The position numbers were made by a program, and so were the translations under genes. Below are positions 1-64,000 of a DNA stretch of 64,000 nucleotides, piece after piece. Under the pieces are notes generated by a model. It was not told the DNA's origin and did not search any database. It worked only from the letters and a program-made list of their open reading frames with translations. Origin of the DNA: Sistotremastrum niveocremeum HHB9708 (Eukaryota; Basidiomycota; Agaricomycetes; Sistotremastrales; Sistotremastraceae); the NCBI GenBank assembly GCA_001630475.1, contig KV419433.1, positions 111,026-175,025 on the forward strand, read 5' to 3'. Each line of letters starts with the position of its first letter. Position 1 is the first letter of the stretch.

Positions 1-60
1 TAATAATAAAAAATAATAAAAAATAAATAATAATAATAATAATAAAAATAATAAAAATCT
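1..60. repeat. A/T-rich simple repeat (TAA/TAAAA units)
   Basis: The first 60 bases are almost only T and A, in taa, taaa and taaaa units. This is microsatellite DNA, cut by the window edge. No coding potential. Confidence 0.9.
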
Positions 61-751
61 CTGGAGTAATTCCGGGACTGCCAGATGTTGAGCCTATCAA
101 GACCTATCTTGCCCTCTATATGCAAGTCCTCCTATAAAAGATCTCCCCTTGTACTTCTGGGCAATACAATAGTGTGAATAAGATGTCCCTTTATGTTCAA
201 TTAGGCTACTCACTCCCTATAAATGCTTTGGTGACAGCTATTCAGAGCTATTTCGGACTATTTGCACTAAATAAGGTTGGCAGGCAGCTATTGAGGCTAT
301 TGCACATATTTTAGTTTTGGCTGACAGCTATGTAGCTCAGTAGTTTTTTCTGAAGGATTACAGGTTGTCGAGAAAACCGGTGATCAATGTAGTACCCGAT
401 GGCAGCAGCACTAACGAGTTGCCCAAGTCACTTGACATGGCGACAGAGATTTCATTTGATGTTTCAACCAATTCGAACCAGACGTCAACGGTTGTCGACC
501 GTTTGGAAGACGGAGGGGTAGGTTCTTCGAGGAAATACATCCTGTAATCCTGTATGTGTGCTGTATGAAATGAAATAGTATAAAGTCTAGTTGGGATGAT
601 TACATAGGATTATATATCATCCGGCTGTCTATGTGGATCGAGTAACAAGTCCAAAAAGTCTAGTGTGCGTGTCATTAATATATATATATCATTTCTCTAA
701 TTTTTCTCCGAGTGATCCGGTAGGGGTGAGGAAAGCAGAGGTGCTGGTGAA
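61..751. other. Intergenic stretch without a recognised gene
   Basis: A TATA-like ctataaaag lies near 134-142 and several short direct repeats (agctat) near 235-330. A perfect 10-base inverted pair, ggattacagg near 355 and cctgtaatcc near 541, brackets a 183-bp ORF that is open on both strands, so neither strand is credible as coding. The segment could be old LTR or MITE DNA, but no paired copy is visible in the window. Confidence 0.5.
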
Positions 752-2985
752 TTATTCACGACTGACATCACTACAAGGTTTTCTTCGTCAGATGCGCATG
801 TAATAATCAAGGAATAGAACATACCGCCCAAATATTTTAGTCTTAAGCCAATCCGAAGCAACGAGCGTTCGGTTCCTCAATGAGAAGAGGGTCGACAGAT
901 ATGCACTCCTCCAGAACAAATAAGTAGCAACACCTCCCGTAGCGAGCTATACATCATATCCACGATTAGCCAAATCCACATCCACAAAAGCAAGGATACC
1001 GTCAACATACATTTCCACTTCCAAAAGGCAAATCAGCAATAGCCTTCTCACTTCCAATATAAGCCAGCGATCCTTGATGTGAATAATGGAAAGGACGCTG
1101 CTGTTCAGCTCTAGCAAGCTGCTTCTCAATCACATCGATCTCCTTCTTCCTTTCCTCATCTTTCACAGGATCAGCGACATCCGCTTTCGCAAGTTCCGAC
1201 AATCTCGACAACGCCTTCTCCCTCTTCGCCATCTGTCCGAAAAGACGAGCGAGATAGGCGCCTTGCTGTGATGCGACTTGGGCGGTGGGCGCGTATGATG
1301 AGGCTGTGCAGTCGCCGAGGGCGAAGATGGATGACGATCCAGTGGGATCGGGGGAGGTGGACGGAACGAGGAGACGCAGGTGGTTATCTACTGATAGACC
1401 ACGTCTGTTGGTTTGTGTCGATGGGAAGTATGACATCAATTTCTTGGTCAGAGGACGAAGGGTGTTGCCCTACAGAACACATTAGCATTGGCACGAGAAG
1501 GAGAAGAAGAGGGAGGGGAGTGACGTACGCCTGCCCAAACGAGAAGACCCATAGGCAATTCATGTCGCTGTCCATTACTCTCTACGATGACGCTCTTATC
1601 TTTGACCTCTTTGACCATGGTCTTGGTCTTGATGTCGATCTTCGCATCTTTGAAAGTCGACTCCGTATAGTCGATAAGTTGTTTTGAGAACATGGGCAGA
1701 ACGGAAGGTAGAGCTTCGATCAAAGTGATTTTGATGCGCTCCGCGAGCTCGGGATACCATGACTTGAGATCGTCCTAGACAGAAGCTGAGGAACGAAGTC
1801 CAAGAGAACTTCGAAGTTACGTACCTCGAGGAAATCGTGGATCTCTCCGGAAAGCTCTATACCAGTCGGACCGCCGCCAACGACAACCATGTGCAACAAT
1901 CGGTCGATCTCCTCCTCAGACTGTCCAGGGAAGGCAGCGGTCTCAACGCAGTCCATCAGCTGGCCTTGGAACTGAGAGACGTACGATCAGCTCAAGATTA
2001 GCTTATGGAAGCAGACTGATAAACAAACCTTCTCAGCGTCGCCTAGCTCCTTCATGAAGCAGGCATGTTCCTTGACACCGGGAATTCCAAACGTCTGAGT
2101 CTCGGCGCCAACAGCGTAGACAAGATAATCATAGTTGATAGTTGAAGTGCTGGTCGCGCCAACGATAGGAGAGTGATCGGACAACGTGATAGTCTTTGCC
2201 ACGGGCTAGACGTCAAGAAGATGCTGATTAGACATGTTCAATGATAGACGAGATGAACGTACGTCAATATCCTGTGCTTCAGCCTCAATGACCTTGACAG
2301 CTCGTTTCTTATGGCGCGTGATATAGCGTGTGGCTGATCAGACCCGAATCCAGGATCGAGGACGAAGAAGCAAGAAGAGGAGGAAATCACGTGAATATGA
2401 CGACCGATTAGCAGGAGAAAACTTTTCGCTCACATTGGATGATAGAGCGGGAGTCAAGAGTGCCAACTGCGACGCTGGGCAACAGCGGTGTGAACAAGAA
2501 ATAGTTCCGTGGGCTGATAACGACCTGGCAATAAATTTTGTCGGAGTTAGAAGAAAATTTTGAATAAAACTGTACAGGGACGTACGACGTTCCATTCTTC
2601 AGTGTCCAGCCCCTTCAACAAGCTACTAGCACCCCATCCACTACCCAGAATAGCAATGGTCTTCTTAGAATCATCATGGGGCAGTTGAAGCCCTGGATGT
2701 CGGTCTCTTTGCGTGACGTAGTAAAATGTGCCGCCTGAAACTATGACTCCAGCGAGCGTTACACGTCCCAAGTTCTGTAAAAACGATCTCCAACGAGACT
2801 GGGATGGTCCAACCGTCGGAGCAGGTGTAGAGAGCAGACGACGCTGAACCGGTCGTGTGAGAAGAATTTGTCTGCAAGCTTGGCTCGAGGCGATTGGACG
2901 GATGGCTATCAGAGACGGAGCAAAACAGGTCTAAGACACTTGGACGATGCGTAGGGTGAAATAACAGACCTCTAGTAATGCTCAT
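752..2985 (-). CDS. Mitochondrial type II (alternative, rotenone-insensitive) NADH dehydrogenase
   Basis: Transfers electrons from NADH to ubiquinone at the inner mitochondrial membrane without pumping protons (NDE/NDI family). Ten exons give one 552-aa frame: 2985-2970, 2905-2586, 2524-2434, 2333-2263, 2205-2029, 1971-1825, 1774-1529, 1469-1011, 946-825, 761-752. The N terminus is rich in Arg and Ser and reads as a mitochondrial presequence, followed by a hydrophobic stretch ([16 protein letters not shown]). The first dinucleotide-binding loop is [15 protein letters not shown] and the second is [24 protein letters not shown] is the C-terminal FAD-contacting segment, and the end matches the family pattern ([10 protein letters not shown], then DWLK). 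A charged insert before the end is common in fungal NDEs; no clear EF-hand is seen. The start was chosen because the 16-nt first exon makes the presequence in frame. Whether it faces matrix or intermembrane space cannot be told. Confidence 0.93.
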
Positions 2986-3405
2986 CTTCGTCGTAGCTGC
3001 AGAGACGCGTTGGAGATGCTCAAAGGAGCAGATAAGCCAATTAAAGCTTGTGTTCGGAAGTTATCTCCGAAATATCCGTTCAGCGTTTCTTTCGTTCTTC
3101 TTTGATTCTTCTTGGTGACGTTGCCCGTGCGTCGCCATACGGTCATCTATATAATGAAGAAGAAGAAGTAGTAATGGCGAGAGGGCGCAGGCAATATGAA
3201 TTGATGAAGTCGACATTCACATCTCAGTGCGCTAACAATTTTTACAAGTCCAAGCAATCGTGTACGCTACAAATCCTGCGATCAACGAGCGACAAGCATA
3301 TAAAGTGTATGAGAAAAAAAAGCGAAAGGTTCAAAAGACAGAGCGGAACCGTCGTACACCTAGAAGAAATAAGAACAAGGCGAAAGAAAAAAAAGCCAAA
3401 ACATC
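2986..3405. other. Intergenic, upstream of the NADH dehydrogenase gene
   Basis: Holds the 5' flank of the minus-strand NADH dehydrogenase gene and a purine-rich run (3310-3400). Open frames here overlap on both strands and show no protein-like pattern. Confidence 0.5.
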
Positions 3406-3475
3406 TTCCGGCCGGGGAGTCGAACCCCGCTTTCACGCGTGACAGGCGTGTGTACTATCCGATATACTAGCCGGA
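3406..3475 (-). tRNA. tRNA-Asp (anticodon GUC)
   Basis: The minus strand folds as a cloverleaf. A 7-bp acceptor stem starts TCCGGCT and is closed by GGCCGGA. The anticodon stem CACGC/GCGTG carries loop CTGTCAC with anticodon GTC. The T arm is CGGGG-TTCGACT-CCCCG. No intron is present. The base at the discriminator position (rc of 3406) is A; eukaryotic tRNA-Asp usually has G, which may mean this copy is a variant or is poorly charged. Confidence 0.88.
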
Positions 3476-3589
3476 ACAGATGAAAACCCAACCTTTTTGA
3501 ACACTATAACCCGTTCGTACTCACAACATCGCACTTCAATTGATGACGGCGTACCCGCTAAATTCCCAGTGGTCGACATTCAAGCATTT

Positions 3590-3870
3590 TTTGTTGACCT
3601 GGTTCGATGTGTGAACTAACAATCTGTGATCTGCGAGCGGTATCTCAGAAAGAATGAATTCTCCTAGAACCTCTTTATCGTCGCCCGACCTGTTCACTTT
3701 TGTCCGAGTGCTTACCGGTAACTCAGAAATTTCGAGGCAGATGTACATCGTCCTGGGGTCTGGGCAGCATCAAAGGCAGCATATGATTCATAGTCTCAGC
3801 ATTTCGGAGAGGATATCAGTACTCCAAAATGCCCCATCGATATCTTGTGAGACCGGGATTCAAGGACGTC
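3590..3870 (-). pseudogene. 3'-end remnant of a seven-helix (GPCR-like) family gene
   Basis: Aligns by eye over about 270 bp with 14155-14420, the last exon and 3' flank of the intact copy at 14295-15760. The counterpart of last-exon GACATTCTG is GGCATTTTG near 3830. The acceptor AG before it is changed, and the fourth tryptophan-type codon (TGG in the intact copy) reads TGA. No upstream exons were found at 3870-4460, so only the tail of a former gene remains. Confidence 0.7.
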
Positions 3871-4462
3871 AGCTGCCTTCGCCGTGTTCGAGCCCGAGTG
3901 ACCTGCATGATGGGTTGCGAGGAAAATCTTCAATTACGGTAGTATATTCGGCGAGACATAGTGGGACGCTGGTTAGACACGAGAGGAAGTGAGCGAGTGC
4001 AGCCAACTCGAACTTGATCATTCAGAAAAGGATGAGCGCAGACACTTTACGTAATACAATCCTCCTTCAATTCTCTCCAGACCGAGCTTGACATCGACTG
4101 ATTCTCTCGGGAGCTTGGTCGATTTGATTTCATCCACCCGTGCGCTGAATGAGCATCCTCAAACTAATTTTACTAGAATGAGCTTGGTAGAGTCTTTCTA
4201 TCACGATGGCGTCGTAAACTCGGAACCATTACATTGTATTGTTGAAGAATTGCGAAACTCAAAGCGATACAAATTGCTACAGTACAAGAGCGAATGCGAA
4301 TCAGAGAAAGAAAGCTGAGTACAAGTAATACAAAGAGAAGATAACAGAAAGCAGATAAAACGAAAACAGGGCGTATAAGATACTAGTAGCTAAGGGAACC
4401 ACTGGGCCAGCCCAGATCGCTCCCTGATTCAAAGCCGTGAAGGGGGATCGAAGAAAATCCAT
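3871..4462. other. Intergenic, no gene recognised
   Basis: Separates the dead seven-helix remnant from the zinc-finger gene. A 76-codon plus-strand frame at 4088-4318 has no recognisable features. Confidence 0.45.
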
Positions 4463-6948
4463 TCAAGTTTTGCGCTGCCTTTTCTTCGACTTGCCCTGAT
4501 ATTCGCCGCCGTCGTCGTCGTCGTCGGAATCAATATCATCGAGCTTCCGTTCGGAAGATGACTAGACAATGAATAAGTCGAGCGAACTCCTAGACGAGCA
4601 GAACAATCAACGCACGGCAACGGGCTCTTTTCCTGGGGGTTTTGTCGACTTCTTGCTGCTTTTCGACGCCGGCGCCTTGGTCTTGGTTGACGATGCATTC
4701 TTCGTCTTCGTTGTTGCGGCCTTCTGGGTCTTCGCTGCCGACCCCTTCTTGCTCTTCGTGGCCCCTTCTTCATCAGGGAACTGATTCAGAAGTGAGTACG
4801 AAATTACAAGTGGCCAGGTATTCAACGTACCACGACCCCATGTACTGATGATTGATGTCGTCGATAAGCATCATCTCGACTCAGACTCGGAGGCAAATTC
4901 TGGCAATCGGGGTGCTCGCATGCGAGTGATAAAGCTTTCGCAACAAGCTCAGGACAATAGTGATAAATGTTGACAAGGTGAGATTGTTCCCGAAGAATCC
5001 AGCGTTGGTCGATATAGTGGCGATCACGACGGTACCGCGCATGGAGGTGTCGCAAGGCAGAATCCAGGGTTCCAAAGTCTCTCTCGGTTATCGTACCAGT
5101 ATAAGGATTCTGATACTTGCAGAAAAATCGCTTTTTCTTTGTCCCTTCACTAGTAATGTAGAGTCGCCTGAGCTCGGCCTGGGTGTCCTTTTTGCTCCGT
5201 TGCGTGGCGTGACAGGGAAGGGCGCGTTTCGGAGGGTGGGTGAAGGCTTTCACTTTATCGTCTGGAGGTTTCCTGACTCGGTCTTGGGGGCCTGTCTGGC
5301 CGTCCTCTTCGTTGTGCGTAAATTCCATAGGCCATTCAGGGGAGACATCGGGCCAGTTTGGAGTCGGCACTCCCTCATCGTGGGCATCTGCTTTCACCTC
5401 TTCCTCTGCGACTTCTTCTTCATCCGCTTTCACTTCCTCGTCCACTGCCTTGGCTTTCCCCTTTCCCTTATCCTTCCTCGGTTTTGTGCCCTCGGAAGAG
5501 TGATCATCACTTTCCTTGGGCAGGACTTCCTGGGGACCAGCGGGAGGGAAGCTCGAGGGAGGATTGGCAGACGTCGTAGGAGGGACGTTGGAAGGAGTAT
5601 ACCACACAGAGATATGACCGGCCGTCAGGAGAGGAATTCCCGGTACAGGAGCACTGGGAGGTCCGACGACGGCTTCGGGTACTGTCTCTGCTGGCAGTGC
5701 GGATGCAAGAGTGGGATTGTTTCGAAGGCAGGACGTGGAAGACTCGCCCGTCGTAGATGGGATCGTCTCAAGATCGGGGACTGCGGTAGAGTGACGCGCT
5801 GACGCCATTGAAGGGTGAGGAAGAGTAGAAGGAATATGTGACAGTCTCGAAGTCGAGGCCACGGGTGTCGATGGTGGGCCTGAGACGGGTCTCTGAGGAG
5901 AGCGGGAGGTAGAAGGACGAGGAAGCGGACCTGGAATATCACCGTGAAACTGAGACAAGATATGGGGATTGTATGGCGGCCCCGATGACCCGAAAGTGGG
6001 TCCAACTAGCGGAGGAGGCCCATGATGAGCAGGCAGTGAGCTAGCAGTGGAGAGGGGGAAGGGGAACGGTGAAATCGAATTGATGGCTGCAGGGGAGTCG
6101 CCTCGCCTTGGCGTCGAAGGTCCAGCCTCTGACGCGTCAGCTTCCACGCACTTTCGTTTGTGACTACTGGTGTTCGTCGATTCACCTTCAGGAGGTGATG
6201 AAGCTTTCCGCTTCGTTCCTCTCGGAAGTTGGCTCTCGAAACCGAGACTCGATGGTTGAGGCGCATGCGGCGGGCGCATATCCATCGAAGGGTTGGACAG
6301 TGTCGGATGAGCAGGATAAAACGCCCATGAAGTTGGAGGGATTGACGCGCGACCGTGTGGGGTGGCCAGGTGATGGAATGCCGGAGTAGGGGTAATGAGG
6401 GCTAGAGAAGTTCGTAAACGAAGTTATGCATCAAAATATTGTACACTCACGGCCAGGCCCATGTTCCCAGTGTTCTGAATGTCGCATGCCAGGCGGTGAG
6501 GGATAGAAACCTCCATCCATCTTAGGGGTGGCCGATGTACCGGGGCCAGCGGATGATGGGAGGGGCACTACAGCGTGCCCGGTATAACCAGAGTAATATG
6601 GGATGGAGACCGGGAGCTCCATAGAGGCAGAGGAAAATTCGGGAGGATACATCTCCACAGCATATGTGGGATCAACGGATGGAGAAGCGAGTTGTGACGG
6701 CGTGTGCGGATGCACAGGAGACGACAGCAAAGCCTAGATAGGAATGAGATTTTCGCAATGCACATAGACGTACTCCAACTCACGTGAGAGTTAGATAATG
6801 ATGGCGTTGAGTCAGCACCAGGGGCATCCACCGTCAGCGGGTCATGGTGGTTATATGTCAAGGGAACATCGGTTTCGAGATCCTCACAAATGAATTCATT
6901 AACCCAGTCGGTATCATCATATGTGGGGTCGTATGCTCGATGATCCAT
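4463..6948 (-). CDS. Serine/proline-rich nuclear protein with C-terminal zinc-finger region
   Basis: Probable DNA-binding regulator. Five exons join in frame to 760 aa: 6948-6784, 6733-6451, 6401-4831, 4780-4616, 4561-4463. The first 300 or so residues are Pro/Ser/Thr-rich low complexity. Basic clusters (RGTKRKA, SHKRKC) could be nuclear signals. A folded region follows: FFCKYQNPYTGTI, then an LRHLHARY segment, then CEHPDC with a downstream H-x4-H, which gives C-x4-C-x15-H-x4-H. After two introns comes a Lys/Ser/Thr-rich tail, an acidic stretch (DDIDSDDDDDGGE) and a basic end (KSKKRQRKT). The same order of C-x-Y..P-TG-I, LRH..H and C..C..H..H is seen in the protein at 56210-58271, so the two are related. 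Targets are unknown, and a transcription-factor role is inferred only from domain type and composition. Confidence 0.8.
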
Positions 6949-7160
6949 GGGTTACTGGGTGGAGCTTTGTAAGGAAGAGTGAGAGAATTTGCAGGATGTG
7001 CCGGGCACGAAGAGAATGTTGCAGGGAAAAATCGAAGAGCGCTGTTGAAGAAGAGAAAATGCCATCTCTGGCCCGAGCTATTTAAATTTTCGAGGCCCAT
7101 AGCATCCGAAGCGACGGACAATGGGCAGCTATGACCAGCGATTGCCATTGTGGGCCGTTG
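6949..7160. promoter_or_regulatory. 5' flank of the zinc-finger gene
   Basis: Upstream of the minus-strand ATG at 6948 lies a stretch without a credible ORF. A tatttaaat run (7080-7088) sits about 130 bp upstream and could be a TATA element. Confidence 0.35.
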
Positions 7161-8255
7161 TGCTATAGTCCTGGACGACGAGGAATGGCCTTGCTTTGGT
7201 CTTGTTTATACAAGAGCGTGTGGGCCTTGTATCGTCGCCTTAGTCCCAGTTCTGCGCTGCCGTGCATGTTTTTCGCTCGGATTTTCTCGGGAATTATTTG
7301 GGAGCATCTCATGAGTTCCATAGAGCTGTAAAATTGGATTTTCACAATAAGCAAGTGCACTGAAAGGGTGTCACAAGAGAAAGACTTACAGCCGAAAGCG
7401 GAACCCAAATATCCTCAAACAACGCGCATTGATCGATGGATGCACAATTCCTCCTCGAGTCAACGACCGCCTTATTCTCAATGCGCATAATAGCCATTGC
7501 GTTGATGGGCCAACCTGAGATCCAAACAGCAACCGAATATCCCTGCAAAGTCAGCGAAGGAGACAATAGCCTGAAGGCATCGGAAGCAATATCTAGTCAC
7601 TCCCATCGCCGTGAGCTTTGCCACATTGGTCGATGGAATCTGATCACCAATAGAGCGTCTGAGCAGATAGGAAACAAGAATTTCGAAGTCAAATACCGTC
7701 AACAAGAGCACCAATCACGTACCGTGAGCGCATGTAGAGTAGACTGCCTGGCTGCCACCCCGATGAGACATCAAGAAAGAGACAACCAATGATCAACGAA
7801 AGTCGTCGATAGGGTAGAATGGAGTGAAGATAGACTCCTGGCGAGGCGGGAGAGCGAATGGATCAGGATGCATCGGGATGGGTGAGTTCGTCGTCTGCAC
7901 AATGGCGGAAGTAAAAAATCAATAGAGAGCCAGTGAGATATCGTCCAGCCCTACAACTCGGTCACACACCTCCCCAGATCCCGTCGAAGCTATATACTCG
8001 TCCAGGGTTCGCAAAACGGCCTCTCAGAGCCATCAGAGCCGAAGCCACTCCGTGAACGACCATCGACATCGGGCCACAAAGGCCACCCACCTCTACATCC
8101 CTCTCCCAGCTTAAAACGACTACATGCTCTACAAAGATACTAAAGGGAAAACTTTGTGACGCCACTGTCATCATCGTCGCCAGTAGCAGACCGCCAATCC
8201 ATATTCCACGATCGACCTGCCCTTTGAGACTCCTGACCCCCCTCGACTCGCCCAT
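7161..8255 (-). CDS. Possible multi-exon membrane-protein gene, unrecognised
   Basis: No family recognised. From an ATG at 8255 a 98-codon frame runs to a GT donor near 7972. It has one clear hydrophobic span (IWIGGLLLATMMTV) and a weaker one (GPMSMVVHGVASALMAL). A branch/acceptor-like segment ends near 7895 and further short open segments follow to about 7400 (for example GYSVAVWISGWPINAMAI), separated by plausible 50-100-nt introns. The joins are not certain and no conserved motif supports them. It may be a real lineage-specific membrane protein, or a decayed gene. Confidence 0.25.
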
Positions 8256-9370
8256 CAAGTCGTCCTATCAGCGCAGTCTGGTCCGATTGCTTTCAAGACC
8301 ATCCTGGACCCCTCAGGTCCAACCAGGGAATGCCATATCTCAATCGACTCATCGTCAACTCCCTCTCAACAGCCACAGGCTCCAGCGCTTAATCTCTCGC
8401 TCGAGTCCACTCCCTGCCATGATCCTGCAGACGTTCTAACTCAATCCAACTCTGGAGATTCCTGTCATAGCGCTCTTTGTTCCGTCATCGACCCGCTCGC
8501 TGTACCCTCTCCCGCTTCCGGTCTTCACTCGACGCTCGGCTGTCGCATACGATATGATGAGCCTTCAGGCTTTCCAGACTGGTTCAGCGGAAGAGTATGC
8601 TCACGAGTATCTTTTGGATTGGCTCACATCAGTGACGAGACGTTGAGGGAGCTGGTTGTATGTGGGCTAAGGGTGAATTGTAGTCGACGACCCGCCTTTA
8701 ACTTCCGTGTAGTGAGTGGCATCCGGTTCATCTCCGTCTAATGATGTACTAATCAGCGCTTCTTCTCACTAAGTCTCAATCGGTGTGCGGAATTACCTCA
8801 TGGATGAGAACATAGCGCGCGCCTATAAGCCCAAGCCGAATATCTGAGTCGAGCAATCAAGACTCCGACTCCTGCGTGCACAATGTGCCATTGGAGAACT
8901 CGTGAGGCGAATGGGAGAGCCAAGAGAAGGCGGAAGAATGGTCAAACGGTACGTCGAGTCTTCTCTATGAATTTTGAGGCGATTTTTGATCGTGAACACC
9001 TGTCAGGCCCAAGAAATATCCTGAGTCGAGAGAAAAGCTTCTGAAGTCTCGACAACATGCTTCGGAGCACCCTCTCGACATCACAGAGCGATGCATTCGA
9101 AAAACTCGCATCCGTACATCACGACCTATCGATCCCGAATTTTCAACGCGTAGATCAATGGATCCACGTCATTTTGGGCGCAACTCCGGCGGTGCCTCAC
9201 AAAAAGGACCATTGGGATACTGTTCACGTGCTCCGTCAGCTTCAAGTGTATCTGATCCAAACTGAAAGAACCATACATGCTTGAGGGCCGAAAAATGAGC
9301 TTTCCGACGAAACATGACATTCCCCGGGACACAATCGGCTATCTCGAGCTCGCGCGCCCGTAAAAGCAAG
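8256..9370. other. Intergenic, weak coding signal only
   Basis: Mostly short, interrupted frames. A 75-codon plus-strand frame (9057-9284; reads VHHDLSIPNFQRVDQWIHVI) has a protein-like composition but no recognised domain, and an equally open minus frame overlaps it. Confidence 0.35.
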
Positions 9371-9377
9371 CCACCAG

Positions 9378-11320
9378 TCACCAAAACGGTTCTATGTTCG
9401 TCTCAAAGTCATCCGATAGTTGCATCGAACGAGAATCTTCAATATCCCTTGCATTTCGCGGAAATAGCGAATCATGGGCTATATCCGCCAATCGGATCTC
9501 ATCGGGAGCCTCCAAATGCACGGAAAAGATGTCACGTATCCAAGCCCTAAGTTTCTGAGTGATTTCCCCGCAATCGTCCAAGATCTTGAAGTTGCGCATC
9601 TCAAGGAATGCGCGATATAAAAAGCCGAGTGAAACTGATCAGTAGATATCTCCAGCCTCGACGTCGGGATGACTGGAGCATCTAGCAGAGTGCTTTGAGA
9701 GCTGTATCCGAGTAGATTCAATGAAGATCGAGATGGTATAAGAGGTCCTATGGTTTTCGTTCGGCTCGGGAGGATTAAGCGCCGGCGGCATCCTTGTTAG
9801 TAGCCGGAGTCATGATGATCGAGATAGCGGGGCAGGGTAATACCCGATGCCCCTCGACCCAGAGTGTGGTCCCGAGCGAAAGATGATACGAGGTGGTGAA
9901 TTCCAAGAGGCCTCCTACTTGTAGCTTTTTAAGCCTGAAGTTGAACAATCAGTCTGAGCTCGCCATGTTCGGTGTCCGCTGGATGCCGCCACTCACTATG
10001 CTTTGTTGACTTTGCGATATCATTCCGTCGGATCTGTCAGCGGGGGCATTCGATCTCAGTATCGTAGGTCATTCTTGACGACCAAGCTCTTTGCCGGGCA
10101 CTATCAATTGTCTGAAGGCGAATATAGTTGAATGGGCTGTTATAGATGTAGCAGGTTGCCAAAACTTCAATTGTTCTTCCCCGGAGAACAATTCGCGAAG
10201 CCCATGGAAGTGTCAAGCCTAAGCCCACGAGTCAAATTTGCTATAACTGCTGTCAAGCAGCGAGTGCGTACTCATTTGGAATCCGAGCCAACAAACTGTT
10301 CAGGCGCTAAATTGCTCCCGCATCGGATGCGCTTTGTATGGATTGACATGTATCCCCAAGATTTAGCTGGACATGCGCTACCCAACAGGTCCGCTAAGGG
10401 GCCAGTGTTGGATGCCGTACACTATTTCCGCCATCAGGTATAAATGCTCAGGGCGCCGGATCGGCGCATGGACCACAATGGTCAAAAGGAGTCGTCAGAT
10501 TCTGCAACGTTCATGTTGGACTTCAGGTATGGGGATGAAGATATAGCCAGCGTACCTTGAATATTGCATGCCCAGCCCTCGTCACTCTCCAAGTCCGTTG
10601 AACGATTGTTAGCGTGCCGTATCTTCACCTCAGGCATCTCGTGAATTTATAATCTCGTGGTCTTCGATGCCAGTCCCACTGTTGATCATACAACTCGACG
10701 CTTTTTATCCTTCGAACGAACTCGGAATTTGAGCGCCATGTTCATGTCAACAATAGGGACGGGCTTCTCGGTGCTTCCGAACGAGAACTCCAAGCTCGTC
10801 GCCGCCCAAGTTTCTCGACTTTCAAGTTCGTAGACTGTGTCAAAGACATGGTGGAGCTGGGTGATGGGCAGACAGTGGATGAAACAGAATGCCGTAATTC
10901 GGCATCCTTGGGCTAACAGGGGTTGGACAGCATACGGGGTGACTCAGAGTCAACAATGTGGAATAATGTAGACAGTGATATGAGCATCCCTCTGGGATGC
11001 CAACAGGTCTCTGCTCTCATTTGCGTGACGTGGCTTCGTGCCCGAATGGGATAGCGTCGGATGTGGCTGCGAACAAGTGGCGAACCGAAGTGCATGGGCG
11101 CAACAGTCGTTATTCCATGAAAGTAGGCGGGAAATAGCTGGTGCTTTAGACTGTTCATATAAAGAGTCGTGAAGGTTGGTTTTGTTTTCCTCATTTACAT
11201 ATCCTGAGTCCCGAACAATTGGCCGCTTGGGCTCGGCGATCGCCTCCAGTTTGCGCGTGTTGATGTTCGAAAAAAGCTCGTAATTTTTCACGCCATGTGT
11301 ATACCTTCCATACATTCATT
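9378..11320 (-). pseudogene. Decayed coding-like segments, family unknown
   Basis: Three minus-strand stretches read like protein but cannot be joined cleanly. They are 9378-9620 (MRNFKILDDCGEI, then AWIRDIFSVHLEAPDEIR), 10686-10915 (ends FRVRSKDKKRRVV before TGA at 10686) and 10950-11315 (KRPIVRDSGYVNEENK). Frames change between neighbouring pieces without splice signals (about 10920 and 9620). One or two degenerate genes, perhaps of the LRR/F-box kind common in these fungi, would explain this; that identity is only a guess. Confidence 0.25.
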
Positions 11321-12033
11321 AATCTTCGAACTTTGACCTACCGGCGAAAGACGTCCTGTTCACAAGCCAAAAAAGAGTCCCTTGAGCTCAAAACTATAGC
11401 GTCTGCTATAGCAGCTACACTCAAACCCGCCACGGAAATTCACCTCGATCAGGACCGTCACAGGGGCTCGAACGAAAAGAGATGATCTAGCGGAGTAAAC
11501 AACGTAAAGACTTGTTTCATGCCTATAGATGGGTAAGACCTCAGATCCATCAGATGAGGTGTAAGCGCTCGCGGATATTAGGTTTGAGATAAGGCCTCGA
11601 TAAGGAGCCACAGGCGGAGATCAAAGCGGCATGCAACGTGTACCGAGCGGTTGCGCCATATATTCATGTATGGGCTCAACTTTCGCACGCCCTTTTATTC
11701 GAAAGATAAATGATAAATCTGCCTTTGCCTGCAAGAAAGTCAGTTTCGCTGATTTGATAAAACGGAAGAGAAGATTTGGAAGAAGTCAATAAGAAAGTCA
11801 GGCTTGTTTCCGTTCTCGGCTCCAAATTTGCTTCCGCCTTCCCAGTATTACGTTCATTTTACGTGGCTATCTGACCCTGATATTCAATAAAATGACACGC
11901 TTCTTATTTGAATCTCATGTTCGCGATGCTCGTAGCAGATGACAACTTGGAAATTTGTGCTACCTATAGACCGAATCAAAATTACATGTGTTCCTCGGCT
12001 TGACCTCAAGTGGCGAAACAAAGTTATCAAGAT
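11321..12033. other. Intergenic 3' flank of the first seven-helix gene
   Basis: No open frame longer than about 85 codons and no protein-like segment. It is downstream of the minus-strand gene that ends at 12034. Confidence 0.5.
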
Positions 12034-13527
12034 TCAACGGCTTGCGTTTACGTTCGTTATCAAGGATGTCGCAGGTCTGAGCTTGCCTTTGAACTTTGTC
12101 TTCGTATGATTGTCCCTAGTTTCCTTTGAGCGGCTCTCTCGGAACTGGTACCAAAGCCGTAGAATATCCTGACGGAATCTCTGAGCAAAAATCGAAGTCA
12201 GGACGTTCAGAAATACTGTACCTTCTGAGAGGCGAAAGTGACGAAGACGGATAAAGGTACTATAAAAGAGAATCTCGTTGAGACAGTATTTGACACTTCA
12301 TGTTACTCACGTATAGCTAAGAAACTGGTAGCGACCAACGTGCTACTCTTGACGGCGCCGGAATTCAGCAACAAGCTATTGTCGCACATCAGCAACCAGA
12401 ATTTTGGGACGAAAAAGCCATAATGGCTCACCCGATGATTTCCCAGATCCCGAAGATGAAGATGCGCGTCAACAAAGAAAGACCCACAATAGAAGGGATG
12501 CCAAAGCTTCGTGTTGCTTTTCGACGTTTCCATACCACGTAACAAATTCCGACTGCAGATGGGAATCTCGAGTTAGCACGAAGAAGTGTTCGAAGGTTGA
12601 CAAAGTTACCTTGACAAATGAGCATTCCAATCGCGAATATGCTCAGCTCAATACCCAATATCATCCCGCTGTGAAGAGTAATAAGCTCAGAGCAGCGTAT
12701 CGAGTAATAGCTCCCCACAACTTGACGTTCGCAATGGTGCAAAAGAAGGAATGACCGCCCCGATTGACTATACCGGGAAATCGAGTTCCGATCTGTGGAT
12801 TGCAGTTCAATTCTCAGTTGTTAGTAAAATCGATGAGACTAACCACAGCAGCCGGGATAGCGAACAGTAGGAAATTGAAGTAAGGCAGACTGAGCATCTA
12901 TTGGAGAAGAAGATTCGATTACTACGAGAAAGCTGAGGGGAACTGAATACTGACGATCCAGTTTCTGACTACGGGATGACGGGGGCTAGCGGGCCCCCGC
13001 ATCACAGTTTGCCACGTCTGCGAGAGCATAGTCGTATGATGCTTCCAAACCCAAGGTGTAAGTTGATCAGGGCACTAACCTCGAACAGTAAAATGAGTGC
13101 AGAGAGCACAAACCTGCATAGAAAATCAGTGGGTCATGGCGCTCGGATGATGCAGAATTAGATTGAATACGAACGCGGGATCAAATCCATGTTTCAAAAT
13201 AGCCTGAACGTAACATTGCGTATACGGAGGGCTAGGATTCATGTACTGGCCCGTATAGAACCTATCATGAACTCAGCGTCAGATGAAAGCGAGAAGGGCT
13301 AATCCTCACAGAATTAGATATACAGGAGTCCCAAGAAACGACAGAAGAATAAAATTATATAACGCAGGCATCCGAGGCGAAAGAGACTTCGCCAATAATA
13401 AAGTCAACAGAAGTATTGCAAGTCCAGCTTGGCCGACGATGAGCAGGGAGAACCATGCAAGTTGAGTGCCACGCGGATGTTGTCCCAACCACAGTCCGTC
13501 CGCATCCGGCGGATCAATCACCTCCAT
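12034..13527 (-). CDS. Seven-helix GPCR-like membrane protein, copy A
   Basis: Eleven exons join to 315 aa without a stop: 13527-13310, 13261-13175, 13113-13080, 13017-12955, 12897-12844, 12792-12719, 12668-12610, 12552-12432, 12375-12311, 12259-12222, 12168-12034. Exon 1 carries HPRGTQLAWFSLLIVGQAG (helix 1) and LYNFILLSFLGTPVYLIL (helix 2). Exon 2 has QAILKHGFDPA, exon 6 has HSFFCTI, exon 8 has KRRKATRSFG, exon 10 has LPLSVFVTFASQK. Hydropathy gives seven spans with a short N terminus and a 45-aa hydrophilic tail that starts DILRLWYQ. The family is widespread but unnamed in mushroom-forming fungi, as far as I recall. Receptor function is inferred from topology only. Exon 9 is three codons shorter than in the other copies. 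Head-to-tail with copy B. Confidence 0.88.
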
Positions 13528-14294
13528 TTCTCCGTTCTGGACGCCGGCGTCTCAGGCCTAAAGTCGGTTAAAGAATCAGAAACTACGCGACTTTGAGCTA
13601 TCGAGTTGAGTGTAGCAGTGGTATAGTAGGAGCCAGTCCTCCATAGACACGGACGGTGAGCCGGATTTATATGCTTCGTAGACAAGTAAATTTTATGATC
13701 GGCTACGAACGAGTAGCATAGGGAGAAACGCTAACGTGATTGCTATAGTTTCTGACAGCGACGGCGTGGAAGCTTCGGTCATCAAGACCGTGCCTGATTT
13801 GCGTTTCTTTTGATGAAAGACAAAACCATCACTGGGTTCACTGCCGAACTGGCCCAGTGGAAGTGTTGATACGCCGAGATGACTCCCACTGGTTGAATAC
13901 ATGTTTAATGAATCCAAAATTCGAGCAAGAGGACGTTCTACATTCTGAGAAGAGCGTGACGAGATAGTGCCAGTCCAATCCAAGCAGCGACCAGTCGGGC
14001 GCATGAGAGTCCTGCACAGGCTTCATCGGAGCTTCTCGTTGATGCCGCCAAGCGGCATTGTTGCGACGGCAAAGCACGGAAGCGAACGCCGTCGTCGGAG
14101 AGCGGAAGACTTTTTCAGGACTTTTTCCCTCTCTTTCATCGACGTTCAAGCTCTTCTTAACAACCTGGTTCGATGTGTGATTTACAATCTGTAATCTGCG
14201 AGCCGTATTTCAAAAGTCATGAAATATCTCATCAGAATCTTGCTATCGTCTCCCTCCCTGTTCATTTTTGTCTTGATTGCTTGGCTCATAAATT
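13528..14294. other. Spacer between seven-helix copies A and B
   Basis: No gene seen. The part from 14155 on is the 3' flank of copy B and is repeated at 3590-3870. Confidence 0.6.
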
Positions 14295-15760
14295 TCAAGG
14301 TAGATATAGATCGTCCTCGGGCTTAGGCGGTATAGTCTTCGAAGTCTCAGCCCTTCGGGAATGACACCAGTACTTCAGAATGTCCTATTGAATATAGTGA
14401 GGCCGAGATAGAAGAACGTTAACGAGAGGTCCTACCTTGTGGGATGAAAAAATTATGAAGACGAATAGTGGTACTATCGACCCGCAAAAGGATCAATCAG
14501 TGTTAGTGTTGGAGTCGGAATAATTCACTCTTACGTATCGCCAAAAAAGTTGAACAGACTAACGTGCTGTCGAAATCGGTTACCGTGAATCTCGAATCGA
14601 ACATTAGTCTGTTGACGTATATCATAAGCAGCGCAATAAGACGGAAGATAACCACATACCCAATCACTTGCCAGACATTAAAAATCGAAATACGCATCAG
14701 CTGAAAGTGATCTAATGAGGAGGGGGCTCCAAGAAGCCGGGCTGCTGTGCGATGTTTCCAAAATAAAATGCAAATGCCACCTTCATTCGTCAATCCGAAG
14801 TTAGTCACTACAAAAGCATCTTGTGAGGCACGAGTACAACCTTGACAAGCCAGAGTTCCAAACGCTAATATAGCCATCTCAACGGCCCATATTGTCCCGC
14901 TATAAGAGTATAAGTAGGTGGACCTTGTTGGAACGAGGTTTTACGTGCAAGGGCCCATCATTAATCGTGCAGAAAAAGGAATGTCCCCCGCGAGCCACTT
15001 TCTCAGGAAAGCGAGTTCCCATCTAAAGATATCAGGTCTTGCTAGGTTATAAAATATTCGACGATCATAACGCACCACGGCGGTGGAGATAGAGGCAACC
15101 ACGAAGTTGAGATGAGGGAGACCAAGAATCTGCGCAATTACATGTACGTTTCCCGGAGGAGCAAAGCATAGAAAAAATATTCTACGAACTATACGTTGCC
15201 GAGCCTTGGAATGTGTCTGTTGAACAGGTCCACGAGAGGCGTTTTGCCAAGTCTAAAATAGGTGTGAGTATTTTATTGATGAGCACGAGAAGATAGTCAA
15301 GTAAATCTGACCTCGAATACGTGAAGGAATGAAGCAAGAAGAAAGCTAAGGGCATGCAAATCTCATTACGAAGCAACAAAGAAGCCGGTACACAAAACGA
15401 ACGCGGGATCGATTCCATGCTTGAAGATGGCTTGAACCAGACAGAGCGAGTACGGGGGATTCGTGTTCATGTACTCATTGGAGTAAAACCTGTCCGTCAT
15501 GGCTTCATCGCCGTCTTTCAGTAGAAGAAAGCGAAAACCTACAGAATGAGATAGATAGGTGTCGCAAGGAATGACAGCAACACAAGATTGTATAGGACCG
15601 GCATTCGAGGACAGAGCGACCTCGATAGGTAAAAAGTCATCAGAAGGAAGGCAAGTCCGGCTTGACCAAGTATCAAGAGAGAGAACCATACGAGCTGGAG
15701 AGCTCGCGGATTGGGGCCTAAATCGAATCCATCTGGGTTAGTCGTTCCTACTATTCCCAT
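14295..15760 (-). CDS. Seven-helix GPCR-like membrane protein, copy B
   Basis: Eleven exons give 303 aa: 15760-15543, 15489-15403, 15345-15312, 15252-15190, 15129-15076, 15022-14949, 14899-14841, 14780-14660, 14608-14535, 14473-14436, 14384-14295. The ATG at 15760 is preferred over one at 15805 because it gives an N terminus of family length. Signature pieces: NPRALQLVWFSLLILGQAG, QAIFKHGIDPA, FPEKVARGGHSFFCTI, IFNVWQVIG. Intron 6 starts with GC instead of GT (CCCTT|GCACGT), a rare but usable donor class. The shortest cytoplasmic tail of the family (29 aa, starts DILKYWCHSRR). Function unknown, probably plasma membrane. Confidence 0.87.
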
Positions 15761-16542
15761 TCTTGACGCCTCTAATGGAGAATTCTGGACACAGATTGGA
15801 TCCAACGTCGCACTTCAGGTGGAGTAGAAGGTAGGAACGAAGTACAGGCGGCACATGAACCGACATGCTTGAAAGATTTTGAATCGAAGGACGAGAATCT
15901 TCCCCATGAACTCAGTTCAAAATCGATTTCGAGATAAGCTCCGAGTCTTGCAGGATCTCTTGCTAAGTAGGAGTGTCCCTGGTGCCTTAGGATCCCCTCA
16001 TGCAATCTCAAGATCTATCTGCATCCGTATCGAAGTTGATCGCGCTTCGGTAATATCGCGATATCGACGACACAGAGTTGGGCATCAGCTGACGATTTAT
16101 CGAAGCGTCTGGATAGCTCAACAGAGCATGCTGTTGTTATCGGTGCCGAGCAGGTATAAGTATAAGTATAGACCGAGTTGCAATAGCAATCGCCAGGCAC
16201 AAAGTCTGCTGAAATCTGGAAGCCTTCGGATGATCAGATGACTCAGACTGCTGAGGAGCTATCGCATCAGACTTTTGCTCGTCGATCATATCATATCAGC
16301 TTCCAATTGCACGGAATGGACATTGATGGACCATGGTGATCTACGTTGCTCAAAGTCAAAGCCAGAGTTTCAAATCCACATCATTCCCTTGATTGAGGTT
16401 GAGCAAGACTTCAAATGGTGCGAAGGAAACGAGCATCATCGGAAATCGGAACCAAATTTCAACGAAAATTAAAAATTAAATTGAGGATAACCAGGACGAA
16501 TTCGAGGTGGAAGAACAGGTTTCGATCACGCGACACTTTCTT
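15761..16542. other. Intergenic between seven-helix copy B and the DUF6535 3' exon
   Basis: No supported gene. Contains a short (tataag)n run near 16155-16170. Overlapping plus and minus frames at 15880-16240 shadow each other. Confidence 0.45.
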
Positions 16543-16930
16543 CTAATCCTCTGCTACACGCTCAAATATGATATGAGGACCCTGAGAACCGAATGTGATG
16601 TTCAATTCGTGCTGTCGTGGAGGACCGTTCGGCAAGTCAGGTCCAGATCTGGAGTGCCCTGGCATCCTCAATGATGCAAACCGGATTTCCGCTGGCCCCA
16701 GAAGAATATCAGTTGGCTCCGGATGACCGTCATTGAGAATATTCCTTGCGTCTTCCAATGAACCTTGTCGATGGCCTTGATTGATCAGACGATCAATCTG
16801 TAGCTGGAACAATGTCGATTCGTCTTCGGGTAGTGGGAAAGAAGGTGATGAGTCATCTGGGCGAGGAGATTGTGGGGGTTGTGAACGAAGAATTGGGGGC
16901 GGCTGGTATCTCCTGAAGAGGGCATCATAT
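16543..16930 (-). pseudogene. Detached 3' part of the last exon of DUF6535 gene 1
   Basis: Open minus-strand frame to TAG at 16543 (reads LFRRYQPPPILRSQ near the start, HIIFERVAED at the end). It continues the reading frame of exon sequence that stops at 27471. The two halves are separated by the LTR element at 16931-27470, with the target duplication ATATG (plus strand catat) at 16926-16930 and 27471-27475. Pro/Ser-rich tail, as in the paralogue at 31545-34305. Confidence 0.82.
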
Positions 16931-17126
16931 TGTAATAGGTTGAAATGTTAGTGTCGCGATCACTCAAAACAGAACTCGACCGAGGTATATTCTCTGGAGT
17001 GCGTAGGTGACAGTGCGACGGATGTGCTTACGTAATCACATCCGCGCGCGTTGTACATCGGGCTGAGTACGAAACTAGGCTACTTGTATATTCTACTGCT
17101 ACTCTCTAACTATCACACCCTTTACA
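16931..17126 (-). repeat. 3' LTR of the gag-only element
   Basis: 196 bp with TG...CA ends, TGTAAAGGG at the minus-strand start. About 95 bp (17013-17107 region) recur at 20328-20422 with no visible mismatch, and the last 20 bp recur at 27451-27470. Confidence 0.85.
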
Positions 17127-17272
17127 CCCTCCCCTTCTGAACGGAGCATACCGTTCCACTCAAACATAGGAGAGAGTAGGCGGGAAGATGAGAAGGGAAA
17201 GAAAAAAAAATCCGCAATCAAATGAGCGTAACAAAGTTGGTATTTTAATTTTAACTTGGGTTTTCTAATTTT

Positions 17273-17540
17273 TTATTCCTCTTCAGCAGCGAATTCATCG
17301 GAGTCATCTTCATAGATGGCCCTTTGGTATTCTTCTTCACTGAGTGAAAGGATATATTGTCCATCATCCTGTTGCTCAGTGTCCGAAGGTTGGTCTGCAT
17401 TTTGATCTGCAGTCTCATCATCGCCAGCTTCTGGTTCCGCAATGCGCACGCTGAGTGATTTAATGGAAGGATTGGGTTTTTCAGCAGTTGGACAGTCACG
17501 AGCTATATGGCCAGTTTTTCCACATGTAAAGCATGCGCCA
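17273..17540 (-). pseudogene. Gag C-terminus with CCHC zinc knuckle
   Basis: Nucleic-acid-binding end of Gag. CFTCGKTGHIARDC fits C-x2-C-x4-H-x4-C. A long acidic tail follows (DDETADQ, EEEYQRAIYEDDSDE, ending EEE) and a TAA at 17273, just upstream of the polypurine tract and LTR. Because the frame ends here, no pol follows the knuckle. The upstream join to the rest of gag is lost: an inverted-repeat element and a truncated hAT-type element lie between 17541 and 18079. Confidence 0.8.
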
Positions 17541-17638
17541 CTTCAGAAAAAATTAGACCTCCTATTTTGACTCCTGAGCGCTCTGGAGTACTCTGGAGTA
17601 CTCAAGAGTGGAAATAGGAGGTCTAATTTTTTCTGAAG
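17541..17638. mobile_element. 98-bp palindromic MITE-like element
   Basis: Begins CTTCAGAAAAAATTAGACCT and ends with its reverse complement. The arms match for about 27 bp (through CCTATTT), around a centre with two copies of ctctggagta. It sits between the gag zinc knuckle and a truncated hAT-type element. No target duplication could be fixed. Confidence 0.8.
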
Positions 17639-18079
17639 GCTGCAGTTGCCGGTTGCCTGGTTTTCTGAAAATCAGGCAACCGGCAACTGCAGTCATGACC
17701 AGTCATGACCACGGTCGCGACCGATGCTTAGGGAAGACCCTTAAGGGTCCCCAACCAGGGTATTCAGAGGGTCATGTAGTGGTATTTTCCCCATCTATCA
17801 GCATGTATTCATGGTATATGATGTATATACAGTATATATATGATCAATAGACACCAATAGACTATATATAAGAGGGTAAAACAATATATTAATCAATAAA
17901 ATATTACATTTATAGGGCAGGCAACTGGTTGTGACTGGTCATTTGATGACTGGTTGCCGGACCGCAACTGCAGTTGCAGTTGCCAGTCACAGCCATTTTG
18001 GAATTTGGCAACCGGTCGCAGTTGCCAGTCACAGGGAATTTTGGAAAAAGTCCAGTCGTGACTGGACTTTGGAACTCTA
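17639..18079 (+). mobile_element. Left-truncated copy of the hAT-type MITE seen at 25680-26175
   Basis: From ctgcagttgccggttgcc to ggactttggaactcta it follows 25735-26175 closely, including the AT-rich centre with tatatacagtatatat. The first 55 or so bp of the family, including the TAGAGTTCC end, are missing and replaced by the palindrome at 17541-17638. It interrupts gag after the residues DDDPEKF. Confidence 0.85.
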
Positions 18080-19559
18080 CAAATTTCTCTGGGTCATCAT
18101 CTCCAGAATATTGATGGGTTGATTCCAGTTTAATACCAACAGTTGCTAAAGCAGACTTTTGTGGAAATACCGAATGGTTCCTGTTCCATGCTCTTCGGAT
18201 GATCCGAACAGGCCTTGGCAAGTCGTCCGTGTCTTCATTCCATAATGGCGCATCAGTCATCGGAGTAGGCTTATCGCCTTGTGATGGCTCATATCCGTTA
18301 GCTGTGTTATTCAACAACTCAGCAGGATAATTATATTGCACATCATTCCGAATATATCCACGCTGACTGGGGTGGGTATATCCTCCTTCACCAGGACGTG
18401 CGAACCGTGTGACTGGAAGAATTGTGGACAATTCTGATACCAAAGGGACATGATAAGCATTGTTTGTTACAGTCCTTGAGGTATTGGCTGTCCTTGTCTG
18501 TGGTCCTTGTGATGTCGCACGGATACCAGAAAGACGGGGTCCAACAGACGATGGCAAAATGCCTCTGTGATCCGTTTTGGGACTGGCAATTGGAAACACA
18601 GTTGCATCTAATCCATGATTGACCGGAGTTGGCAGTTGACCTTCTTCAACCTTGATCTGTGGCAGCTGCGGATTGACCGAAGCAAATCTTGGGAAGAAGA
18701 CAGACCGGGCAGTTTGCTCAACTTGCGGCGTCGATGTCTGACTTCTTGGAGAAGGTGTTGATTGTTGGGTGCCAATCGGGGACTGGGATCTCCTGATGTT
18801 TGTTGCGACTGCAGATGTGACACTCTGAACTTCAGATGATGCCTTCTTTTGACCTGCAGTCTCAGTTGCCAGGGGTATCCGCAAGCGATCGGGAGATTTT
18901 GGAGTGACAGAAAGCTTGTGATGGGGCATTCTATCCATAATCTCCGCATATGTCATGCATGTGTGATAGGCGTCTTTGAAGAGTTGACGTTTTTCTTCAA
19001 AATGCATGCTGCGAGCACCAGGACGTGTGATCTGACTTGAGAGATCGAAGATCTTCTGTCGGAGATCAGGGGCTTCCGGTGGATCATCGAGTATCTCAAA
19101 GGATAGCTTAGCAAGTTCAACATATGATTTGCTAGAAACCCAATCAGGCTGATCCATACTGTAGATGGCAATAAGCAGATCACTGTTTGGACGATCAATC
19201 TCATTCCGATAAGCGGGTGTCTGCGGACGAGAGGACGAAAGACCCAGGGCATTGGTTGCAAAACCCTTTCCGGAGCCGTGAAGTCTGGAGCGAGGCTCAG
19301 ATCGATCTCCAATAGATCGGAGTGGCTGGTCATGAGATTTACGGGATGGCTTGGTGGATCTCGTGGTCGACGAATCTGGCGAATCATCTCCAAGATTTGC
19401 CCGCATACTGAGTTCGTGAATCAAGGTCCGGTTATCATTGCGGGGAGAACTACGAGGCACTTGATCTTGCCAGTTTGGACCAAGTAATCGGGCCATACGC
19501 CTCTCATACTGATCAGGATGGGTGTTACGGTAATCAAAGATTTGATTATCGAAATGGTT
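18080..19559 (-). pseudogene. Gag N-terminal region of the gag-only element
   Basis: Continuous minus-strand frame, about 490 codons visible, that starts inside the assembly gap. It is Ser/Pro/Thr-rich in the middle and ends in a segment typical of Gag cores of basidiomycete LTR elements (HQYSGDDDPEKF). Here the frame runs into the inserted MITE (VEFQS is MITE sequence). Product would be a capsid-type structural protein, but it is truncated and the capsid core after EKF is absent. Confidence 0.75.
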
Positions 19560-20327
19560 NNNNNNNNNNNNNNNNNNNNNNNNNNNNNNNNNNNNNNNNN
19601 NNNNNNNNNNNNNNNNNNNNNNNNNNNNNNNNNNNNNNNNNNNNNNNNNNNNNNNNNNNNNNNNNNNNNNNNNNNNNNNNNNNNNNNNNNNNNNNNNNNN
19701 NNNNNNNNNNNNNNNNNNNNNNNNNNNNNNNNNNNNNNNNNNNNNNNNNNNNNNNNNNNNNNNNNNNNNNNNNNNNNNNNNNNNNNNNNNNNNNNNNNNN
19801 NNNNNNNNNNNNNNNNNNNNNNNNNNNNNNNNNNNNNNNNNNNNNNNNNNNNNNNNNNNNNNNNNNNNNNNNNNNNNNNNNNNNNNNNNNNNNNNNNNNN
19901 NNNNNNNNNNNNNNNNNNNNNNNNNNNNNNNNNNNNNNNNNNNNNNNNNNNNNNNNNNNNNNNNNNNNNNNNNNNNNNNNNNNNNNNNNNNNNNNNNNNN
20001 NNNNNNNNNNNNNNNNNNNNNNNNNNNNNNNNNNNNNNNNNNNNNNNNNNNNNNNNNNNNNNNNNNNNNNNNNNNNNNNNNNNNNNNNNNNNNNNNNNNN
20101 NNNNNNNNNNNNNNNNNNNNNNNNNNNNNNNNNNNNNNNNNNNNNNNNNNNNNNNNNNNNNNNNNNNNNNNNNNNNNNNNNNNNNNNNNNNNNNNNNNNN
20201 NNNNNNNNNNNNNNNNNNNNNNNNNNNNNNNNNNNNNNNNNNNNNNNNNNNNNNNNNNNNNNNNNNNNNNNNNNNNNNNNNNNNNNNNNNNNNNNNNNNN
20301 NNNNNNNNNNNNNNNNNNNNNNNNNNN
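19560..20327. other. Assembly gap (768 N)
   Basis: All N. By position it should hold the start of gag, the primer site and the inner part of the right-hand LTR of the minus-strand element. The true length may differ from 768. Confidence 1.
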
Positions 20328-20422
20328 GACGGATGTGCTTACGTAATCACATCCGCGCGCGTTGTACATCGGGCTGAGTACGAAACTAGGCTACTTGTAT
20401 ATTCTACTGCTACTCTCTAACT

Positions 20423-20682
20423 TGTTGGACATATGAGCCAGTACGAGCTGTAGTCGGAGTTACGGGGTTAACGGAGATACGGCGAGTTCTGGAGATCGGA
20501 CCAAGTTAGTGGCATCGCTGTATAGCGGTTGCCGTATTTAGTAGCATCCGATGTAGTATATAAGCGCAGCCCGGATGTCGGAAATAGGCAGAGGTTAATC
20601 TGCCTATTGACCGGACATCCAGGTTAGTACATAAATATTGCAGAGGTTAATCTGCCTATTGACCGGACATCCAGTTTCATCA
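20423..20682 (+). repeat. Copia 5' LTR
   Basis: 260 bp, TG...CA ends, differing from the 3' LTR at one position by my reading (ggaccaag versus ggaccgag). It contains a tandem pair of a block beginning aggcagaggttaatctgcc and a TATA-like tagtatataagcg upstream of it. Confidence 0.93.
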
Positions 20683-20699
20683 GGTTATGAGCCCTGCGC
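20683..20699 (+). promoter_or_regulatory. Primer-binding site for a half initiator tRNA-Met
   Basis: GGTTATGAGCCCTGCGC directly follows the 5' LTR. Its complement is GCGCAGGGCTCATAACC, the anticodon stem-loop of fungal initiator tRNA-Met as I recall the yeast sequence, not its 3' end. Priming from a cleaved internal half of initiator tRNA is established for Drosophila copia and yeast Ty5. Confidence 0.8.
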
Positions 20700-21676
20700 T
20701 CACGCTGTGATATCCGTTTTAAATACACTACCTCTTGTCGTTTGCAAAACCGTCTTTATTCAAACCTATCTCGAAAATTTTCACAAACCCCTAAAAACCA
20801 CTCCTATCCTCACTTCGAATTTCGAAAGCTTCAAAACCGTCGTACTCTATCAATCACGCCGAACGTCATGCCAACAGACACCGAAGAGAAGACGACTCGA
20901 TTCACAGGGTCCAAGATCCCAAATCTGATCCGTGCGAAAGGCAACGAGCCGTCCAATTTCCACACATGGAAAATTCAAATGCAAGCTGTTTTCATGGAGC
21001 AAGAACTATGGGATGTCGTCTATGGAAAAGAGAAAGCGAACATTCCAACCCTCGTCAAAACCAAAACCATTAAAGCCGATGTCGACGGAGTGTTGAGAGA
21101 TGTGAAGCAAATAGGAAACGAAGTCGAATACGAGAAGGCGCTGGTGGATAATGCCGGGTGGACGAAGAAGGACCGAAAGGCCTGGAGAATATTGACAGAG
21201 TGCCTTGATGCCGACAGTATCACTCTGGTCGAGCACAGTGGAACCACTGCTATTGCCTGGGCCCGCCTTTACAACTACTTTTCCACCGCCAGCTCTCGCG
21301 AAAGTGGCACTATCTTCAAGCAGATCAGCACGTACGAGTGCGAAGAGGACATGGACGTCGACGAATGGCTTACGGACATGCGCAAACTCTACTCCCGCTA
21401 CAAATCCCATGGCGGGAACAACATGCCGGATTCCCTCTTCGCCGAAAACTTGCTCCTGCTGCTACCAAACTCGTGGACACATTGGTGCGGTACCTATGAA
21501 CAAACTACAAAAGGGAAGACCCTCAATTCGGAAATCGTAATCTCTGATATACGAACTGAATGGGCCCGTCTCTGTCGGCGCCGACCAAGTGCCCTCGCAT
21601 CCATCTTCACGGCTCGTGCCGCAGCCGAACGAAAAAGGAAATCGGATGCCTCTTTCGCCAATTCCGCCCGTCCCAC

Positions 21677-22137
21677 TAGTGTTTGCAAGTCAGGTCACTT
21701 AACCGCCAAATAACCGCAACTTAGCCGTAACTTAACCATTTGTGACCTAACCATGGTTAATGGTCATGGCTCAGAGCTGGTGGTCAAGTCACAGTCATAG
21801 ACCTCCCCGGAATCCTTAACCGCTTGCCTTGACCAACATGGGTAGATCCTTGTCTACAGCCTTCCCCAGGCCTTCTGGTGTGTTCTGCTTGTCATATACA
21901 TCATATATGAGGACCAATAACCTAGATTAAGTAGTAAAAAGTGGAGATTTATGACTTTTTTGAGGTCATAACCGCATTAACCGGTCAAAGTCAGGTCATG
22001 GTCACCCAATTTTGGCTTAACCGTGACCGTTGGCGGTTATAGGTTACAGCAAAACCCATTAACCATAACCGTGGTTTGGTTACGGTTAGGGCCTCCGAGG
22101 GGCCCATAACCTAACTTAACCTGACTTTCAAACACTA
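21677..22137. mobile_element. hAT-type MITE in Copia gag (8-bp target duplication)
   Basis: 461 bp. Left end TAGTGTTTGCAAGTCAGGT and right end its near-reverse complement. Flanked by CGTCCCAC at 21669-21676 and 22138-22145. Internal repeats of ttaacc/ggttaa. No ORF. Confidence 0.92.
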
Positions 22138-25100
22138 CGTCCCACCAACAAACCTCGTGTTCTACCGAGGTGCAGCAACTGTGGGAAGCTCGGACACATT
22201 GCTGAGTCTTGTTGGGGAGTCGGTGGAGGAGCAGAAGGTCAGTATCCGTCAGGATACAAGGGGAGGAGAGACTTGCCGCGTGCCGGACCGGTTGTCCGAT
22301 ACTCCGGAGTGGCTGAAGACCGCGCAACTGGCAGCAACTTGACGCAATCATCTTCAGTCAGCATGGCAAGATTTAAAATGTGCCAAGTTCGTGCTCCTCA
22401 GGCTACAGACGCAGATGATAGGGCCCAGGTGACGATACCGATTTTCTCCGCACAATTACCTAAAGGGAACGGCTTCTACCACGACAGCGGCGCTAACCGA
22501 CATGTCGTCCACGACCGTGCTCTGTTCAGCGAGTACCATGCTACTGCCCCCATTCCCGTCTCTGCTTTCGGCGAAAAGCTTGTCGTCGAGGCCATTGGAA
22601 AAGGGACTGTCATCGGGACTCTCCACCACGCGGGCCTGACCACCACCATCTCTCTTCAAAATGTCTTACACATCCCGGAGGCCCGACAAAACCTAGTCTC
22701 CGAAGTCCAGTTCAACCAATTCGACGTTTTCACCGAGTTCATAAAAGGAGGGCTGATGTTGAGGACGGATGGTGAAGTGATTGGCGATGGGGTATTGGAC
22801 AGGGAGCAGGGCATGTTTAGGATCCACTTCTCCCCTACCCCCCGTCTAAAATTGAGCGACCGCATCAGTCCACATGAATCACTCAGCGACCGCATCACTC
22901 CTGAGCAACCCATCGCGATGTCTTCGAGCTCCCTCCGTGAAGTCGACCACCATTTTTTCATCGCCTCGCAGGTCACTCCCGAACAGATGGCGTAAAAGAC
23001 CTGCTGCGATCGGTCAGGGGCATCACCGTCAAGCTCCCATCCTCTCCTCATCACGTCTGCGACGGTTGCGCGAGAGGAAAAATTCATCGTCTTCCTTTTC
23101 CTTCTTTCACCGATACCCGTTCCAATGCCATTCTCGGCCGAGTTCACTCTGATGTCGGTGGCCCTCTACCCACCGGGTACGGCAACGCAAGATTCTACGT
23201 TACCTTCATTGACGACTTCTCTCGGCATGTTCACGTCTATATCATGCACTCAAAAGATGAAACCATCGAAAAATTCAAAGAATTCAAAGCTTTCGCCGAA
23301 AATCTTCACAACACGAAAATTAAAATATTTCGAAGCGACAATGGCGGCAAGTATACCTCGCAATCCTTCCAGTCCCTTCTCTCCGATGCTGGCATCGCCC
23401 ACGAGCTCACTGTCCCCGACTCTCCACAACAGAACGGGGTGTGCGAGCGATACAACCGCACTCTTATGGATATGGCAAGGCCTATGCTCATAACACGGGC
23501 GGTCAGTGTTTATTTCTGGCCGTTTGCCGTCACCATGGCTTGCCACATCAAGAATCGTCTCCCTTCCTCCTCCCTCCCTCCTCATATCACTCCGCACGAA
23601 CGATGGACCGGTAACAAACCTGACCTCTCCTATTTCCAGGAATTCGGCGTCCAATGCTACGCGCGAGTCGTCTCTGACTCCTTGAAGAAATTGGATCCTC
23701 GAGGAGAGTTCGGGATTTTTCTGGGATATGCGAAGGGAGCAAAGGGATATCAGTTCTGGCATTCAGACAGTCGCACTGTGAAGATTCGGCGTGACCTTCT
23801 CTTCTCGAACGCACCACCTTCGCCTCGCCACCTCGCCGGTGATACCACCAACTACGAGCAATACATGCCGCTATTCAGTCAGGGGGAATATCCAAACGCG
23901 TTGTTGGATACCCCATGTACGCCGTCCGATCCTCAGGGGACCGAGACAAACTCCACCGAAGACTCCCTGGGAGATCTAAGGTATGCTTTCGTATCGCTTC
24001 CGAAGCGTTCGATTGCTAATTCTACTGTTCTCAGGACCGTTTTTGAATCGGAGGGTGAAGTGTCCGACACTACACGCCTGTCTGAGAACAGGTACGTTGT
24101 TGCCGCGGTGCCAGAGGTTGAAAGTCCTGAAAATATATTGTTTTATAGTGACTTGCGGCGGTCTGGCCGTCCACGTCGATTACCCGCACGCTTCAGAGTC
24201 CTCCAAGCCAACTGCTGGCTTGCCATCGACCTTGTTCATGGGGTCTATCTCTTCGACAGCACAGCCCCCGACGATGATGAAAAATATTGGTCCCATGCCT
24301 TTTCCCTCGCCACTCCCTACGATCCCGATGAGCCATCCACCGTACAAGAAGCCCTTAACGGCAAGCATTCTGCCGAATGGACTGCTGCTATGCACGAGGA
24401 GCTCGAGTCTCTTCGAGCTATGGATGTCTATGAGGAAGCTACCCTTCCCCCGGGCCGAAAATCTGTCAAGTCGAAGTGGGTGTTCAGAGTCAAGCGCAAC
24501 GAACACTTGCACATCGCACGATTCAAGGCCCGTCTTGTAGCTCGTGGCTTCACTCAGGTAGCGGGGCAAGACTATTTTGACACTTTCTCGCCAGTCGCTC
24601 GGCGCTCGCTGGGATTCCATTCGGTTGATTTTAGCGCTCGCGGCTATCTTCGACTGGGAATTGAAGCATCTTGATGTCAAGACCGCCTTCTTAAACGGAG
24701 ATCTATTCGAGGTGGTCTATCTTGAGCCTCCGCCAGGACATGGGGGGGGCGGTAGATTTGTCTGGCGTCTCAAGAAAGCCCTATACGGCTTGAAGCAGGC
24801 CGGGCGCCAATGGTACTTGAAGATACACGAGGCTTACACCAAATTGGGATTCGTTCGACTCGAATCTGATTGGTGCATATATATCAGACAATCCTCCGAC
24901 GGTGTCATCATTGTTGCCATGTCGGTTGACGACCTCCTTGTCGCTGCATCCTCGCTTGCCTTATATAGTTGGTTTGAAACCAAAATAGGCGAAATCTTCA
25001 CAATCTCGATCTTAGGAGACGCACACTGGATCTTGGGAGCTCGCATCACTCGAGATCGGGCGAAGAAACTCCTCACAATCGATCAGGAGACCTACGCAAC

Positions 25101-25679
25101 AGCTGTACTCGAGGGGTTCAAGATGCACAATGCCAATCCCGTCCAATCGCCTCTCGATCCGAAAGTTAAGCTCTCGGCTGCCACCTCCGACGTCGTTCCT
25201 GCTGAAGACAAAGAAATCGAATCCCTATACCGAAGCATTGTGGGACGACTTATGTACCTCGCAACCACATCTCGACCCGATCTCGCCAACTCGGTTCGGC
25301 TTCTCTCTCGATTCATGTCTCGCCCAACAAAGGACCATTATCTCGCAGCTAAGCGTGTACTTCGCTATCTCAATGGCAGTCGAGGTCTCTCCATCACGTA
25401 CGATGGCAATGCTGCCTCGCCCATGTTCAATGTCTATTCAGACGCGGACTGGGCACAAGAAAAGGGGAGACGCTCGGTCTCCGGCTATATTGTGGAGATG
25501 GGAGGGGCTGCAGTGTGCTGGAGTTCAAAGCAGCAGGCTGTTGTGGCACTCTCGTCGTGCGAGGCCGAGTACATGGCTACCACTCATGCCGCAAAGCAGA
25601 TTCTCTGGCTTAGGTCACTCATGAAGGAACTCGGCTTCAGTCAAAACAATCCGACCACACTCTTTTGCGTAGAGTTCCA

Positions 25680-26175
25680 AGGTCCAGTCCACGTGACTGG
25701 TCGTATTGGGCAACCGGACCGAAGTCGCGACTGGACTGCAGTTGCCGGTTGCCTCAGTTTCTGAAAATCAGGCAACCGGCAACCGCAGTCATGACCAGTC
25801 GTGACCACGGTCGCGACCGATGCTCAGGGAAGACCCTTAAGGGTCCCCAAACAGGGTGCTCAGAGGGCAATGTACTGGTATTTTCCTCATGTATGGTCAT
25901 GTATTCATGGTATATGATATATATACAGTATATATATCATCAATAGACACCAATAGACTATATATAAGAGGGTAAGACAATATATTAATCATTAAAATAT
26001 TACATTTCTAGGGCAGGCAACTGGTCGTGACTGGTCATTTGATGACTGGTTGCCGGACCGCAACTGCAGTTGCAGTTGCCAGTCATGGCAAATTTGGGAT
26101 TTGGCAACTGGTCGCAGTTGCCAGTCACGAGGAATTTTGGAAAAAGTCCAGTCGTGACTGGACTTTGGAACTCTA
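25680..26175. mobile_element. hAT-type MITE in Copia RNase H (8-bp target duplication)
   Basis: 496 bp. Ends TAGAGTTCCAAGGTCCAGTC and GACTGGACTTTGGAACTCTA, near-inverted. Flanked by CTTTTGCG at 25672-25679 and 26176-26183. Carries many copies of gtcgtgac/gtcacgac subterminal motifs. Same family as 17639-18079. Confidence 0.93.
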
Positions 26176-26201
26176 CTTTTGCGACAACCAAGGCACCGTT
26201 G

Positions 26202-26952
26202 TAAGGTTCGGCACGGTTGCCTATCCGCGGCTACGGATATCCGGCGAAATTTCCGGAGGCCCATCCGCCATCCGCGGCTGTGCAACGGCGGATAGCCGAG
26301 CATTATCCCGGATAGCCGAGGATCCCCGGATCATCCGCGGATATTAATATATTAATTATTTGTTTTAATCGATATTAATATATATATTATTTCCTCTATT
26401 TACATTTGTGTTCCCGCGATCCGATCGTGATCAAACTTGATCAAACACGATCAACGAACGACGCGCGGATTGTTTCGAACTCAGCTCGTCGTCCCCTGCC
26501 TCTCGCCAGCACCACCAACCAGCCTCAAGCAACGAATGGACCCCCTTCCTCATCGACAACATCGCTCAGCAACATCAAGACAGTGTCTACACACTTGCAG
26601 AAGACTATAGGAGGTGGAAATGGGTGGATAAGGGATGGATTGGCTGATGGATGGATGGATGTAGTGCTGGATGGAGGCTGCAGGCTGTGCTGTGGGCCGA
26701 AAAAATCGAATAAAATAATAAATATATCCGAAAATGTATATAAAAATGATTAAAATAATAATATATATAATAAAAAATAATATATAAAATAATAAATATA
26801 ATAAAATATCATCCGGATATCCTCGAAAATCCAGGACCTCCATCCGCCATCCGCGGCTCGCGCTGTCACGGATATCCTGTCACGCGGATATCCGGTCACA
26901 CGGATACATCCGCGACGGATAGCCGGATGCCGCGTATCCGTGCTGAACCTTA
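26202..26952. mobile_element. Third hAT-type element in Copia RNase H (8-bp target duplication)
   Basis: 751 bp with ends TAAGGTTCGGCACGG and CCGTGCTGAACCTTA. Flanked by CACCGTTG at 26194-26201 and 26953-26960. Subterminal gcggatatccg-type repeats at both ends and a very A/T-rich inner block (26695-26815). No transposase frame. It lies only 19 bp beyond the right end of the preceding MITE duplication. Confidence 0.92.
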
Positions 26953-27176
26953 CACCGTTGCGTGCACCCACAATCCTCAGAGCCACTCCGCACTCAAGCA
27001 CATCGACATACGCGTCAATTTCATCCGCCATTGTGTATCTGCCGGTCTAGTCGAAGTCGTACACATACCGGGTACTGAAATGATTGCCGATCTTCTCACG
27101 AAGTCCCTCGCGCCACCAATGCATCAGAGATGGCTCAACCTCCTGAAGATGTCAAAAATGGATTCACCTCCGTAAT

Positions 27177-27190
27177 GGCTCATGGGGGGG
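27177..27190 (+). promoter_or_regulatory. Copia polypurine tract
   Basis: ggctcatggggggg abuts the 3' LTR at 27191. The G run next to the LTR is the expected plus-strand primer site. Confidence 0.75.
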
Positions 27191-27450
27191 TGTTGGACAT
27201 ATGAGCCAGTACGAGCTGTAGTCGGAGTTACGGGGTTAACGGAGATACGGCGAGTTCTGGAGATCGGACCGAGTTAGTGGCATCGCTGTATAGCGGTTGC
27301 CGTATTTAGTAGCATCCGATGTAGTATATAAGCGCAGCCCGGATGTCGGAAATAGGCAGAGGTTAATCTGCCTATTGACCGGACATCCAGGTTAGTACAT
27401 AAATATTGCAGAGGTTAATCTGCCTATTGACCGGACATCCAGTTTCATCA
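27191..27450 (+). repeat. Copia 3' LTR
   Basis: 260 bp, same ends as the 5' LTR. The single difference I see suggests a recent insertion. Confidence 0.93.
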
Positions 27451-27470
27451 TAACTATCACACCCTTTACA

Positions 27471-30400
27471 CATATCCTGGATAACATTTCAGAATAGCAT
27501 ATGTCGCGATTGATATATTACGTACGAATGAGCAGGTTTCTTGCAATTCGTCGGCTTTCTTCACTAGCGCAATAATAACGAGCATCCGCGCCCCGAAGCG
27601 GGAATTCTCGATCAACGCAATGCGAAAGAAACATATATACGCCAGCGTGATTTGAAAGTGTCGATATATTATGTCGCTTCAGGTAATCGACTAATGCATC
27701 GCTAGCTGTACGCCAAGAATTCTTCTCTGGATATTGACAGAGATGTGCGATGATTGGTGAGAAATCGATGCCGGAGGGAAATCGGGATGGAAGGCCTGTA
27801 GTGAGCCTTGTAAGTATGCGAGTTGGTTAGACTCGATCTGGGAGCACAAGAACAAGCCCAGAAGATATAGAATTCGTCCAAGGGGATGCCGAAGATGTGT
27901 GAACCCGGAAGAGGAGTGAAAGGAAGGTGATAAGAGGAGGAATAATGTTGAGGAAGAAGCACTTGAGGGGACTCGAGAGGGGACGTTTAGATAGCAGGGA
28001 GAAAGGGGGAATAGATTCGATAGTCCACTGCGGTCGATACAGGCATGTACTTATAGAAAAAAATACAAAGGCAGTTGAGCAACTGAGCCTGGGAAAGTGG
28101 ACCAACAGAGATAATAGACATATGGGCCGAGACCCGGTGGATACATGAGGGGAACAATTGCAACATGAAAGAGATACTATTCTAAGCTGAATGAAGATCC
28201 GCATTTGGGAGTTCGACCGTGAACGAGGTCGCTTAAGACAATGCAGCTCGGTGCACTAATTCGCCGACATTGATGTTGAGAGACGATTGGGGCGCATTGT
28301 AAGGTCGGGATCGAGGGCGATGATGAATACGATGAATGTGATGACGGTTACGAAGTCGATTTGGAAGGGAACGAGGTCGCTAATGGCGATACGAAGGGGA
28401 ACGTGTAATTTGGGGGATAAAACGAAATCGACGAGTCGGAGGAATTGGAACGTGACACTTGATAGAACGAGGCGTAGATGGGAATGGAAAACGATAGAAT
28501 GATTTGCGAGAGCCGTAGATCGGCGGTGGTGGCGGACGATTGGTGTTCGTGGTGCTTTGTGCGAGACGCGAGGAGTGAGTCGGGATCTGAACTATAAGTC
28601 CGTTATCTCCGAGGGCGCATCTGTGGAAATGCAAGTCGAAAATCGAGTGCGGAATAATGAACACTTAACGACTAGCTAGAGTCGCAGACTCTACAAGCCT
28701 GATGACGGAAGACAGGCTACGAGGATCGATGTTGGACCACCCGCGAGGTTCGTCAAGATAGTTATTGACGTGGATGAGGACATCGTTTGAATATCCGCCG
28801 ATAACGACTTTGAGGATATCGTCAAAGTCGTCGGAGTAGTATGTCGAGCGAATGAAGGATATGATAACGGAGTACCGGTCAACATGGGAGAGAATACGTC
28901 TGACGGCATCTTCGGCTCCAGAGCGAAGACGAGAGATGCAACGAATGACGGCGTATTTGAATATCTCTTGGTGGTCTCCCAAATATTTCGGTTGGTCAAA
29001 GACGCATAGGCACTTGGCAATAAGTTCATCGGAGTCAAAGGGACACGTCAGAATATTCAGGATATCCGTGCAGGTCTCGACGTAGGATACATCAAAGAAG
29101 CTGTATATATCCTGGCGATGTTGTTCGAGGAGGAACTTGGTCAGTTCAACCGTCCGACGATCTTCTTCGGCTTCATCATTGGCTTCTTCGCTCTGTCCCA
29201 AAATTGATCCAGGATGCCATTCCTCTTGTCTTCTGTTTGCCCTGCTCGCCTCGATCTCCTTCCGCCTGACCCGTAACCAGGAGCTAAAGCGAGAGACTTG
29301 AACATCGAGAGACTGCCGCGCCCGCACGGACAGATCCGTCGCCTTCAGACGATTGTAGGCCTTCCTGAATTGATCCATCGACCCATCTCCATGTTGCACC
29401 CAAGTTGCGCACGAAAAGGAAGGAACTGCACGTTCCAAAAGGTGAGGATCGCCCGCGTCAGCAATTCGCCGAAAGTAGATGTCGGCCAGTTTGTCCATGG
29501 AATCGCGGTCGACCTCGATTCTCAGACTCTGTATGCACTTCTTCGTCCTCTGCCACATCCTCTCCACGAGTACCGCCCTCATCCGTGCTCCCATCTCCTT
29601 CAACGACCTGCCATGTCTCGGTTTGGACTGTCCGACTGGTCCCCAATATTCTTCTGGAGAGCATTCCAAATCACAACTCTCCATACGACGTCGTGAATGA
29701 TGTGCTCTCTCTCCCTCGCGATGATGAAGAGGCTTTGATTGGGTAGAAGCTTCGGATGTCTTGGATCCGGAATGTCGCATAATGACTGCAACGACCAACT
29801 TGCTCAGCGGTCCCTCAAAGACGGAACCTTCATACCGGATAGCATGGAAAGTGGTGGCACTCATGGTGATCGCGATTGCCGAGACAAGGATAACTCCCAA
29901 CGCCCACGTTGCCATTAAAATCGTTGCCGTTTCTGAGGAAGACGACGAAAGGTTCCATAGCTGGTATAACAGTCCCGCCAAGAAAAGTGCTATGGAGAGG
30001 AGAAGGAGTCGGTAGATGACCTCCATGAGGAACTTGATCCATCTTTCTGCGCGTTCCATCCGCTCTACGTGGTACAGCGTTCGTGCTTTCCAGCCGATTA
30101 TATCAGGCATCATAGTCAATTTGCGCACCCATTGGCGTCCGAGTGCGCAGAGTACGGCAACAATAATCTATTTCGAAGTCAGCGTTACACGTTGGGGAAA
30201 AACAGTATCGACTTACGGCGGTGATGAGGGAGAGATAGTACAACGCGCACACTGCTTCATCCGATCGAGCAGGAAGGGGAGGCGGACCGCTTGCTAGAGA
30301 GAAAGAGTTGCTAGGGCTGCTGGGAGACGGAGAGAGGGCTTGCGTCGCCGGTATAAGAAAGGCTGTGAGTACCGCAGAGAATAAAGCGATCTATATCGCA

Positions 30401-30935
30401 TAGATGAATCAGCTCGAATCCCCGGCTTGACCAGTAAATTACTCACGAAGATTAATGTGACATCTATCGTTCCATTCCAACCCTCAGCTTTCTCCTTGGT
30501 CTTCGCCAACACGATTTCATATAAGGCGAGGCATGTCGATTCGTCATCCGGTTCTTTCTCATCGTATGGCTGATCATCTAAGATTCATGCATGAGTTTAT
30601 GCCGCAGGCGCAAGCACACTGCTAACTCACTTTTCAAAGCATCATTCGTTAAAATATCAAATTTCTTCCCGTGATCCAATAGTGTTGTCTTGATTGCCTC
30701 CATGGTCGCCGACTGTGACATCACTGAAATCTTGACCTCATCCATGTAACCCTTCTGTGCGCCCATAGTTGTGTTGAGCTCCTTCAAGACATCTATAAGG
30801 GATCCAAACTGATCTCGTAAGGTCGCCGTGAGCTCGTTCGTCTCAAGCTCAGGACTTTGAGGTGGCTCGAAGGATGTCGGTGGCCATGATGATGGCGGAA
30901 CGGTACAAGATACCTAGTGAGAAAAATAATCTAGT
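27471..30935 (-). pseudogene. DUF6535 membrane protein gene 1, cut in its last exon
   Basis: Fungal DUF6535 protein: four hydrophobic helices near the N terminus, then a long soluble helical region; role unknown. Exons read: about 30930-30631, 30577-30447, 30390-30217, 30167-28670, 27795-27526 and 27476-27471. The last continues at 16925-16543 beyond the LTR element. The N-terminal part has a coiled-coil-like segment before the membrane domain (DQPYDEKEPDDEST, then WNGTIDVTLIF). The match with gene 2 resumes after a long intron (WRTASDALVDYLK versus WRDVSHVLITYLK), so a TAA at 28665 is probably inside that intron. The intron (28669-27796) is 874 nt against about 50 for the others. The ATG is unresolved and may lie in an upstream exon near 30973. 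Insertion only six bases into the last exon removes about 128 codons. Confidence 0.75.
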
Positions 30936-31544
30936 TCAACGTCGTCTTTGATATAGAAGACCCTATACCTCATGCTGAAGCCGCTTCTAGCGCTCCTTGG
31001 AAATCGAAAAGCTCTTTCACTGCAAGCGGCTATGGTCATTCAGAATCTGTATCATTTGTTATCACCATGAGTCTTGTTTTGAATGATTGGAAAGCTTACC
31101 ACTGGCGAGTTCAAAGCATCGCCTTCGTATCGTTTTCTGCTAAGGAACTATTTAATATTTGGCCAATTGGCTAGAGAAGCCGGGGAGTCGTGACGAAACG
31201 TCGAAGGCTTACATAAGCGGTTGAAATTTTTCAATCGCACCCTCGAGTTCTGAAAGCAACAAAGCGACGTTAAATGATGATCTCATGAATTCTTTGGCAC
31301 TTTGACAGGAAAAGCCTGCCATCCATTCCGTACAAACAAACGAACCGTCCTTGCAAACGCCATTCTCGAAACTTTTACGACGAAAAATGTACATCACACT
31401 CAATATCAATGCTGCTTACGACCACCTACATTGCCAGCACAAGTAGTTCAACATTGAGCATTTCGGGCGGATGGCTAGCCTCCAGGGGAGTATTAGCTCG
31501 GGACTACTTGCTATGTCGAAAAGAAAATGGAACTGAGTCATATC
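30936..31544. other. Intergenic between the two DUF6535 genes
   Basis: A 66-codon minus frame at 31209-31409 (reads CKDGSFVCTEWMAGFSC) has a protein-like feel, but no start, splice context or family was found. Otherwise nothing is seen. Confidence 0.35.
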
Positions 31545-34305
31545 TCATATTTCTCCATCGATGTCGAGGTGAAGCGATGACTTCGGAAGGGGTTTCGATA
31601 CGGAGCGAGGGGTAGGAGTCGGGGGCTTGGATTGATCTGCGATACGGACTATATCTTGGACGTCAGATCGGGATTGTTCGGATAAGGACATTGAGTCGGC
31701 AGAAGGAGAATTGGCTGAAGGCGCAGCGGCTGGGGTGTTCCTGGGGGAGGACTTTCTACTCTCCACATGAGTAGAACCGGACGCAGGTAAATGGATATTG
31801 GGATTGCGAGGAGAGGAATGCCGACTCTCTGTGTGATCAGATCTGGAAGTCGCTGGAGGACGATCCGGATTTCGGGGCCGATATCTTCCCCTCTCCCGAG
31901 ACGACTGCCCCCGGTCGAGCCCGAGCACGGTTGCGAACAGAGTACCGTTTTCTGGAGAAACATTAGATGGGACTATACTCATAAAGTTCAAGCATACCTT
32001 CCAAAAAGCTTTGGGCGCATTCACTCGTTTCCTCTCGTGTAGCATATTTGTGGCCGTCAGGACTCCGCCAGTCCTTGCGGACGCAAAGTTGTAGAAAGTC
32101 GTGAATACCATGGAGATTCTCCAGGTTTCCAATAGGGCGATCTTTGAGATAGGTAATCAAAACGTGACTGACGTCACGCCAATACACCCATGATAGATGC
32201 TGAGAGATGTTCGCAACGATATTCGATATATTGATGTCTGGGTTGATCTGAGCACGAGGACCAGCCAAAATCAAGATTAGTTTGGAGAGGCAATCGGCAT
32301 TTATATCAATCGACGGCCTTGGGAGGAAATCGTTGATATGACGAAGAACTTCATCTCGACGGTGACGGACGATAAATTCAATCACAGGAGCCAAAAGTGG
32401 AGCTTGAGATTCGTCATCTATCGGAGACCGAATGAATGAACGAATGACCGAAAGGTGGTCGACGTGCGAGAAGATCCTTCTGAGATCATCATCCTGTCCC
32501 GATTGAAGAAGGGAATTGCAATGATTGAATGCCTCACGGACGATCCGTCGTGAGTCACCCAAGTGATAATCCAGATCATGGAGGCAAAGACATCTTGCGA
32601 TACATTCGTCGAATGAGAGCGATAAGAATTCCAAGATGTCGGAACTATTGGTAGTGGATACCGTGAATGAGCGATATAAAGGATGCGCTCGTTGTCGGAG
32701 AAGAAATGTGGTCAAGCCAAGTAATCGGCGGGCATGCTCGGCGTCTTCCTCTCCCTCGCGCTTCTCTATTTCTTTCATGCGGTCCAAGTCAGACTGATGA
32801 CTCTTGTTTCTCTCCATCCATGATCGGTCATGCCGTCGCGCTTCTTGATCCCGTTCCCGCTTCTGCCGTCTCTCGCGGATCCATGAACCAAGACGCGAAA
32901 TCTGTGCGTTGACTGTCTGCTGGACTCGGACTGACGTGTCCGTCGACATCAACCGAATATACGCCTTCTCCAAGTGGTCAAGAGTTCCATCTCCGTATTG
33001 GATCCATTTGGAATATGACAAGGATCCTACTGCTCTTTCTAGCAACATTGGATCGCTTGCTTCGGCGATGAGAACCAGGTACGTGTTGAAGAACTCGCTC
33101 ATGGAGTTATACTGAACCCTGATCCGCAGCCCTTGGATCCATTGGTGCGCTCGGTTCAGAAGCTGCATCAGTCTTCCTTGGGTTCCAGTTTCCGGTAGCT
33201 TCCTGCCGCCGCTCAGGACTGTCTTGACCACCATCTGGCTCAGCAATCCCTCGAATACGGAGCCTTCATAACGGATAGCATGGTACGTCGTGGCTATCAT
33301 CGTGAATACGATTGCTGATGCAAGGAAGAGACCCACGCCCCACGTTGCGAGTAGAATCTTCGCTGTGGAGTCGAAGGAAGTGGCAAGATTCCAGAGTTGA
33401 TAAAGCAGCCCAGCTACAAAGACTCCGATGGACGAGAGAAGTGACCAATAGACGATCTGCATGAGGACCTTGATCTCTCCTTCGGCTATCCGCATCCGTT
33501 CCAGATGCCAAATGGTTTTAGCTTTCCAGCTTTGCACGTCCGGCATGACCGTCAACCTACGGACCCATTGACGACCGAGCACACACAGCACGGCAACGAT
33601 GATCTGATATTATTTTAGCCTTGATTATTTGCATCTTACTAACGAGAAACTCACTGCAGTGATTAGCGACAGGTAATATGTTGCACAGACGATTTCGTCA
33701 GACATGGGCGGCAACGGTACTGGATCTGAAGGAGTCGAGGTGGAATTGGCGGGACTTGGGGAGAGAGCTTGACTCGCGGGTATTAGAAAGGCTGTGAGCA
33801 CAGCTGAGAACAATGCGATCTGATTGAACTTGAGTAGCTGCGTGAGTTGAATCAGTCATTGCTCACGAAAATCAGCGTAACGTCTATCACTCCATTCCAC
33901 TGCTCTGCTTTCTGTCTCGTCTTCTCTGTCGCTATTTCGTATAGCGCTGTGCATGTCGATTCATCATCTGGCTCTTTCTCATCGTACGGTTGATCGTCTA
34001 ACGTCATATCAGCACATGCCAATGTACATCCTGAGCCGGTGCTTACTTTTGAGAGCGTCTTTCGTCAGGATATCGAGTTTCGTGGCCTGGTCCAACATCG
34101 CGGTCTTCATTCCTTCCATGGTGACCTTCATCCCCTCCATCGCGCTCCTCTGTGATCCCATCGTAAAGTTCAGCTCCCTGACGGCGTCTAGCAATGCACC
34201 AAAGTTGCTATTCAGCAAATTGATTGCTCGACCGCTTTCGTTGATGTGCGGCTCAGGGAATGAGAGACCAAGACCAGAGGTTGATGCAGCATGTAAATCG
34301 GACAT
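31545..34305 (-). CDS. DUF6535 membrane protein gene 2 (intact)
   Basis: Five exons give 855 aa: 34305-34047, 33997-33867, 33819-33655, 33603-31998, 31951-31545. The N terminus has a heptad-like region (NSNFGALLDAVRELNFTMG and repeated MEGMK). The DUF6535 core starts YDEKEPDDESTCTALYEIA and holds four helices: FSAVLTAFLIP, YYLSLITA with IIVAVLCVLG, VYWSLLSSIGVFVAGLLYQL, and ATWGVGLFLASAIVFTMIAT. A soluble region of about 400 aa follows, then a Ser/Pro/Arg-rich tail. Its function is unknown. It is the closest relative of the disrupted gene immediately downstream and in the same orientation, which points to tandem duplication. Codon reading, phases and all splice sites are clean. Confidence 0.87.
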
Positions 34306-34733
34306 GGTGAGAGATAACAGAGCATAGGGGTTGAACGTTCGTGCACCCCATCACTGGTCCTGTCCTGGAAGGCTGTACATGTACCGTGACAAAACTACCC
34401 AGCACGTCTTCTCCGATTTAGGATTTTGCTCTTACGTAAGCAACTTGCGCCCTGGAGATCATGCATTGCCCGAACTCGGATCATCGACAACAAATCTTAA
34501 TTTTGGGCTAAGTGAGCATTGTTCGGGATGATATAGTGAGTTGCAGTTATTGCTAGTGATGATTGAGAAGTCATTTTTCCATGAAGCGTTCGAACTACGT
34601 CGTTACTCGCGTCCCGTCGCGTGCCAACCCGCCGAGCCTGAGTCAAGACGTGGGTTCGAATCCCCTATATCATTCACATTCAGGTATTGATGTTGCTATG
34701 TCAGGGATCAGAATTTCTGGTCGAAAACTCATG
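34306..34733. other. Short intergenic stretch upstream of DUF6535 gene 2
   Basis: Contains the promoter side of DUF6535 gene 2 and the 3' flank of seven-helix copy C. No gene seen. Confidence 0.5.
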
Positions 34734-36265
34734 TCATGCGGCTTCAGTCCTATTTTCGTCAGTAGACGATAGATAGTCCTTATCTGATCCGACCAATGTT
34801 GTAGGCTCCGACTGATAGTGTTCGGGACAGGATTTATCTCGTGGAAGCGCGGCCATCGTACAGAACGAATGGTACCAGCATTTCAATATATCCTGATGAA
34901 AGTCGAGAATGATCAGTTTGAGTAGTCAAATTTCGCGAGCTTGCACTCATGACGCACCTTTTGAGAGGCAAAGATGAGGAAAACAGATAACGGCACTTTA
35001 TCTTCCAGATAAGTGATTTTGAAAACATTTCCGATGCGTCTTTGGACTGACCTATCGATAAGAAGCTGATGGCAGTACGTGTAGTTCCAACGACTTTAAC
35101 CATCGTCCCGGTGTTCAGCAGCAATCTTTGGGAAGACTGAGTCGGGGCTAATGGAGAAAAAATGTCACATACCCAAGAAGTTCCCACAGGTTGAATATCG
35201 AGATACGAAGTATCTGGGAAGTATCCAGCACGGATTTGATACCCAGTTTTCGTGAGGCTTTGCGTCGCTTCAATAAAACGATAAGGAGTGCCGCTGTAAT
35301 TCGTCATATGGCTTCAGACAACGTTACGTAGACTACCTATAAACTAAGATTACCTTGACAGATTATAGTTGCGGACGCTAGAATGATCATGTTCAGATTC
35401 ATAATTGCGGAACTACGAGGTGTTCAGTAAGCCTGCTTGAGCTGAAGCACGATTCCTTACAAGGTGTTGTCACTTATGATGCAGAAGAAAGCATATTTCA
35501 GCCGAATGACCTTCACAGGCGATACGAGTCCAGTCTGAATGAATGATGGATGTTATGAGACGAGAGCGAGGTGGGTAGATGTACTGTGGCTCACGATGAA
35601 AGCACACGCCGAGATGATCAAGTAGCTGAAGTAAGGAAGAGTTCGGAGCTGAACGAAGATGATCAAGCTGGATCATGACGGAAAAGCGGCGTACACACTA
35701 TAAGATAGCAACCTCGACTTGATTGCGAGTGCGGAGGATTGAGTGGGCCATGAATCGCAGATTTCAAGGTCTAGATGGAATGTCAATTGTACTCACTTCG
35801 ACGTGCTTACGAAGGACGTTATATTACGCACTTCATATACAAGTAGAAAGGACGAAAGAATAAATCTGGCGACAAAAAGTCATGACACCGATACCTACGA
35901 GCTGACAGTACTCACGCGGAGTCATTTCCATATTTGAGAGCAGCTTGCACCAGGCATTGCGAATAAGAGGGGTTCACACTCCTATATTCACCGCTATAGA
36001 ACCTAGATCACGCTGATGAGAGATTGTGCCTGAAAATCATCGAAGAATCCACATACAGAATGAGATATACGATTGTATCCAGCAATGCGAGGAACACAAG
36101 ATCATATAGCGCAGACAGTCGGGGAGCCAGGCATTTTGCGAAGAGGAAAGTGAGCGAAAGGAGGGCAAGACCTGCTTGACCGACGATTAAGGAAGAGAAC
36201 CAGATAATCTGTACGCTCCGCGGATGTGGGCCAAGGCTCAACCCATCGGCATCAGCGCTGTCCAT
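34734..36265 (-). CDS. Seven-helix GPCR-like membrane protein, copy C
   Basis: Eleven exons, 326 aa: 36265-36057, 36002-35916, 35865-35832, 35770-35699, 35648-35595, 35534-35461, 35412-35354, 35293-35173, 35125-35052, 34995-34958, 34892-34734. Signature pieces: HPRSVQIIWFSSLIVGQAG, QAALKYGNDSA, YAFFCII, KRRKASRKLG, IFNLWELLG, VPLSVFLIFASQK. Exon 4 is 72 nt, the longest loop in the family. The 52-residue tail starts DILKCWYHSFC and is acidic toward the end. The nearest relative is the pseudogene at 46610-47957, with copy G next. First gene of the five-gene array. Confidence 0.88.
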
Positions 36266-38686
36266 CGATTCGTCGAATTTCCCTCAACCCCGTGGAGGAA
36301 AACAGACTTTCGATAAGACAGAGAGGGGAGCTATGAGCGGGATGAGCAAGCGTACAATCGTATGCCATGGTTCTGCTGCAAGACCCAATATCATAATGCC
36401 TGTGCGCATGCCGAAGTAATATCGCTCGATCAAGAAGACGAAGTTGGACTGCTATTATTGCCGACGTCCAATCAATCCCACACAAACGGCGGACATGATA
36501 GAAGGTGTTCAGGAGGAGGTCAGGGTGCAGGGCCGTACTGTATCACAGGAAGCTCGGAAATGATGCATGATATTCAACCCGCTGGGAACCAGAAATTCGC
36601 CGCGATAATATGGATGCCACGTCGCCGTCCAATGCCTATGAGAGTCAGAATCGAAAAAAGTACGGTATTGAACTAGGATATATGTCAGATAAGTAAGACT
36701 GCGAAATCTTCCAATTTCAACCCACTGGCTGAGTGTTTGGACATCCCTCGTCTGACAATGAAATAAAAAATATTAGCATGGATCAGCCATTTTGGAGCAG
36801 GACCCTTCAAAGGAAGAGGTCTCTTGTCGAGAGGTATCCAGTGTCGATTAATGCTGCAAACTTGCTTCTGCCCTTGTGCGCAATTTCTTTCGCTGATTTT
36901 GGTTGTTCGTAGTTGAGACGGTGCGGACTTCGAATCTCATTTCGCCCCGAACGCGGCGACGACGACGACGACGACGCAGACCATGGCGGGCAATGGACCC
37001 AACAGCTGTGATCTAGGTACATCCATTTGAACCTCCTACGCTGTCGTATGGACTACTAATCTACCTTATGTTGTATTCCTAGTCCAACTCGCGGAGCCTG
37101 TGTCAACGAGCTTTCCTAGTCATCCTGCCTTGATCAATGCGTCCATCCATCGGTTCATTTCAACATCGACCTGCTCAGACTCGTACTCAGACGTCTTTAC
37201 CATCAGGGCCGCGCATCCATGTCACAGCAAAGAATACTGAAGGGTACATCTCAATTTGTTGCGCCCAATCTTCCACCAAATCTAACAAACCGTCGATCAG
37301 TGGATGCTTTCGACATCAGATCGATAGCACAAATCGGCTGCCGCACTACCTAAGCTTATCGCTAAGATGTGAGCTCTGCGTCCTCGTTGCGTGATCTTCA
37401 AAGCTGTGCCGGAAGTTGATGGCAGCTGTACCCATCAAGAAGCTGCTCGTTCAGTGGGAGAATTGCGGATCTGTTGTTGATGGTGCGTCTTCTCTTGTTG
37501 TACTATTTTCTATGATAACTCATGGGTCACTTTTCCATGATCAGCTCCCGGCGGCGGCCAGGTTTCGTACTGCACCGTTGGCGCCAACGAGGGTCACAGC
37601 GAAACGGATTTGTCTAGCTGTCGAACTCTTCCTTTCGCACTATTACAGGATATCTTGCTGTGAGTGTTGTCTGTGTCAAACTTTTGGCGGAAGTGGAAGC
37701 TTAGCCTTAATCATTCAGATTTACCGATGGAGTGAGATGCATCAGGGGCTCGTTGCTTGATCCGCCGACCGCGCCAAAGATCTACACACGTTTTGACTAG
37801 CTCCAGTGATCTCTCCCGTTGATGCGTCTCACTAGAGTTCCTCGACGTGCCTTTCGCCGAGCTCTGAACTTTGCACAATCACTATGACAACTGCCGATGC
37901 ATGATATCTTCCCTGCACGTTGCTCGAACATTATAGGGCAAGCTTCCTTGTCACCCCTATGTTCTCAAGAAAAGAAGACACTCTCACCGTTATTGATTTC
38001 TTGACTTTTCTCTCTTGAATGGAACACGTGCTATGACTCCTTGCTGATTTCGACCCAAAGGCAGCTGGGAAGCGTCAGGTGCGACGCTGCTCATGAATAT
38101 CAACTAGAGCTTCTGGGTGGATCCACCAGCCTCAGCTTCGGTGACTGGTACATCTTGGCTCTATTCGACTTTGAACATACGTGGTCTTGGACTCTCTGGA
38201 TGAAGAAAGACGTCAAAGCTTTGTTGAACCTCCTTCTGAGTCACTGGCACGTCCTCGAGATCCTGCAGGATCCTGTTGCGTTTCTGTTTCTGATCATCAT
38301 CGTTCCTGGAACGTCTGCCTTCCGATTTCGCTTCCGATTTCCGATCCGAAACTCACCAGGATCACGGTCATTGTGAAGTTTTGTCGCAGATCGACTTCTT
38401 CGACCTCTCAAGCTTTCAAGCTTTCAAGTACATCTCATCAAATGTATATTGACTTGACAAATCGCATTACGACCTAAAAGGAAGTTGCGATCTCTATGCG
38501 ACGCCAAATCTGGTACCCGAGGCATCGGTTTTGAGCGAACCGCTTGATCATCCAAGTTAGACAATGATGGGATTCAAGTGGCTCTGGACTAACTGATTAG
38601 CTCATCGGATACACAGTGTGCAGAGATTCAGTGCTCTTCAGCTCAGCTTTGCGTTTGTTGCAAGTTCTCTATTTGCGGTCGCTGCG
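36266..38686. other. Spacer with duplicated flank, no gene supported
   Basis: 36480-37050 has no recognisable content apart from a short (gac)n run near 36955-36975. From about 37080 to 38650 the sequence matches, in blocks, 41790-43010, the 3' flank of a broken family member. The duplicated unit therefore included more than a kilobase downstream of the gene. Confidence 0.6.
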
Positions 38687-40289
38687 TTATCCAATTTGCA
38701 CCGTTGTTTCTGTCAAGCTTGCCGTAGGAGCCTGGCTCCTTTCCCGTATGCATGAATCATACTTTGGCGACGACAACTTCACAGACACACGTTGAAGCTC
38801 GGGATTAGCATCTTTGATGGGAGTTTCCTTCATTCGCTGTTGCCATAAACAGCGCCAAAAATCCATGATGTCCTATTGAGAGCTGTCAGGGGAGATTCGA
38901 TGCAAAAGACAACGATCTCCTACCTTTTGAGAAGCAAAAATAACAAAAACGGACAGGGGTACTATCGCGTCATATCATCAATAAGTACACGTAGACTGCG
39001 AATTTCCAAAGTACTGATACACTCACCAATCGCAAGAAAACTCGTGGCAATCATCGTTTGCCCTATAAATTCTCCTAGAGCTGCAGAATTTAGCAGCAGC
39101 CTAGCACAGCTCCTCAATACGGGCCCGAAGCCAGGAAACACACGCGATCTTGAAAGGACTTACCCGATGAGCTCCCACAGATTGAATACGGAAATGCGAA
39201 CAATTTGAGACAGATTCAACGCGCTGGGCACTCCCAATTTTCGGCACGCTTTTCGTCGTTTATGTACAACTATGCCAAGGGCAACTTCGTCGTTGAAGAC
39301 ATGCTCAATTTTGCGAATGAATCCGGGCGACTCCGGCGTACCTTGGCATACCAGAGTTGCTGCAGCAATCAAAACCAGCTCCCAGGTTAGTATAGCACCG
39401 CTGAACAATATTATCCGTGGGTTGTGACGAGCTCAAAAAATTGACATACAATGTTGCATCATTAATCGTACAGAAGAAGGAATGTCTTCCCCGGGCTACT
39501 TTTTCAGGGAATCGAAGCCCGATCTATAACAACATGCAGGATTGCGTGAGGTTGGGATGGAACGTACTTTACCACAGCAAGAACGATGACACGTACCACA
39601 GCGGTAGCGGTTGATACAATCATCCAATTCAAATAGGGTAGGCAAAGCAGCTGTGTCAACACGATCCGTAAGCGCAGAAAAAAGGCATTGCAAATCTTCC
39701 GCATCACGAACCATCCAGTGCGAGTGTCCAGATGATGAGCTTACGGGCCCACGTATTGTGCTCATAAGAGTCTACGGCACAGATGATGTCACATTGATTA
39801 CACTTCCCTGGTGGTTGTGACAGTGACGAACCTCGAGGACTAGGAAAAAGGCCGATGAAATGGCCCTATTACGTATAATATGAGGATACGCATCAATAAA
39901 TCCTCAAGGTGTTAATACCGAATACATACGCGGGGTCGTAGCCATGTTTCAGAACGGCTTGCACAAGGCACTGCGTGTAAGGAGGAGTTGTAGTCATAAA
40001 TTGGCCCGTATAAAATCTAGAAGATAGGTGTCACGCCTCGCGTGAGTATCGATATTCGAGGGGGGTCTATCACGTACAGTATCAGATAAATTGGAGTGCC
40101 AATCAATGACAATAAGATAAAATTATAGAGCACGTTCATTCTTTGAGTTGTCGATCTCGCCAGGAGGAAGGTCAACAAAAGAAAGCTCAGTCCAATTTGA
40201 CCGGCGATTAAAAGAGAAAACCAAATCAGTTGTATGAGCCGAGGATGTTGACCAAATTCGAACCCGTCTGCGCCGACTGGAAAACCCAT
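38687..40289 (-). CDS. Seven-helix GPCR-like membrane protein, copy D
   Basis: Best-resolved member. Eleven exons, 332 aa: 40289-40078, 40016-39930, 39865-39832, 39771-39712, 39650-39597, 39523-39450, 39400-39342, 39284-39164, 39100-39027, 38961-38924, 38872-38687. Helix 1 LIQLIWFSLLIAGQIG, helix 2 LYNFILLSLIGTPIYLILF, helix 3 after QAVLKHGYDPA, helix 4 CLPYLNWMIVSTATAV, then the conserved loop FPEKVARGRHSFFCTIND, helix 5 LTWELVLIAAATLVCQ, KRRKACRKLG loop, helix 6 FNLWELIGLLLNSAA, helix 7 MIATSFLAIGVPLSVFVIF. The 61-aa tail starts DIMDFWRC. All donors are GT. Predicted topology puts the tail opposite the short N terminus, as in GPCRs. Ligand and coupling are unknown. Confidence 0.9.
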
Positions 40290-43012
40290 GTCTAGGCTGA
40301 GTTAGGCTGACTCGTTACGAGTCGATCTCAGGCCCAGCCTGCCCAGGGGTTCAATATATCGGTTTTTGGAGGGGGCTGCAAGGAAACTTATACCGGCGGA
40401 TGGCTTGACTCGGAGAGATTGGAACTGAAAGAGAAAGGCGTATCATAGATATAGGACCAGTGATCTAGAGATTCTGCAGCTCGTGTTGCTATTCTGGAGC
40501 TTTTTTTCACAAGGCAATTTGTTGTCAACAAGGAAGTCTATTTCAGCGCGGAGCGTTGACCTGAGAGTCATTATAGCGCATCAAAATCCGTGAACAGTGC
40601 AGTCGCTAAGTGGATAACATGGCTACGGAAGTCTTGAATTTCGATCGCTTCCGCGATATATGAGCACATCAGGAAATTTGATGGGCTAGGTCGAAGGTGG
40701 TCAAAGGGAAAAAAAATCACGTTGGATGAATGTTTCCCAGCTCGGAGCCAGTTCGCAGATCAGGTGAGTGACATTTGGATGAGCATAGATGCCGGTAGCG
40801 GGATTTAATGGATAAAAAACGACTCCAATAGCCGACACGTTTACGAAGTGACGAGCAGAGGTGCTATTTGGAGCGCATGACCGAGATATTAAATGTGATG
40901 AATCTTATCAATAGCGTGGATCAGGCGGTATCATCGGGGCCTTTACCACACTGACGATCCATTTTGATTGACACTCGGGCGGCGATGCCAGTGGCGTATT
41001 CCCAAGATAGAGATCCAATCTTGATGCAATGTGAGTGATTTTGAGTGGATCGCAGACAGCGACGCCCGCCATCAAAGTCTGATCGCGGAAGATCATAGAA
41101 TAGTTTCAGAGTCCTTCTGACTCGGACACTTTTTTCTGCCTGCGGATTTCTAGAAAGCCTAAGCATATGGATCATGGAGTCTGCTCTGCAGCCTCTGCTT
41201 CCGTCCGCTCTGAGAATAATATTTACTATCACTATCAGTTGAGCTTGATGGATTTCCGCAGCATCACGCAAGAATTTCGGGCCCTCACCAATTGACTTTT
41301 CATACACTAATAAATCTCGTAGGATGTACCTGGTCACCTCGTGTCATTCCTTTGTTTCGTCGTTCTATGGTTGGTCCTTGGTTTGGGCTGGTCCCGCTTG
41401 GAATTGCTGGCGGAGATCGAAGCGGTCTTTGAAAAACACACCACAACCTTGCCCTCTTGCCTTACCTACGAGGCTACGAGGCTACGACGCTTCCTCCTTA
41501 CCACGATTGCATATTCAATGCGGTGATTGAGCTCGAAATTGATCGTGCACGCTCTGGAGTGACTCATAGAAAAGAACACAAAGGGTGTGTGTCATTCCTC
41601 GCATCAAAATATCCATCAAATCTTATAAATTATTGGCCAGCTGACGGACTTCTAGATCTGGGCCGGCACAAACGCAACGGCGGCGACGAAAAACATGGTA
41701 CTCGCCCAAACCCCCAGCTGAAACTGAGGTACACTTCTTCAAATACTTCCCGATTTTTTCTGGCTAATAATTTGCCTGAAGGTGTATTGCTCAGTCCAAC
41801 TATTCCTAGTCATCGTGGCTTCGTCAAGGCAATCCTTCTATCCATCCATTACACAATCAACGTGCTCAGACTAATAAACGACGTTTCAACGGTCATGGGA
41901 GCGCATCCTGCCTTCTCCACGCCCCACCAAAGACTGCTACAGGGTATGTCTCAATCTGTGGCGTCAAATCTTACCGCAAATCTCACAGACCGTCAATCAG
42001 TAGATGGTTACCCATATAAGACTCATAAGATCAACCGGATACCACACTGTTGTAGCTTACCGTCAAGATCTGAGCTTTAAGTCCTTGTTGCGTGATCGCT
42101 AGCGCTGTGTTGGTAGCTGATGGGCAGCTGTGCCGATCAAGAAGCTGCTCGTACAGTGGGATATCTGTGGATCTTTTCTTGACTGTATGTCTTTTCTTGG
42201 TGTAACATCCTACATCGTCCTCATGATATCCACCTTCAGCGCGATAAGCAATGATTCAGATGCATCAATGGACTGAGCTGCATCAGGGGCACCTTCCATC
42301 AATCGCTATCTACGCTAAAGATTCTCACACATGCGCTCGAGTAGTTTCAGTGATTCTCCCCGTTCACGCGTCGCACTCGACTTCCTCGACGTGCCCTTCT
42401 GCGCTTCGTCCAGCTCTGTGATCGTGCAGAGCTAGACGACTCCCGAAGCCTGTAATCTATCTTGCAAGTTACTGGAACACTGCAGGGGAACTTCGCTCGT
42501 CACGTTCCCAATACATGCAGACAGTCTCATCACCAGCAGGTCCTCGTCTCTTTCTTCCAGATGAGATACGTACTATGACGTCACCTCCTGGTGCGTCCGA
42601 GTTAAAAGCAGCTTGATCGCCTCAAGTTCGACGCCTCAAACGTATACGGCTGGATCCATCTACCAGTTGCAAAACCTTCTTTAAGCAGGACATTTTGGCA
42701 GTAGTCGGCTTTGACTGCATGTGGTCCCGTCCTCTGCTCTCGCCCGTCTCTCGACTTAGAATATGTGGATCAAGAGAGACATCGGACCTAGCCAAACCAT
42801 CTTCTCGATCAACGGCCAGTCCCCAAGAGCTTGCTGCGATCTCGCGTTACTGATCGTCATCGCGGCTCTATCGTCTCAGTCCCTAGGCAGACATTGACGT
42901 CTCCCACCTCACCATCAGATGAACATAGTCAGAGAAAGGCGCACTAGGTTATCGATATACTGTTCATAAGCAGCAGGTTCTTATACGTGCTTTACTGGCT
43001 CAACATCAAGAT
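40290..43012. other. Spacer between seven-helix copy D and the next remnant
   Basis: No gene is supported. 41780-43010 duplicates 37080-38650. A 207-codon plus frame (41457-42080) lies largely in that duplicated block and is not kept open in the other copy, so it is not called. A minus frame at 40921-41337 has no family. Confidence 0.55.
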
Positions 43013-43520
43013 TCAAACAGTGGAAGCCACCAGTGTTATCGTCTCCACTTCGTTGATCGTTGTCTTATCCCTCGCCTTTGGTGCAACCGATTTGAAAGAC
43101 CGAGACCCACTTTTTTGCGCAGACCCCTTATCAAGCTCCTTTGATCGAATTCTCCGAAGCAATCTGATAGACCAAAATGTCAGGATATCCTATCGGATGT
43201 CCGTCAACGAGACTGCAATTGTTTGTATGAGATCACTCTTACCTTTCGAGCACCGAAGATGATGCAGACAGACAAGGGGACTAGCAAGTTGAGCGCCTGA
43301 CGTTAGCCCAAGCAGTGAACGGACAGTGGTGCTTACCGACTGCCAAGAACGTTGTAGCGAACGCTGTCCCCGCAACTGCATCCCCTACGACTCCAAGTGC
43401 GACTGCCGCATTTAGTACCAATCTGTTTGGCTGCGGTCATGTTGTGGAACGATTGCGTAGGTCGACGAGCAATAACATACGAAGCGAGCATCCAGAGATT
43501 ACGGCTCTTTGCAAAATTCA
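43013..43520 (-). pseudogene. 3' remnant of a seven-helix gene (exons 9-11)
   Basis: The last three exons are readable: exon 9 (ALGVVGDAVAGTAFATTFLA) near 43440-43350, exon 10 (VPLSVCIIFGAR) near 43290-43250, exon 11 (DILTFWSIRLLRRIRSK to TGA at 43013). The tail ends VETITLVASTV, matching copy H (VETVTLVGSTV). Exon 8 is decayed to fragments (NLWML near 43490) and nothing further upstream is recognisable. Confidence 0.8.
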
Positions 43521-44048
43521 CGGCGCGGCCCGTTTTGGCATCCAATTGTTGGCATCGAAATTTTCCGCGTCAAAATTTTCCGCTCGACATAGAATAGCTT
43601 GTAGCTCACTCAATCCTAGGTAGAATAGATTGATGCTTGTACCGTTGAAATCGTACGACCTCGTGCTACACGGTGATACCAAAATTTTGAGAAAAGAGCA
43701 AGGTCAAAATTTCACCTTTTGTTTCGGTACCGCACTCAGCGCTAACTCAGATAGCAAATACGACCAGGTTGAAGAATATCGACCCCGTGTCACTTGAGTA
43801 GAATCATAATAGGGTATACCCATCGATGAGCTCCTAAGCTGCTCATTGGATGAGCCTACCTCAATCGCGTGATTCTCAAAGCAACGACAAAGTTCCGTTC
43901 GCTGTATAGACTTTATTTACAGTATACCAAGTTGCACGTAATCGAATTCACTCATCAGATGCACAGTGTGAAGAGATTGGGCGTCTTTGGTATCCATGAT
44001 GCTCGTTTCAAATTCTGTCTAAGATGCTGTGACATTGCTGTCGCCACA
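43521..44048. other. Spacer upstream of the 3' remnant
   Basis: No gene. A block at 43915-44030 resembles 38570-38680, the 3' flank of copy D. Confidence 0.5.
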
Positions 44049-45627
44049 CTACCTAATTATTAGCACTGGGCCTAGATCTGTCAAGCTTGCCGTTGCCGGC
44101 TGGGCCGTCTTCTGGGACGTCTCCTGGGCGGTATCCGAGTCTTGGACCGTCTGGCCACTGATTTCCTGGACGCATGGATCACGCTTTGGCGAAGGCAACC
44201 AAACTCTCATGATATCCTGTTGCAGAGCTGTCAATGAAAAGTAAAAGACTAAAGAGAATGTTGATTTTCCTTTTGGGAACCGAAGATGACAAACACGGAC
44301 AGTGGGACTACGGTCACATATGATCAACAAGCACACGTGGGGTACAAATCGGAAGTGAACTGGTTTCGTACTTACCAAGCGCCAAGAAAAACGTTGCGAT
44401 CATTGTATTGCCCACAACATTTCCTATAGCTCCAGAGTTCAGCAGTAGCCTAACGCATTGTATCAATCCTGGTATCAGTCCAAGGGATACCTGGCATCCT
44501 ACAATGACTTACCCAACGAGCTCCCACAAATTGAAAACCGAAATCCGAATAATTTGAGACAGATCCAAAGAGTTAGGGACCCCTAATTTTTGGCACGCTC
44601 TTCGGCGTTTGTATACGACTATGATAAGAGCAACTTCGTCGTCGTCGAAATGCTTAGTTTGGGTGGGGACGTAATTGGACGACTCTGGCGTACCTTGGCA
44701 TACGAGCGTTGCTGCAGCAATCAGCATTATCTCCAATGTGAGTATATCACCGCTTAAGAGTATTATCCGCGCGTGATAATGACCTCCAGGAAAATGACAT
44801 ACAATCGCTTGTCATTGATTGTACAGAAGAAGGAATGTGTTCCGTGTACCACCTTTTCAGGGAATTGATGGCCTACCTATAAGAATGTGTTGGATTAAGT
44901 GAGGTTTGGTCTCAAGTGAGGGATGATCACACGCACCACAGCAGTAGTAATTGAGACAATGATCCAATTGCAATAAGGCAGAAAAATAAGCTGGATCGAC
45001 GTTACGTGTAAGCGAACCAAGCAGGCATCGAGAGGATCTCATATCACAAACCATCCAGTGCGGGCGTGAGGATGAGCTTGAGCTTGTTGGGCCACGCCTT
45101 GCATTCATAAATGCCTAGAGCATGAATGATGTCACGACACTTCAACTTTGCTGTTAGCTAGAGTAACGGACCCCGAGAACTAAAAAGAAAGACGATAAGA
45201 TTAACCTGTAAAAGATAATGTAAGGATCTACATGAAGAATTGTTGATGTGCCGGAGACATACGCGGGGTCGAATCCATGTTTCAGAGAGGCCTGCATCAG
45301 GCATGGCGTGTAAGGAGGGGTCATAGTCATAAATTGGCCGGTATAAAACCTAGAAAATGAGATTGATACTCAATATAACCATCATTATGCGGGAGTCTAG
45401 AATACCACATACAGTATCAGATAAATTGGAGTGCCGAGCAGTGACAAAAAAATAAAATTATATAGCACGTTCATACGTGGGGCCAGCGACCTCGCCAGGA
45501 AGAGGGTAAATACAAGAAAAGTAAGACCAGTTTGACCAACAATCAAGAGAGAAAACCAGGTCAGTTGTATAGCTCGAGGTTCTTGACCAACTTGGGACCC
45601 GTCTGGGCCGATTGGAACTGACGCCAT
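44049..45627 (-). CDS. Seven-helix GPCR-like membrane protein, copy E, with a lost splice donor
   Basis: Eleven exons would give 328 aa: 45627-45413, 45349-45263, 45205-45172, 45114-45052, 44990-44937, 44876-44803, 44752-44694, 44633-44513, 44449-44376, 44307-44270, 44216-44049. ATG 45627 was chosen over 45681 by family length. Signature pieces: EPRAIQLTWFSLLIVGQTG, QASLKHGFDPA, FPEKVVHGTHSFFCTIND, KRRRACQKLG, IFNLWELVG. Exon 10 is followed by GAAAAT where copy D has GTAGGA. Without splicing, translation would add six residues (ENQHSL) and stop, replacing the 55-residue tail. All seven helices remain. Most similar to copy D. Confidence 0.8.
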
Positions 45628-46609
45628 TCTCAAGCGAGTGAGGCTGACTAATCTATGACAGCTCGAGCTTAGGGAACTCAATGTATCAGCTTAGACAAGT
45701 CGCGGCAAGGATCCTTCTGGATCAGTGGACGGCTTGAGAGATTGCAACAGAAGAGGCGGGGTGAGAATGATGAGAGGACCCATTATTATAGCTCTGGCAA
45801 ACAGGTAGTCGGGGATTCCGCCGTTCGTCTTCCTATTCTGGATCTTTTGTTATGATGAAACGGCTGGTTGTCAACAAGGAAGTACATATCAGTGCATAGC
45901 GTTGGCTTACTGTTCAACCTTACAATATCTAGGTGATGGTGGTATATGAGACGGTACTCCGTATACCCTGTGGAAACGACCGTTAGTAGTAGTAGTAGGT
46001 AAGCCGCCAGGATCAGAGGATGCCGAAGCTGACAGGAAGCGGCGTTAAAGTGACTATATCCGCGTCATTGCCTGAGTCTCCAGACCTTAGACGACCCCAA
46101 CAGCTTCAACGCCAAATCAATCAACAAGCTGATCAGTACTTTGACGAGTTGAAGGACCTTCTGTCGAGAGGGTCGTCATCATATTGCTCCGAACCTATCT
46201 ACGAACATCAATCAGCCTTGCAATCAGCCTTATTTGTCGTCAAACGAGCAGTTTCCTTAGCACGCTCTCTCGGATTCCCCAGTCATTGTGGTCGCTCAAG
46301 ATGTGCAGTCATGTGACAGCCAGAGTATTTAGAACTGAGGACGTAGAAACCGTTGCTTGCTTTCCTCATCTACGGTTCGTCGATTATTGACTCGTCAATT
46401 TTCTTGCTTCAACCAGACTTCCAGGTTATCCCGACCGTGATAGACCGACATCTAACGACTGGAATTGTACACCTTGTTACCTCCACCCTCCAGAGCATCC
46501 AACAAGTACTCTGGCTAGTCTCGCTTCATATTCTGATGCCGCATCTTTCGAACCGGGACCTTGTCATCGAACTAACTCTGACTTGAAATTTCTTTCACGG
46601 CATACGAAT
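45628..46609. other. Spacer with repeat shared with 47970-48660
   Basis: 46010-46600 matches 47970-48650 in several blocks (for example gtgatagaccga versus gtgataggccga after ccgacc/tccgacc). Plus frames here (46020-46316) are not kept in the second copy. No gene. Confidence 0.55.
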
Positions 46610-47957
46610 TTACGCCACCTGAATTGTTGGATCCTCACTCCAAGATACACCACTCTTTTCTAAGGTATCTGAGTTCCAAGGACGAGACCGTGAAGCCTCT
46701 GCAGTTTTTGTTTCTGAGGACCGGAGCGATGTAGGGCCATTGCGGAACAGTCGGTACCAAATCATCAATATATCCTGATCGAAAGTTCGCCCACATGAGC
46801 AACGGTACAGAGACGATTTGAACAGAGACGCACTTTTTGAGAGGCAAAAATGAGGAAAACAGATAACGGCACTGTATCTTCCAAATAAGTGATTTTGAAG
46901 ACATTTCTGATGCTTCTTTGAACTGACCTATTGATCAGAAGCTGATTGCGGTCTGTGTAGTTCCAACGACCTTGACCATCGTCCCGGTATTTAGCAGCAA
47001 TCTTTTGGAACATTGAATAAGGGCTTGCGGAGAGAAAATATCAAATACCCAAGAAGTTGCCATAGGTTGAATATCGAGATACGAAGAATCTGGGAAGTAT
47101 CCAGCAAGGACCTGATACCCAGTTTTCGTGAGGCTTTGCGTCGCTTGAACGAAACGATAAGGAGTGCCGCTGTAATTCGTCATATGACTTCAGACAACGT
47201 TATATATAGTACTAATGCGTCAGGAGTACCTTGACATATTATAGTCGCCGACGTTAGAAGGATCATGTTCAGATTCATGATTACGGAACTACGAGGTGGT
47301 CAGTGAGGCTGCTTGAGCTGAACCACGATTTCTTTTCAAGTGTTATCACTTATGATGCAGAAGAGGGCATAATCCAGCCGAATGACCTTCTCAGGCGATA
47401 CAAGTCCAAGCTGAATGGATGATAAATGTTATGAGACGAGAGCGAGGTAGGTAAATATACTGTAGCTCACAATGAAAGCACACACCGAGATGATCAAATA
47501 GCTGAAATAAGGAAGAGTTCGGACCTGAACGAAGATGATCAAGCTGGATTCATGTCGGAAAAGCGGCGTACACACTATAAGATAGCAAACTCGAATTGAT
47601 CGGGAGTGCGGAGAATTGAGTGGGCCTTGAATAGCAGATTTCAAGGTCTAGACAGAGCGTCAATTGTACTCACTTCGACGTGCTTACGAACGACGTTATA
47701 TTACTAACCTCATAGACAAGTAGAAAGGACGAAAGGATAAATCTGGCGACCAAAAGTCATGATACCGATACCGACGAAGTGAAATTTGAAGACTGACGCA
47801 GAGCCGTTTCCATATTTGAGAGCGGCTTGCACCAGGCATTGCGAATAAGAGGGATTCACCCTCATATATTCACCGCTATAGAACCTAGAAGACACGATTG
47901 ATATCTCATATCAGTACCGTTCGCCGCGGAGGTCTAAATATCACGTACAGTATTAGC
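46610..47957 (-). pseudogene. Seven-helix gene, 5'-truncated and stop-containing (copy F)
   Basis: Exons 2 to 11 are present in order (exon 2 from 47884, exon 11 from 46775), close to copy C and copy G. Exon 1, which encodes helices 1 and 2, is missing: only its last bases and the GTACGTGAT donor remain near 47950, and unrelated spacer repeat begins at about 47958. Exon 9 has TGA where copy C has TTA (AGC TTC TGA). Exon 11 has one extra base near 46740 compared with copy G, which shifts the tail and ends it at 46635. Three independent lesions make it a clear pseudogene. Confidence 0.88.
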
Positions 47958-48676
47958 CTTGGCTTGAGAGTCAAGATGCCGAAGCCGGCAAGAGTCGGCG
48001 TTACCCGACTATATCCGTGTCATCCGAGTCGCATGCCATGATGAGTCTGCACAGCGTTCGACACTTGCCGTTGGACGACCTCGAGAACTTCAAGCCAATT
48101 AAATCAGCTCCCTAATCAGTAATACGACGAGCTGAAGTGCCTTCTGTCGAGAGAATCATCATCCGCTCGCTCCCAACCTGTCCACGAACATCAATCAGTC
48201 TTCCATGCGGCCATGCCATCGAACGTGAAGGTTCTGAGCACGCTTTACTCGGGGTAATGTGTTGTGTGGCTGAAGTGATCAATCAAGGTCTCAGGAGTGT
48301 GACAGTAGGAGTACCGAGATGAGAGACTGGTTACCTATATTTCTCATTCACGGTTCGTTAAATATTGACTTGTCAATTTTCTTGTTCTCTACAGATTCGT
48401 CCTACCCAGACCATTCCGACCGTGATAGGCCGATCTTCAACGAATGGTTCCCCATATTTCATGCACGACACTTTACCGACATCCCAGGATTCCAGCCTTC
48501 ATGGTTGCAACCGTGAGAGTACCAAAATGATGTCAGGGCAACGTTGCCAAGAGCCTTTTCAGATGTTATGTTACTGACTACCACCCTTAATCGATCAAGT
48601 GACAGTCATCTATCATGATCTGTGACCCTGTCATCGAAACAAGTCCGAATTAACATTTCATCCCCGACATACGAAT
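47958..48676. other. Spacer repeat beyond the truncation point of copy F
   Basis: Matches 46010-46600. No gene is seen. It directly abuts the broken 5' end of copy F. Confidence 0.6.
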
Positions 48677-50190
48677 TTACACAACCCAAATTGTTGTGTC
48701 TTCGCTCCAAGACACACCACTCTTATCCAAGCTATCTGGATTACAAGGATGAGACACCGAAGCCTCTGCAGTCTCTTTCTCGGGGTGTCGGAGCGGTGTA
48801 GGGGTATTGCAGCATATCCGGCACCAGATCATCAATATATCCTGATAATGAAATTTTGAGCAGAGGAGTAACGCAGGGACGAAATGGACAGAGACGCACC
48901 TTCTGGGAAGCAAAAATTAGGAAGACGGATAAGGGGACTGCGTTGTCAATGAGTTACTTGCAAGAACCACACGGGCCGCAAGTCTTCTTTGTGCTCACCG
49001 ACGGATAAGAAGCTCGTCGCGATCAGCGTGTTCCCTACAACATTCACCAGCGCACCCCAATTCAACAGCAACCTACGCGCTGGTTGTTTGGCAACGAGGA
49101 GGAGAGAATGCAATCAACATACCCTATAATTTCCCACAGGTTGAAGATCGATACACGAAGAATTTGAGAATGATCGATTAAGGATCCGATGCCCAATATT
49201 CTGGTAGCTTTTCCACGCCTGTACACAACAGCCAGAAGCAGGACTGGCTCAGAACATGACACGTCAGTGTCCTCAATTGCGGACATGGATGCAGAAATGA
49301 GACCTTGAAATATTATAGTTGCGAGTGCAAGCATTATCATATCAATATATAGGATGGTGGAGCTACGCAGTGATAAGTAGCTTGACATTTGATGGAAGTA
49401 AAGGACTTACAAAAGATCATCATTGACGACGCAGGAGAAGGTATACTTAAGCCGAACGATTTTCTCAGGAGAGGCAAGTCCGACCTTCATAAATAATCAC
49501 ATAATGAAGAGGAGCAGGATGGTAATCGACACCAACGAGGAGTGCGCCGATCAAAAAGATTGCGTAGCTGACATATGGAAGGGACAACAGCTGCCCGAGG
49601 TCAAGAAATTATGTAGTCGAAGAATGAATTTCACGAACGAGGCACTGTCGATTAGGAGAGCGCGGTGGATCTCGGGAGCCAGAAAGTGCATTCCTCCAAG
49701 TCTATCAGTCATATATGATTAGTATTGATGTGAGCCGCCCCAATATCGAAAATCAACGCACCTCATAGACAAGCACGAAAGACGAGAGGATAAATCTATG
49801 CACTCAAGTAAGATCGGAAAACAATGATACATCAAAATACGGCTCACGCGGAGTCATTCCCATGCTTCAGGACAGCCTGCGCTAAACAGTGTGCATACGG
49901 TGGATCGGTACTCATGTATTCTCCTGTGTATAGTCTGACCGAGTTATCGCTTAGCTGCACGACATCGTTGGAACATTGACCTACAGGAGAAGATATCCGG
50001 GAGTCCCGAGAAGAGCCAAAAAGATGAAGTTGTAGAGAACAGGCAATCGTGGGACAAGGGATTTCGACAGCAATAAAGTCATCAACAAGAGGGCAAGCCC
50101 TGCTTGACCGATGAGCAAAAAGGTGAACCACGTAATCTGTACAGCCCGAGGATGCTGTCCCAGTTCTAGGCCGCCTGTGCCATTCATCAT
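48677..50190 (-). CDS. Seven-helix GPCR-like membrane protein, copy G
   Basis: Eleven exons, 324 aa: 50190-49985, 49934-49848, 49795-49762, 49701-49639, 49590-49537, 49484-49411, 49362-49304, 49243-49123, 49072-48999, 48937-48900, 48841-48677. Signature pieces: HPRAVQITWFTFLLIGQAG, QAVLKHGNDSA, SPEKIVRLKYTFSC (family FFC reads FSC), RRGKATRILG, IFNLWEIIG, VPLSVFLIFASQK. The tail (54 aa) starts DILMIWCRICC. ATG 50187 is an alternative start one codon in. Function unknown. Confidence 0.88.
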
Positions 50191-51578
50191 GTCTTCCTGT
50201 TTCTTCGTCGAACGGGCGACTGTTGAACTCGAGGGTACTCAGTTCAGATCCAGCCAGAAGCTACCAGAGCCTAGGAGTGAGAGTCCAATTCGAAGATGAA
50301 GGAGGAGCCTGAGCTCGAGACTCTCTGAGCATGTCTCGCTACAACTCTGCTGATCTGTTCGTGCCGAGTGATTGTCAATTGACTACCTGAGTGTAGCCGT
50401 ACTTCGAAGGTACCTGTGACTCTTTGATGCGGTATGAGAATGTCGTCCGAACTCAATCTATAACAGCACAATCGAGTGGATTATTTGGCTCACCTTGCTA
50501 AGTCTTGACCAGCCAAGTACACCATGCGCAGCATCCGGAAACTACTACGCAGGGTTTCCCTAATGTTTAATTTGAGGTTTGGTTAGAAAGGTTTAGGAAC
50601 CTTGATTGAGACTCAGAAGCAGATAGCTCGTTCCGCTCGTATGGTGAGATGATGCATCGGTGAGTCGATGCAGGATGCAGATCAAAACATGACTTTGATC
50701 AGAGCCTGGATTTACGACCAGTAGGATACAGGTGCGGAAGTCTCCGTTTAGGTCTTGTTTTGGTTGAAAGTTCGGGTTCACTAAGCAGAGTGTTCCTCAA
50801 CCATCTGGCCGCAGTCGAACTCGTCGAGATAACTTGAAGGCAAGCACAGCGACCCAGCGTGCGTTCTGTTGCCGAACTCGGCAGGAGTTCGGGTTACGTA
50901 ACCTCACCCCGCGAGGCTGTGCAAGTGCGAATTGAGAGAGCTACATCAATGCATCAATGCTGGTACCTGCAAGGCTACCTGAGTCAACTAAGGAGTCAAC
51001 AACTTCATCTTCAATTCGATCAAGAAGCCGATGAGGACCGTACGATTCAGGAAACGTATCTAGACTCGCTGACGATTTTCCTTGCAATTTTCCCTGGTCT
51101 CAGTGCGCATCACCTGGCTCGAAACAGCTGGCCATGGTCCACTCGTCGGATATCTGGAATGTTATTTTCGTTCACACAGGAGATCTCGGAGCTCTGAATA
51201 GTTGAGGCACGCTCATTCGAGCGAATGTTCATCAGGTCCCCGTTCCCTGCTTCCATCCCTCGCAAACATCAAACAGCAGTCTCCGCCATCAAGATCATCG
51301 CCGAGATGATATTTAGGCATTCGTTGCACGTGATAGAAATGCGCTATCCATCGCGAGGACTTAATCGTTCAAGTGGAATCAATCAAAGCGACGTCTGCAG
51401 GAGCCTGGTAAGTTACTCAGTTACTGATAGCCATTTTTTGGATTGGCCGACCGCCCTCTTTCATTGTCAGCACCTCCTCGTTGAATGAAGTTCGAGTCGG
51501 TATGTCTTCCACAATGCTGATCTCTGTGATCTTCTCCCATACGCACGACTGCATTGAAGTACTGACTCAAACCAAGCC
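50191..51578. other. Spacer between seven-helix copies G and H
   Basis: No gene supported. Short frames on both strands overlap and none carries family features. Confidence 0.5.
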
Positions 51579-53125
51579 TCAAACTGTTGAGCCCACTAAC
51601 GTCACCGTTTCCACTCCACTATCGCTGATTCTCTTGTCGACATCGTCCTGTATAGCGGATTTCGAGAGACCACGATTGGTTACCAGACCAGTTTTTTCTC
51701 GAAGCTTTTTTGGTCCTCTGAAGCGACATCTGCTACCCCAGTACCCCAGGATATCCTACGAAAATGGTCAACCCTCGGATACCGATTGCAAGCGGAGAAA
51801 TACCCTTTTGGCCCCGAAAATGATACAAACTGTCAAAGGAACTGTTGAAGCAGACACAGTCGCTTGAGAAGTGCGATATAAATAGTCCTTTATCCTTACC
51901 CGTTGCCAAGAACGACGTCCCGATCAACGAGCCACCTACTGCATCTCCTGTTATTTTCGAGCTCAGCACTAAACTGTGAAGTTGCCGGTTATATCTCAGA
52001 ATATTTGGAGATGAATATGCGGAAGTCAATATTACCCAATCAATTCCCAGAGATTGAATATTGAGATCCGAACGATTTGTGATAAATCCAAGGAAGACGT
52101 GACACCCAAACTTCGCGAAGCTTCACGGCGTTTGCGCACGGTGATCAGAAGACCGACTTGATACATATCCAAAAACATCGTCGTTTAGTGCTCACTTCCT
52201 GAGTATCAAGACGAACCTTGACAGACAAGGGTTGCGGCGGCCATCACGCTGACCTCAAGAGTCAATAAGTTACCACTATATAATGTGTGAGTCTCAATCA
52301 ACGACACACTGTCAGGCTTACAACAGATTATCCTGGATAGTACAGAAAAACGAATGAGGTCCTCGAACGACTTTCTCTCGAAATCGAAGTCCGAGCTGCC
52401 GACCTCACGTTCAGATCCATCCATACAGGTTCAAAAGTTGTCATCACGTACCACAGCTGCGGGAATGGCAAATAAAAGCGCGTTAAAGTAGGGTAAAGCA
52501 AGCAGCTAAACAGAGCTAATCAATGGCTGGATATAGACGATTTCTCGATACCCTGGATTTACGCACTGTGACTTGTCGAATGATAGGACGCGAACTTTTC
52601 TTGGGACCTTGTAGAGTATTCAACCAGGTCTACAGATTTTTTTCAGGGGATACTTCATAGCACACAGAAGAAAATACTCACTTCGGAAACTAACAGTAAA
52701 GAGGATACGATAAATCTGAGCAACTCGTTGGGATGAACGCGAAATCCGGTGCGAAGCGGCACAGGGGACTTACGCCGGATCCAGTCCGTGCTTCAAAACT
52801 GCTTGAAGAAAACATTGAATGTATGGTGGATCCGTGTTCATGTATTGTCCTGTGTAAAAGCTATAACACGACACGGATGTCAGTCAAGAAGAGGACCCTT
52901 TGACTCGACCTCGTACAGTATGACATAGACGATGCTTTCGAGGAAGGATAAGAAGACAACGTTGTATAACGACGGTATCCGAGGCTGCGCAGATTTTGAC
53001 AGATAATAAGTGAGCAGAAGAAGGGCAAGACCAGCTTGTGCGACGATCAAGAGAGAAAACCAGACGATTTGAATGGCTCGCGGACGGGATCCCAACGCGA
53101 AACCGTCTACAACGAGGGGCATCAC
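51579..53125 (-). CDS. Seven-helix GPCR-like membrane protein, copy H
   Basis: Eleven exons, 329 aa: 53125-52917, 52860-52774, 52715-52682, 52629-52567, 52505-52452, 52395-52322, 52275-52217, 52156-52036, 51973-51900, 51841-51804, 51755-51579. Signature pieces: RPRAIQIVWFSLLIVAQAG, QAVLKHGLDPA, FREKVVRGPHSFFCTI, KRREASRSLG, IFNLWELIG, VPLTVCIIFGAKR. The 58-aa tail is basic at first (CRFRGPKKLREK) and ends ETVTLVGSTV, shared with the remnant at 43013-43520. Last member of the array at its 5' side in this window. Confidence 0.88.
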
Positions 53126-55000
53126 CTCGTTTGGCCCAATCTATCGAAAAGCAACGCATTAAGAGTCTTTGGATATCTCAGCTAGGTCTGCAAGCGAGCG
53201 GGAGAATCGTACTAGAGTGAGACAGGGTCTCGCGGATGGCATCTCGCAGCGATCCAGAAGATCCATCAATACAATTAGAAGCGGCGCATCATCCATGTGC
53301 TTAACTGAGGCCAGCATTCTGTAGCCCTAGTGACTCGGGGCACTCGATCTGTAATTATGGAAATTCAAATGATCCTTCGTACTAGTAGCTTCAACGATCG
53401 GAAACTGGTGCGGATTGGACGACGAATACCGACATGCTAGAACGATCTCATGGGATTGCTTCCGAGCTACCTGATATGTACACCAACCATGTACTGTTCG
53501 ACGAGGTTTTCAGTACTAAATTTTCCGAACCGCGAGAGCAAAGGTTCGAAAAAGCCTTCGAAAAGGGTTCAGAAATTAACGACCTTCATTGGTTCTCACG
53601 AGACTCTTTGGAGGATTTCGCCGCGAACAAGAAAATATTGACAGTTGAGGTATTGATGACTGAGCTGGAAAGTCGTTGGACTCAATCGAACACCCGGGAA
53701 ACCGCGAGTGAGTGCAGAGCAAGGCAACAACAAGCGTTCCGAAATGCGACTCCGATACTCGGGGAATTCCGCATTCGGCATCTGCTTCGGCAGAGAACGA
53801 CTTGTTTCTTCCCGTCCAAGGCTACATCGACGACGGCAACAGCTTGACGACCTCGAATGATTCAAGTTGACCGCACATCAATATGTCGACTCAATTGATG
53901 GCACGGAATGATGCTTGCAGCCTCACACCGATGATCTCAGATTATCTTGATATCAAGGAAGCGAGCTCGACTCGTCTGCTCGAGCCTCGAGGATTTCTCA
54001 TGACCAAGATTCTATGATTTACCTTGTATTCCTTTGTATTCTTGATGGTTTTGAGCGCGAAACTGGCTGTCGTAATGATTACGGTACGCTGACTGCCTTG
54101 TCCCCATCTTCATCGAAGCTTCACCACCACGTCATCGCCTTAGCCGATCAGGGTCTTGGTACAATCGGCGACCAAAGGCGAAAATAGCTCTCGAGTCGAG
54201 CCTAGTTCTATCAATGCCTTCTTTCTAGGATCAGGCTTGCGCACAGGGAATCACTGGACTTGAGGTCTTTATCTTGCTCGCTCGCTCACTCTGTGGATGC
54301 CGGTTTCCAGCTCATTTTCCAAGAAACTAAAATTCCAAGGAGAGCTTCAAGCTCGACCCGTCTCTTCACTGTTTCCTGTAGACGGTTCTGTTGATCAGAA
54401 GGGATATCGAAGCTAACGGGAAGGGACGAATGCGTCGCTGATGCATTTCAAGACGTTGCGAAGCTCTACTTTTTACCAGGGTCGTGGTTCACGGATCTTC
54501 ATACATCATGCGCCGCCTGTGATCGTCACTTCGCCATCAAATGTACGATTGAATGTTCAAGTCTTCGGGATCGCCCTTGGGCTGGCAACTGATTATCTTC
54601 GATAACGATCGCTTGGTGCCTTCTCCTTGTTCCTCGCTTCCTTTCACCGCTCCATAGCTGTCAATCGTGAACTATGTTACTTTGTAGAAAAGCAAAACCT
54701 TGATGTCTTTCCTAACACCTTCTGTCCAATTCTTCCATCCAACTTTCAAGTACCACGGACGATGATATCGATGACCCCCGGGCTATCAACTTCGCAGGGT
54801 CACGACAGGGGCTGAGGAAGCGAAACCTTAATATAAATAAGCAAGGTACGTGCTTCTCCGCTCCGTCTTACAGCATGCATTCTGAGATGCTTCCTGGAGC
54901 CGTAAGGAACAATGATAATCGATAACCCGCGGGTCATGCTACCGATTTACTGACTCGACTCGCTAACCGCGATCTCAACCAAATAGTTGCAAGCACACTC
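53126..55000. other. Intergenic region beyond the array
   Basis: A 137-codon plus frame at 53434-53847 (starts MLERSHGIASELPDMY, reads NDLHWFSRDSLEDFAANKK) is the only protein-like signal. No domain is recognised and the end looks random, so it is noted rather than called. The rest shows nothing. Confidence 0.4.
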
Positions 55001-55002
55001 GC

Positions 55003-55043
55003 TTATTTGCCGTTTCAAGCAGCAGGGGCCTGCCTGAAACGGC
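55003..55043. other. Perfect 11-bp-stem hairpin
   Basis: TTGCCGTTTCA and TGAAACGGCAA are exact reverse complements. The 17-nt loop itself holds GCAG and CTGC, which can pair. It lies in intergenic DNA with no adjacent ORF. Confidence 0.75.
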
Positions 55044-56209
55044 AACTTTGTGTCGACCCTAGGTTCGTTCCCACGGGCTGGGCTGCGTATTGTGCCCTTA
55101 TTCGAACTTCTAATGTGGGCCGTGTTTCAGCGAAATTAAGTAACCGAGATCTTTGTCCTCGAACTCACTCACACCCTGACTCGGAACTACAAACGATCCC
55201 GGTTCTCGGGTTTTCCGAAATCTACGTACTACGCACTCACCTTGGTACAATATTCTCAATAGACCAGTCAGTTAATCCTCTCGGCTTGCAGAGGTCGGAA
55301 AGAGACCCTGACGCGCAAAATCAGAACAGATCGAGATTCTGGGAGAAAAATATCTCTAACACGTAAATCATGGCGTCGGCTAATGGAACAGCCACGTGCT
55401 GTAAGTTGAAGGTGTTGCCCTGTGGATCGACCCGATAGAACGTCCTCTCCCTCTGCTGCACCATTTTCTTTATTGAAAAAAGCAAAGTGCGAAAAATGTT
55501 GAAATGAATAGAACCAGTATGCTTCTGTTGAGGGGACGCAAGGACAACTCGAGAAAAATTCAGCATCGAACCAGAGCGGCGGTTCGTCGGCCTTTGTCTT
55601 GTTTTCTGGCTTGTTGGTCCGGCGACCAAACACTGCACCACTAATTCTGCCAGGGTCCACTCTTTTCTAGGTTTCGCTCGCCAGTGCGTGCACGACGACG
55701 ACGAGAGCATTCTCATGTACTCTCAGGACTCTTTCAATGAAAAATTTAGGTTGGCCTCCCTTTTCCAACGCACGGGCACGATTTGAGACTTCAACTGTCC
55801 TTTGTCGACGAAATATGGCCAAATTCGTTTCGGTCCCACCTTAATTCTACCTCGCCTTTGTCATTTGCCTCCCACGCCTAGCGGCTAGACTCTTATCTTC
55901 CCCATTCAAAAGTCGCACCTCGCACCTCGCCGCTGGAATTATCCGGAAAAACTCATAAATGCGAAATGAAGGAATGGATGTTTTAGGAACGGGGCCGTTT
56001 CCATGCGAGAACTGGGGGCCTAGTACGGCCGCATGGAGTCATGTTTGTACAAGGGCGTCGCTATTTGACCTTCTTCTCGAACGTTTGTATCCCCCCCGGC
56101 TTTTGTTCTCGCATCTTCAAATATCCCCTCGTCGCTTGGGCTCTCGATACAGCACCCCCAGCTGCTACCTCAGTCATAGCCCTCGAACATCTCGCAACAC
56201 TGCCATCAG
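55044..56209. other. Upstream region of the second zinc-finger gene
   Basis: A 47-codon minus frame (about 55461-55321, starts MVQQRERTFYRVDPQG) could be an exon of a small gene but has no partner. 55700-56200 is C/T-rich on the plus strand, as expected for the 5' flank of the gene starting at 56210. Confidence 0.4.
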
Positions 56210-58271
56210 ATGTCTACTCCCACCTTTGTCCCCAACACCTTCGACGAATGGTCCACCAGTGCCACCAACTATCGGCTCGACGATCTTGACGATCTCGACG
56301 ATTTTCACCACAGCCTCGAGTACAACTCGGCTGACATCCCAGCTCGACTCTTTGCCGCCTTCGGGAACAAAGAATATTGCACGTCGCCGGCCAACCCCAG
56401 CCTTGCGCCTTCGCCTGGCCTCTGGAAAACTCTCAGTCATGGATTTTGTCCTTCACCCTCGGTCGGAATGTTCGAGTATTCGGTACGACATCGATTCTCT
56501 CGTTTCTACATGTACGCTAATGTTATATCTAGGCTTACCCAGTCTACAACAACACTTCTTCATTCATAAATGGGGACCCAAGCAACTTTGGTCCCGTCAT
56601 CACAAATGAGATGGCCTTCTCCGGGGAGGTAAGTAGCTGCTTTACCGATCTGGTGCTTTGACTGATAGAGTGAAGCAGATGTTCAGCTGTTCATCTCCAT
56701 CTGACAGCGCAATGGGATCAGCTTCGCATGCCTACAGTGGTTTCGCCATCGTCGCCAGTATCGCCGGTTCGGATTTCGAGTCTTCCTCCTCGTCATCGTC
56801 TTCATCGTCTTCCTCATCGTCTTACTCTCCGTCGTCGTCGTCATCCTCCCTCTACGCGTCACCGATTTCATCTCCCTCCTCTCATCATCATCATTCTCCC
56901 CTATCTTCTCTCGCGACACAGGCATCGAGTCACCCAGAACCCTTCGCATCTGCCTACGCTATCAACTCTGGTCTTCCAGTGGTTGTCGGAGCTTTCGACG
57001 ACCATCTAGTACCCCAGAGTACGATGCCGACCTCTGGACTCTCGCCAATGGTGCCACCCATGCCCGAGCACGCCAACACCCAGTTCCTCATACCCCTGCT
57101 ATTCGGAGAGTACGGCCCTGGTACCCAAGGCCAGGAATATTATCGACACGATAATACAAGTGCTGGTCGGTGCGCATCAGCTTCTCCTGCCACCATCGCC
57201 TCTCACATCGAAGCCAATCTGTCTTATCCTTCATCCTCTTCTACATCTTCCAGTATCAGCCCATCTTGCATCCCCGGATCCTATCTTGTCTCGACGTCTC
57301 TGTCATCTCCTCATCTCCCCGCTGATGCTCAGTCGAACGAGGCACTTACTCCTTCGTCTCCACAATCCTTGCCTGATCAAGCCAGCGAGGTGTCTGCGCT
57401 CAAGGGAAGAGGTCTCAAGCGCAAGAGATCACCGCAGGATGAGGAGGCAGACGATGCAGATGATGGTTATCCAGATGTTGATCCGGGAGATCCCGAAGCA
57501 TTTGGCGGAGCTTACTCCGGGGCCACCTCGAGCCCCGAGCCCGAGACCGGCGATGACGACGAGGAATATCAGGACGAGAACGAGGCTTCTAGTAGTCGTC
57601 CTTGTCGACCACGCTCACGGAAACGCTCGCGCAGAACTGGTACTCGCTCTTCCTCATCCACCATTCATTCGCATGGTATCCCTCGTTCAGCGAAACGGAT
57701 GACAGAGGACGCGGTAGAAACGGTCGCATCTACTTTCCGCACACGCAACCCGACTATGGACTTCTATGTGTCCCAGTATCTCACTTTCGAGCCCGGCGCA
57801 GATGGTCAAGAGACGTCTTGGGAAGATTTCAGGACAGCCCTGAACAAACATTCTAAACGTCTGGCAGCGATTGGAGATAAGAAGCCAGGACATATGTGTA
57901 CTTATACCCATCCCATCACCGGAGAAATTTGCGATACAAAGTACTCCTCCCACTGCGGTCTTCGACACATGCTAGGCCACCTCGCTCAGTCTCTCGTCAT
58001 CCACCATCATCAACCCGAGGCTCTCGCAGAAGTCGATCCTGAACACGACATCATCGCCCTCTTTAAAAGCTGCCCACGCGCTCTCGAGCACGCCTTGAAA
58101 GACCTTCCCGACTGTCCATTTTGTGTTACCTCGATTTCCCGGAAAGAGAGGTTGCGTCAGCATATCAGGAACATGCATCCGACCCAATTCGGGAGTTGGG
58201 AAAGAACCCAACCTCCTCGGGATCCTCCTGCCAACCCCCGTCCTTCCAAAAGACGCAAGAAGTCAAGCTGA
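56210..58271 (+). CDS. Serine-rich nuclear protein with C-terminal C2H2 zinc finger
   Basis: Three exons give 653 aa: 56210-56482, 56533-56628, 56679-58271. After an Asp-rich N terminus (DDLDDLDD) comes a long Ser/Pro/Thr region with a poly-Ser run, a basic patch (GRGLKRKRS), an acidic patch (DDDEEYQDENE) and a second basic patch (PRSRKRSRR). The C-terminal folded part has CTYTHPITGEIC with LRHMLGH downstream, then CPFCVTSISRKERLRQHIRN with a final MH, a good C2H2 finger. It ends KRRKKSS. The last 160 residues align in pattern with the protein at 4463-6948, so they are paralogues. A regulator of transcription is the likely role; targets unknown. A stop at 58269-58271 ends the frame cleanly. 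Confidence 0.85.
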
Positions 58272-58772
58272 TCTTCTCCCTGCTCACCAGATGGGCCCTG
58301 CCCGTGTACGATATTTGTTGTTCGGGTGTCTGTATTTTTACCGCGTTTTATTATTTCCTTTATTATTTGTGTCTGCACTCTCTGTATCACTGGGCTCGAT
58401 GTATTTGTGTACTTGTGTGTCTGCGACTCCTGTTGTTCCTTTATCCTGTATTCTCTATCTTTTTCTCTCAGCGGCATCCAACACGATTTGCGGCCAACTT
58501 CGAGTTGTCCAACACAGCCGGGAAAATTTTCCCGCGCTGACAAATCACTCCTGCGTTCTGACCGATGACTGTAACGATTGAACCCTAAGGATCTCGAGCC
58601 TGAGTCGAAGACCGACGGACAGCTTGAGGCCTGAACTCCCAACACAATTCAGATTGGCTGTGGATTGCCTGACTCCTGTACGACTGTACGAGCTAGAGGC
58701 AATCAAAGCGTTAGCGAGTAGTTGGTTTATCACGATGCTGAATATCATCCCAGCGATGATCCAGCTGCTCAA
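58272..58772. other. Convergent 3' region
   Basis: T-rich 3' flank between two converging genes (58330-58480 is t-rich with ttatttccttt). No gene. Confidence 0.5.
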
Positions 58773-60695
58773 TCACTTCCTCATCTTCATCGCTTCACTG
58801 ATCACTCCTACCCGCTTCTTCCTCTTCGCAATCATACGCTGCTTTCTCTCATTCCTCTCCTTCATCTTCGCATCAACCCATTCTTGCACCCCATTAACAG
58901 CAGCCTGAGGATCCTTCCGGTGAAGGAAGAGATAACCCTGAAGATCTGGAATGATAAACTCGTGAGGCGGGATGATTGATGAGAACTCGTGAGCGAGCTC
59001 TTCGACCTCGGCAGCGGCGACGGCGGCGGATTCCGGTGAGGGCTTCGTTGTATTATTATGCAATGACAGCGAGGATCCAGTATGATCCGCAAAGAATGAG
59101 GTGAATAATGTACGTGCTTGAGCTTGCGATGCAGCTTTATATTCGACTTTAACATCCATTCGACCCGGACGAAGAAGCGCCGGATCAAGATGATTGAGGT
59201 GATTCGTCTAAAAGAGGAAGATCAGGAGCGGATCCCTTTCAGTGTGGAAGATAGTTACCGTGCAGAATATAAGACGGCCTTGCTCTGGAACATGACATCA
59301 TGAGTAATTAAGCCCTGGAGATGAAGGAGTTGACTGACCTGTACCTACGCCATCGATGGCATTCAGTAATCCACTGAGAGTAACGGCAGATTTCGAAACC
59401 GGGCGTGATTGAGGGTCATTCATCGCCTCATCTTGCTCGATCCTTAACGAATGGGACACACAGTCAATATCTTGAAACAACGTTAGTTCTTCTTCGCGTT
59501 CATCGGAAGAAAGTAATGAAATACTGTACCTTCCAGGAGAAGAATGGCGTGCGAAGGTACCGCACGAATCAGAGCTTTCAACCCTGCGTCGTTGATGAGA
59601 CCCTCCGACATAGTAAGAGCGTATATCTCCAATCCTAGTTCTCCAGCGAGGGTATATATCGTCGCAGCTGTGACCCAGTCAGAACGATGGCAATATTAAG
59701 CAAGTGAAAGACGTACTCTTTCCAGTTCCTGGCGGACCATGAAGAAGATACCCCCTCCGATAAGGTATCCCGCGATCGGTGTACCAACTTTCACTCCCCA
59801 AGAACTCCTTCACGTCGTCAAGCAACATTGTCTTCGTGCTTTCCTCGATGATAAGAGAGTCAAGGGGCCTCCGATACTTCGTGACCACATGCGACCAATT
59901 CCCTTCCTGATAGGGCTGTATGGGTTGACGAATGGTGACGTGTGGCTGGGAGAACTCCAGGTACAGTTTTCGAGCAGACTCCACGAGGTCGTTTAGAGTA
60001 GACATTCTGAAACTGTAGACGCTATGGGGCGTATCATATTCAGGATATGTCGATAGAAGAAGAAATAGAGCATACGTCAATATAAGCTGATTTCCCGACG
60101 AGCGCCTCTGCGATCCACGATGACCACCTCGTCCACGGAATCCCCTAGAATGTCCTTCCCTCTCAGAGGTACAATCGATCTCGAACCAATGTCCCTTATA
60201 TCTAAACAAGTGCGGGGATCGGTATTGTGGCACGTATTCCGTACGACTTGGAGTTGATCCATGATCGCCGGCCTTTAAAGAAGAGGGGGTAGGGGATCCA
60301 TAGAGTGCATGAGGCGATTGCTTGATACCCCATCTTCTCCGAGATGACCGAGTCACGACTTTGAAGTCGCACGAGCTGGCCCAGACGCGTTCTTCGGCGA
60401 GCAGAAGCATGAGCCAGTCGTAGGCCTGATCTCCCTTCTGGAATCTTGCAGTGATCACGAATACTGGAATACGATTATCAATGACTTTATTCGAGCACTA
60501 GTGCCGCATCAGTGACTCACAAGCTTTGATTCTCTGCCACACCCATTCGATAATCCTCCTGCCCAAACCAATAACGAAATTGAGAGCCCTCCAGCTTAGG
60601 ATACCGAAGGCATAAGATATAGCTGGAGATACTTGAGCCCAACCTCTCCCTGTCCCTGATCCAATTGTCTGTGGGTACGAGAACATGGGCACCAT
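58773..60695 (-). CDS. BCS1-like AAA ATPase
   Basis: AAA protein of the BCS1 family. True Bcs1 folds and exports the Rieske protein in mitochondria; the many fungal BCS1-like paralogues have mostly unknown roles. Seven exons give 527 aa: 60695-60521, 60463-60076, 60012-59717, 59667-59530, 59470-59345, 59284-59259, 59207-58773. The N-terminal BCS1 region includes LMLLLAEERVWASS. Then LTFRMSTLNDLVESARK precedes the ATPase domain. Walker A GPPGTGKT is completed across intron 3. Walker B is LLLEDID. A 26-nt exon encodes GRLIFCT, followed by NHLNHLDPALLRPGRMDV (arginine region). The C-terminal end is a basic helix. Start 60695 is the first in-frame ATG; a hydrophobic span follows (AISYAFGILSWRALNFVIGL). 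A nearby gene, not the canonical BCS1, cannot be excluded. Confidence 0.88.
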
Positions 60696-60739
60696 TTTGA
60701 ATCCAGCACAAGCCGGAGTGAATTATTTCGGTCAGAGCT

Positions 60740-61410
60740 AACCAATCGTCAACGAAGAAGGAAGGAGATCAAGTCTGAAAGTCGGAACAGATAAGTACAG
60801 TAATGAGTCAACTGCGGTTATCCAACCATTCCGGATGCGCTCACCTGCGTAGCGGTCCACGTTTTGTACACAATCATCATCCTTTCGCACAGTATTGGGT
60901 GACAAGGTCATATAATTTGAGACACATAGAACTGCTCGGGATGTATGTTGGGATTGCATATTGAAGCTTGGGTATCATACGGCTCACTGCTACGAACGGC
61001 GAGCAGACGTGTTTGCTTACATAACGTCATCCGCTCTGGTTTTGTCTGAACTCTCCGCACAGTTGTGCTCGTCGTCAGATCCGTGTAAATTATAAACTTT
61101 GTGGATCTAGGGACAACTGTGTAGCCATACAAAGGCTTCCTAAATTCTGTGAGTGTAATCAGCGCATTTTTGGAAACACACTCACCATTAATGGATAGTA
61201 ATATTCTTGCCCATCCCGACGGTTCTGCTACCCAGTGCTTCTGAAAGGACTCAAAACCATACACCCCGCGCAATATGAAGCTTATGATTGAGGGCTTCCA
61301 TTGCCTGGGCTTTCTGAACGGGCAATATCAACTATCGAGGATGCCGAGCTCATTACGCGTCCCCGTGGCATTCTCAGGAAACAGTCGCCGCGTCAGCTAT
61401 TGAGTTCCAC
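60740..61410 (-). CDS. Unrecognised coding-like segment
   Basis: Minus-strand open segments 61330-61190 (LRGVYGFESFQKHWVAE, WARILLSIN) and 61150-61020 (EFRKPLYGYTVVPRSTKF) can be joined through a GTGAGTGT...CACTCACAG intron. No ATG, domain or downstream exons are certain. It may be a small gene divergent from the dehydrogenase at 61500, or a fragment. Confidence 0.3.
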
Positions 61411-61499
61411 AGCCGTAGTTCTCGGCTTAGGGCTCGGGCAGGGATGTATATGGATCACCTTTGAGATCATTGGAATCCCATTGCTTCAATCTCCTGAAC

Positions 61500-62846
61500 A
61501 TGGGTCGTTATAGCGTACCAGGTAAGATCGCCTATGAGCCACGATTTCAGAGTCATTTGACTTATCCTGCATGACCAGGCTTCCTAAGAGATCAATTCAC
61601 AACACTACCTCCTATCGAGGCGCTCTCGAAGGACTTGACCGGGAAGACGATCATTGTAACGGGAGCCAATGTCGGCTTGGGTCTGGAAGGTGAGAATACG
61701 CCCAACAGCTGCCTATCTACTCGAATAACCCTCCTTCATGCCAGCTGCCAGGCATTTCGCATCCATGAACCCTGGTCGTCTGATACTCGGATGCCGTTCG
61801 GCTAAATCAGCTGAGGAAGCAGTGAAAGGTGCGTACTCATCGGAATAGCTGTTCCACTTCTAATGTCGCTACAGATATTCAAACCACTACGGGATGCAAG
61901 ACTGTCGTCTTCTGGCCTCTCGATCTATCATCGTTCAAGTCTGTGACTGACTTCGTTGATCGGTTTGAGAGAGAAGGAGGTGGCCGCCTTGACATATTGG
62001 TCCAGAACGCTGGGATTGCAAGGCGCGAATACGTTCAGACAGAAGACGGCTACGAATCCACGTACGAGCGCTATAAATCCTCCTTCAATCCCATTCACTA
62101 ACCTTGGACGTTACGCTCAGTCTTGAAACCAATCACCTATCGTCTGCGCTTCTTACTATCCTGCTACTACCGATCCTTTCCAAGACGGAGTCAAGAGTGG
62201 TAGTCGTGTCTTCCGAACTCCACCTTTTCGTGAAGAACCTTGAGGAGGCGAAGAGCCCTCAGATTATCGCCAAGCTAAGCGACAAAGCTCACTGCACGCC
62301 CTCGGTTATGCGTCAACGATATAATGTATCAAAAGGTTCGTCGTACAGCCAGAAAATGCGTGAACCCTGCCCTAAATTTCACTCAATTGAAGCTCTGAAC
62401 GTCTTCTTCGTCAAAGCCTTAGCTGCACATCTGCCACCCGACACACTAATAACCGTGGACGCAGTCACGCCAGGATTCTGTCATTCAAAGGTTGGTCTTC
62501 GCGCGCCATTGCGTCAATCAGTTACTCATGATACAACCTCATAATTAAGCTTACGAGAGAAGCGAAGGGTGTAGTCGGCGTTCTCGTGGCGATCCTCAAA
62601 GCCTTGATTGCCAGAACTACGGAAGCTGGATCAAGAAACCTCGTCTACGCTGCACTATCCGGGACTCAGGCGGAAATGCAAGGAAAATATCTGAACAAGT
62701 GCCAGGTCTACGAAGAGAGCGACTATATTCTCTCGGCGGAAGGGCAGAAGATACAAGATCGGCTCTGGGACGAAACCATTTCCATCCTGTCGGAAAAAGA
62801 TAGCAGGGTCCGAAGCGTGACAGCCGAGATATTGAAGGCTGCCTGA
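61500..62846 (+). CDS. Short-chain dehydrogenase/reductase (retinol-dehydrogenase-like)
   Basis: NAD(P)-dependent oxidoreductase, substrate unknown. Seven exons give 337 aa: 61500-61521, 61579-61689, 61745-61828, 61875-62061, 62121-62335, 62393-62490, 62550-62846. Cofactor motif TGANVGLGLE (TGxxxGxG) in exon 2, GCRS after strand 2 in exon 3, WPLDLSSF and LVQNAGIA in exon 4, the catalytic serine strand RVVVVSSE and the YNVSK (Y-x3-K) active site in exon 5, and VTPGFCHS in exon 6. Size, motifs and order match fungal SDRs of the WW-oxidoreductase/retinol dehydrogenase type. The ATG is at 61500, 22 nt before the first donor. No signal peptide seen, so probably cytosolic. Confidence 0.9.
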
Positions 62847-62999
62847 GTCGAATATGCCAGCGACTGCAAGACCAGAAGTTGGCACTATGGAAACTCGTGA
62901 TTTATAGGATATTCGGAGTCGCTAGAATTCATCCTCAGTTTTGATCAAGGGCGCTCTGAGATATTTTTAATATTATATTTGCTTCGGATGCAACTATTA
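62847..62999. other. 3' flank of the dehydrogenase
   Basis: Contains atatttttaatattatattt, a likely 3' processing region, and then the left TA of the MITE. Confidence 0.4.
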
Positions 63000-63371
63000 G
63001 GGATGCTCAATTCTAATTCGCTCAAGAAACTCTACTTTTTTTCTTTCGAGCTCGGCAGACCCAAATTCAGAAAAAAGTGATGGTGAACCGTCTGAGAAAT
63101 GAGCAGCCGCTTTTTCGTCGGATCAAGGTTTTGGTTTTTGAGACTCTGCCGAGAGGTGCCGAGGGGTTCATGACCGTGTGTGAAAGCGGAGTTTCAAAAG
63201 AAAAAGAAAAAAACGAAGTGAACCAGACTGAACGACCTTTTTGATGGTTCACGAAGTTGGCCGTCTCTTTTTGAGATTTTTATTTTTCGTCAGGCACCGA
63301 TCACCAAAAACCTTAAGAGAAAGACGTTCGGCCCACCAACTGAACCGTTTGAACTTGGAATTGAGCATCCC
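63000..63371. mobile_element. 372-bp MITE with TA target duplication
   Basis: Ends GGGATGCTCAATTC and GAATTGAGCATCCC are exact inverted repeats, flanked by TA at 62998-62999 and 63372-63373. No ORF of note. The features fit Tc1/mariner-type non-autonomous elements, or a PIF/Harbinger MITE if the TTA/TAA context counts. Confidence 0.85.
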
Positions 63372-63578
63372 TAATAATACAATGACTGCATCCCAATAAT
63401 GGATTTTCCAATTTTTGAGTAGAGCGGGTCAAGATGGTAAAGGTGATTACATAATCAGCTCGAAATGTCGGCATTTCGGCTGCTATTGCCGAGACTGCGT
63501 TCTCAGCTGACCTTCTGGCTGGTGTCTTGATGAGTTGAACCTTGGATGAATACTGTAGTAAAACAACCATAGCGGCGT

Positions 63579-63862
63579 GTCCCCTGTCCCCAGGGTCCGC
63601 CGTACCGCTATTTTTTAAAAATGTCCCCTGTCCCCAGGATCATAAATCATTAAATAAATCATTAAAATATTCTTAAAATTCACGAAAAAAATCCTAGTGG
63701 TGCGGAAATGTTATGCGTGCATGCGCGGAGGATCGTGAGGTCAAGATTGAGTAGTTAGTAGCATTTTCTCGCGTTTTTGAGTGATTTTTTATCATTTGTC
63801 CCCTGTCCCCGGACCCTATCGCCGCAGCGCCGCAGAGTAATTTCTCTGTCCCCTGTCCCCAC
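63579..63862. repeat. Dispersed GTCCCCTGTCCCC motif, four copies
   Basis: GTCCCCTGTCCCC occurs near 63580, 63624, 63798 and 63849, separated by A/T-rich and G/C-rich pieces. Spaced identical 13-mers look like subterminal repeats of a DNA transposon that runs off the window. Confidence 0.7.
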
Positions 63863-64000
63863 CCCCGCCGCAATGGTCCTTTTTCTACAGTATCTGTCTT
63901 TCTCACTGTTGTTACGCAGTGTTACGGCAAGATATAAAAGTGTATTTAGACCCTATATACGCGTTCTATATATACAAATTTAATCTATATTTTATCCTAT
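63863..64000. other. A/T-rich window end
   Basis: tatatac/tatata runs and no coding signal. May belong to the same transposon as the GTCCCC repeats. Confidence 0.4.

What the first reader, a model, noticed from the sequence alone, without database searches (positions are those of the whole stretch)
12034..53125. Expanded family of unnamed seven-helix GPCR-like genes: seven complete frames and three remnants
Seen: complete eleven-exon frames at 12034, 14295, 34734, 38687, 44049, 48677 and 51579, plus broken ones at 46610 and 43013 and a tail at 3590. All are on the minus strand, with seven hydrophobic spans, motifs WFSLLI-GQAG, QA-LKHG, FPEKV-RG-HSFFC, KRRKA, IFNLWEL and VPLSVF-IFASQK, and a variable tail beginning DIL/DIM. 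Known: similar unnamed proteins occur in many mushroom genomes, from memory. Inferred: a receptor or sensor array evolving by tandem birth and death, analogous to chemoreceptor clusters. It is the best candidate here for an undescribed system.
Basis: partly seen in the sequence, partly recalled or inferred. Interest (0 to 1): 0.8.

Follow-up and report, generated by a model that had tools for sequence, protein, structure and literature searches.

The report
Tandem array of orphan mushroom GPCRs
A wood-inhabiting crust fungus carries a row of old, diverged gene copies for unnamed membrane proteins that are predicted to fold like G-protein-coupled receptors, probably one block of a larger, unstudied set of chemical sensors.

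Summary
The window lies on contig C40 of a 34.7-Mb genome matching Sistotremastrum niveocremeum. Six have all ten introns in the same phases; copy 5 (44049-45627) has lost the conserved donor of intron 10 and stays open only through another donor. Remnants at 43016 and 46547 are real; the "tail at 3590" is not supported.

The window-type branch has at least 30 loci in the genome; 15 models of a more divergent branch and one bridging gene were also found. Copies are mostly old and constrained; TM4-TM5 are the most variable helices.

Best reading: an orphan GPCR-fold receptor array, probably chemosensory. Ligand, coupling and expression are untested.

The parts
12034..13527 (-). intact copy 1, 315 aa, 11 exons; 95% identical to S. 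suecicum P0002
14295..15760 (-). intact copy 2, 303 aa, 11 exons
34734..36265 (-). intact copy 3, 328 aa, 11 exons; identical to P0004
38687..40289 (-). intact copy 4, 332 aa, 11 exons; identical to P0001; modelled by AlphaFold2
43016..43998 (-). remnant: last exons only, tail resembling copy 7 and S. suecicum P0006; outer exons of the model uncertain
44049..45627 (-). copy 5, open frame of 328 aa; conserved donor of intron 10 lost, frame open only through another donor; nearest relative copy 4 (70% identity)
46547..48278 (-). pseudogene nearest to copy 3: exon 1 not recognisable, three in-frame stops in the model; outer exons of the model uncertain
48677..50190 (-). intact copy 6, 324 aa, 11 exons
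51579..53122 (-). intact copy 7, 328 aa, 11 exons

Best explanation
The array encodes orphan G-protein-coupled-receptor-type membrane proteins of an unnamed family that is expanded in Sistotremastrum. Shown: six intact 11-exon paralogues and a seventh open frame, a seven-helix GPCR fold with helix 8 in the model of one copy, basic inner loops (N-terminus out), an invariant cysteine at the top of TM3 and another in ECL2, and purifying selection. Inferred: each copy sits in the plasma membrane, binds a different small external chemical through a pocket lined in part by the variable helices TM4 and TM5, and signals through one of the fungus's roughly 13 G-alpha loci. Repeated duplication, divergence and loss would give a set of receptors for sensing wood-derived or neighbour-derived chemicals.
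Against: No transcript, ligand or G-protein contact was seen. The class A motifs are absent from their places: DRY-like 0 of 31, CWxP-like 1 of 31 and in TM4, NPxxY 1 of 31 and in the tail. The outer halves of the helices are not more variable than the inner halves (p 0.55 over 31 sequences; p 0.77 over the window clade). The cytoplasmic loops ICL2 and ICL3 are variable, which is not what one shared G-protein partner would most simply predict. TM4 is often a poorly conserved GPCR helix (recalled), so its variability alone does not show a ligand pocket. Only one copy was modelled with fair confidence.
Confidence: 0.6

Rival explanations
1. GPCR-fold receptors for self-made signals: hormone-like, pheromone-like or self/non-self cues used in mycelial recognition or fruiting, not sensors of outside chemicals.
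For: The genome has STE3 pheromone receptor genes elsewhere, on C13 and C35, so pheromone sensing exists. A conserved seven-helix mushroom protein, SNB1, controls fruiting (PMC10949477, passages). Two window copies group with S. suecicum proteins, so part of the array is shared between species.
Against: No STE3 match reaches cut-off; the best is P0009, E 0.034, 13.8 bits v 29.2. No CaaX precursor-like ORF in the window: 0 seen, 0.8 expected by chance, so the test has little power. Many diverged copies (44-70% identity) fit external cues more naturally; this is opinion.
Confidence: 0.2
2. A seven-helix membrane protein that is not a receptor: transporter, scramblase, or partner of another membrane protein.
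For: Weak sub-threshold Pfam matches to transporters: P0002 to MtN3_slv E 0.0019, 18.6 bits v 23.7; P0001 to Nucleos_tra2_C E 0.018. No canonical GPCR activation motifs.
Confidence: 0.12
3. A decaying block of duplicates with little present function.
For: Two of nine copies in the window are broken and copy 5 has lost a conserved splice donor; a copia element with near-identical LTRs lies within the array; another family copy is split between contig ends, apparently by a transposon.
Against: Six copies keep complete frames and all ten introns although synonymous sites are mostly saturated. pN well below pS in 21 of 21 pairs of open copies means long-term constraint.
Confidence: 0.05

Closest known systems
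DUF6534 cluster of Agaricomycotina, proposed as a novel GPCR class (PMC12842992; abstract, methods, results parts 1-2 of 3 and discussion read)
   Same: Basidiomycete seven-helix proteins outside the known classes, present as many sequences; GPCR function inferred by computation
   Different: DUF6534 matched none of 22 proteins scanned (19 at E <= 10, 3 at E <= 1); DUF6534 genes lie elsewhere in this genome
SNB1 / DUF6533 family (PMC10949477; passages read)
   Same: Mushroom seven-helix plasma-membrane protein predicted N-out, GPCR considered but not classifiable
   Different: No DUF6533 match here; snb1 is mostly 1-3 and at most 4-5 copies per genome, without major expansions
Pth11-like GPCRs (class XIV) of Pezizomycotina (PMC12842992 sections; PMC13308352 passages)
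   Same: Large lineage-specific fungal receptor expansion thought to sense the environment
   Different: Exclusive to Pezizomycotina according to PMC12842992; no Pth11-type Pfam match here
STE3 pheromone receptors (class 2)
   Same: Seven helices, abundant in Agaricomycetes; one distant member (P0009) has a weak sub-threshold match
   Different: Below cut-off; all 25 STE3 matches of this genome are on C13 and C35
Animal olfactory receptor clusters
   Same: Works like: tandem paralogues, pseudogenes, GPCR fold; most variable helices TM4-TM5 (the olfactory side recalled)
   Different: No sequence kinship seen; no class A motifs; no evidence of odorant binding

Membership tests
GPCR superfamily (by fold) | seven-helix bundle of GPCR type | tested here: met
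GPCR superfamily (by fold) | N-terminus outside, C-terminus inside | tested here: met
   by the positive-inside rule only: inner K+R > outer in 31 of 31 sequences
GPCR superfamily (by fold) | cysteine at top of TM3 and cysteine in ECL2 (the usual disulfide) | tested here: met
   C87 and C167 are C in 31 of 31; the bond itself was not seen
GPCR superfamily (by fold) | ligand-dependent G-protein coupling | not testable with these tools
   G-alpha genes exist, about 13 loci; no complex could be modelled
Class A (rhodopsin-like) GPCR | DRY, CWxP and NPxxY motifs (listed in PMC12573245, passages read) | tested here: not met
   DRY-like in 0 of 31, CWxP-like in 1 of 31 (in TM4), NPxxY in 1 of 31 (in the tail)
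STE3 pheromone receptor | Pfam PF02076 at or above its cut-off | tested here: not met
   0 of 22 proteins; best 13.8 bits v 29.2
STE3 pheromone receptor | pheromone precursor gene nearby | tested here: inconclusive
   no CaaX ORF of 30-80 aa in the window, 0.8 expected by chance; spliced or longer precursors would be missed
DUF6534 or DUF6533 membrane family | match to the Pfam domain | tested here: not met
   no match at E <= 10 in the 19 proteins, nor at E <= 1 in the 3; the filters drop most weak matches
Pth11-like (class XIV) | Pth11-type or CFEM Pfam domain; Pezizomycotina | tested here: not met
   no Pfam match (same calls); host matches a basidiomycete
Chemoreceptor cluster (works like) | tandem paralogues with pseudogenes | tested here: met
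Chemoreceptor cluster (works like) | variation concentrated in the ligand pocket | tested here: inconclusive
   TM4+TM5 most variable but outer half no more than inner half

The most novel reading that the evidence does not exclude
Mushroom-forming fungi have their own large chemosensory GPCR family, a basidiomycete counterpart of Pth11 receptors and of animal olfactory clusters. It arose independently, is kept in tandem arrays, and takes its ligand specificity from TM4-TM5. The window is the largest Sistotremastrum array that I found.
Probability: 0.35. Interest if true: 0.75.

Novelty: new variant of a known kind. Interest (0 to 1): 0.5.

Why it matters
A 2025 survey of 1357 fungal species (PMC12842992, sections read) finds most fungal GPCRs in Ascomycota, with Agaricomycetes rich mainly in STE3-like ones, although mushrooms must sense wood, soil chemistry and neighbours. 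An expanded GPCR-fold family with no Pfam model could escape surveys that rely on the known classes or domains. If its members are receptors, it supplies candidate sensors for wood decay and mycelial behaviour. It is also a natural series of paralogues, 44-70% identical to one another, for matching sequence to ligand.

Tried and rejected
Tail at 3590: no support.

My first hand-spliced model (355 aa) had two misplaced introns; it was the query. The corrected model equals P0001.

The profile search of the second homologue round added only one fragment, P0010. Searches scored only the 7,998 and 7,995 candidates sharing most words, so absence from other fungi is weakly tested.

STE3, DUF6534, DUF6533, Pth11 and cAMP-receptor kinship: no Pfam support. 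Ste2 and other class D structures are not among the 50 rows shown; this does not exclude them.

Ligand-pocket idea tested as outer v inner helix halves: no difference. The TM4-TM5 contrast was chosen after seeing the window clade and then repeated on 19 other members; the third set of five is a subset of those 19.

Pheromone-precursor idea: none found. Telomere idea for contig ends: no TTAGGG arrays in L012, L017, L020.

The second structure model (P0012, 4 sequences) is low confidence, pLDDT 59.2. Its 50 listed Foldseek rows are again all GPCRs, viral ones included, but only one row has E <= 0.001.

Rows dropped before counts: the stop-bearing 46547 copy, the 43016 remnant and the C34_97 and C82_45065 halves were left out of the 31-row alignment and of the tree. 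The 31 rows are 27 models of the window-type branch, the C13 model and three JGI proteins. For the tree I used 7 of the 15 models of the divergent branch, from 6 of 13 fetched regions, picked by hand-named region, score and length. Some models outside the window carry surplus exons (C82_38907 has 22) and are rough; 3 of the 15 divergent models carry stops or frameshifts.

In checking the draft I found that copy 5 lacks the conserved donor of intron 10; I had counted it as sharing all ten introns. I also moved the C13 gene out of the window-type branch, as the tree shows (30 loci, not 31).
Full report
WHERE IT IS. The window is bases 111026-175025 of contig C40 of a 34.7-Mb, 111-contig genome. 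C40 is 325,095 bases long. The best database hits, on a contig of the same length, are named Sistotremastrum niveocremeum HHB9708; others come from S. suecicum. The species is inferred from these matches. That this is a saprotrophic crust fungus on wood is recalled.

THE OBSERVATION. I wrote a splice-aware protein-to-DNA aligner and ran it over both strands of the window with five reference proteins. Family copies scored 163.5 or more; other matches scored up to 102 in the window, and up to 116 in other regions. All seven claimed frames were found on the minus strand. In six copies ten introns of 46-65 (one of 73) bases fall at corresponding places with phases 2,2,0,0,0,2,1,2,1,0; the raw model of copy 6 has one surplus terminal intron, dropped. 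Copy 5 shares nine; the conserved donor of its tenth intron is lost, and the model keeps the frame by another donor in phase 1. Whether copy 5 makes a normal protein is open. The 46547-48278 copy has three stops in its model and no recognisable first exon. The 43016-43998 copy keeps only its end. The tail at 3590 is not supported.

PUBLIC GENE MODELS. Copies 3 and 4 are identical to database proteins P0004 and P0001. Copy 1 is represented by a differently spliced model (P0003), copy 7 by a fragment (P0010), and copy 5 by a model that runs on into the 43016 remnant (P0007). I saw no hit for copies 2 and 6, which does not prove that they are unannotated. Apart from copies 3 and 4 this rests on comparing the sequences by eye.

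FAMILY SIZE. Searches of the whole genome and spliced models of fetched regions give 32 models. Two of these look like the halves of one copy, and one (C13) groups in the tree with JGI proteins rather than with the window type. That leaves 30 window-type loci: nine in the window and 21 elsewhere (two more on C40; the rest on C34, C70, C28, C82, C8 and C60). These are lower bounds. A JGI relative (P0012) led to a more divergent branch on C22, C43, C6, C33 and C7 (15 matches), for which I made 15 models; several are rough.

RELATIVES. The first protein search gave nine hits, all Sistotremastrum. The C13 gene, used as a bridge, found its own database model, three JGI proteins and one short Suillus paluster protein. 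Profile-profile comparison of seven window-type proteins (A2) with the C13 protein and the three JGI proteins (A5) gives 99.9% probability, E 1.8e-32 over 266 columns. So the family extends beyond Sistotremastrum, but I could not count it in other mushrooms.

NO NAMED FAMILY. 22 proteins were scanned against Pfam: 1 (the hand model of copy 4), 9, 5, 3 and 4. None reached a curated cut-off. Sub-threshold matches with E below 0.05 are P0011 to DUF3262 (5.6e-4), P0002 to MtN3_slv (0.0019), P0001 to Nucleos_tra2_C (0.018), P0014 to Polysacc_synt (0.018), P0012 to PsbX (0.031) and P0009 to STE3 (0.034). They disagree with one another. PDB sequence searches gave nothing for the single protein and one match at E 1.5 for the profile.

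CONSERVED AND VARIABLE PARTS. In 31 aligned sequences C87 (top of TM3), Q90, C167 (ECL2), R223 (inner TM6) and F267 (TM7) never vary. Inner loops are more basic than outer ones in 31 of 31, mean 7.6 v 3.0. The class A motifs are missing from their places. TM4 and TM5 are the most variable helices: mean entropy 1.41 v 0.76 for TM1,2,6,7 in the eight-member window clade (p 6.6e-7), and 2.36 v 1.71 in 19 other members (p 3.3e-7). Against a simple pocket model, outer and inner halves of the helices do not differ (p 0.55; p 0.77), and ICL2, ECL3 and the tail are the most variable segments. PMC12573245 (passages) reports that positions in TM3-TM6 set ligand recognition in one odorant receptor. That is a parallel, not a test.

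HISTORY. A maximum-likelihood tree of 41 proteins places the seven open window copies, one more C40 copy and two S. suecicum proteins in one supported clade (99/98). Copy 1 pairs with S. suecicum P0002 and copy 7 with P0006, so part of the array is probably older than the split of these species. In 25 of 28 window pairs dS is above 2 or not computable. The exceptions are copy 3 v the 46547 pseudogene (dS 0.60, dN/dS 0.40), copies 4 and 5 (0.69, 0.28) and the pseudogene v copy 6 (1.45, 0.25). Most duplications are therefore old and the open copies are constrained.

HOW IT MOST LIKELY WORKS. Steps shown: open genes, GPCR fold in the model of one copy, topology by charge, conserved cysteine pair, purifying selection. 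Steps inferred: plasma-membrane location, ligand binding, coupling to one of about 13 G-alpha loci (grouped by hand from 33 matches; 12 of the 13 have a match over cut-off), and an environmental rather than self-made ligand. I put the receptor reading at about 0.8 and the environmental chemosensor reading at 0.6.

WHAT IS KNOWN. A 2025 survey (PMC12842992; abstract, methods, results parts 1-2 of 3 and discussion) sorts fungal GPCRs into 17 classes and proposes DUF6534 proteins as a new one. It also reports 1969 clusters of seven-helix proteins not identified as GPCRs, so this family may be among them; supplements were not read. SNB1/DUF6533 (PMC10949477, passages) is another unclassified mushroom seven-helix protein. 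In a 2026 review (PMC13308352, passages) 'Agaricomycet', 'mushroom' and 'DUF6534' do not occur. None of the papers listed appeared, from titles and abstract starts, to describe this family. That library is open-access only and the lists were capped at 8-20.

VERDICT. A real array, with one copy less certain than claimed and one claimed tail unsupported. It is a new variant of a known kind, with function still open.

Noticed in passing
window 20423-27450 (+): Ty1/copia LTR element inside the array region, with gag, integrase and reverse transcriptase domains and 260-bp repeats 99.6% identical, so a recent insertion; further repeat pieces at 16.5-20.4 kb.
   Followed up: partly
window 28668-30167 and 31966-33609 (-): Two frames with DUF6535 in tandem, another family of unknown function.
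   Followed up: no
L020:4041-4070 (C82 right end) and L012:66-95 (C34 left end): A perfect 30-bp inverted repeat lies where one receptor copy appears split between two contig ends; this suggests a DNA transposon inserted in the copy and that C82 and C34 are neighbours, making a second array.
   Followed up: partly
C22, C43, C6, C33, C7 of the genome (L030-L042): A more divergent expanded branch of the same seven-helix proteins, 15 models; no Pfam match over cut-off in the 3 of 15 scanned.
   Followed up: partly
C40:10597, C40:19963, C82:32079, C34:67026: DUF6534 matches (the C34 one below cut-off) on the same contigs as the receptor arrays.
   Followed up: no
window 44148-44307 (-): Copy 5 lacks the conserved donor of intron 10, possibly an early stage of decay.
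   Followed up: partly
window 59682-60497 (-): BCS1 N-terminal domain, E 9.5e-25.
   Followed up: no
window 3405-3476 (-): tRNA-Asp near the place of the claimed but unsupported tail.
   Followed up: no
C13:527520-626695 and C35:8330-76369: Several STE3 pheromone-receptor genes, perhaps including the mating-type receptor locus.
   Followed up: no
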